Source of the DNA: Acidobacteriota bacterium
GTDB lineage: Bacteria > Acidobacteriota > Terriglobia > Terriglobales > Acidobacteriaceae
Length of the DNA: 37,570 nucleotides
Assembly: GCA_003225075.1 (NCBI GenBank)
Contig: QIAP01000025.1
Coordinates: 1 to 37,570 of the forward strand
Reading direction: 5' to 3'
Shown here: in pieces, positions 1 through 37,570 of the stretch
How the letters are laid out: each line of letters starts with the position of its first letter
How positions within the stretch are numbered: the first letter of the stretch is position 1
Translations under genes and position numbers: made by a program
Notes under the pieces: model-generated
What the model saw: only the letters and a program-made list of their open reading frames with translations
Told to the model about the DNA's origin: nothing
The model's database searches: none

Positions 1-674
1 AGGGCCGGGTTGACGCAAGCACGCTGGCGGCTCTGGAACGCGTGCGCCCCTCGGGCCGGAAGTTGGTGTTGGTTACCGGCCGCCGTCTCCCTGACCTGAA
101 TTGTGTCTTCGACAGGCTGGATCTTTTTGACCTGGTCGTAGCTGAAAATGGAGCCCTGCTTTATCGGCCTGACTCCGGCGAGGAAGAGCTCCTCTGTGAG
201 CCCCCTCCCGAAACATTTCTTGCTCGCTTGCGTGAACTTGCAGTGCCGTTCTCGGTCGGCCAGGGGATTGTCGCCACGTGGGAACCTCACCAGGACGTTG
301 TACTAAAAGCGATCCACGACCTCGGCGTCGAACTTCATGTCATTTTCAATAAGGGTGCCGTGATGGTGCTCCCTTCCGGCGTGAATAAGGGAACCGGCCT
401 GAAAGCTGCGCTGGAAGAACTGGGCGTCTCGTCGCACGATGTGGTCGGCTTTGGGGACGCAGAAAACGATCACGCATTCTTAGCTACCTGCGGGTGCGCT
501 GTGGCGGTTGCCAATGCACTGCCCGCGCTAAAGGAACGAGCGGACATTGTGACCAGGGCGACACATGGAGCGGGTGTGGCGGAGGTATTGCAGGAGTTGC
601 TTAAAGATGATCTCGCCGGATTCAATCCTGATACGTTTCGTCAGGCGATTCTGGAGTCAAGGAAAAGGAAATGA
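1..674 (+). CDS. HAD superfamily phosphatase (Cof/IIB type), 5' truncated
   Basis: The gene is already open at the window edge: the frame reads without a stop from base 3, so the GTG at 42 is probably internal and the true start lies outside the window. Visible HAD signatures are LVTGR (motif II region), a lysine in VNKGTGL (motif III) and GFGDAENDHAF (motif IV, acidic metal ligands). The nucleophile motif DxDGT should lie just upstream and is not in the window. The cap between motifs II and III fits a IIB-type cap, as in Cof-like sugar phosphatases and mannosyl-3-phosphoglycerate phosphatase. Function as a cytoplasmic phosphatase of a sugar phosphate is family knowledge; the substrate cannot be read from the sequence. 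The gene stops with TGA at 672-674. Confidence 0.85.
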   Translation, partial: GRVDASTLAALERVRPSGRKLVLVTGRRLPDLNCVFDRLDLFDLVVAENGALLYRPDSGEEELLCEPPPETFLARLRELAVPFSVGQGIVATWEPHQDVVLKAIHDLGVELHVIFNKGAVMVLPSGVNKGTGLKAALEELGVSSHDVVGFGDAENDHAFLATCGCAVAVANALPALKERADIVTRATHGAGVAEVLQELLKDDLAGFNPDTFRQAILESRKRK

Positions 675-774
675 GAATGGGAACTTTCTCGGCCTTTGTT
701 CGCTTGTCTGTGACGATGCGACCATTGACCGAATGAAGGGGTGAGCGCTCTTCCGCAAAGTTAAAGGTGCCGGG

Positions 775-1002
775 TTAGAGCCATGGGGAGGATGCGCGCC
801 CGAGACTTTCCTCGCGGAGCAGACGGAGAATCAGCCTGGCATCGTCCAACGCCTCTTTTTCAAAGCGCTGGGCGCGCGATTCCTCGGCATGCCCCTGAAT
901 GGCACTATAGGCTTCTTCGATACGCTCCAATTGTCTAGTTGGATTGGTTTCGAGGAGTGCTGCTCTATATTTCTCGATCCAGGTTTGTTGTTTGTCGAGC
1001 AC
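775..1002 (-). CDS. Small hypothetical protein, 75 aa
   Basis: A 75-residue, charged, probably helical protein with a GTG start. A GGAG Shine-Dalgarno complement at 1011-1014 sits 8 nt upstream of that GTG, which supports this frame over the overlapping alternative frame. The sequence is rich in Glu, Arg and Leu, with no membrane segment, signal peptide or Cys motif. I do not recognise a family. It lies downstream of the response regulator on the same strand with a gap of about 230 nt, so co-transcription is possible but not shown. Confidence 0.55.
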   Translation of the reverse strand: MLDKQQTWIEKYRAALLETNPTRQLERIEEAYSAIQGHAEESRAQRFEKEALDDARLILRLLREESLGRASSPWL

Positions 1003-1235
1003 GGATCAGTCTCCATCGCACGTGAGTCGGCGCGAATCCAGGACATGGCGTCAAAAGCGTTTCTGCGGACGAAATCACATCTGATGTCACCCGAAAACGG
1101 CCGTTGCTATACGGTTTATCTCTTAATCATGAGCCCGAGTAAATACAGTAAATTCTGTAGAACCCGGCCACCAGAGCCGGTCTCCGGCCGGTTGTTTGTC
1201 CATCAGCTTTCATCAGCGAACCTGCCATCGCGCGG

Positions 1236-1964
1236 TCAACTCACTAAACGTTCCGGCAAAATCGAGGGAGGACCATCAGTCGCAGTTGCGGAAATGACGG
1301 TCGGAACTGAGATCTGAACGATGTTGTTCCGCACCGCATACAAAACCAGTTCGCTGACCGAGTGAAAATTTAGCTTGGACATTATGTTGCTGCGATGGGT
1401 TTCTGCCGTTTTTACGCTGAGGCTAAGGATCGATGCTACCTCTTTCGTGCTTTTTCCTTCAGCCAGCAATTGCACCACTTCGCGTTCGCGGGCGGTCAGA
1501 CCCGGCCGCGTAACTTCTGAGTCGGCCTGCTTTTCCTCGGGCTTGAGATAACCTTTCAAAACCATCTCCGCCACTCGCGAGGTAAAAAAGGTGCGGTTTT
1601 CACGCAGTGCCTCAACCGCCGCGATGAGATCGTGGGCAGCATCAGATTTGAGAACAAATCCGCGAGCGCCGGCTTCCAACACCGCTTTCACCACTTGCTC
1701 TGTTTCGTAGATTGTGAGGATAAGTATCCTTTGCCGCGAATTACGGGCAAGAATCTGGCGGGACGCATCCAAGCCGTTTAAATTGGGCATGCCAATGTCG
1801 AGAATCACCAAATCAGGCTTTAATTGCTTTTCCATTTCGACGGCCTGCCGTCCATCAGTGGCTTCGCCACAGACCTGCCATGTAGGATGGGATTCCAGCA
1901 GTACTCGGATACCATGGCGCACAACCTCATGATCATCGGCGATCAAGATGCGAAGTGTTGGCAT
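1236..1964 (-). CDS. NarL/FixJ-family response regulator (REC + LuxR HTH)
   Basis: A cytoplasmic two-component transcription factor. Residues 1-120 form a receiver domain with acidic pair D10-D11, phospho-acceptor D56 in the stretch VILDIGMP, the conserved Thr in ILTIYE and the Lys in VLKSD. Residues about 150-215 form a LuxR-type HTH (LTAREREVVQLLAEGKSTKE, then KTAETHRSNIMSKL). A C-terminal tail of about 25 residues rich in Ser, Thr and Pro follows the HTH and is longer than usual. AGGAGA lies 5-7 nt before the ATG. No histidine kinase is adjacent. A 58-aa membrane ORF ends 32 nt upstream and may be co-transcribed. The DNA target is unknown; a dyad at 2242-2257 is a candidate. Confidence 0.95.
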   Translation of the reverse strand: MPTLRILIADDHEVVRHGIRVLLESHPTWQVCGEATDGRQAVEMEKQLKPDLVILDIGMPNLNGLDASRQILARNSRQRILILTIYETEQVVKAVLEAGARGFVLKSDAAHDLIAAVEALRENRTFFTSRVAEMVLKGYLKPEEKQADSEVTRPGLTAREREVVQLLAEGKSTKEVASILSLSVKTAETHRSNIMSKLNFHSVSELVLYAVRNNIVQISVPTVISATATDGPPSILPERLVS

Positions 1965-1996
1965 AACGCTCTCCTCTCAACAAAACGTCCCGGCAC

Positions 1997-2173
1997 TCAC
2001 ACGAAATCCCGCACGACCTTCCCGCGCGCTTGTCCGATTCTGTAGGTTGTGGGAATGTTGGCAATAATAATGACTCTCAAACTCGCGCCACCGAAGATAA
2101 TCATCCACAACGAGGACAGCCACCACCACAGCGCACCGCTTTCTGTAGTCAGAAAAGTTACTCTGGACGACAC
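1997..2173 (-). CDS. Small membrane protein, 58 aa, upstream of the response regulator
   Basis: A short frame not evident from standard length cut-offs: GTG at 2173, TGA at 1997-1999. It encodes one strongly hydrophobic segment with a WWWLSSLWMIIFGGASLRV core and a basic C-terminus (YRIGQARGKVVRDFV), as expected for a single-pass protein with a cytosolic basic tail. It ends 32 nt before the response-regulator ATG on the same strand. The Trp-rich helix followed by a polar basic tail argues for a real gene. Against it, the start is uncertain because AGGA lies directly against the GTG, and I know no family. It could be a small sensor partner or modulator of the regulator; that is inference. Confidence 0.45.
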   Translation of the reverse strand: MSSRVTFLTTESGALWWWLSSLWMIIFGGASLRVIIIANIPTTYRIGQARGKVVRDFV

Positions 2174-2241
2174 TCCTGCACAATTAGGCTGTTTCCAACC
2201 CGCGACCGTGAAAAAGGCTTATTAAAGTTGTAGGTAAACAC

Positions 2242-2257
2242 CCTAATGGGAATTAGG
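2242..2257. promoter_or_regulatory. Dyad CCTAAT-N4-ATTAGG, candidate operator
   Basis: A perfect 6-bp inverted repeat with a 4-bp spacer lies about 70 bp upstream of the 58-aa ORF and about 280 bp upstream of the first response regulator. NarL-type regulators bind short AT-centred dyads, so autoregulation is possible. Half of the same motif (CCCTAATGGGA) recurs near 32817 in another intergenic region. Confidence 0.3.
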
Positions 2258-2300
2258 AAAACTGCTCGGTTACGGCCTTAGCGGACGACATTTCCGGTGT

Positions 2301-2933
2301 TTAAGGGCGGACAAGCCCCAAGCGAATTGCATACCTGACCAGTCCGGCGGTCTCGTGCACATCCAGTTTTTTCATGAGCCGAGAGCGGTGGGCGGACGCG
2401 GTTTTTACGCTGATTCCGAGTTGCCCAGCGACCTCCTTTGTCGACTTGCCCTCAGCAATGAGTTGCAGCACTTGTCTTTCCCGCGCACTGAGGCCCGCAG
2501 AAACGGGCTGGAGTCCACTCCGATATGCCTGGATGACGGCTTGCGATACTTCAGGGCTAAAGTAAGTCATGCCTTGAGACACCTGACGGATAGCCTCGAT
2601 CAATTCCTTAGCGGCTTTGTTTTTTAAAATGTAGCCGGCAACGCCAGCCTGTAGCGCCTCCAGCGCGTACTGGTCTTCTTTGTACATGGTCAGGATGATT
2701 GTCTTGGTCTTCGGGGAAATGCGCGTGATTTCACGAGATGCTTCCACGCCGTTCAGCAGTGGCATGGAGAGGTCTAGCACGGCGACCTGCGGCTTGAATT
2801 GTTTTGCCAGCCGGACAGCTTCCTGCCCGTCAGCTGCCTGGCCAATCACTTGAAAGCCTTCGCGCTCCAGCAATGCCCGAATGCCTTCTCGCACTAACTC
2901 GTGATCATCCGCAAGTAGGATTCGCACCGGCAT
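2301..2933 (-). CDS. NarL/FixJ-family response regulator (REC + LuxR HTH)
   Basis: A 210-residue regulator with the same architecture as the one at 1236-1964 but without its long tail. The receiver has D9-D10, phospho-acceptor D54 in VAVLDLSMP, Thr in IILTMYK and Lys in ILKNKA. The LuxR HTH occupies about residues 145-205 (LSARERQVLQLIAEGKSTKE, KTASAHRSRLMKKLDVH). There is no clear Shine-Dalgarno sequence. The ATG directly abuts the TAA of a short upstream ORF, so translation may be coupled. The two regulators are paralogues about 340 bp apart on the same strand. No sensor kinase is present, so both are orphans within this window. Confidence 0.95.
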   Translation of the reverse strand: MPVRILLADDHELVREGIRALLEREGFQVIGQAADGQEAVRLAKQFKPQVAVLDLSMPLLNGVEASREITRISPKTKTIILTMYKEDQYALEALQAGVAGYILKNKAAKELIEAIRQVSQGMTYFSPEVSQAVIQAYRSGLQPVSAGLSARERQVLQLIAEGKSTKEVAGQLGISVKTASAHRSRLMKKLDVHETAGLVRYAIRLGLVRP

Positions 2934-3089
2934 TTAATTTGCCCAGGGCAGACGGATCATCAACTCGAAGCAACACGGACCCAACTTCAGCTCGGTTGTC
3001 TGATGGAGTTGAAGCCCATCATGTTGAGCCTTTAGGGAGCCAGGAAGGATCTTTAATTTTATGGAGTAAGCCTCCCGATCTTTCATCAT
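2934..3089 (-). CDS. Short ORF (51 aa) abutting the response regulator; possible kinase-tail relic
   Basis: This frame starts with ATG ATG at 3084-3089 and ends with TAA at 2934-2936, immediately before the regulator ATG. An in-frame TAG lies shortly upstream of the start. Its last residues (CCFELMIRLPWAN) resemble the final beta strand of a histidine-kinase ATPase domain, where kinases often end in xFxxxLPW. The ATP-binding N and G boxes are absent, so it may be the last piece of a decayed kinase gene or a coincidental frame. No good Shine-Dalgarno sequence precedes it. Confidence 0.3.
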   Translation of the reverse strand: MMKDREAYSIKLKILPGSLKAQHDGLQLHQTTELKLGPCCFELMIRLPWAN

Positions 3090-3357
3090 GCTCGGTTTGG
3101 GCTACGGTTCTCGCGGCTATGTTGCGCAAGATCATAGCATAGACTCGGAAGACACTTTCCGCCGGAGCAGCGGTCGAACGGAAGCTCGCGAGGGACGTAG
3201 CGCACGTTTGCGCGAACCTGACCGTGCCCTCATAGACTAGTTCTCGCGAGTACAACCCCCGCATTTGCAGTGCTCATGCCGGATGAAAAATGGGAATGGC
3301 ATCATTGGTGACAGAAGACTATGATCAGTCCTTGGGGCCCTGTGGAGTCCCATACCC
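3090..3357. other. Divergent intergenic region
   Basis: This stretch separates the minus-strand regulator unit from the plus-strand LolA-like gene and should hold promoters for both. I see no convincing gene, repeat or terminator in it. An 81-residue minus-strand frame at 3019-3264 has no domain character and is not called. Confidence 0.4.
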
Positions 3358-4128
3358 TTGCATTGTGCGTGGCCAGCCCTTCTACTAGTGACTTTCGCTT
3401 TTCTCCAACAACCCGCAGTGGCGCAACCATCAAGTGGCGAGCCGCTCTCGACCCCTGCTCTGCTGAGTGTAGAGAAGGTAGTTGCGAACCTGGTCCGGAT
3501 GAATTCACAGCGTGCTCAGGCGCTGCGCTCCTATCAGGGCCTCCGAACTTACCGGGTTGAATATCGAGGCTTTCCCAGCAGCCGAAGCGCAGAGATGGTG
3601 GTCGCGATAACCTACCACGCGCCTGGCACAAAAGAATTCACTATTGAATCTGCCACTGGTTCGAAGCTGATCATCGACAAAGTGTTCAAGAAAGCCTTGC
3701 AGAGCGAAAAAGAGGCATTGGAAACGGAGAACCAGGAGCGAACCGCACTCAATAACGATAACTATATTTTCCGTATGGTGGGGTATGAAGCGCTGTCCGG
3801 CAATGCAAGGTATGTGCTGGTCGTGGAACCGAGAACGAACAGCAAGTTCCTCTATCGCGGCAGAATCTGGGTGGACGCCGCGGATTTTGCAGTGACACGA
3901 ATTGAGGCGCAGCCCGCGAAAAACCCTTCATTTTGGATCAAGAATACTGAAATCGAGCAGATTTATTCCAAGGTCAATAATTTCTGGCTACCCGCTCACA
4001 ATCACAGCGTTACCTCCATCCGACTGGGAGGCCACGCCGATTTCACCATTGACTACGGGAGTTACCAAATCACCGACGCGGCCCAACTGAATGATTCCAG
4101 CAACGACCGGGTGAAATCTCAGAGGTGA
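3358..4128 (+). CDS. Secreted LolA-like / outer-membrane lipoprotein-sorting-like protein
   Basis: A 256-residue protein read from a TTG start. The N-terminus is a signal peptide (hydrophobic core LLLVTFAFL, predicted cleavage after AVA). The remainder is rich in beta strands, with phrases such as GYEALSGNARYVLVVEP, RIWVDAADFAVTRIEAQPAK and DYGSYQI, which are typical of LolA/LppX-fold proteins annotated as outer membrane lipoprotein-sorting proteins. Such proteins carry acyl chains or lipoproteins in the periplasm, but this assignment rests on fold-like pattern only. An in-frame TGA at 3322-3324 limits the start; CTG at 3340 is an alternative. The gene is convergent with the sugar transporter. 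Confidence 0.75.
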   Translation: MHCAWPALLLVTFAFLQQPAVAQPSSGEPLSTPALLSVEKVVANLVRMNSQRAQALRSYQGLRTYRVEYRGFPSSRSAEMVVAITYHAPGTKEFTIESATGSKLIIDKVFKKALQSEKEALETENQERTALNNDNYIFRMVGYEALSGNARYVLVVEPRTNSKFLYRGRIWVDAADFAVTRIEAQPAKNPSFWIKNTEIEQIYSKVNNFWLPAHNHSVTSIRLGGHADFTIDYGSYQITDAAQLNDSSNDRVKSQR

Positions 4129-4156
4129 AGTACTCTGCCATTGTGGGAGCGCCCGG

Positions 4157-4202
4157 ATTCAACAGAAGCAGTAGCACTAAATCACGAGACCTTCAGTTGA
4201 AT
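4157..4202. terminator. Imperfect hairpin between convergent genes
   Basis: ATTCAACAGAAG at 4157-4168 pairs with CTTCAGTTGAAT at 4191-4202 (11 of 12 positions) around a 22-nt loop. It lies between the convergent LolA-like and transporter genes and overlaps the transporter stop. There is no T-tract, so termination activity is uncertain. Confidence 0.25.
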
Positions 4203-5488
4203 TGGGTGATCTTCCACAGGGCACGTCCGCACGCAACCAAAAGAACCAGCATCGTAGCGGAAAGTGCCGTAATAGCGGTCCAATTTAGCGTCATCTCGGG
4301 AATGCGAGCCTCAACCGCGAGAGCAATGAAGATTGCTGTAGCCACCGTGACGATTACCCAGTCCCGCCAGCTACGTTGGTGACGAACATCCCGCACGCCA
4401 TCGGCATCTCGGCCGGCTATGCCTGCCTGCAAGTACTTCTGATCGACGGCGTAGCGATCGCCCTCCCGTGTGGCGGCTTCCTGCCAGCGCACATGTTCTC
4501 CCGAGTTGACTGAAGACAGCGCGATCGCTGCGGCGCCTCCCACCATTGCGAGCGATCCCACTACGACGTGCGCGTACAATGACGAGTTTCGTCCTCGCAA
4601 CTCACCAAACACCAGAATGCCCCACAGCAGACCCCACAACTGGTTCGTATTGGACAAAGGAATGCCTCGACTTATTCCCACGTACTTCGCGGCGTATTGT
4701 TGAAAGATGTCCCCGACGACCCAAACGAAACCGCCCAACATGAGCCAGAACAACACACTCTTTGCATTAACGAGTTCCTGCCAAAGAGGCGACGGTCCAC
4801 CGCTGTAGCTGAGGGCCAGCGCAAGCATCATACCCAGTTCGCCAATGGTGAAGAACGCGACAAATGAAAGCGGGTTCATGCCGGTAAGGTAGGCTTTGCG
4901 GTAAGGGATATACATTGTTCCCCACAAGATTCCTGCGCCTACCGCCGCAAAAATTCCGTGCGCCCAATTTGGCGCAGAAAGTTGGGTCGCCGATGTCAGC
5001 GCGAGTAGGATCGCGCCACCAAACATCAGAACAGCGCCGCCAATTACGCCGAACCAACGGAGCCCGCCTGCGCCCCGCAACTCATTGAAGAAGACAAATC
5101 CCCAAATGATGCCAATCAGGCTATTCGTGTTCCAGAGAGGAAAAGCTATGCTCAATCCGATATCGCGGATGGCAAATATAGTCATGGTGTTGGCGACCGC
5201 CCACAGACAGCCGGCGAGAATTCCCCAAACAACCAGGTGGGGCGCGTGTCGCATATCGGTATACATCTGCGCCGTACCACGAACCAACGCCGGTACGCTC
5301 CATCTCGCCAGGAAGACGCCCATAACCATCAGTAGCGACACAACCACGGGAGAGACTCCCACTTTCACCAGCTTCGTTGGCGCTTCTGCAGCCCCGAGCC
5401 ACGCTCCTGCACTGAAGCCGCAGAGAATACCGAGGATCTGGAGACTGCGCAAACGCGCCGCTTCCGTGGACGAGGAAAGTGTCTCCAT
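4193..5488 (-). CDS. GRP/RhaT-type sugar transporter (drug/metabolite transporter superfamily)
   Basis: An inner-membrane carrier with about ten hydrophobic helices in two repeats, including the repeated phrases IAFPLWNTNSLIGIIWGFVF and GIPLSNTNQLWGLLWGILVF, each followed by NELRG or GELRG. The duplicated N-T-N-x-L-x-G/W-x-x-W-G pattern is characteristic of glucose/ribose/rhamnose porters of the GRP/RhaT families. The substrate is probably a sugar; which one is unknown. I chose ATG 5488 because the upstream part to GTG 5599 overlaps the small membrane ORF and reads as low-complexity. The C-terminus carries an extra charged loop (about residues 345-385) and two more helices beyond the usual ten. 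The gene starts 23 nt after a 41-aa membrane ORF, probably in one transcript. Confidence 0.85.
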   Translation of the reverse strand: METLSSSTEAARLRSLQILGILCGFSAGAWLGAAEAPTKLVKVGVSPVVVSLLMVMGVFLARWSVPALVRGTAQMYTDMRHAPHLVVWGILAGCLWAVANTMTIFAIRDIGLSIAFPLWNTNSLIGIIWGFVFFNELRGAGGLRWFGVIGGAVLMFGGAILLALTSATQLSAPNWAHGIFAAVGAGILWGTMYIPYRKAYLTGMNPLSFVAFFTIGELGMMLALALSYSGGPSPLWQELVNAKSVLFWLMLGGFVWVVGDIFQQYAAKYVGISRGIPLSNTNQLWGLLWGILVFGELRGRNSSLYAHVVVGSLAMVGGAAAIALSSVNSGEHVRWQEAATREGDRYAVDQKYLQAGIAGRDADGVRDVRHQRSWRDWVIVTVATAIFIALAVEARIPEMTLNWTAITALSATMLVLLVACGRALWKITQFN

Positions 5489-5511
5489 AGTCGCGAGGGG
5501 CCCGCTTCCGG

Positions 5512-5637
5512 TTAGCTGATCCAACGGAGTACCAGCAGTCCTGCCAGCAAGACGACAAGCGGAATCCAAAATTGAATGTCCCCAAAGATGACGATCCACC
5601 AGTTCGCAGGACGACTTTTTGAAGTCTCTAGGCGCAT
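5512..5637 (-). CDS. Small membrane protein, 41 aa, upstream of the sugar transporter
   Basis: A short frame with ATG at 5635-5637, TAA at 5512-5514 and a well-placed GGAG (5643-5646) 5 nt upstream. The protein has a basic N-terminus (MRLETSKSRPAN) and one hydrophobic helix beginning WWIVIFGDIQFWIPLVVLLA. It ends 23 nt before the preferred transporter ATG on the same strand. Good ribosome binding, a clean helix and tight spacing support a real gene. Small single-pass partners of transporters are known in bacteria, but I recognise no family, and a role as a transporter subunit is inference. Confidence 0.55.
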   Translation of the reverse strand: MRLETSKSRPANWWIVIFGDIQFWIPLVVLLAGLLVLRWIS

Positions 5638-5642
5638 TATTT

Positions 5643-5646
5643 CTCC
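5643..5646 (-). promoter_or_regulatory. Shine-Dalgarno site of the 41-aa miniprotein
   Basis: GGAG on the minus strand, 5 nt from the ATG at 5637. It is the main evidence that translation of this transcript begins at the small protein rather than at the GTG at 5599. Confidence 0.5.
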
Positions 5647-5771
5647 ATCCAAAACTTGCAGGTCCAAACTTGCAAGGTTTGGCAATGCCGGTACAAGTTA
5701 GACGAGATCGGGCCTAAAAGCAAAGACTCTCGCCGCCTGTCTCATAGTAGGAGTCTTCGCCGACTAACGAC

Positions 5772-5815
5772 GTGGCGGGCGGGGACGGAGTTGAACTGCG
5801 GACGTCAGCCTTGCC
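5772..5815 (-). repeat. Degenerate tRNA 3'-half-like repeat (left copy)
   Basis: On the minus strand the segment reads like an anticodon stem, variable region, T arm (TTCAACT loop) and acceptor strand ending in CCA. The core 5782-5812 matches 33824-33854 at 28 of 31 positions in the same orientation. T-stem pairing is imperfect (two mismatches), and no convincing 5' half or D arm is adjacent, so it is not a functional tRNA. It marks the left edge of the metabolic block and could be an old attachment-site scar. Confidence 0.45.
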
Positions 5816-5908
5816 TCGGGATGCCAGTTACGCCTTCCACCCATCGCTCCTGAATCCACTCTCCGCGCGACTCCTACATGCTTAATCGTGGGACGCGGGG
5901 GTTGGCCG

Positions 5909-6649
5909 TCATCGACCTTTTGTTTTGACACATGCAATCAACGCTCGATTTCCACGAACATCGAGTGCGCTCGCCTGGAACCCGGCGTTGTCGATAATTT
6001 TCAAGTTCTCTTGCAAGGTCAGAGGCGAGTCGCCCTGCTCGTCGAGATATTGCTGATGTTCGGGAAATGATTGTCCCTCGTCAATTGAGCTTGAATAAAC
6101 CCTCTCCTGCTTCTTCCACACCGACTGATAGCAGGAGAATGAGTCCGCCCCCGGCACAGCGATTCTGTCGAGGAAAAAAAAGAAGCCTGGGTTAGCGAGG
6201 ACTTTGTACACCCAGGACATCACATTCCGCTGGCTTTCCGGCTGCAGGTTATGAATCGTCTGCACCGAGAATGCAATCCGGTAATCCCTTTTGGGGAGTT
6301 TCGCAGCTTGGGTATTGCAAAGATCATGTTGCACGGTAACAAATTGTTTCTCCCTGCCTGCCAGGCGCTTAACGGCCATGGCGATCATGGCGGGTGAATA
6401 ATCGACTCCAACAACCGAGGCTTCCGGCACTCGCTGGAAGAGTTGTTCCTCAACCAGGCCGGAGCCGGACCCGATGTCAAGAATTGTCGAGCCGGGAGTG
6501 AAATGGTCGGCGATCAGGCTAAGCAGCAGATCAACTTGCTCACCTCGCAGCGGATTTCCAGAAAGAGGATCGCTGTCCCAGTTCGAAGTCCGACTTGGAT
6601 TGAGCCATATATCGCGCATATTTGGTGGCAGAGAGACGCTCGCCTTCAA
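5909..6649 (-). CDS. Class I SAM-dependent methyltransferase
   Basis: A 246-residue cytoplasmic enzyme. Residues 55-64 (TILDIGSGSG) are motif I of the Rossmann SAM-binding fold, followed by VVGVDYSPAMI (motif II, acidic residue binding the ribose) and the later strand RIAFSVQTIHNL. The substrate is not deducible; it resembles ubiquinone/menaquinone-type and small-molecule methyltransferases. The TTG start at 6647-6649 overlaps the TGA of the upstream oxidoreductase (TTGA), which suggests translational coupling. An ATG ten codons later (6619) is an alternative start. It is the last gene of the minus-strand operon that starts near 14.7 kb. Confidence 0.85.
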   Translation of the reverse strand: MKASVSLPPNMRDIWLNPSRTSNWDSDPLSGNPLRGEQVDLLLSLIADHFTPGSTILDIGSGSGLVEEQLFQRVPEASVVGVDYSPAMIAMAVKRLAGREKQFVTVQHDLCNTQAAKLPKRDYRIAFSVQTIHNLQPESQRNVMSWVYKVLANPGFFFFLDRIAVPGADSFSCYQSVWKKQERVYSSSIDEGQSFPEHQQYLDEQGDSPLTLQENLKIIDNAGFQASALDVRGNRALIACVKTKGR

Positions 6650-9621
6650 GGCCGCCGTGACCTGACTTCGGATTGGACGTCACCTAGTGCTAGTTGCAAC
6701 ACTTCCGCCAAATGAAGTGCTTTCCGCCCCGTGGTCTGCAGTATCTGCTCTCGACAGCTGAAGCCATCGGAAATAATCAAGGTTTCTGGCGTGGCCTGTC
6801 GAACGGCGGGCAGCAAGACTCGCTCTCCAACGGCTAATGACACATTGTAATTGTCCTTTTCAAACCCAAATGCGCCTGCCATGCCACAGCAGCCAGAATC
6901 CAGCGATTGCAGATCAACTCCCACCTTCCGCAGCAGCGACTCTTCATCTTTCATCTTCATTATTGCTTTGTGATGGCAATGGCCATGAAGCAGCACTTTC
7001 TTTGACAACTGTGGAGGGCAGAAGCCAGGCGCGTGGTGTTCGAGAAATTCGCTAAGGAGAAAAGTTTGGCTTCGCAACCGCGAGGCACGAGGATCTGCTG
7101 GAAATAAATTCCGCAATTCATCACGAAAGACTGAGGCGCAGCTCGGCTCCAGGACGACCATGGGAATGCCACTGTCAATCTGCTTGCGCAGCACGTGCAT
7201 CACGTTTTGCAAGTATCGCTTGGCTCGATCCAACATGCCGAAGTCATACAGCGGACGTCCGCAGCACAGGTGCTGACGTGGGACGATTACCTTAAACCCT
7301 GCGTTTCGGAGTACATCCACCGCAGCCCGGCCAGTTTCCGGATGAAAATAATTATTAAACGTATCTGGCCACAGAATGACTTCCTTCTGGGTCGGCCTCG
7401 ACAAATCTGGTTCGATCCCGCTCTCACCTTCCAACCCCGGAACTCGGGCCCTCTCCGCCCATTTTTGAAAACTCAACTCACTAAATTCAGGTATCTGCCG
7501 CTGCTTCGCAAATTTCAGGACTTTCCGCAGAAGGAGGCTCATCCCCGGGGCATGGTTAACAAAATTCACTAGCCGTGGCGCGAAAGATGCAAGCCGTGCC
7601 CAGAGATCAATCATGCCAAAAGCATAAGCGTGCAGCGGACGGCTCTTCCTTTCGTAGTAACACAGGTCGAGCGATTTCTTGACATGTTCATCCTGCCAAT
7701 CATTGCCCAGCACTTCACCTTGGAGCAGTTCAAAAAGCATATGCGCGCGGCCACGGGTACTGTGCTCCTCCTCCAACGTGACCATGTAGCTGGGACACAT
7801 CGAACCTCCGTCACTTTTCCGGCACGCTCCCAATCCAATGCATCGCAGCGTCGCTTTCGCGAAAGAGCCGTCATCATCAGGAAATTTGAAATGAGTCTGT
7901 GGCTTGAGTGGCTTGTAGTCGATTCCCAAGCGCAGGTTTTCTGTGGGGACGTATGCCTCAACGACCTTGTGAGGATTTAGTTTATTGTCGGGATCCCAAA
8001 CCGCTTTGAATTCACGGAAAGCAGTCATTAATTCCGTCCCGAACATTTTGGGCAGCAACGCACCCCGAGATTGGCCGTCGCCATGCTCACCGGAGAGTGA
8101 TCCTCCGTAGCCAACCACCAAGTCAGCCGCCCGCTCTACGAACTCACCATATTTACGGATGCCAATCTCGCTCTCCAAATCAAAACTTACGCGCATGTGG
8201 ATGCAACCATGCCCAAAATGTCCGTAGAACGAGCCTCGATAGTTGTATTCATTCATCAACTTCCGGATGTCGCGTAAGTACGCTCCCAGTTTTTCCGGGG
8301 CGACGGCCGCGTCATCCCATCCTTCCCACTCGAGTGGCGCCCCGGGCGCAAAGGCGGCTGCGCGCGGACCCGCTTCGCGGAGATGCCAAACCGCTTTAGT
8401 TTCAGCTTTCGAGTAAAGCCGGCTGGTCGGCGGATCGCTGACTTGCTTTAATCGCTCAATCAGCTTCAAAGCTTTGTCTTGAGAATGCAGCGGATCATCT
8501 GATCCGAACTCGACCAGAAGAATCCCCCTCCCCTCAGGAAGTAGCTCAAGGTTAGGCGCTCCCTTCTTTCGAAGACCGTCGACAATACTTCCTTCAAAGC
8601 CTTCCAGCCCGATAGGTTCGAATTCCAAGATCTCGGGAACGTGATCCGCCGCCACAAATGCATCTGGGTAACCGAGTCCTACCAGAGTTCGGTGTTGCGG
8701 ACTGTGGATTAAAGAAAGCTTTGCCTCAAGGACGACGACGCAAGTGCCTTCCGTCCCCACCAGAGCCCGTGCGACGTTGAATCCTCTCTCCGGAAGCAAT
8801 TCGTCGAGGTTGTAGCCGGAGACGCGCCGAGGAATCCGGGGGAATTTCGCGCGTATCAGATCGCCATACTGATCCCGAATTACCTGCAGCTTGCCGTAGA
8901 TCTGACCCCGACGGCTGCCCTCCTGAACAATAAGATTAAGATCGCTTTCTGGGGTTGGTCCGACTGTAAGTTGCGTGCCGTCGTAGAGCAGAATGCGCAA
9001 CTCTTCAACATTGTCGACAGTCTTCCCGCCGAGTAAGGAGTGAGTTCCGCAAGAATTATTTCCGATCATGCCACCGATCGTGCATCGATTGTGAGTCGAA
9101 GGATCGGGCGCGAAAGTCAATTGATGGATTTCGGCCTGGTTTCGGAGAGTATCCAATACAACTCCCGGCTGAACCCTCGCAATTCTTTTGTGGGGATCGA
9201 CCTCGAGGATCCGGTTCATGTACTTGGTAAAATCGAAGACGACCGCGACATTGCAGCATTGTCCGGCTAAACTCGTCCCGGCACCGCGAGCCAGAATAGG
9301 CGCACCGTACTTCTTGCACACCCCTACCGCTGCAATAACGTCATCGGCGTCAAGTGGGACTACCAATCCGATAGGAATTTGACGGTAGTTTGAAGCGTCC
9401 GTTGCATACAACGCGCGACTTCCGCGATCAAAGCGTACTTCGCCACGAACCTCGCGCTTTAAGTCGGTTTCAAGCTCGCGTGCCTGTGGAAAGGAATCAA
9501 CTGGCTTGGCGTGCGAACTCAGCGGTAATGGAATAAGCGAGGACAAATGTTCTGAGGTCTGGCCGGATCCGGCCGGTTCGAAATTAACCTGCCGGTTGTT
9601 TCGCCGCAGTAAATGAGCCAC
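6646..9621 (-). CDS. FAD-linked 2-hydroxyacid (D-lactate/glycolate) dehydrogenase fused to Fe-S/CCG domains, second Fe-S motif missing
   Basis: A GlcD-GlcF-type fusion of 991 residues. The FAD (VAO/PCMH) domain includes RGAGTSLAGQ at 112-121 and TIGGMIGNNSCGTHS near 185. The FAD-oxidase C-terminal domain includes GSFYGHFGHGCIHMRV and SGEHGDGQSRG. A first Fe-S region follows with C594, C600 and C609 (CIGLGAC...MCPSYM). Two CCG domains end the protein (CC786-787 and CC911-912, plus HGHCHH). Known relatives have a second CxxCxxCxxxCP ferredoxin motif directly after the DLC that ends here at C654; this protein jumps from C654 to YYERKSRP, an apparent in-frame loss of about 26 residues. The GTG start lies 38 nt inside the MFS gene with GAGAGGGA upstream. 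The expected reaction is oxidation of a 2-hydroxyacid to a 2-oxoacid with electrons to the quinone pool; electron transfer may be impaired. Confidence 0.9.
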   Translation of the reverse strand: MAHLLRRNNRQVNFEPAGSGQTSEHLSSLIPLPLSSHAKPVDSFPQARELETDLKREVRGEVRFDRGSRALYATDASNYRQIPIGLVVPLDADDVIAAVGVCKKYGAPILARGAGTSLAGQCCNVAVVFDFTKYMNRILEVDPHKRIARVQPGVVLDTLRNQAEIHQLTFAPDPSTHNRCTIGGMIGNNSCGTHSLLGGKTVDNVEELRILLYDGTQLTVGPTPESDLNLIVQEGSRRGQIYGKLQVIRDQYGDLIRAKFPRIPRRVSGYNLDELLPERGFNVARALVGTEGTCVVVLEAKLSLIHSPQHRTLVGLGYPDAFVAADHVPEILEFEPIGLEGFEGSIVDGLRKKGAPNLELLPEGRGILLVEFGSDDPLHSQDKALKLIERLKQVSDPPTSRLYSKAETKAVWHLREAGPRAAAFAPGAPLEWEGWDDAAVAPEKLGAYLRDIRKLMNEYNYRGSFYGHFGHGCIHMRVSFDLESEIGIRKYGEFVERAADLVVGYGGSLSGEHGDGQSRGALLPKMFGTELMTAFREFKAVWDPDNKLNPHKVVEAYVPTENLRLGIDYKPLKPQTHFKFPDDDGSFAKATLRCIGLGACRKSDGGSMCPSYMVTLEEEHSTRGRAHMLFELLQGEVLGNDWQDEHVKKSLDLCYYERKSRPLHAYAFGMIDLWARLASFAPRLVNFVNHAPGMSLLLRKVLKFAKQRQIPEFSELSFQKWAERARVPGLEGESGIEPDLSRPTQKEVILWPDTFNNYFHPETGRAAVDVLRNAGFKVIVPRQHLCCGRPLYDFGMLDRAKRYLQNVMHVLRKQIDSGIPMVVLEPSCASVFRDELRNLFPADPRASRLRSQTFLLSEFLEHHAPGFCPPQLSKKVLLHGHCHHKAIMKMKDEESLLRKVGVDLQSLDSGCCGMAGAFGFEKDNYNVSLAVGERVLLPAVRQATPETLIISDGFSCREQILQTTGRKALHLAEVLQLALGDVQSEVRSRRP

Positions 9622-10897
9622 CGGCGAGTCCCTCTCCCGCCTTCATCCAAAACGCCATGATGGAGCCGAAAAACAGCAGGCCAATGTTGCCAAGGAACGG
9701 CAACTCCCAATTTCCAGTTTTGTCGATAATGTATCCGAAGATCAGCGGAGAAATGATGGCAGCGAGCGCCGATCCAGTGTTCATGAGACCGCTGGCGGAA
9801 CCAGAAAACCGGGGCGCGATATCCATCGGGATGGCCCACATCGGCCCTATGGTGAACTCGGCAAAAAAGAACGCCATGCTTAGACAGATGGCAGCCCAGG
9901 TAAGATTGTGCAAGAACAGAATCGGCACCATGAAAGCCAGCGAGCTAAGAAATCCCAAAACCACAAGGTTGCGGCGCGCCTTATTCAAATCGCGCGTTTT
10001 GCTATAGATGTAATCGCTCACAATCCCGCCTAGCGCGTCACCGACAACGCCAGCAAAGAAAACACCGCCGGAGAAGAGTGCTGACTTTTTCAAATCGAGA
10101 TTGTAGCTATGGAGAAAGAACAAAGGTATCCACGCCAGGTAGAGCCAAAGCGTCCAGCCGTAACAAAAGTACACCAGCGTCACGGGAAGCATGCGCCGAG
10201 CTAAGCGGCGCCAGGGTACCGGATCTTTTTTTCTCTCTTTCCGCAAAGCATATCGTGGCAACACTTCCAGTTCTGCTGGCGTGATCCCGGGATGCTCACC
10301 GGGATCGTCCCGGAAGTACCAGACCCACGCTGCTGCCCAAGCCAGGCTGATGATCCCGAGGATAATGAACGATCCCCGCCACGTGACCAGCGCAATCAGC
10401 CAAGCGACTAGAGGCGGCGTCAGCGCGTTGCCCAACCGCGCACTGGAATGCGTGATTCCCTGAGCGAACCCACGCTTCCCTTCCACTGTCCAGTCAGACA
10501 TGGCTCGGGTAGCCGTGGGAAAGGTGGCGCCTTCTCCAAAGCCGAGCATCACTCGAGCGAAGAGCATGGCGGCCAGGCTGCCTACAAATCCCGTCAGCAA
10601 AGTTGCAGTTGCCCAAATCAGTGCCGAGACCGTTAGCGTCAGACGCGCGCCGAAACGGTCGCTTACCCACCCTCCAATGATCTGGAAGAACAAATAAGGA
10701 TAGGCAAATGCGGAAAAAACCAGTCCCACCTGGGCGTTGTTGAGATGGAGATCTTGTTTGAAAACCGAAGCCGCTGTGCTCACGTTCACTCGATCGATGT
10801 ATGTGATACCGTACATGAAACAAATCAGAACCAGCACCTTCGTGGTCGCGGAAAGCCTTCCTGTGTGTGTCGTGGACAATTTGAGCGCTGTGCTCAT
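9584..10897 (-). CDS. MFS transporter, anion:cation symporter (ACS) type
   Basis: A 437-residue, 12-helix inner-membrane carrier. Helix 1 contains GITYIDRVN, a hallmark of ACS carriers for hexuronates, glucarate, tartrate and phthalate. The loop 2-3 motif is GGWVSDRFGAR, and the helix 4 region reads RVMLGFGEGATFPTATRAMSDW. AAGGACC precedes the ATG. It sits between the aminotransferase and the hydroxyacid dehydrogenase, overlapping the latter by 38 nt, so import of a hydroxy- or oxo-acid substrate of that enzyme is likely (inference). Confidence 0.93.
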   Translation of the reverse strand: MSTALKLSTTHTGRLSATTKVLVLICFMYGITYIDRVNVSTAASVFKQDLHLNNAQVGLVFSAFAYPYLFFQIIGGWVSDRFGARLTLTVSALIWATATLLTGFVGSLAAMLFARVMLGFGEGATFPTATRAMSDWTVEGKRGFAQGITHSSARLGNALTPPLVAWLIALVTWRGSFIILGIISLAWAAAWVWYFRDDPGEHPGITPAELEVLPRYALRKERKKDPVPWRRLARRMLPVTLVYFCYGWTLWLYLAWIPLFFLHSYNLDLKKSALFSGGVFFAGVVGDALGGIVSDYIYSKTRDLNKARRNLVVLGFLSSLAFMVPILFLHNLTWAAICLSMAFFFAEFTIGPMWAIPMDIAPRFSGSASGLMNTGSALAAIISPLIFGYIIDKTGNWELPFLGNIGLLFFGSIMAFWMKAGEGLAGGSFTAAKQPAG

Positions 10898-10949
10898 CGG
10901 TTAGGTCCTTTCCGGCGCATCTTAATCTCTGCAACGAACACAGGAGGCG

Positions 10950-12146
10950 TTACTTGCCCAGCATCACCGGCTCAGCCTTCGTTTTTGTTTGGACCAGGCA
11001 TTCCAGAGCGCCCATAACCCCGCCTTCCTTATGGGGTACGCCCGCCAACCTGAGGCCCATCTCGATTCCACTCAGGGTTCCGGCCAACATCAAATCGTTA
11101 AAGCTGCCGAGATGTCCGATCCGAAAGACTTTGCCGGTAAGCTTCGAAAGCCCGGCTCCTATCGACATATCGAAATTCTCAAGAATGACGTTGCGTAGTT
11201 GGTCGGCGTCGTGACCCTTCGGCATAAAGGCCACTGTCACCGAGCTCGAGTACTCGCGAGGATTTTCACAGACGATTTCCAAATCCCAGGCCCGCACCGC
11301 GGCACGAGCCGCTTGAGCGTGACGATCGTGTCTGCGAAAAACGTTTGGCAATCCTTCTTCTTGAAGCATCAACAGGGCTTCTCTCAAGCCGTAGAGCATA
11401 TTGGTGGCCGGAGTAAATGGGAAAAAACCTGTTTGGTTGGGCTTCAACATCTCCTGCCAGTCCCAATAGGATCGCGGCAGTTTGGCTCGCTTGTTGGCCG
11501 CGATGGCCTTTTCCGAAATAGCGTTAAAACTTATCCCTGGCGGCAGCATGAGACCCTTCTGCGACCCGGCGATGGTGACATCCACTTCCCATTCGTCGTG
11601 ACGGTACTCGGTGGACGCTAGAGAAGAGATCGTGTCAACGATCAGCAGCGCCGGATGGTGGACGTTATTCATGGCGCGGCGAACTTCGGAGATCCGGCTG
11701 GTCACTCCGGTTGAGGTTTCATTGTGAACGACCATGACCGCTTTGAAATTATGCTGTTGGTCCGAAGCCAGGCGTGACTCCAGTTCCGCAGCCGATGCGC
11801 CACTGCGCCAGTTGCCTGGGACATACTCCACGTCGATGCCGAATCTTTCCGCAAGTTGACGCCATAGCAGCGAAAAATGGCCGGTCTCAAACATCAGCAC
11901 ACGGTCACCGGGAGAAAGGGTATTCACTATGGCTGCTTCCCAGGCGCCGGTACCCGACCCCGGATAAATAATCACTGGCCCGGTTGTCTGGAAAACCGGA
12001 CGAATGTTTTCCAGAACTTCCATCCCCAATTTCGCGAACTCCGGGCCTCGGTGGTCAATCACGGGACGATCTATGGCCCGTAAGACTCGATCCGGAACAT
12101 TGGTTGGACCCGGTATTTGGAGGAAATGGCGACCAGTATGAATCAT
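10950..12146 (-). CDS. Alanine/serine-glyoxylate aminotransferase (class V, PLP)
   Basis: A 398-residue class V aminotransferase. Seen: the N-terminal phrase IPGPTNVPDRVL typical of AGXT/SgaA enzymes, the cofactor-binding GSGTG at 63-67, D171 in VDTISS and the PLP lysine K197 in AGSQKGLMLPPG. A late arginine in FRIGHLGSFND should bind the substrate carboxylate. Family knowledge: these enzymes convert glyoxylate to glycine using alanine or serine. Together with the adjacent hydroxyacid dehydrogenase this suggests a glycolate-to-glyoxylate-to-glycine route. Spacing to its neighbours is about 50 nt on both sides, in one minus-strand operon. Confidence 0.92.
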   Translation of the reverse strand: MIHTGRHFLQIPGPTNVPDRVLRAIDRPVIDHRGPEFAKLGMEVLENIRPVFQTTGPVIIYPGSGTGAWEAAIVNTLSPGDRVLMFETGHFSLLWRQLAERFGIDVEYVPGNWRSGASAAELESRLASDQQHNFKAVMVVHNETSTGVTSRISEVRRAMNNVHHPALLIVDTISSLASTEYRHDEWEVDVTIAGSQKGLMLPPGISFNAISEKAIAANKRAKLPRSYWDWQEMLKPNQTGFFPFTPATNMLYGLREALLMLQEEGLPNVFRRHDRHAQAARAAVRAWDLEIVCENPREYSSSVTVAFMPKGHDADQLRNVILENFDMSIGAGLSKLTGKVFRIGHLGSFNDLMLAGTLSGIEMGLRLAGVPHKEGGVMGALECLVQTKTKAEPVMLGK

Positions 12147-12190
12147 GACGGTTTTAAGACTCTAGCTTCCTTTCGGTAATTTTCCACAAC

Positions 12191-13507
12191 TCAAGCCGGC
12201 AGCGGCTTTCCAGTAGTCTCTTCTCCAAAAGGCAGGAGCGCTAGTCCGAGCACAAATGCGACACTGGTAAGCGCCACAGGAATACCGATACTATGAAAAT
12301 GCGAAACACCCGCACCGACTAAAAACGTAATTCCGGCCCCAACGAAGCGTCCAATCGAGATCGCAAGTGCAAAAGCGCTAGCCCGGCATTCGGTCGGATA
12401 CTGCTCTGGCAGCCATAGCGTATACATCGCAAAATTGGCGCCACCAAATCCCAGAAAAGGTAAACAAGTGATGAAGGCCGAGAGCGCACGGGTGGGCAGG
12501 TAAAACGCATAGCCAAAAGCCAGCGGAATAAACACCAGCATCACAGCAAAGTACAACGCAAGCGTTGCCCTGCGGCCCAGCCTTTCTGCAAAAACAGGTA
12601 ATACAATGCAGCCACAAATCGTGCCAAGCGACAACAACATGGTGGCGTACGAAGACAGCCGAGCGGCTTCTACCGGGCTCAGCCCAACTCTCGATGCGAG
12701 GTTAATTATGGCGGACGGCACATACACGACACCCGCCCACAAACCAACAATCGAGACCAATACATACAAGCAATTCAAGATCGTCCGTCGCCGATATGTT
12801 GGCGAGAAAAGCATGAAAAATGACCGAGCCACTGACCATGTCTTGATCTGTTCTACCTTGTCGATCCAGCGGTTCGGCTCGGTTACTCCGTAACGGATGA
12901 AACCTATCAGAAGAGCCGGCGCCCCACCCACCGCAAACATCGCCCTCCAACCGTATTTAGCTCCCACGACATAGTTCAGCAAAGCAGCCAGAAAAAATCC
13001 AAAATAATATCCGGTGTGCATCAAGCCGGCGCCCATCTTGCGACGACTTTCTGGCCATTCTTCTGCAACAAATGTTCCTCCCATGGCCCACTCGCCCCCA
13101 ATGCCGACGCCGGCCAGCAGCCGAAACGCCGCCAGCTGCCAAACTCTGGTGGCAACAGCGCCGAGAAAAGTGAACAGTGAGTACCACGCGATTGTGATCA
13201 TCAGGGTACGAACGCGACCGAATCGGTCGGCCAAAGGTCCCCAGAGAAATGCCATTCCCCAGCCGACAAGAAAAAGCGCAAACAGCAAGCCACCATATAG
13301 ACCTTCGTTGGCAGGAGTGTCGGGGATTCCGGATCGTGGTAGCAATTCGCGCAATGCGGGCACCATCACGAGGGCGTAGATGAATGAATCCATTCCATCG
13401 AGGGCCCAACCGCCCCATGCAGCCCAAAACCCGCGAATCTGGTTGCCGTTGAGAGGTTCGCGCGACGAAGCGACCATCAGCTCTTTTGGAGAAGCTGCCA
13501 ATACCAT
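12191..13507 (-). CDS. MFS transporter, aromatic/organic acid:H+ symporter-like
   Basis: A 438-residue, 12-helix carrier. It shows WALDGMDSFIYALV in helix 1, GPLADRFGRVRTL as the loop 2-3 signature and FRLLAGVGIGGEWAMG in helix 4-5, a pattern seen in the AAHS/sialate-lactate symporter group. The C-terminal half repeats a similar loop (FAERLGRRATLAL). Expected role: proton-coupled uptake of an organic acid. It is the second gene of the operon that starts with the propeller at 14685, 44 nt before the aminotransferase. Confidence 0.92.
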   Translation of the reverse strand: MVLAASPKELMVASSREPLNGNQIRGFWAAWGGWALDGMDSFIYALVMVPALRELLPRSGIPDTPANEGLYGGLLFALFLVGWGMAFLWGPLADRFGRVRTLMITIAWYSLFTFLGAVATRVWQLAAFRLLAGVGIGGEWAMGGTFVAEEWPESRRKMGAGLMHTGYYFGFFLAALLNYVVGAKYGWRAMFAVGGAPALLIGFIRYGVTEPNRWIDKVEQIKTWSVARSFFMLFSPTYRRRTILNCLYVLVSIVGLWAGVVYVPSAIINLASRVGLSPVEAARLSSYATMLLSLGTICGCIVLPVFAERLGRRATLALYFAVMLVFIPLAFGYAFYLPTRALSAFITCLPFLGFGGANFAMYTLWLPEQYPTECRASAFALAISIGRFVGAGITFLVGAGVSHFHSIGIPVALTSVAFVLGLALLPFGEETTGKPLPA

Positions 13508-13608
13508 TCCCGCACACCCCGTTACTCGCGATTCGACGGTTTTCGCCGGTCCGGCATGATACTAGTTCTTTTCCAATTTCACGAGCCTTTCCAGGCGACT
13601 CGCCTGCT

Positions 13609-14685
13609 TCATTGCACCTCAAAAACCTGGACTTTCGCGACCTCCGATCCCTTTTTTGAAACTCCGGCTTTGCAAACTGCAACATACAAGCGGTTTAATT
13701 CGGGGACAAACAAAGATGTTTGTCCGCCGACTGAGCTGGGGATTTTTGCCAGTAATGCATACGTGTCGGGATCTTTTTGTTCGTAGACCATCAGATGGCC
13801 TTCACGTGTCGAGACATAAATCCGTTTGCGGGCAACGTCAAAAAACATATCGTCGGCTCCGGTCACGGCCGGCAAACTCGTAATCTGTTTCCCGTTCTCC
13901 GAATCCATCACCACGAACTGGGGAGGTGTACGAGTCACCAGGAAAAGTCGGTGATTAGGCTCGTCCAGCGCGATTGTGACATTTTTTTCGCTACCGGTGA
14001 CTGGCCATTTGGTAATTACGGCGCGCTTCTCGCGATCGATGACCAATACCTGACTATGCGCGGTGTCACTCACAAACATCCGCGGCCCCGACGTTTCCAG
14101 GGCCATGGCTTCTAAAATGGGAGACTCAATCCGGATGTCCCCTAAATGCTTGTCTTCCTTTGTATCGGTGATAGCAAGGTTGGAGTAGTCCAGATGGGCG
14201 TCCTTGCCACCCGCCGCAACGTAAAGATAACCTGACCCTGGGTCGAAAACGGCAGAGTCGGCGCCTTCCAGCAGCTTGGCAGAATCCATTGGCTTGTAAG
14301 AATCACCCTTCAGGAATTTCACTTCACCCGCACCGCCATCCACCACCAGCAGCTTATTTGAATCGGGAAGATACCTCACGTTGTGCGGTTCACCAAAGCC
14401 GCCGATACTGTGAATTCGGGTGTTCGATTTCAGATCAAACACTTCGACGCTTTGATGATCTTCAGCGGTAAGGAATAGACGATTCCCTTTGAGGTCAATA
14501 CCGAAATGATCGAAATCTCCCTCAATGTTGGGCAAGAGAATTGTCTTCACCAGTCGCAGGGGAGCTTTCTCCGCAGCGATTTTGGCTTTTGTACCATGCG
14601 GCTTCTTCCCAACCGAATTCTCGGCTGCACTGGTGCCTACTAAACCAAAAACCAGCGCCACAAAGAGTACAAAAGCATTGTCCAC
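13609..14685 (-). CDS. Secreted YVTN beta-propeller protein
   Basis: A 358-residue exported protein when read from the GTG at 14683-14685, placed 5 nt after a perfect AGGAGG and opening a signal peptide (FVLFVALVFGLVG core). An ATG at 14718 is in frame but would put that AGGAGG inside the gene. The mature part shows repeated blades such as GIDLKGNRLFLTAEDHQSVE, VIDREKRAVITKWPVT and MDSENGKQITSL, matching YVTN/NHL-type propellers. It is related to the proteins at 22103 and 31524. Binding or sensing of an extracytoplasmic ligand or partner is a guess. It heads a six-gene minus-strand operon and is divergent from a TonB receptor. Confidence 0.85.
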   Translation of the reverse strand: MDNAFVLFVALVFGLVGTSAAENSVGKKPHGTKAKIAAEKAPLRLVKTILLPNIEGDFDHFGIDLKGNRLFLTAEDHQSVEVFDLKSNTRIHSIGGFGEPHNVRYLPDSNKLLVVDGGAGEVKFLKGDSYKPMDSAKLLEGADSAVFDPGSGYLYVAAGGKDAHLDYSNLAITDTKEDKHLGDIRIESPILEAMALETSGPRMFVSDTAHSQVLVIDREKRAVITKWPVTGSEKNVTIALDEPNHRLFLVTRTPPQFVVMDSENGKQITSLPAVTGADDMFFDVARKRIYVSTREGHLMVYEQKDPDTYALLAKIPSSVGGQTSLFVPELNRLYVAVCKAGVSKKGSEVAKVQVFEVQ

Positions 14686-14690
14686 ACGAT

Positions 14691-14696
14691 CCTCCT
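14691..14696 (-). promoter_or_regulatory. Shine-Dalgarno site deciding the propeller start
   Basis: AGGAGG on the minus strand, 5 nt upstream of GTG 14685. It moves the start 33 nt downstream of the longest possible frame. Confidence 0.6.
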
Positions 14697-14811
14697 GGAA
14701 ATTCGAAGACGGGTTCATTCAGGCTCGCGCTCCCGGGTAGGCGCGATGGCTGCCGGACGCGAGTAAGAGCGGCAACAAGCGCATGACTATAGCCATGGCA
14801 CATTAAGACAT

Positions 14812-14840
14812 TCTGAATCCAATATGAAATGGCATTCAGA
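14812..14840. promoter_or_regulatory. Inverted repeat TCTGAAT-N15-ATTCAGA in a divergent promoter region
   Basis: Perfect 7-bp arms at 14812-14818 and 14834-14840, about 22 bp centre to centre (two helical turns), lie in the 340-bp gap between the propeller operon and the divergent TonB receptor. This suits a dimeric regulator controlling both. Nothing else is evident in 14686-15025. Confidence 0.35.
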
Positions 14841-15025
14841 GTAACGTCCCCGCGCCCATTGATTCGCGGAGAAAAGTTGGAGCTATTATTTGAACCGAGG
14901 GCAAAGGAAGGTGTTAGGCCCCCGTAGCTCTAACGCGATTTCTTTCGCCTCGACAAAGTAACCGGTTCTTTGAAGGCATGCCGCTGCTTCTTGCTTCGGG
15001 CCACTTACAGGCTTGCAATTGATCC

Positions 15026-17407
15026 ATGTTTCGCGAAGTGTGTAGACGCTTGAATCTCCCTTTCGCGCTGGCCGTCGGAGCGCTCTTACTCTCTTCCCCT
15101 TGGACAGGAGCACAGGTTGCTGGCCTTCATGGCACGATCACAGGCCCCTCTGGTGCACCAGTTCCCAATGCCCGCATCTCAATCAAAAACCTGGATACAA
15201 ACAACACTACGGCTATCACCGCCGATGTACGCGGCTCCTATTCCTCGTCCGACCTTCCGCCGGGGAATTATTCAGTCACAGTTTCTATGACGGGATTCTT
15301 GGACGTGACTGCTTCTATTGCGGTCACAGTCGGAAAACAGAGTGTGCTTAACTTCACCCTGCAATCTGCTAACAATCAGCCTGGTCATAAGACGCCTGCC
15401 ACATCCTCTATGGGTGGCGTGGTGAGTTCGGAAACGGTTCGCGACATGCCAGTTAACGGGCGAGACTGGACGCAGGCAGCCACACTTCAGGCGGGGGTCT
15501 CCTCCGTTCGCACCCAGCCCGACGCCACGAATACCAGTTCTGGCCGCGGACAGCGCGGCTTTGGAGCTCAGATCAGTGTGTCGGGCGGACGCCCCCAACA
15601 AAACAATTATCTGCTGGACGGCATCACGATCAACGATTACGCGAATGCCGCGCCGGGCAGCGTCTTGGGGCTCGATTTGGGTGCGGACGCCGTGGAGGAA
15701 TTCTCGGTCGTAACCAGCAACTATCCTGCTACGTATGGGCGTTCTTCCGGCGGAGTTATCAACGCCGTGACTCGCTCTGGAAGCAACGCGTTTCATGGCA
15801 CGGTGTACGAGTTCTTGCGCAACAGTGCTCTGGACGCGCGCAATTTTTTTGACGTGACAAAACCTCCCTTCCGCCGCAATCAGTTTGGAGCTTCCGCAGG
15901 CGCGCCAATTCAGAAAGATCGCGCTTTCTTTTTCGCCAATTACGAAGGACTCCGGCAGTCGTTGGGTACCACCCAAGTGGATACTGTGCTTTCACCGGCG
16001 GCCCGAAGCGGTCAGCTTTCATCGGGCAACGTTACCGTCGATTCACAGGTTGCACCTTACCTGGCGTTCTACCCTTTACCCAATGGCAGAATTCTGCCTC
16101 CGGGGGACACGGGGATCTTCACATTTTCAGGTCAACAGGTCACGCGAGAGGATTACTTCACCACCCGCCTGGATCGAAAATTTAGTGAGCACGACACCCT
16201 CTCTGGGACATACGTCTTCGACACCGCAAAGACAATCCAACCCGATAAACTGGACACCAAATTGACTGGCGTACAAAGCAGGCGGCAGCTTTTTACTCTT
16301 TTGGAGAACCACACTTTCGGCTCACAACTAGTCAACTCATTTCGACTGGGATTCAATAGAGTCGTTGCTTTGTTGGGACAAACACCGGGTGCAATCAACC
16401 CATTGGCTGCCGATGTGTCGCTGGGCTTCCTGCCTGGGCACACAGCGGGCGGAATCAGCGTACTCGAACTCACCGACTTCCCAGGCGGTTTAGGTGCGAA
16501 CTCGGTTTTCAATTTTCATTGGAACTCGATCCAGGCGTACGACGACATCGCACTCAACCGGGGAAACCATTCGTTAAGGTTCGGCCTCTCCCTCGAGCGC
16601 ATACGGAACAACACGCTGGCGGAAAGTAACCCAAATGGGGTGTTCACGTTTCAGTCAATTTCCGATTTTCTTACTGACTTTCGATGGTACAGAAACTTCA
16701 CTGTGAACCTTGGGATTCGATACGAGATGGCAACTGTGCCCAGTGACGCGCATGGAAGGCTCGCCACCATGCGACGCATGACCGATCCTCTTCCCCACTT
16801 GGGCGACCCATATTTTTCTAATCCGACTCTGCGCAACTTCGAACCTCGACTCGGTTTGGCGTGGGATCCGTTAGGAAACGGCAAGGTCGCCATACGATCA
16901 GGCTTCGGGATGTTCGACGTCCTTCCGCTGCCTTACGAATTTGAGCTGTTGTCATTGTTTGCAGCCCCGTTTTTCCAACTCGGCACTCCTACCAATCTCC
17001 CGGCAGACTCATTTCCGCTCACCGCGGTTTCGCTGGCCTCCGCGGATCCAAGAACGCTGCGAAATGTTTATGTGCAACCTGATCCATCGCGCAATTACGT
17101 GATGCAGTGGAACCTGAACGTTGAGCTTGACGCTACCAAGAATTCAACTGCATTAATCGGCTATGTGGGTTCACGCGGCGTGCATCAACCTTTCCGCGTC
17201 GATGACGGCAACATTGTGCTTCCCCAACTAACCCCCGCAGGATATTTGTGGCCCGCCAGCGGTGGACAGAAGCTGAACCCCATTCCACCCCTCGACCACC
17301 ATGCCGTATTCGATGAGCTGGGAAATCCGGTTTCTGGCGCCGGTTTGATCAACTCGACCCAAACTCCTTCGCGCCAGGTACAGCTCGGCCTGAAACTGAT
17401 TTGGTGA
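15026..17407 (+). CDS. Oar-like TonB-dependent receptor, internally deleted
   Basis: A 793-residue outer-membrane receptor. A signal peptide is followed by a carboxypeptidase-regulatory-like beta domain (about residues 30-112), a plug region (MPVNGRDWTQ, SGGRPQQNNYLLDGITINDY) and beta-barrel sequence, ending in a C-terminal LIW. Compared with the 1130-residue paralogue at 23166-26558, two blocks are missing without loss of frame. About 40 residues are gone at T550/D551, including the strand before the DD-W/F-RW motif. About 265 residues are gone at I753/P754, where the sequence jumps from GGQKLNPI to the final PPLDHHAVFDELGNP segment. At least six to eight barrel strands are therefore absent, and function as a channel is doubtful. 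Confidence 0.85.
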   Translation: MFREVCRRLNLPFALAVGALLLSSPWTGAQVAGLHGTITGPSGAPVPNARISIKNLDTNNTTAITADVRGSYSSSDLPPGNYSVTVSMTGFLDVTASIAVTVGKQSVLNFTLQSANNQPGHKTPATSSMGGVVSSETVRDMPVNGRDWTQAATLQAGVSSVRTQPDATNTSSGRGQRGFGAQISVSGGRPQQNNYLLDGITINDYANAAPGSVLGLDLGADAVEEFSVVTSNYPATYGRSSGGVINAVTRSGSNAFHGTVYEFLRNSALDARNFFDVTKPPFRRNQFGASAGAPIQKDRAFFFANYEGLRQSLGTTQVDTVLSPAARSGQLSSGNVTVDSQVAPYLAFYPLPNGRILPPGDTGIFTFSGQQVTREDYFTTRLDRKFSEHDTLSGTYVFDTAKTIQPDKLDTKLTGVQSRRQLFTLLENHTFGSQLVNSFRLGFNRVVALLGQTPGAINPLAADVSLGFLPGHTAGGISVLELTDFPGGLGANSVFNFHWNSIQAYDDIALNRGNHSLRFGLSLERIRNNTLAESNPNGVFTFQSISDFLTDFRWYRNFTVNLGIRYEMATVPSDAHGRLATMRRMTDPLPHLGDPYFSNPTLRNFEPRLGLAWDPLGNGKVAIRSGFGMFDVLPLPYEFELLSLFAAPFFQLGTPTNLPADSFPLTAVSLASADPRTLRNVYVQPDPSRNYVMQWNLNVELDATKNSTALIGYVGSRGVHQPFRVDDGNIVLPQLTPAGYLWPASGGQKLNPIPPLDHHAVFDELGNPVSGAGLINSTQTPSRQVQLGLKLIW

Positions 17408-18745
17408 TTAATCTATAGCTTGGTCAGCGTTTATCAGGAACCACGCGAAACCACTGACCAGAGTCACCAACGCCGCAAAATCCAAAGCGTAAGTCCAGCC
17501 AAATTGCGTCGCGATGATAGCAGTGAGGATCGGCGACAACCATCCGCCCAGGCTGCCAAAGGTAGTCATTAGCCCGGAAATCGACCCTGAATACTTTGCC
17601 GCAATGTCATTGCATGTAGTCCAGAGAACAGAAGAGGCGGCGAAGTTGAGTCCCCCCGCAGCTGCTAGTTGCGCGATAGCGAGGGTGTTATTTGCCGTAT
17701 GACTTCCCGACCATAGCAGGCCCCCGGAGAGAGCCACGCCTAGCCACACGGTCGCTCTTCGCCCTCGCCGTTTGCCCAGCCTTTCTGCTGCCCAGTCCGA
17801 GAGCCACCCCCAGAGAGGAACCATAAACAAATTGGCTATGAATGGTGCCGATGTCCACAGACTTGCTTTGGGCATGGCGACACCGCGCACCCGCACCAGG
17901 TAAATAAAAAACCAGGTCACGAAAATGTAGACCGGATATACCAAACAAAAATGACTGATCATCAGTCCCCACATCGAGGGACTCGAAAACACCTTAACCC
18001 ATGGAACATTCTTGACCACAACGCCATGGTTTGGAGTCAGTCCAATTTTCGAAGAGGATCGGATAATAGTGAGCTCTGCCACATTAACGCCCGGATGCTC
18101 TTCCGGACGATTGGTCACGTATTTGTAGATGACCAACGCTAAAACCGTTCCAGCAGCTCCTAACAGCAAAAAGCACGCCCGCCAGCCCCACTGTCTGATC
18201 ATCCAGCCAACAAGAACGGGTGCGGCGACGCCCCCTGCTCCAACTCCTGCCAGGAAAATGCTGGTTCCGAATGCACGCTCTTTCTCTCCCAGCCAGTAAG
18301 CCATCATCTTGTTGCCCACTGGAATCGCAGCCGCCTCGCCAAGACCCATGACGAAGCGGACGATTGCAAATGACCATGCCGCTCCCAGTAATCCCAGGAC
18401 AGGCAGGCTGGGCGCGATCGCGGTTACCGCTGTAAAAATGGAAAAGCACAGAATCGCACTTGTTAAGACGGGGCGCGATCCGAAGCGATCCGCCAGCCAT
18501 CCTCCTGGAAGATGAAATACTGCATAACCCAGGCTGAATGCACCGAAGATCCAGCCCAAAGTCTGGGAATCAAATTTGAATTCTTCTTGAACGTACTTGC
18601 CGGCAATTCCGAGATTCAACCGATCGATATAGGTCAATCCGGCCATGATTGCCAGCAGGGTAACTACGTGCCAGCGCACCCGTGTGGGAACTAAGTTCGT
18701 GTTCTGGATTTTTGCAGCTTCGACCGCTGAAGAAATTTGGTCCAC
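17408..18745 (-). CDS. MFS transporter, ACS type
   Basis: A 12-helix carrier with TYIDRLNLGIAGKYVQEEF in helix 1, GGWLADRFGSRPVL after helix 2 and VMGLGEAAAIPVGNKMMAYW in helix 4-5. All are typical of the ACS family that moves organic anions such as sugar acids, tartrate or phthalate. I prefer GTG 18745 (17 codons into the longest frame), preceded by AAGGGG. It is a close paralogue of the carrier at 19755; the pair flanks the PEPM-fold enzyme in one transcription unit. Its TAA directly abuts the stop of the convergent TonB receptor (17407/17408), leaving no intergenic base. Confidence 0.92.
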   Translation of the reverse strand: MDQISSAVEAAKIQNTNLVPTRVRWHVVTLLAIMAGLTYIDRLNLGIAGKYVQEEFKFDSQTLGWIFGAFSLGYAVFHLPGGWLADRFGSRPVLTSAILCFSIFTAVTAIAPSLPVLGLLGAAWSFAIVRFVMGLGEAAAIPVGNKMMAYWLGEKERAFGTSIFLAGVGAGGVAAPVLVGWMIRQWGWRACFLLLGAAGTVLALVIYKYVTNRPEEHPGVNVAELTIIRSSSKIGLTPNHGVVVKNVPWVKVFSSPSMWGLMISHFCLVYPVYIFVTWFFIYLVRVRGVAMPKASLWTSAPFIANLFMVPLWGWLSDWAAERLGKRRGRRATVWLGVALSGGLLWSGSHTANNTLAIAQLAAAGGLNFAASSVLWTTCNDIAAKYSGSISGLMTTFGSLGGWLSPILTAIIATQFGWTYALDFAALVTLVSGFAWFLINADQAID

Positions 18746-18802
18746 GCTGGTTAGTCCCCTTGGAAAAGACAGGATCAATCGGCCGAACATCCACACGTTG
18801 TT

Positions 18803-19681
18803 TTAGCTTTTCTTTTCCACCGTTTCTTCTTCGATCCGATAAAACTCCTCCAGCCCGATGGCATCTTCAACCTCTTTGCGCACCTTAATGAAGACCGATT
18901 GGTCCATGCCTGTACGTCCGGTTTCATGAAGACGCGAGAATAGGTCTTTTATGCTCTTGAAAGTCACCATGATGGCGCTGATGGCATCGTTCGCCATCTT
19001 GTAACCCATGGTTTCAAGCTCTGCGATCGAAAAGATCGGCCTGCCAAATCGATTGCCTTCGCTGTTGACAAAGATCAGCGGTGAACGTGCCTCAACTGGA
19101 GCTCTGCGGGCCTCTTCAATCGTGTTGGGAAAAAGCATCACCATATCGGCTCCAGCTTCTGCGTACATGTTCGCTCGACGAATGCCCTCAGCGAAGCTAT
19201 CCGAAATCATGGCGTCGGTTCGTGCTGCGATTACGAAGTCTGGATCAAGTCGGGCTCGCACCGCGTACCGGATCTTTTCGCACATTTCGTCGGCCGGAAT
19301 CACGTGCTCAAGACCTTTGTGATAGTGCACCCGTTTTGGATAAACTTGGTCTTCAATATGAACTGCAGCCGCCCCGGCACGTTCGAGCTCTTGAACGGTT
19401 CGAATTACGTGAACCGGATCTCCATAACCGGCGCCGCCATCCACCATCAAGGGAATGGATACCGCGGCAGTGATGCGTCGCGTTGCCGTTAGGACTTCTT
19501 CCAGACCGAGAAGCGGCTCCGGAACACAGGAACTCGCCCCTAAAGCATAACCGCCTAAGTCTAAGGCTCGAAATCCGATCTGCTCTGCAATTCTGGCGGT
19601 CAAGGGGTCGTACGCGATCGGCGCATGGATAATTCCGGGACTTTCCAGCATTTCGCGAAAGACTGTCGTCATTCTCTTCAC
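18803..19681 (-). CDS. Isocitrate lyase/PEP mutase superfamily protein with altered active site
   Basis: A 292-residue TIM-barrel enzyme of the ICL/PEPM superfamily. Seen: DLGGYALGAS near 41-50, the metal-site region D81-G-G-A-G-Y-G87, E110-D-Q-V-Y-P-K-R117 and the conserved IAARTDA strand. In lyases of this family the metal motif is normally DxDxGYG/F and the catalytic loop is KRCGH. Here the second Asp is Gly83 and the loop reads KRVHY, without the catalytic Cys. It is therefore probably not an ordinary isocitrate or methylisocitrate lyase; a decarboxylase, hydrolase or other lyase on a 2-oxo or 2-hydroxy diacid is more likely (inference). The GTG start has AGGAGG 5 nt upstream. It lies between two paralogous ACS carriers, which probably import its substrate. 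Confidence 0.88.
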   Translation of the reverse strand: MKRMTTVFREMLESPGIIHAPIAYDPLTARIAEQIGFRALDLGGYALGASSCVPEPLLGLEEVLTATRRITAAVSIPLMVDGGAGYGDPVHVIRTVQELERAGAAAVHIEDQVYPKRVHYHKGLEHVIPADEMCEKIRYAVRARLDPDFVIAARTDAMISDSFAEGIRRANMYAEAGADMVMLFPNTIEEARRAPVEARSPLIFVNSEGNRFGRPIFSIAELETMGYKMANDAISAIMVTFKSIKDLFSRLHETGRTGMDQSVFIKVRKEVEDAIGLEEFYRIEEETVEKKS

Positions 19682-19686
19682 TAACG

Positions 19687-19692
19687 CCTCCT
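19687..19692 (-). promoter_or_regulatory. Shine-Dalgarno site of the PEPM-fold gene
   Basis: AGGAGG on the minus strand, 5 nt before the GTG at 19681. It favours that GTG over the ATG three codons later. Confidence 0.5.
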
Positions 19693-19754
19693 TACAAGTC
19701 CAATCGAAGTAAAACTAGTTCAGGCCATCTTGCGCGCTACTATTGAACGAAGGC

Positions 19755-21083
19755 TTAGATCGCTCCCACCTCTCTCAATCTGTATTCCGCATCCGTTTCA
19801 ATATTGTCGCTGGCGTCCACCGCCAACCAGATGACTCCACCGCTGAAACTCACCAATGCCGCGACATCTAACGCTGTGGTCCAGCCAAATGCGGTCGCCA
19901 AATGTGCCGTCAGAATCGGTGCGATGCCGCCGGCAATGTTGGCGCACGTGTTCATCAAACCAGAAAGTGATCCCGAATAATTCGGAGACATGTCGATGCA
20001 ACTGGCCCACCAGCTTGGAGCGGCAAAGCTGCTGAACCCCGCCGCAAGGGCCAGCAGCAAAATGGCTGAGGTATCGCCTACCGCGCGACCCCCCGCAATA
20101 AGCATGAGCGCGGAAGCGGTCATGCCGATCCATACTGTGCTGCGGCGTCCATGGCGTCGGCCAAAGCGAGTCACGGCTTTGTCGGACAGCCACCCCCCGA
20201 GTAGCGCCATCAGTGTCATGGCGATAAATGGAGTCGAACCCCATAGTCCACCTCTTGTCACGGTTAGACCTCGCACGCGCGTAAGGTAAATGAAAAACCA
20301 GGTGAAGAAAATGTACGGCGTGTAGCCATGACAGAAATAGCTCAAGATCAGTCCCCAAACCGACCTGCTGGCAAGAAGCTTGCCCCACGGGGTGCCCTTT
20401 AAATGAAATGAATGATGGCCGTTGCCGCGCCACTTTGATCCCAGCAGATTCAGTTCAGCAGAGTTGACGCCACGATGCTCCTCCGGCCGGTTGGTGGAAT
20501 ACAGAAACCAAACCAGCGCGATTGTCACGGCGAGCAGTCCGCACAGAACGAAAGACGAACGCCATCCCCATCGCTCGATGGCTCTGGAAAGTAGAATCGG
20601 CGCGAAAATGCCCCCGGCGCCTACTCCACCGAGCAGTAAGCTGCTCCCGATGCCGCGTTCCTCCTCCGACGTCCAGAATGCGACGATCTTATTGGCATTA
20701 GGATAGCTTGCGGCCTCACCGGCACCAGTGAAAAATCGACCAATTGCAAAGGCCCACGCGAGATTCCACCACGAGCTATGGAAAAGCGAAGGAACGAAGC
20801 TCATCAGAACGGTGAAAGTTGACCACCACAATATGGCAAACGTCAGCGTCGTACGTGGACCAAAACGATCGCCCGCCCAACCACAGGGAATTTGAAACAG
20901 GGCATATCCGAAACTGAACGCCCCGAGAATCCACCCCATGGTCTGGGTGGTGAAACCAAACTCATCCTGAATGTACTTACCGGCGATGCCTAGATTTAGA
21001 CGGCCTAGTGCCGTCGCAACCATAATTAATGTCACGATCGACAGGATTCGCCATCGAACATGTGTAGGACGCTGTTCAGCCAA
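19755..21083 (-). CDS. MFS transporter, ACS type, with altered helix-1 motif
   Basis: A 442-residue, 12-helix carrier closely related to the one at 17408: GRLNLGIAGKYIQDEF, CGWAGDRFGPRTTL, GRFFTGAGEAASYPNANKIV, and the pair NRPEEH before the central loop. TTG start with AAGGGGAG 9 nt upstream. The helix-1 signature that reads TYIDRLN in the paralogue is TALGRLN here, so the usual Asp is Gly27. This Asp-Arg pair is strongly conserved in ACS carriers, so coupling or specificity may differ. It is the first gene of a three-gene unit with the PEPM-fold enzyme and the paralogue. Confidence 0.92.
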   Translation of the reverse strand: MAEQRPTHVRWRILSIVTLIMVATALGRLNLGIAGKYIQDEFGFTTQTMGWILGAFSFGYALFQIPCGWAGDRFGPRTTLTFAILWWSTFTVLMSFVPSLFHSSWWNLAWAFAIGRFFTGAGEAASYPNANKIVAFWTSEEERGIGSSLLLGGVGAGGIFAPILLSRAIERWGWRSSFVLCGLLAVTIALVWFLYSTNRPEEHRGVNSAELNLLGSKWRGNGHHSFHLKGTPWGKLLASRSVWGLILSYFCHGYTPYIFFTWFFIYLTRVRGLTVTRGGLWGSTPFIAMTLMALLGGWLSDKAVTRFGRRHGRRSTVWIGMTASALMLIAGGRAVGDTSAILLLALAAGFSSFAAPSWWASCIDMSPNYSGSLSGLMNTCANIAGGIAPILTAHLATAFGWTTALDVAALVSFSGGVIWLAVDASDNIETDAEYRLREVGAI

Positions 21084-21361
21084 GTTGGGTCACTCCCCTT
21101 CCGCCGCTCAGCGCAAGGTAAACGATCGAGATTTTTTGCTGGGGATCAACGCATAGAGACTGGCACAACTCGCATATCATCCTAGGTAGCCGAAACAAAT
21201 GAAGGTGCCATGAACGCCACGTAAAATGTTATTCAGACAAGCACGCGGCAATGCCGCCAATCATCTTGTGGCCATCGCGTCATTACAGTGCCTGAATCAC
21301 CTTTAATCCAGGCTTCATGTAGTATTTAGGTCCTGCATTCTTGGAGGGAGCGAGGTCGACA

Positions 21362-22036
21362 ATGCGAGTCCTGTTGGTGGAAGACGAGCCCAAAGTGTCC
21401 CGTTTTGTTGCCCGCGGTTTGGCCGCGGAACGCTTTGCAGTCGACGTGGCGAGTGATGGCAAGAGCGGGCTCGAAATGGCGAATACCTACGATTATGACC
21501 TGGTAATCCTGGACTTAATGTTGCCTCTTATGGACGGCACCGAGGTGTTGCGCCGTATTCGCGAAAAAGATTCGGATGTCCCTATTCTCATCTGACAGCG
21601 AGAGATGCAGTATCAGACAAGGTAGGTAATTTTGAGGCAGGTGCTGACGACTATTTGACCAAGCCCTTCGCCTTCGCCGAACTCTTGGTGCGGGTGAAAG
21701 CACTATTTCGACGCGGCTCGGTAAGTCGGAGCAATAGCGTTCGAGTGGAAGACCTGGAACTTGATCGCCTTTCGCAGCAAGTAAGAAGAGCCGGCAAACG
21801 GATTGACCTCACGTTAAAGGAGTATGCATTGCTGGAATATCTGATGTTGAATGCTGGCAGGGTTCTCTCCCGAACAATAATTATTGAACATGTCTGGGAT
21901 CAAAGTTTTGACGGTATCAAGAATATCGTCGATGTCTACGTTCGACATCTGCGCGACAAGGTTGATGATGCCCATGTGCGCAAAGTTGATCAAGACGGTT
22001 CGAGGCGTTGGCTACGCTATTAGTGGCGCGGAGTAA
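21362..22036 (+). pseudogene. OmpR/PhoB-family response regulator with two compensating frameshifts
   Basis: The reading frame starts at ATG 21362 after GAGG and encodes an OmpR-type receiver (VLLVEDEPK, acceptor Asp in LVILDLMLP). It stops at 21593 where one base appears missing before the expected LTARDA. In the next frame the protein continues (FEAGADDYLTKPF, LTLKEYALLEYLMLNAGRVL, VDVYVRHLRDKVDD), i.e. the rest of the receiver and the winged helix. Near 21982 an extra A shifts the frame back; restored, it ends TVRGVGYAISGAE at TAA 22036. No kinase gene follows. It is either a decayed orphan regulator or a gene with two single-base assembly errors; both indels are in short homopolymers. The 278 nt upstream (21084-21361) hold no gene I can support. 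Confidence 0.85.
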
Positions 22037-22102
22037 TCGTGAGACCCCGAATATTGGCTGCAGCTACGTCAGAGAAACAGTTGTGATCTAAACCGGCCAG
22101 CG

Positions 22103-23116
22103 TCACTGAACTTTGTATACCCGAATCTCAGCAGGCGCGCCGTCATGCTCCGGGACTGCCAAGAAGTACCGGCGCAGTTCAGGCACCAGTCGCCCGTTTC
22201 TGGCTCCAGTTCTGGAAGGTAGTTGCCCGAGCGATTGATAGTGATCGGGATCAACTTCGTGATAGATGTCCACCGATCCCGCTGCGCAGGCGGCAATGAG
22301 TAGCTTGCTGCGTGGGTCGAAATGGAGGTCATCAATACCTTCCGCAATCTTCAGCGCCTGTAGTTCTTTTCCGGTCTGAGTATCAAATACCACAATGTGC
22401 CCACTCCGGCAGCCCACAAAGAGACGATGGTTCGCCTCATCGTACGCCATCGACACATTCACCTTCGCTAAAGTGACTGGCCAACTCTCCAGGATCGTGC
22501 GTTTTTCGCGATCAATCACCGGGACTTCATTCTTGGCACGATTATTAAGGTAGAGCTTTTTGCTCGACTTCTCCAGCGCCATGACTTCCAGAGTATCGCC
22601 CTCGACTTTGATGTCTGCGAGTTTCTCCCCGGCCGTCGAGTCTACTACGCTCAAGGTGGAATAAGTCATCTTGACGTCTTTACCACCACTGACAACGTAA
22701 AGAAGTTTGGTCGCAGGATCGTAGCTCATTGCGTCTGCATCGAGTTGGAGTTGGACGCTTTTGAGAATTTTATAAGTGTTCCCGTCAATGATCCTCACCA
22801 CCCCGGCTTCACCATCAGTCACATAAATGCGATCGATATCCTCACGATAGACGACGGCGTGCGGCTTTTCGATTCCGCGAACAGTCTGAAGTATTTTTCC
22901 GTTTCGATAATCAAGAACAAGAAGAGCGTGGTAATCCTCTGGAGTAGCGAAGAGCCGGTGACCTTTGAGATCGATCCCGAAGTGGTCGAACCTGCTCTTA
23001 ATTTCCGCCGGCAGCTTGAACGTCTGGACCAGCGTCAGCGGCTTTCCCTTGTCGCGGGTAGCCCCCATGGTGAACAAAACCAGGACTACCAGGAACATCA
23101 TGTACGCTTTCTTCAT
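22103..23116 (-). CDS. Secreted YVTN beta-propeller protein
   Basis: A 337-residue exported protein (signal peptide MKKAYMMFLVVLVLFTMGA; AGGAGA before the ATG). Blades are visible in FDHFGIDLKGHRLFATPEDY, VTDGEAGVVRIIDGNTYKI, VIDREKRTILESWPVT and VVFDTQTGKELQAL. It is a paralogue of the propellers at 13609 and 31524. It follows the intact TonB receptor with a 49-nt gap on the same strand, so the two are probably co-transcribed and may act together at the cell surface (inference). No catalytic motif is evident. Confidence 0.88.
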   Translation of the reverse strand: MKKAYMMFLVVLVLFTMGATRDKGKPLTLVQTFKLPAEIKSRFDHFGIDLKGHRLFATPEDYHALLVLDYRNGKILQTVRGIEKPHAVVYREDIDRIYVTDGEAGVVRIIDGNTYKILKSVQLQLDADAMSYDPATKLLYVVSGGKDVKMTYSTLSVVDSTAGEKLADIKVEGDTLEVMALEKSSKKLYLNNRAKNEVPVIDREKRTILESWPVTLAKVNVSMAYDEANHRLFVGCRSGHIVVFDTQTGKELQALKIAEGIDDLHFDPRSKLLIAACAAGSVDIYHEVDPDHYQSLGQLPSRTGARNGRLVPELRRYFLAVPEHDGAPAEIRVYKVQ

Positions 23117-23165
23117 CTTCTCTCCTGAGGAATTTGTTTCGTGTCCTTGACTACCAAATTATCGC

Positions 23166-26100
23166 TTACCAGATTATTTTCACCGCGAACTGCACCTCCC
23201 GCGCCGTAGTTGTGGTCCTGGATAGCAAACCCGCCACGTCGCTTAGAGATCCCGTGGAATCGAAAATATCGGTGTTGTCCGGCGTGGTTGGAGGTCCGAA
23301 ATTGGCGTGGTTGAGGATGTTGAAAATCTCCGCGCGGAACTGCACGTTAAAAGTCTCCGAGATTCTCCTGATGTAATTGTTCTTGAACACAGAGAAGTCT
23401 ACGTTGGTTAAGCCCGGACCAATCAAAATATTGCGTCCGGCATTGCCGCGCAAGTTAAAGCACAACAATGAATTCGGGTCCACAGGCGTGCCGAGGGTCG
23501 GTGGCAGGGGGTCGCAATACTGATTCCAAAACGCCAGGTTAGGTGCTGTTGGAACGGTAAAGCAGTTATTTTTTATGTACTGGGCGGGATTGCCGGGATT
23601 GGTGAGCGTGTTGCATCCCGCACCGCCAAGCCGGTTGGGGAAAGCCCAATCATCGTTGCTGGCGGTGTTCGCTGGATCGTCACCGGTACCCCAGGTGGGC
23701 GTGAAGGGGACGCCATCGTTAGCTTGAAAAATAAGGCCTAATTGCCATCCATCCAGCGCCCATTTTGCTGGTCCTGAGAAAGATTTAGGTGATGGGACTT
23801 CCCATGTGCCATTCACCACCAGTGTGCGTCCGATATTGAAATCAGACAGTCCGCGCCCCAAGCGTAAATCGAACCAATGGAGGCTGGAGATCGAGTTGCC
23901 GAACGCGTCACCCGCCACGGTAGCCGAACTGGTGTCTATGCTTTTTCCCCAGGTGAAGGCACCTTGCAGCTGAAAACCGTGGCTCATGCGCTTGGCCATC
24001 TGTAATTCCAACGCATCGAAATAGGAATGCCCCTTGTACCAAAGTCCTCGAATCGAGCCGAAGTTGGTATTGAACGGGTCTAGGGGAGCGCCAAAGTCTG
24101 GATCAGCCGGATCTGAAATAAATGGCCAAACGTATCCGGCGGAAGTCTTGGTCGGTAGCACCATATCGGCATCATCCACGCGGAAGGGCTGATGTATACC
24201 GCGCGACCCCACATACGCGATCATTCCGGTTAAGTTGGGCGTAAGCTCCTGCTGCACATTGAGGTTCCACTGCATGACGTAATTTCGTTTGGGGTCAGGC
24301 TCGATAAATGTTGCCCGCAATTTGTTGGCTGGAAAGGAGGTAATCCCCGAGAAAAACGTGCCATCCCCGGGATTTTTGATCGAAGTGTATTGGAAGAAGG
24401 GAGCTGCCAACGTCGTCAAAAGTGTGAACTGATAAGGCAGCGGCAGAACATCAAACATTCCTACGCCACCTCGGACTGCCGTCTTGCCGTTATTGAATGG
24501 GTCCCAGGCGAAACCTATGCGCGGTTCAAAATTCTTCAGCGTGGGATTGTTGAAAAACGGGTTCCCGAGATGGGGTGTGGCGTCCGTGATGTTCCTTAAG
24601 TTGGAGAGCTTGCCACTGGCCTCAGTCAGCATGGTGTTCATCTCATAACGCAGACCCAGATTAAGCGTCAGGCCGGGTCGCCATCGCCAATCATCCTGCA
24701 CGTAAACACCAAACAGGGTTGTGCGAAGATTGCGCGGTGAGAGACTGCTGGCGATGCCTCCTTGAAATCTACTAGGGAGATTCTGCAGGAAGGTGCTGCG
24801 GACGAAGTTTCCATTGTCATCAAACTCGCTCAACGACCCAAACTTAAAAATTCCATTCGGATCGGAGAGGGCTCGGATGTTGAGCCGCATGGGTTCGACC
24901 GCGAAGCCGAATTTAATGGTATGGGTACCTTTCGTGATGAAAGCGTCGTCATAGAGCTGGAATGAATTCCACCGGTAAAAATAAGTGGATTCTCCGCCCA
25001 CCCCACCTAAAAAGGGTGTAACCCCGGAGATGAAGACCTGAGTCGCAGTCCTGCCCGGGAAAATGCCGAGAGACGTCTCGCTTGCCAATGGATTAATCGC
25101 CGCCAGGCCCTCATTGTTGTTAACGGTCTCGTGGTTGTACCCAAGGCGCACTGAGTTCGCGAAGCCCGGACTGAAAAGGTGTGTCTCCTCCAGTGCGAAA
25201 ATTTGTCTTGACGATAGGCTGCCGAGCAGGACGTCATTTACGCCATCCGGAGCCGAGTAAGGCGTTCGGTCAAACAGGTAGGTGCCGAAGAGAGCATCCT
25301 TCTCGCTGAATTTGTGATCGATACGGGCTGTAAGAAAATTCTCGTTGACGACCTGCTGACCAGCGAACGTGTATTGCGCAAGGTCTCCGTTTCCGATGAT
25401 CTCTCCGTTGGGCAAATGAAAGAAGGGCAGATACGCCGCTGCAGCAAGGTCCACGCCGTTGGCATCCGTATTCGCGCCAACCGGGAGCTGAGTGGTTTTG
25501 CAGGGGTTTGGTGAGCCTTGTGGTATGGAGCACAGCAACCCTGCACGTGCCGCCAGCGACGGTACAGTAGTCAATGCCGAGATGCCCTTTGATTGCCGAA
25601 TGGCTTCGAAGTCGGCAAAGAAAAATGTACGGTTCTTAAAGATGGGTCCGCCAATCGCGCCCCCGAACTGGTTGCGCTTGAACGGCGGAATCGTGGGACC
25701 GTCGAAAAAGTTTCTAGCGTCCAGCGCGCTGTTCCGCAGGAACTCATAAGCGCTGCCGTGAAAACTATTCGTGCCAGAGCGGGTAACTGCGTTGACAACA
25801 CCGCCGGAAGTCTTTCCGTACTCTGCCGAATAGTTGCTGGTGAGCACAGAAAATTCCTGAATCGCATCGACTCCCAGGCTTCCACCCAGGACGCTGCCGG
25901 GAGCTCCATTTGCGTAATCATTAAGGCTGATGCCATCCAGACGATAATTGTTTTGTTGTGGACGAGCGCCGGAGATGGTCAATTGCTGACCGAAACCGCG
26001 ATTACCACGGTCCGCGCCGACCGTGAACGACGGCTGAGTTTGGATGGTATCAACCCCAGGCTGCAGGGCTGCCAAGTCTGTCCAGCTGCGTCCATTGAGG

Positions 26101-26558
26101 GGCAGCTCACGAACCGTGGTTGCGTTTACCACGGCACTGAGGTCCGAGGTGACAAGTTGCACCGCAGGCGCTTCCGTGGTGACCACAATCTTTTCGCTGG
26201 CCGCCCCGACCTTCATGCCTACGTCCAAAGTCTGGTTTGAGCCCACGGTCAGGGTCACGTCGGCGACGGAGGTCGAAAATCCCCGCGCAGCTACGGTGAC
26301 CTGATAATCCCCAGGCACTAAATTGGGCGCCGTGTAAAAGCCTGCCGAGTCTGATGTAACCGTTCGTGTCACGCCGGTGGCACTGTGTTTTATGGCAACT
26401 TTCACCTGTACCAATGCCGCGCCGGAAGGGTCGGTGACGGTACCTGACAGGGTGGCGCCAGCAACCTGCGCGTAAACCACACTCGACGGCACGAGCGCGA
26501 CAAGCAGGGTCAGAACGATCGCTAAAACTCGGAACTTCATTAAGCGCCAAGTATGCAC
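23166..26558 (-). CDS. Oar-like TonB-dependent receptor, full length
   Basis: A receptor of 1130 residues read from GTG 26558, which has GGGAGG 6 nt upstream; the longest frame (26621) and the ATG at 26540 are alternatives. A signal peptide (MKFRVLAIVLTLLVALVPSS core) is followed by a carboxypeptidase-regulatory-like domain, the plug (LPLNGRSWTD, SGARPQQNNYRLDGISLNDY) and a long beta barrel with QDDWRWRPGLTLNLGLRYEM. Late strands include FNVQFRAEIFNILNHANF, and the protein ends in a C-terminal IIW. Such receptors in Acidobacteriota are presumed to take up oligomeric or complexed nutrients using TonB energy; the ligand is unknown. It is the intact reference for the deleted paralogue at 15026. 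Confidence 0.93.
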   Translation of the reverse strand: MHTWRLMKFRVLAIVLTLLVALVPSSVVYAQVAGATLSGTVTDPSGAALVQVKVAIKHSATGVTRTVTSDSAGFYTAPNLVPGDYQVTVAARGFSTSVADVTLTVGSNQTLDVGMKVGAASEKIVVTTEAPAVQLVTSDLSAVVNATTVRELPLNGRSWTDLAALQPGVDTIQTQPSFTVGADRGNRGFGQQLTISGARPQQNNYRLDGISLNDYANGAPGSVLGGSLGVDAIQEFSVLTSNYSAEYGKTSGGVVNAVTRSGTNSFHGSAYEFLRNSALDARNFFDGPTIPPFKRNQFGGAIGGPIFKNRTFFFADFEAIRQSKGISALTTVPSLAARAGLLCSIPQGSPNPCKTTQLPVGANTDANGVDLAAAAYLPFFHLPNGEIIGNGDLAQYTFAGQQVVNENFLTARIDHKFSEKDALFGTYLFDRTPYSAPDGVNDVLLGSLSSRQIFALEETHLFSPGFANSVRLGYNHETVNNNEGLAAINPLASETSLGIFPGRTATQVFISGVTPFLGGVGGESTYFYRWNSFQLYDDAFITKGTHTIKFGFAVEPMRLNIRALSDPNGIFKFGSLSEFDDNGNFVRSTFLQNLPSRFQGGIASSLSPRNLRTTLFGVYVQDDWRWRPGLTLNLGLRYEMNTMLTEASGKLSNLRNITDATPHLGNPFFNNPTLKNFEPRIGFAWDPFNNGKTAVRGGVGMFDVLPLPYQFTLLTTLAAPFFQYTSIKNPGDGTFFSGITSFPANKLRATFIEPDPKRNYVMQWNLNVQQELTPNLTGMIAYVGSRGIHQPFRVDDADMVLPTKTSAGYVWPFISDPADPDFGAPLDPFNTNFGSIRGLWYKGHSYFDALELQMAKRMSHGFQLQGAFTWGKSIDTSSATVAGDAFGNSISSLHWFDLRLGRGLSDFNIGRTLVVNGTWEVPSPKSFSGPAKWALDGWQLGLIFQANDGVPFTPTWGTGDDPANTASNDDWAFPNRLGGAGCNTLTNPGNPAQYIKNNCFTVPTAPNLAFWNQYCDPLPPTLGTPVDPNSLLCFNLRGNAGRNILIGPGLTNVDFSVFKNNYIRRISETFNVQFRAEIFNILNHANFGPPTTPDNTDIFDSTGSLSDVAGLLSRTTTTAREVQFAVKIIW

Positions 26559-26564
26559 AGAGCA

Positions 26565-26570
26565 CCTCCC
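26565..26570 (-). promoter_or_regulatory. Shine-Dalgarno site deciding the TonB receptor start
   Basis: GGGAGG on the minus strand, 6 nt upstream of GTG 26558. Confidence 0.5.
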
Positions 26571-26605
26571 AAGGGGGCCACGTATCAGTATCGGACTCTC
26601 ATTAA

Positions 26606-26646
26606 CATGACATGAACTCAAAATGAATTTTTACTCATGAGCATGA
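26606..26646. promoter_or_regulatory. Four CATGA repeats in a divergent promoter, candidate operator
   Basis: CATGA occurs at 26606, 26611, 26636 and 26642, i.e. two tandem pairs about 30 bp apart (three helical turns), between the TonB receptor and the AtuA gene. The arrangement suggests cooperative binding by a regulator. The regulator is unknown. Confidence 0.35.
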
Positions 26647-26734
26647 CCGACAAATACGGTTTTCTCTTTTCCGTCGTCAAAGCATGCTATCGTGCGGGCA
26701 AACTTAGATTGTTTTGTCGGTTGTTTAAGAAACG

Positions 26735-28105
26735 ATGCCTAAGACAAAGATAAGAGCTGTCGCTGCTACAGGCAACCTCAGCACAGGATTCCGCGAAGAG
26801 AGTCTGGTTCGCGCCGTGGAACAGGGAGCGAGCTTCGTTGGCTGCGATGCGGGCACCACAGACTCTGGTCCTTACTATTTGGGCTCCGGCAAACCTCGTG
26901 GACCTCGCGAGGGCGTGAAACGAAATCTCCGGCTCGTCTTACGTGAGGCTCTCAAGGCCGGCATCCCGGTAATCGTCGGTTCGGCCGGGCATGCTGGAGG
27001 TCGTCCGCATTTAGAGTGGACACTCGAGATCGTTCGAGAACTGGCTCGCGAACACGACTGGCACTTCAAGCTTGCCGCAATCGATAGTGAAATAGACAAG
27101 GACGTGCTCGCGGACGCTTTCAACCGAGGTGAAATCACTCCGCTTTCGCCCGCTCCTCCGTTGGACGATCGCGCCATCAGGCATGCCGAGCGCTTCGTTG
27201 CGATGATGGGAATCGAGCCCATCCAGCAAGCACTCACGGCGGGCGCCCAGGTCGTAATAGGCGGACGTTGCAGCGACCTCGCAATCTATGCCGCGCTACC
27301 AGTTCTTAGGGAAATTCCTAAATCAGTTGCTTTTCACGCAGGGAAAATCCTGGAATGCGGAGCGGCCAGCGCAGCGCAGCGCTTGTATCCGGATTGCATG
27401 GTAGCCGAACTGGATCAGGATGGATTCACTGTGGAACCTCCCAATCCAGCGATCCGTTGCACCCCACAAAGTGTGGCCGCTCATGCCTTGTATGAGAATG
27501 CCGATCCTTATCGCCTGGTGGAATCCGGAGGAGACCTGGATACCACCGACGCCAAGTATGAGGCTGTGGGCGAGAGTGCGGTGCGAGTCACGGGCAGCCG
27601 ATTTACACCGTCAAACAAATACACCGTCCGCATCGAAGGCGCCACCTTGGTCGGATACCGCTCGATCGTCATCGCAGGGATTAGGGATCCTCTTGTCTTG
27701 CGTCAACTTGACACTTTTCTTTCCACCCTGCGTCCCGTGATAGAGCGAAAAGTGTCCGATAGCATGAAATTGTCAGCGGATGCGTACAGCCTCAATTTTC
27801 GCGTTTACGGACGCAATGGTACCCTCGGCGATTTGGAACAGGTGTCGGAAGCAGGCCACGAAGTTGGACTGATTATCGATGTTGTCGCAGCCACTCAGTC
27901 CGTTGCGGCTGACATCATTCCCATCGCGTCTCACACTGGGCTGCACCATCCCATTCCCGAACACGAAGGTCTGATCAGTAATTTGGCTTATCCATTTTCC
28001 CCCGGAGGAATTGATGCGGGGCCGGTTTACAGCTTCTGCATTAACCATGTGTGGGAACTGACTGAACCATGTAAGCCATTTGCCACGAAGATGGAAGTCT
28101 TGTGA
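26735..28105 (+). CDS. AtuA-family (DUF1446) protein
   Basis: A 456-residue cytoplasmic protein of the AtuA/DUF1446 family, named after acyclic terpene utilisation in Pseudomonas. Recognisable phrases are AATGNLSTGFREESLVRAVE, GCDAGTTDSGPYYLGSG, GSAGHAGGRPHLEW, GGRCSDLAIYAALP and ECGAASAAQRL. The biochemical activity of the family is not firmly known; it is associated with metabolism of branched or hydroxylated acids, often through CoA esters. No other terpene-degradation gene is here. It is divergent from the TonB receptor and followed after 24 nt by a DUF4387 gene, its usual partner, so the two likely form one functional unit. Confidence 0.88.
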   Translation: MPKTKIRAVAATGNLSTGFREESLVRAVEQGASFVGCDAGTTDSGPYYLGSGKPRGPREGVKRNLRLVLREALKAGIPVIVGSAGHAGGRPHLEWTLEIVRELAREHDWHFKLAAIDSEIDKDVLADAFNRGEITPLSPAPPLDDRAIRHAERFVAMMGIEPIQQALTAGAQVVIGGRCSDLAIYAALPVLREIPKSVAFHAGKILECGAASAAQRLYPDCMVAELDQDGFTVEPPNPAIRCTPQSVAAHALYENADPYRLVESGGDLDTTDAKYEAVGESAVRVTGSRFTPSNKYTVRIEGATLVGYRSIVIAGIRDPLVLRQLDTFLSTLRPVIERKVSDSMKLSADAYSLNFRVYGRNGTLGDLEQVSEAGHEVGLIIDVVAATQSVAADIIPIASHTGLHHPIPEHEGLISNLAYPFSPGGIDAGPVYSFCINHVWELTEPCKPFATKMEVL

Positions 28106-28118
28106 ATCTTGCGTCAAC

Positions 28119-28123
28119 GGGAG
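28119..28123 (+). promoter_or_regulatory. Shine-Dalgarno site deciding the DUF4387 start
   Basis: GGGAG located 6 nt before TTG 28130. It favours this start over the TTG at 28109. Confidence 0.45.
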
Positions 28124-28129
28124 AACAAA

Positions 28130-28441
28130 TTGCGCGAACTTTGGCAATTCACAAAACTGATTCGCAGCAAAAATGCGGGCCCCTTTGAGTTGACATTCGA
28201 CATCATGTTCAAAAGCCGTGAGAGTTTTAATGACGTGTTGAAGAGCGAGGCTCTTACCCCCAAGGCGATCGCGCGACTCTACCGCGTGGATGTGAAACAA
28301 GTAAAATTCTTTGTCGTCGAACAACTTCTGACCATTAAGATTTCCATTCCGCGCCGCGTTTTTTCGGGAGACGTAGGGGACACTGACATATATGGGGGGC
28401 AATTCCACAGTCCTTTAGTTCGCTTGCCGGTGAAAGACTGA
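28130..28441 (+). CDS. DUF4387 domain protein (AtuA partner)
   Basis: About 103 residues, single domain: LRELWQFTKLIRSKNAGPFE then LTFDIMFKSRESF, ending HSPLVRLPVKD. The KxIRSKNAGPFELTFDI(M/L)F signature is the DUF4387 hallmark. In many bacteria this domain is encoded next to AtuA/DUF1446, and in fungi the two are fused, which fits the 24-nt spacing here. Function unknown; it probably forms a complex with the AtuA protein. Its stop lies 13 nt from the convergent cytochrome pseudogene. Confidence 0.85.
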   Translation: MRELWQFTKLIRSKNAGPFELTFDIMFKSRESFNDVLKSEALTPKAIARLYRVDVKQVKFFVVEQLLTIKISIPRRVFSGDVGDTDIYGGQFHSPLVRLPVKD

Positions 28442-28454
28442 GCGCGGCCTGCAG

Positions 28455-28993
28455 TCAATGAGTGGCCGGCGACACCCCTGTATCGCTTCCAATTTTTGAG
28501 AGGCTGGCTTGAACTTTTGCGGACAGACTGTCGGCGTGGGCTAGCAGAATACTGACTTGCCACATCTCTGTGCTGGACAACGTTTGCTGAAACCCCGGCA
28601 TACCGGTCATGCGGATGCCGCCAGCCACTTTCCAGTAAGTTTCTCCGGCAGGATCATCGGTGACCCCCTTGCCTTCGAGCAATGCCGGCGGTTTTGGATA
28701 CATGCCTTTCGCAATTGCCGTTTGAGGCTGTTTGGGGAGGCCCTGGCAAACTGCACAGTGCTCGCGGTAGACGTGCGCCCCAGCGGCATAGTTGGATTCA
28801 TCAGTCGCGATCGGTACGGATCTCGGCATTTCCCTCTCTCGCCTGACGCGGAGAGCTTTTTGGCTAATAGTCTTTCAAACGGCATTTCTTGTGCCGCGGT
28901 TGCGACCGGCGCCATTCCGCAGGCGAAGTACACATAGATCGCCACAGGTACGACGATCAGGCCAGCGGCAAAGCCAATCATAAATTTCTTCAC
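28455..28993 (-). pseudogene. Small c-type cytochrome, frameshifted and lacking the heme His
   Basis: The 5' part (GTG 28993, GGAG 6 nt upstream) encodes a membrane anchor or signal segment (MKKFMIGFAAGLIVVPVAIY). It then runs into APVATAAQEMPFERLLAKKL and loses the expected frame near 28838-28848 (GAGAGAGGGAAATG). The 3' part in the neighbouring frame continues SVPIATDESNYAAGAHVYRE, a heme motif and GKGVTDDPAGETYWKVAGGI, MTGMPGFQQTLS. The heme-binding motif reads CAVCQ instead of CxxCH, so the axial histidine is gone. A frameshift plus loss of the ligand indicates decay. Intact relatives are small monoheme cytochromes of respiratory chains; here it may once have served the flavin dehydrogenase (inference). 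Confidence 0.8.
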
Positions 28994-29078
28994 GTTTATC
29001 TCCGCTTTGCAAAATTAACATTCGAGATATTCGCAGCTACCAGATTTCTCGTCATACCACTCCTCCGTTATGCACTTC

Positions 29079-30359
29079 TCATGGACTGACGCTTGATGCC
29101 GATAGAATTACAGCCGTAGGTTTGGCATCGTGACCCCCAAAGTCTTTTCCATGGCGTTCGGACCCCAGCGCGACCACAGTGGCCAGGATCAGAATATTAG
29201 TAATCTCAAACCCAGCTATCGCCCATGCATAGCCGAAGTGATTGCGTAGCGCGTACTCGATAGTCCCCGTGCCTGCGGCAAACAGAATACCGAGTTGATA
29301 GGCAAAGCCAGGAAGCAATCCTCTCACCGAGTTCGGCGATAGTTCGTTAATGTGCGCGGGTATGATTCCCCATGCTCCCTGCACACCCGCCTGAACAAAG
29401 AAAGCGCCCGCGGCAAGAACTAGCAACGATCCCCCGAACGCCCATGCTGGGATTGCCAGCATGGTAAGCATGAGTGCCGCGATTATGCCCTTTCGCCGGC
29501 CAAAGGACTGCGAAAGATGGCCAAATACGATTGCGCCCAAAATGGCGCCAACGTTGTAAAGAATGGCGAGGTAAGAGACCGTCTTGGGCAGGACGCCGTG
29601 CACAGACCTCAGAAAGTCAGGATAGAGATCTTGCGTTCCATGCGAGAGAAATACCATCAGCGTCATTAGGAGCGCGAGGTAACTGAACACTTTCCAATAC
29701 GAAATAGCAGTCTTAACCACCGCGCCCATGGTGGGAACTCGATGCTGCTTCCATGCTTCTGACTCTTTCACATTGAATCGTATATACAGGGCGAGTAAGG
29801 CGGGAAGGCCGCCAACCCAAAACATCGCTCTCCAGCCAAGATTCGGCAGCACGATCCGCGCCGCCACTGCCGCCAGCAGATACCCCATTGAGTACCCGCT
29901 TTGCAGAATGCCAGAGAGCACGCCACGAAGGCGCTTCGGGGCGCTTTCCATCGCCAGCGACGCCCCTACTCCCCATTCGCCTCCCATGCCGATGCCGTAC
30001 AGCATTCGCAGCAACAGAAAGATTGAGTAATTCGGCGCAAATCCGCAGAGAAGTTCGATTACTGAGAAGAAAACGACATTGGCCATCAGCGGACCGCGAC
30101 GGCCATAGCGATCCGCCAGCATTCCAAAGATGACGGCGCCCACCGGCCGCATCGCCAGCGTGGCTGTCAGAGTCCAAATGATGGCGCTCTTGGGAACGCC
30201 GAAATGAATCGCCAGCACATCAACCAAAAATACGAGGACGAAAAAATCAAAAGCGTCGAGGGTCCAGCCGAGATAGCCGGCGGTTACGGCATGCCACTGA
30301 TCGCGCCGTGAAAGGCCTCCGGATGCTCTGTCTGAGGCACCAAGCTCATTTTGCTTCAT
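29079..30359 (-). CDS. MFS transporter, sialate/lactate:H+ symporter (SHS) type
   Basis: A 12-helix carrier of about 426 residues. It has GYLGWTLDAFDFFVLVFLVD in helix 1, FGMLADRYGRRGPLM after helix 2, MLYGIGMGGEWGVGASLAME in helix 4-5 and GHLSQSFGRRKGI in the second half. These features match the sialate:H+/lactate symporter group (NanT/Jen1-like), consistent with import of lactate or related hydroxy acids. ATG 30359 is preferred; TTG 30365 is in frame two codons upstream. It lies downstream of two propeller genes on the same strand. Confidence 0.92.
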   Translation of the reverse strand: MKQNELGASDRASGGLSRRDQWHAVTAGYLGWTLDAFDFFVLVFLVDVLAIHFGVPKSAIIWTLTATLAMRPVGAVIFGMLADRYGRRGPLMANVVFFSVIELLCGFAPNYSIFLLLRMLYGIGMGGEWGVGASLAMESAPKRLRGVLSGILQSGYSMGYLLAAVAARIVLPNLGWRAMFWVGGLPALLALYIRFNVKESEAWKQHRVPTMGAVVKTAISYWKVFSYLALLMTLMVFLSHGTQDLYPDFLRSVHGVLPKTVSYLAILYNVGAILGAIVFGHLSQSFGRRKGIIAALMLTMLAIPAWAFGGSLLVLAAGAFFVQAGVQGAWGIIPAHINELSPNSVRGLLPGFAYQLGILFAAGTGTIEYALRNHFGYAWAIAGFEITNILILATVVALGSERHGKDFGGHDAKPTAVILSASSVSP

Positions 30360-30434
30360 AGTCAAACTCGCGAGTTCCGTGGATCATTCTACGGCCCCCG
30401 CGAGATCAGCGATTCGTTCGACCTCAGGTCGTCA

Positions 30435-31460
30435 CTACTTGCCAACCACAACGATAACGATAGAACCAGGTACTACCGGAGGACGTGGGTGCGCGCCCGG
30501 ATCGCCATTAAACTTCGCCGTGGGTAGATAAATTGTGTGTGTGGAGGCGTCGAGTGCCATGGTTTTCGAGCCCGGCGCGGAAGTTAGATTCTGGGTCACC
30601 TCATATTTTCCCGACGCATTCTTATGAACAATAGTCAGCTTGCCCTCGCCATTCGAAGCGAACGCGTATCCGGTTTCTGGATCAAATGCCAGGGCATCAC
30701 AGTCGTCTCCGATTGGCAGCGTCTGCATCAGCTTTCCACTCTCGCTGTCCACAATCGCCATCAACTTATTCGAGCACGCGGAGAACAGTGTGTGGCTGCT
30801 GCGATCGATGGCCAAGCCCGACGGCTCTTCACATCCCGCGATCGGCCAAGTTGCTTTGACTTTCTTATTTGCAGTGTCAATAACAGTGAGCGCGCCTTTG
30901 TCCTCCAGATTCACAAACAGATTTCCGTCGTCATCGTAAACCGCAAACTCCGGTTTGCCGCCCAGCGGAATTGTGGCGACAACCTGCCGTTTTTCTGCAT
31001 CGATGACTGACGAAGAATTACCCTTGCCATTCTGCACAAACACATTATGCGTTGCCGGATGATAGACGATCGAATCCGGATTCCCGCCCGTATCTATTTT
31101 TGTCAGCACCTTCAGCGTTTTCAGATCGAAAACCGAGACCTTATTCTCCCCACCGTTGCTGGTGAACCCCACTCCGAAATCAGGTGCCAGTGCCACACCG
31201 TGAGCGCCGGGCGTATCCGGAATGTCGCCGACCACTGCACCAGAATCGGCGTCAATTACTGAGAAGTGCGTCGCACGCGACATGTAAAGACGACGCGACT
31301 GGCCATCGACGTACAGGTAATCCCATCGTCCGCTGCCCTCCAGGGGAAACTTTTTGATTACCTTGAACTGGCTGGTGTCGGCATCTCCCGCCACCACGCA
31401 GATTGTCCCCAACGCAAGGAAGCTCAAAACAAGTATTGAATTACGAATGATGCAGCGCAT
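30435..31460 (-). CDS. Secreted YncE/YVTN-like beta-propeller, divergent member
   Basis: A 341-residue exported protein (signal peptide MRCIIRNSILVLSFLALGT core; AGGAGA 8 nt before the ATG). Blades are seen in GRWDYLYVDGQSRRLYMSRA, VIDADSGAVVGDIPDTPGAH, VFDLKTLKVLTKIDTGGNPD and VIDAEKRQVVATIPLGGKPE. It is the most distant of the four propellers in the window and is closer to the YncE-type sequences common in acidobacteria. It ends in a hydrophobic valine-rich stretch (GSIVIVVVGK). No catalytic residues are recognised. It is probably co-transcribed with the propeller upstream (63-nt gap) and the SHS carrier downstream. Confidence 0.88.
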   Translation of the reverse strand: MRCIIRNSILVLSFLALGTICVVAGDADTSQFKVIKKFPLEGSGRWDYLYVDGQSRRLYMSRATHFSVIDADSGAVVGDIPDTPGAHGVALAPDFGVGFTSNGGENKVSVFDLKTLKVLTKIDTGGNPDSIVYHPATHNVFVQNGKGNSSSVIDAEKRQVVATIPLGGKPEFAVYDDDGNLFVNLEDKGALTVIDTANKKVKATWPIAGCEEPSGLAIDRSSHTLFSACSNKLMAIVDSESGKLMQTLPIGDDCDALAFDPETGYAFASNGEGKLTIVHKNASGKYEVTQNLTSAPGSKTMALDASTHTIYLPTAKFNGDPGAHPRPPVVPGSIVIVVVGK

Positions 31461-31523
31461 TTTAGTTCTCTCCTATAGATTGAAGATCCGGTGTGGTCAT
31501 TTTTCGTGACGGATATCGGTCAT

Positions 31524-32627
31524 TTACGGCTCCACTTCGTACACCAACACCTTGGCGTCCTCAATGGTTGCTTCCTTGGATTCGGGAACGGGTGGAGTCA
31601 AAATGACGTGTTTCGGGACAATCGCGTAAAACCGCTTCAGTTCCGGAACCAAGAGTGAGGTCTTTGCAATTGCGCCGGTTGGAACTGTTCCGAGCGACTC
31701 GTAGTGATCCGGATCAACCTGTTTAAAAACCTCCACACTTCCGGTCGTCCCAGTGAAGTACACGCGTTGGCTTGCTGGGTCATACTGCACTTCGTCGACA
31801 CCGCCTTCGCTGTCCACCACCTGCACAATCTTTCCATTGTCCGCATCCATGACCACCATCTTGCCCGGCTTGTAAAGGTGTCCGGGTTTTACTCGGCTAC
31901 CAATAAAAAGGCGGTGATGGACTGCGTCCATTCCCAGGGCATGGGGTAATGGCCCTCCGGTAATTGGCCAGCTAGCGATAACGGCGCGCTTTTGACGGTC
32001 AATGACTGCTACCTGACTTGTCGCCCCGAGAACCACGTACAATCTTGGCGTAGCGGGATCGAGTGCCAGCCCCGCGGGATCGTTGTCATCCAGCGTTATG
32101 CTTCCCGCGTACGTTCCATTTTTTGTGTCAACAATCTCAATGGAACCTTTCGTCCCTTGTTTTGAACGATCCCCTCGATCGCCGATGTAGAACAGCCCTG
32201 TGGCCGGATCGTAAATTCCGTTATCCGGTTCCCTCTTGGCCTCTGGAGGCGAGTCAGGATTCAACTGGATGTTTTTCAGAAGCTGGTATGAATCCGCGCT
32301 AAAGCCTTTGCAGGTTCCATTTCCTAAATCCACCCAAATTTGGTTTGATTGCGGAATGTAAATCACTTTGCGTGGATTTCCATCCAAGCCTGTAATCGAA
32401 TGAATCACCTTACCTGCGCGCAAGTCCACAATTTCAATCGTCTTTTGGTACTCCCCAGGAATGAACAGACGCTGGCCTTTGATGTCCACTGCCGGATGGT
32501 CGAAATACCCTTCCACATTCGGCAAAGGGATGGTCTGAATCGGTTTCAACGGCGGGCTGATCTGAGCCTGCGCCAACGGAATCGAGATCATCCACAAAGT
32601 GCAAAAGATCATCAGGTATTTCTTCAT
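31524..32627 (-). CDS. Secreted YVTN beta-propeller protein
   Basis: A 367-residue exported protein with signal peptide MKKYLMIFCTLWMISIPLAQ and a strong AGGAGG 7 nt before the ATG. Blades include YFDHPAVDIKGQRLFIPGEY, VIDRQKRAVIASWPITGGPL and VMDADNGKIVQVVDSEGGVD. It shares the FDHxxxDxKGxRLF opening and DRxKRAVIxxWP motif with the propellers at 13609 and 22103. It is first in a minus-strand unit of two propellers, an SHS carrier and the decayed cytochrome. Confidence 0.9.
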   Translation of the reverse strand: MKKYLMIFCTLWMISIPLAQAQISPPLKPIQTIPLPNVEGYFDHPAVDIKGQRLFIPGEYQKTIEIVDLRAGKVIHSITGLDGNPRKVIYIPQSNQIWVDLGNGTCKGFSADSYQLLKNIQLNPDSPPEAKREPDNGIYDPATGLFYIGDRGDRSKQGTKGSIEIVDTKNGTYAGSITLDDNDPAGLALDPATPRLYVVLGATSQVAVIDRQKRAVIASWPITGGPLPHALGMDAVHHRLFIGSRVKPGHLYKPGKMVVMDADNGKIVQVVDSEGGVDEVQYDPASQRVYFTGTTGSVEVFKQVDPDHYESLGTVPTGAIAKTSLLVPELKRFYAIVPKHVILTPPVPESKEATIEDAKVLVYEVEP

Positions 32628-32963
32628 TTCTTACCTCCTCGAGGGGTATGAGCGCCAGTAATTCTAGCGGCCGAAGATTAAGAACTGGTGAACGTGGGAT
32701 AAAAGGTTTTTTATCCACACAGATCGTGTGTAATCCAATCCGGTCCGGGCTTCCTTCAGTCTCGACCCTCATTGCCGGCGCCAACGGTTTGTTGCGAAGA
32801 AGGTTTTGCGTGTTAAACCCTAATGGGAGTTTTACTTACGGTAAGTAGCCCGAAGAATTCGCACCAAGTTCTCGGTAAAGAGACACCCGGTCTCGCGCTT
32901 TTGACATTGCGGACAGCCGAGCATAGAGTTTGCCGATAGAAAATCTCGCTACAGGAGCATGCC
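32628..32963. other. Divergent intergenic region with CCCTAATGGGA motif
   Basis: This 336-bp gap separates a propeller operon from the secreted protein at 32964. The only notable element is TTAAACCCTAATGGGAG near 32811-32828, which shares an 11-mer with the dyad region at 2241. No gene is supported here. Confidence 0.4.
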
Positions 32964-33764
32964 ATGCGAATCCCCATAGTGGGTTTGGTTGTGAGCTGCC
33001 TTTGCCTAGCTTCGTCCTTTGCCCAAACCGGTTCCAGCACAGGATCGACCACCCAAGAAATCAATGCACAGAACGCCAACAATGTGTGCCGCATTTACTT
33101 CTCCATGCCAAAGCCCGGGGCGGATCAACAGTACGAAGCGGGGCGAAAGAGACATATGCAGTTCCATCGCTCCCAGAAGGACACTTGGACATGGAACACT
33201 TTTGTTGTCGAGACTGGCGACAACGCCGGTATGTACGTTACTTCCTCGTGCGGACACGCTTGGAAAGACTTTGACGAATGGGAGGCACGCATGGGAAAGG
33301 CCGATACTGCCGATGGAGCCACAAATCTGACCCCTTATGTCCAGAGTGGCCGCAATGGTTTCTATGTATATCGTTCGGACATGAGCCTCGCCCCGACTAA
33401 CCAACCCCCTGCGCCCCTGACTGCGGTGACGGTCTTCGTTCTTCACCCCGGAGCAGGTCCTGACTTCATTGCTGCGATAAAGAAGGTGAATGATGCAGTG
33501 GGCAAGCAAGCGGACTGGCCCAAAACCAGTGGCTGGCTGCAACTGGTCAACGGAGGTGAGGGGCCCACGTTTGTTCTGCTTAATTCCAGAAAGAATTGGG
33601 CGGATTTCGCGCCATTACCAAAAACTCTGGCAGACGTGCTCAATGATACCTATGGAAAAGAGACGTCCGATCAGATCCAGAAGACCATCCGCGACTCAAC
33701 GGCCCACCAGTTCACGGAAGCAGCTGCGTATCGCGCAGATCTGAGCTATGTACCCGGTAAATAG
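32964..33764 (+). CDS. Secreted protein of unknown function
   Basis: A 266-residue protein with a signal peptide (MRIPIVGLVVSCLCLASSFA) and AGGAGC 6 nt before the ATG. The mature region contains two halves that each look like an alpha-beta segment: VCRIYFSMPKPGADQQYEAG and later VTVFVLHPGAGPDFIAAIKK. Each strand is followed by a helix with conserved aromatic residues. This suggests a tandem dimeric alpha-beta-barrel (NIPSNAP/ABM-like) fold, but I do not recognise a named family. It is the last gene before the tRNA-like boundary. Confidence 0.75.
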   Translation: MRIPIVGLVVSCLCLASSFAQTGSSTGSTTQEINAQNANNVCRIYFSMPKPGADQQYEAGRKRHMQFHRSQKDTWTWNTFVVETGDNAGMYVTSSCGHAWKDFDEWEARMGKADTADGATNLTPYVQSGRNGFYVYRSDMSLAPTNQPPAPLTAVTVFVLHPGAGPDFIAAIKKVNDAVGKQADWPKTSGWLQLVNGGEGPTFVLLNSRKNWADFAPLPKTLADVLNDTYGKETSDQIQKTIRDSTAHQFTEAAAYRADLSYVPGK

Positions 33765-33814
33765 CGCGAATCGGAACTAAATGGGGAATGACGGTGCTAA
33801 GTAGATGAAAAAAA

Positions 33815-33859
33815 TGGTGGCCAGGGACGGAGTTGAACCGCCGACGCCAGCCTTTTCAG
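33815..33859 (-). other. tRNA-Phe(GAA) 3' half, attachment-site-like
   Basis: Minus-strand read-out: anticodon loop CTGAAAA, 3' anticodon strand GGCTG, variable GCGTC, T arm GGCGG-TTCAACT-CCGTC with five pairs, acceptor CCTGGCC, discriminator A and CCA. Each segment has the exact canonical length (45 nt in total). The preceding minus-strand bases (TATACACACT) do not pair with GGCTG and no D arm or GGCCAGG strand is found, so the 5' half is absent. A block running from anticodon loop to 3' end is the classical identity segment left by tyrosine-recombinase integration into a tRNA gene. Confidence 0.75.
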
Positions 33860-33885
33860 AGTGTGTATAACCAGTGTTTTTAAGA

Positions 33886-33924
33886 ACTTACAAGGACACG
33901 TGGGACTGCCAATTACTTGTAAGT
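33886..33924. repeat. Inverted repeat next to the tRNA-Phe half
   Basis: ACTTACAAG (33886-33894) and CTTGTAAGT (33916-33924) are perfect 9-bp inverted arms around a 21-bp spacer, 26 bp from the tRNA-like segment. They could be recombinase binding arms; this is speculative. Confidence 0.3.
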
Positions 33925-34265
33925 AGCTGCAAGACGGCACTGATCACCGGCTTGCTGCAAAGTCGACCCATGTCCGCTGCCACCAAAGCGTAGACCGGGC
34001 CAGATGGTTCCCGCTTTCGGCAAAATACTCGTTTTCAACTCGTCACCCGAAACTAGGCATTTCTGAAGCTATTTGACTCTGTCGAATGCGGAAATGCGTA
34101 GGACAGAATTGTTGTCGTAAACAGGCAGAGCGAAAGAGCGTGCCCTGTTGCGCGGTTCAGGAGGACCGAAGGAACGTCTAACTGCTGTCCTTCCGTGACG
34201 CTGTAATCCGCCAAATTGGCAGTATCCTTAAAACATCTTTGAGTACTGCGCTTTTTGACAAAGCC
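33925..34265. other. Intergenic region upstream of the RDD gene
   Basis: About 340 bp without a gene I can support. It holds a short palindrome GCCAAATTGGC near 34212 and presumably the promoter of the RDD gene. No integrase fragment is visible. Confidence 0.35.
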
Positions 34266-35018
34266 ATGGAATGTCCGCACTGCCACAGTCAAACTAGCCC
34301 ACGCTCCAACCGCTGCGGATCCTGCGGTGGGATTATTCCGCCTGCGCAATACCTGCTGGAGGAGTCCGGAATGGTAAAGCCCGCCTCCGCCACTGCGACC
34401 GCGGCACCGGTCTCTGTGCGAAATACTGCCGGGGGCGGAGTGGCAAAACTGGGCGACCGATTTATCGCGTTCGTGCTGGACACCGTGGTTCTTTTCGGTC
34501 TGTTCATCGTCGTGGATGCCTGGGTTTTCATGCGGTGGGGCGCGGTCGAGGGGGCGGAAATGAGTCTCACAACCGCTGCCCTTCTGCTGGGTAAAGCCCT
34601 GGTCGGAATCCGAGTGGTTACCACCAGCCGGCGGAGCGCATTGGCGGCTTCGGCGATTCGGAACCTGCTCCGGATTGTGGACGGACTCGGCTTTTACTTG
34701 GTGGGAGCAATGGTTGCGGGTTGTTCCCGATGTCGTCAACGGCTGGGAGATCTTTGCGCCGGTACGGCCGTCGTTGAAGAAGAATTCAGTACTGCCAGGA
34801 AGATGCTTGCCCTTGGACTCTGGATCGCAGTCCTGTCAGGGGCTTCCTGGGCAGTTCCTCGCATCTGTTCGGAAAATCATGCCGGACAGCATACTCGATA
34901 CTTGAACAAGGTCGTCGTTCAGGTCGGCAGAACGGAAAACTCGGCTTATTTCAGAGTCGCCCGGCTCAGAATCGATATTCAGCTTGCGTCCAATACGGCG
35001 TCATCGGCAGGCATGTGA
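34266..35018 (+). CDS. RDD-family membrane protein with N-terminal zinc ribbon, one helix missing
   Basis: A 250-residue protein from ATG 34266. C3, C6, C17 and C20 form a zinc ribbon (MECPHCHSQTSPRSNRCGSC). The RDD domain follows: LGDRFIAFVLDTVVLFGLFI is helix 1 with the Arg-Asp-Asp signature, GKALVGIRVV is the loop after helix 2, and GFYLVGAMVAG is helix 3. In RDD proteins a second membrane helix and a short linker precede the GKxxxGIRVV motif. Here L108 of AALLL is followed directly by G109, so about 25 residues appear deleted in frame. The family's transport or assembly role is not well defined. The start at 34239 is possible but the zinc ribbon fits 34266. Confidence 0.8.
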   Translation: MECPHCHSQTSPRSNRCGSCGGIIPPAQYLLEESGMVKPASATATAAPVSVRNTAGGGVAKLGDRFIAFVLDTVVLFGLFIVVDAWVFMRWGAVEGAEMSLTTAALLLGKALVGIRVVTTSRRSALAASAIRNLLRIVDGLGFYLVGAMVAGCSRCRQRLGDLCAGTAVVEEEFSTARKMLALGLWIAVLSGASWAVPRICSENHAGQHTRYLNKVVVQVGRTENSAYFRVARLRIDIQLASNTASSAGM

Positions 35019-35632
35019 AGGTTACTCGATCGATCACTGTGAACGTCCGCCCGTATAGGTAAGGCAGCAACGTAGATCCAGTAAACCTCATCGCGCGCGG
35101 CGCATGAAAATCTTGGATCGCAAATACTATCGGCTTACCCTTGACGTGATTTAGTTTCCAATAACGCTTCTTGAGTTTGTCGAATAAAGGGCCGCCCCAT
35201 TTCATGGGCATGTAATTCGTGAGGTACTGCTTGAGTTCCTGAGGATTGCGCGCATTGGTTCTACAACGATGTCCCCACGCCGTGATGGGATGACCGTCAC
35301 CGACTCGACGAAAAGACTCCCAGTCAAGCCTTCGCAAACGAAATCGGGAGCAGGGTAGGACCGGTCGAAAATCATTCGCTGCTCAGTCAGAAGGGCAAAC
35401 AGGTAGAGTTCTGAGAAACGAGCATCGAATGCAGTGGTCTGAAATTGTTCCACGAAATTGCCGTCTACGTCCTCGAAGAAATGCATCATCTCCTCGATCA
35501 GACCGCGCGCTGGCGAAAAGCTCTCGCCCTGCGCCAGACGTAGGAAGGCCGGATTTAATTGTTCTACTTGGACTACCGGTGAAAAAACATCAAGTGGAAC
35601 GCCCTTTTCATCCCCCTGCTCAAATTTCGTAT
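34966..35632 (-). pseudogene. Decayed conserved hypothetical (glycosaminoglycan-attachment-site-type annotation)
   Basis: Open minus-strand frame from 35632 with no start codon until ATG 35489. It reads DVFSPVVQVEQLNPAFLRLA, GLIEEMMHFFEDVDGNF and TTAFDARFSELYLFALLTEQ, then stops at 35202. The matching continuation is in the neighbouring frame from about 35255: NPQELKQYLTNYMPMKWGGP, KLKKRYWKLNHVKGKPIVFA and IQDFHAPRAM, up to STLLPYLYGRTF and an early stop. The 5' end is missing, the middle is frameshifted and the 3' end is truncated against the RDD gene. I recall intact relatives as widespread conserved proteins of unknown function sometimes labelled glycosaminoglycan attachment site. Confidence 0.6.
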
Positions 35633-35815
35633 CTTAGGCTAGAACGGGGCCGGCCCAGCCAACACGACCTGGGAAGGCGATTCATGGGCACCCCAGAATT
35701 TCTTGAATACGGCAGTTATCTGGCGTGTGAACCGCTGCGGCAGACCCACGGTTGCAATGGACAGGGTGCTGCTCTAACCTTTCGCTGCCCAATTTTCCAG
35801 CTTGGATGTGCAACC

Positions 35816-36025
35816 TTGGCTACACGTAGAGTGATCGATTGCCGTGACCACCGCGAATCCAACTGCAGTCTCGCTATGTCAGGCGACAACGCGAACGAGG
35901 TGATAGAACTGGCAGTGCTGCATGCCACCACGCACCACGGATACCAAGACAATGAAGAACTGCGGAAAATTCTCCGCGCCATGATGAAGGATGAGGAGGA
36001 AGCACGCCGCACAACCGCCGCGTAA
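35816..36025 (+). CDS. DUF1059 domain protein, 69 aa
   Basis: A short protein with the DUF1059 pattern VIDCRDHRESNCSLAMSGDN then HATTHHGYQDNEELRKILRA. Family members are about 60-90 residues and of unknown function. TTG 35816 gives a length that fits the family, but the frame is open further upstream (ATG 35684 is an alternative) and no strong Shine-Dalgarno sequence decides. The upstream in-frame residues do not look like this family. A strong intrinsic terminator follows directly. Confidence 0.65.
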   Translation: MATRRVIDCRDHRESNCSLAMSGDNANEVIELAVLHATTHHGYQDNEELRKILRAMMKDEEEARRTTAA

Positions 36026-36040
36026 GTTGAGATAAACGAA

Positions 36041-36077
36041 AGCCGCAGATCGCTGGCGATCATGCGGCTTTTTCTTT
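36041..36077 (+). terminator. Intrinsic terminator after the DUF1059 gene
   Basis: AGCCGCA (36041-36047) and GATCGC (36048-36053) pair with GCGATC (36056-36061) and TGCGGCT (36063-36069), with a 2-nt loop and one bulged A, followed by TTTTCTTT. It lies 15 nt after the stop codon. Confidence 0.8.
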
Positions 36078-36209
36078 GCGTTCGAATTCTATGGGGTGGG
36101 GGCAGTCAACTGGCTGCACTGTTATTCTGTGCTTTTTGAAACAGACCAAATGCAGCTTCATCTGGTTTTTGCAACCTGTCCCTACAAACAATTCCGTTCG
36201 CGTTGCAAG

Positions 36210-36436
36210 AATTTTCTACGCTATCAGCTCCTGGTCCTCGAGCGTTCGCATCGAAATGTTCGGCCCGGCCTGCGAATCACAGACCGGATCCTTTGGGTCT
36301 GGCTCTGCGTCTCTGGCCTGGTTGGCGCTCGGCTCTGCTGATTGTGAAGCCAGAGACTGTGATCGCTTGGCACCGCCGAGGTTTTCGACTGTACTTAAAT
36401 GTGGTTGTCTCGGGCCATTTAACCCGACTTGCCTGA
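36210..36436 (+). pseudogene. Transposase/integrase remnant (IS3/IS481-like N-terminal part)
   Basis: One frame reads LRYQLLVLERSHRNVRPGLR then ITDRILWVWL to about 36305. The next frame continues RLWPGWRSALLIVKPETVIA then WHRRGFRLYLN. Joined, this matches the segment before the DDE core of a common family of integrase-core transposases (LxxQLxVLxR, DRxLWxWL, WRSALxIVKPETVIAWHRxGFRL). A frameshift lies near 36305 and the catalytic core is absent. No terminal inverted repeats are visible. Confidence 0.7.
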
Positions 36437-36471
36437 GACCGCGCCGAAAAGAAAACCATTTTGCAACGAGC

Positions 36472-36834
36472 TCACGTCTTTCGACTCTGCAGGATCAGGA
36501 TATTGTGGCCCTCGGGGTCGTGGATTACAGCCCATTCAGGTCGGCTAGAACTGTTCGCCTCGGAGTGAACAATTCTGTCTTTGCCAATTGCATCCATCAC
36601 GGCTGATAGATCGGGCACCTCAAAAAACAGAACTGCCTTGTCCAGTGACGGGTAGGATTCTGACCCCTTGTGCTCCAGGCAAACAAAATTCGAGTCGGCT
36701 CCGAATTTTGCATGGTGCCCGATCTGTTCATCCGAGATTTCCAGGTGAAGCGTGTCGCGGTAGAACTGCTTGGCGGTTTCGAGGTCATCGAAATAGAGTT
36801 CTACGCCGATAAATCGTAATTTTGGTTGTTGCAC
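36472..36834 (-). CDS. VOC-family (glyoxalase/bleomycin-resistance-like) protein
   Basis: A 120-residue protein with the beta-alpha-beta-beta-beta repeat of the vicinal oxygen chelate fold: FIGVELYFDDLETAKQFYRD at the start, AVLFFEVPDLSAVMDAI in the middle and AVIHDPEGHNILILQ at the end, where the Glu is the usual metal ligand. GTG start at 36834 without a clear Shine-Dalgarno sequence. The reaction is unknown; VOC proteins include lyases, dioxygenases and binding proteins. Confidence 0.85.
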   Translation of the reverse strand: MQQPKLRFIGVELYFDDLETAKQFYRDTLHLEISDEQIGHHAKFGADSNFVCLEHKGSESYPSLDKAVLFFEVPDLSAVMDAIGKDRIVHSEANSSSRPEWAVIHDPEGHNILILQSRKT

Positions 36835-36999
36835 CTGACAATTCTATCGCTGGCGAGACTAAACTTGCCGAAAGGCGACCATTGTGAGCCCGTTATGCAC
36901 AACAAAGGTAGTTATCCCCGGATTGACTTTGGCGCCATCAGTTGCCTACGATTCTCTTCCACGCATACGCACCTCGAACACAGCTCAACAGGGCGACAT

Positions 37000-37570
37000 A
37001 TGAAGGGTTCCCAGTCGCGCATGAGACGAATCTTTCTCATCGGGTTTACCATCCTGGCATCGAATGCCGTTTGGGCAGGCGGACCATGGACTGAAAAGTC
37101 GTACAAGGATTGGGACAGGAACGATGTGCGCAAGGTTTTGTTCGACTCGCCGTGGGTAAGCCATTTCGTGCGGACCAGGCGAGCCCTGGAGTTCGAAGTT
37201 CCCGATCAAGGTCCGTCCGGAATGGAACTGCGTGGCTATCACTCAAAAGAGTCGAAGGAAGACGATGCGCAAACGACGGAGTTCTACGTGCGCTGGGTTT
37301 CGTCGCGCACTCTTCGGGAAGCGTGGGCCCGAAAGCTGGTCTTGCAGAAAAGAGTCTCGGAAAATGAAATTGACAAATACCTGCCGCCTTCCAGCGATGA
37401 ATTCGAGATAGTGGTCGAAGGTCCGGACATGTCCCCTTTCCAGCAGGTGCGGAAAGCGACGCTCCAGGCCAAAGGTTACCTGACGATAAGTTCAAGACAG
37501 AAAATTGCGCCAACGCGCGTTGAATTCGCACGTTCCCACGACGGCCAGATTAGAGGCATTCTGTTCTTTT
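37000..37570 (+). CDS. Secreted acidobacterial protein of unknown function, 3' truncated by the window
   Basis: Open from ATG 37000 to the end of the window (190 codons, no stop). AGGG lies 8 nt upstream. ATG 37021 is an alternative start. A signal peptide (RRIFLIGFTILASNAVWA) is followed by PWTEKSYKDWDRNDVRKVL then FDSPWVSHF, a phrase I associate with acidobacterial secreted proteins related to the GWxTD group. Further family assignment is not possible from this fragment. Confidence 0.75.
   Translation, partial: MKGSQSRMRRIFLIGFTILASNAVWAGGPWTEKSYKDWDRNDVRKVLFDSPWVSHFVRTRRALEFEVPDQGPSGMELRGYHSKESKEDDAQTTEFYVRWVSSRTLREAWARKLVLQKRVSENEIDKYLPPSSDEFEIVVEGPDMSPFQQVRKATLQAKGYLTISSRQKIAPTRVEFARSHDGQIRGILFF

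Follow-up and report, generated by a model that had tools for sequence, protein, structure and literature searches.

The locus

The window analysed here is a stretch of 37,570 nucleotides that makes up the entire contig C41 of a 4.79-Mb genome assembled in 259 contigs. Two similarly oriented copies of a tRNA 3'-end-like repeat, near 5.8 and 33.8 kb, enclose a block of metabolic and transport genes. The features on which the analysis rests are the following:

33815-33859, minus strand: 3' half of tRNA-Phe(GAA), from anticodon loop to CCA, exact over 45 nt; very likely the seam (att core) between two elements
33864-33937, minus strand: distal element-end sequence, assigned to the younger island (profile from other genomes and model R1)
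33793-33814, minus strand: probable tRNA-proximal element end of the older island, that is, of the block (22-mer score)
5773-5812, minus strand: degenerate 3' half of tRNA-Phe, probably marking the block's distal end (34/40 identical to the right copy)
5813-33814, no strand: the block, a putative older integrase-less island remnant (no PF00589, gene content, rarity of AtuA)
33860-37570, no strand: presumed part of the younger island, running off the contig end, with RDD, DUF1059 and glyoxalase-like genes (Pfam)
32964-33764, plus strand: 266-aa protein at the place where, and in the direction in which, other elements carry an integrase; no integrase match
26735-28441, plus strand: accessory pair of an AtuA-family and a DUF4387 protein (Pfam, distribution)

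The block encodes a methyltransferase, a YdiJ/GlcD-like FAD/Fe-S dehydrogenase, five MFS transporters, a BhcA-like aminotransferase, a PrpB-like lyase, two TonB/Oar-like receptors, four beta-propellers and the AtuA and DUF4387 proteins; the NCBIfam scores listed fall under the curated cut-offs. Within 6646-12146, the dehydrogenase lies near the aminotransferase, which is BhcA-like (aspartate-glyoxylate; 452.6 bits, cut-off 650), and this neighbourhood suggests glyoxylate or hydroxyacid use.

The first-pass annotation had noted that the block lacks an integrase, and this extends to the whole of contig C41, on which PF00589 finds no match, the 2.5 kb on the block side of the seam included. Pfam scans of the larger ORFs and the genome search with PF00589 yield no integrase or transfer genes in the block, and the same Pfam scans yield no phage structural or conjugation genes. 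The ORF at 32964-33764 is without a match in Pfam and PHROG, and the segment 33000-37570 is without a match in the phage and plasmid collections.

The two repeat copies

The agreement of 28 out of 31 positions reported earlier between 5782-5812 and 33824-33854 is correct, with mismatches at 5797, 5800 and 5805, and the repeat extends further, reaching 34/40 identity between 5773-5812 and 33815-33854. Over 33815-33859, the right copy reproduces the 3' half of tRNA-Phe(GAA) on the minus strand without a mismatch for 45 nt (tRNA positions 32-76, 100%). When the right copy and its flanks were queried against the whole genome, four places were found at E <= 1e-3. Two are the copy itself and the intact tRNA-Phe gene; the left copy (E 1.9e-5) and a stretch of contig C138 are the others. 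In a comparison with 40 distinct tRNA gene sequences, the left copy comes closest to tRNA-Phe, with a score of 54 vs 41 for tRNA-Ser(TGA); by E-value, tRNA-Phe stands at 2e-6 and the next tRNA at 0.015. No ORF of at least 90 aa overlaps either copy.

The likeness of T-arms across many tRNAs could be taken to mean that chance or a generic tRNA resemblance accounts for the repeats. Against this, the second-best place for the 40-nt repeat in the window, on both strands, reaches just 24/40, within the 22-25 at which six Markov sequences of window length (a single strand each) peaked, and both copies fit tRNA-Phe better than the other tRNAs compared. Chance is refuted as the origin of the right copy and appears very unlikely for the left one, so that this explanation of the repeats can be given next to no weight.

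The left copy holds the tRNA 3' half only, and the sequence on its 5' side resembles random sequence. Its interpretation as a full tRNA pseudogene was ruled out: the 5' side is equalled by 14% of window pieces (1512/10722), and an Rfam scan of 5700-5920 returned no tRNA. An origin from tRNA-Leu or tRNA-Ser, an idea raised by eye, was likewise discarded, the match being weaker than that to tRNA-Phe. A 9-nt perfect inverted repeat, GTAGGAGTC, at 5747-5755 and 5869-5877 flanks the left copy; it is equalled in 2.5% of 200 shuffles and was one among 25 sites examined.

Element-end sequences at the right copy

Many tRNA-Phe halves in related genomes carry a conserved element-end sequence on their 5' side. 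A profile of this distal end, built from 12 sites in other genomes with the window excluded, matches the window at 33937-33866 with an E-value of 4.6e-14, the next match having E 0.1, and model R1, constructed from 11 tRNA-Phe sites with the window left out, recognizes the same distal end at E 3.3e-14. On the 3' side, directly after CCA, many elements carry a second conserved sequence close to TTTCAATCACTTAGC, and a similar sequence is found 3' of tRNA-Phe genes with an adjoining integrase, for example in G072, G091, G070 and G061. The window seam carries this proximal sequence as well, with a score equalled by 0.02% of window 22-mers, a figure that, like the others given for the proximal sequence, is biased favourably because both scoring strings were picked after all sites, the window's among them, had been viewed. 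In the comparison of flanks, G009, G017 (at 10006) and G019 were scored as halves, yet ARAGORN identifies them as intact genes.

At the left copy both end sequences are absent: the proximal score there is equalled by 80% of window 22-mers, and the profile search finds no distal end. The two consensus end sequences resemble one another's reverse complement. Inverted arms, which had been expected around the tRNA half, were dropped, as per-site shuffles gave them no support (0.585 for the window seam).

With the tRNA half in the middle, the distal end observed on its right and a well-supported proximal end on its left, a younger element (right) seems to meet an older one (left) at position 33815, and a seam between two elements at 33.8 kb is very likely. 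The seam retains the layout of an attachment site, so that in principle the integrase of a neighbour, acting in cis, could move the block.

The intact tRNA-Phe gene

An intact tRNA had been expected to the right of the right copy; ARAGORN, however, detects none in the window. The intact tRNA-Phe gene of this genome is located on contig C46, at 87782-87857 of 88068, 211 nt from the contig end. Because it sits on a separate contig, we can only infer the order intact tRNA, young island, half copy. The intact gene has the T-arm variant GGGGG/CCCTC vs GGCGG/CCGTC in the seam half, the latter as in the congener G001, a mismatch that could be explained by an incoming element replacing the 3' half. 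On C46, the stretch 3' of the intact gene does not contain the proximal end sequence (it scores 10, which 38% of the window's 22-mers reach), so a different element may now occupy that site. Attempts to connect C41 directly with C46 or C138 gave no proof of a link.

Two further observations concern tRNA-Phe-like pieces in this genome and in the congener. About 130 nt 3' of the intact gene (L061, G000:C46), near the contig end, a degenerate stretch resembling the D-arm and anticodon arm of tRNA-Phe can be recognized by eye. Shorter tRNA-Phe 3' ends of about 25 nt, from T-loop to CCA, are present at G000:C138:1174-1216 (L062) and G001:C538:650-675 (L064), where the proximal end sequence comes next; they perhaps represent a second crossover class at the same gene.

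tRNA-Phe as an integration hotspot

Integration in this family is frequent at tRNA-Phe. Half copies of the gene number at least 41, in at least 25 of 120 family genomes, and 37 of them begin at tRNA position 25-32. Among the matches listed, a half is found on the same contig as an intact tRNA-Phe gene in eight cases from seven genomes (G093 twice, G066, G072, G124, G091, G070 and G008), and in all eight the half lies 3' of that gene on the same strand. The two in G093 form a tandem, with the tRNA-Phe gene at 1229-1304 and halves at 10963 and 14556. An integrase match is found within 1 kb on the 3' side in 13 of the 43 tRNA-Phe copies that have at least 1 kb of flank, one of the 13 being the gene of the query itself, and all 13 point toward the tRNA; the other 30 are without a match, and both window copies are counted among them. 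In the congener G001, whose assembly comprises 810 contigs, an integrase fragment adjoins its own tRNA-Phe gene.

The genes 5' of tRNA-Phe, a urocanase and an amidohydrolase, are kept in 7 of the 16 genomes whose context was read (G000, G006, G007, G010, G012, G015 and G022), some of the 16, such as G001, offering too little upstream sequence to judge; G017 and G019 have different upstream genes, common to both. On the 3' side, no gene is common among the genomes read beyond weak matches of at most 36%, and G007, G012 and G015 have no common gene of at least 40% identity within about 90-110 kb downstream. Since no conserved downstream neighbour exists in the relatives read, an empty site could not be defined.

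Near-adjacent tRNA-Phe copies, about 150-190 nt apart, were seen in G017:C1 (L107, at 10006 and 10160) and G008:C69, and look as if they were minimal, cargo-free seams.

A shared end sequence beside halves of several tRNAs

At E <= 0.01, R1 matches at 79 places, which are spread over 45 of the 120 family genomes. For 30 genomes, the locus of the top match was examined more closely, and this set includes 10 training sites and the window. Among the other 19 loci, 13 adjoin a tRNA 3'-half sequence at E <= 1e-3, distributed over tRNA-Phe (5), tRNA-Val (4), tRNA-Asp (3) and tRNA-Ala (1); 10 of these 13 halves reach the tRNA end or stop at most 4 bases short of it, the remainder being two Phe pieces of 18 nt and one Val piece stopping at position 62. 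Six of the 19 (G065, G100, G007:C21, G115, G089 and G121) are without a tRNA 3' half. As a control, 29 of 3000 random 140-nt pieces of the fetched loci, which are tRNA-rich, match a tRNA at the same threshold.

In a phylum-wide draw of 396 genomes, which includes members of the family and for which 10 candidates per genome were scored vs 36 in the family search, four match R1 at E <= 1e-4, all of them in the family. Four more loci were obtained from this search: three adjoin halves (two Asp, one Ala), and G000:C219 does not. At seven non-Phe sites, the proximal sequence is strong in three, weak in two and absent from two. Two more weak R1 sites in this genome are C88, with a weak Val match (E 0.008), and C214, with no tRNA match. 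The two weak R1 matches at G000:C214:6692-6733 and C219:6196-6257 (L230, L228) are alike; a stretch resembling the anticodon arm of tRNA-Met follows them by eye, and BLAST gives no tRNA-Met match.

The simplest reading of the end sequences suggests one element family whose ends are retained while the tRNA core changes.

Distribution and edges of the block

At E <= 1e-60, AtuA is found in 5 of the 398 family genomes; this genome is among the five, and one of them matches at just 45%. G001, the single congener compared, yielded no AtuA and shows no collinear counterpart of the block: what it has are diverged relatives of some block genes, on other contigs. A related, diverged gene group occurs elsewhere in this genome and in G001 (C82, C681). 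Block-like gene groups of partly similar order are found in other Acidobacteria (L137-L141), with no tRNA or tRNA-Phe half found beside them; nor was a tRNA-Phe half found beside the block genes at L142 and in G176. The G176 group was rejected as a tRNA island, as the 100 kb read contain no half copy of tRNA-Leu, tRNA-Val or tRNA-Phe.

A 46-kb tRNA-Phe island in G023, between gene and half copy, carries three block-related genes; they encode an MFS transporter (66%), a beta-propeller (60%) and a receptor with similarity to each of the two receptors of the block (48 and 53%). As these belong to large families, the likeness is support rather than proof. At the same cut, the tRNA-Phe regions of G007, G012 and G015 contain no block-related genes.

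The gene content had been said to change outside the block. On the left side this is not clear-cut, and the genes left of the 5773 copy are also accessory: gene 3358-4128, present in 66 of 120 genomes and missing from G001, finds its closest non-self relative within the tRNA-Phe island of G091, and the HAD gene of the left flank occurs in 23 of 120 genomes. The left edge of the block is uncertain, because the left copy is without both element-end sequences.

GC content, proposed in the first-pass annotation as a means of telling the block from its surroundings, does not separate them (block 0.537, flanks 0.545 and 0.535, 50 background windows 0.556 +/- 0.014). The tetranucleotide distances of block, flanks and background overlap as well, in a comparison that favours the background, since the background windows also served as the reference. 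Composition is thus uninformative on the origin of the block.

Proposed history and alternative explanations

We consider it fairly probable, from the arrangement of repeats, end sequences and genes, that the block is an older island without an integrase, with its end at 5.77 kb or close to it, and that a younger island later took over the tRNA gene it had used. An integrative element would have entered tRNA-Phe by a tyrosine-recombinase crossover in the anticodon loop, its own 3' half restoring the gene and the displaced half moving to the far end of the element. This first element would then have lost its integrase and become fixed as the block. Later, the same tRNA-Phe gene would have received a second element. 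The seam would be the 45-nt half left behind at 33815-33859, bordered on the right by the distal end of the newcomer and on the left by the tRNA-proximal end of the block; the 5773 copy would probably be what is left of the block's distal end. The repeats had earlier been taken to indicate tandem accretion at a single tRNA gene; the younger end and the apparent older end at the right copy and the tandem halves in relatives speak for it, and its weaker points are the link to an intact gene on another contig, the left edge of the block and the order of events.

One alternative accepts the seam at 33.8 kb and takes the 5773 copy not as the end of the block but as an internal relic or an even older remnant, the older island running further left, perhaps off the contig. 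The missing element-end sequence at 5773, the relative of gene 3358-4128 in the G091 island and the accessory HAD gene all agree with such an extension; against it stands the left copy itself, 34/40 identical, matching in orientation, outside ORFs of at least 90 aa and one of four such sites in the genome. This extension is rather unlikely, though it deserves to be kept in mind. Far less credible is the proposal that the block, in contrast to the younger element, is no island at all but ordinary chromosome with a permanent place 3' of tRNA-Phe, and that the motif to the left of 33815 arose by coincidence. Although the lack of an integrase and the ordinary composition would suit it, a proximal sequence as good as that at the seam is very rare in the window, the congener G001 has neither a collinear copy nor AtuA, and no gene downstream of tRNA-Phe is common to the genomes read. 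The reading as an older island overtaken by a younger one is preferred to both.

Relation to known systems

Well-known features, documented in the Islander account (PMC4383910), are tRNA-gene islands, anticodon-loop crossovers and tandem arrays; its table gives 125 tandems of two or more and 4 of three or more. The present locus would resemble these islands in the displaced tRNA fragment at the far end, in the crossover class and in the tandems. It differs in that the block has no integrase, whereas Islander filters for an integrase gene, and in that the intact tRNA lies on another contig than the fragment, itself exact, which hides their relative orientation. Accretion onto an integrase-less remnant is described by the CIME model (PMC5704250), with which the block shares the loss of integration and transfer genes and the retention of an att site at the tRNA-proximal end (33793-33859). 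Unlike in a CIME, its probable distal att site is degenerate (34/40, no end sequence), and its mobilisation is hypothetical.

Tycheposons, which have a tyrosine recombinase near the tRNA (PMC10872708), offer a similar layout, a cargo-rich island with metabolic genes beside a tRNA gene, but the block has no recombinase and belongs to a different phylum; the likeness drawn here is one of layout. A prophage or ICE differs from the locus, whose larger ORFs include no phage structural or conjugation genes. In archaeal pT26-2-type elements, integrases have diversified to many tRNA targets (PMC8371274); here too one element family would target several tRNA genes, but the host belongs to Acidobacteriota and the part seen to be common is a DNA end sequence.

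Within Acidobacteria, Ellin6076 is described as having 16 candidate islands, which feature mobile elements and tRNA genes (PMC3174227), and prophages and transposases are reported (PMC5900883). No paper was found in the literature on Acidobacteria that combines genomic island and tRNA-Phe, and among the matches listed no title or abstract opening names these element ends. The kind of structure is already known, from tRNA islands, tandem accretion and CIMEs; this family of ends was not met in those parts of the literature that the search covered.

Significance

It is conceivable, as a tentative generalization that we would hold slightly less probable than its opposite, that the conserved end module of the family, joined to Phe, Asp, Val and Ala 3' halves, can switch target with its ends unchanged, that tandem stacks are a main store of accessory metabolism, and that integrase-less blocks may be moved through usable seams. 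The same ends at four tRNA isotypes would make the evolution of integration targets directly traceable. The signature of a tRNA 3' half joined to a conserved element end locates island seams in fragmented assemblies, even where the island is integrase-less. For the Acidobacteriota, which are widespread in soil and hard to culture, tRNA-anchored stacking would be one way to gain and keep metabolic blocks.
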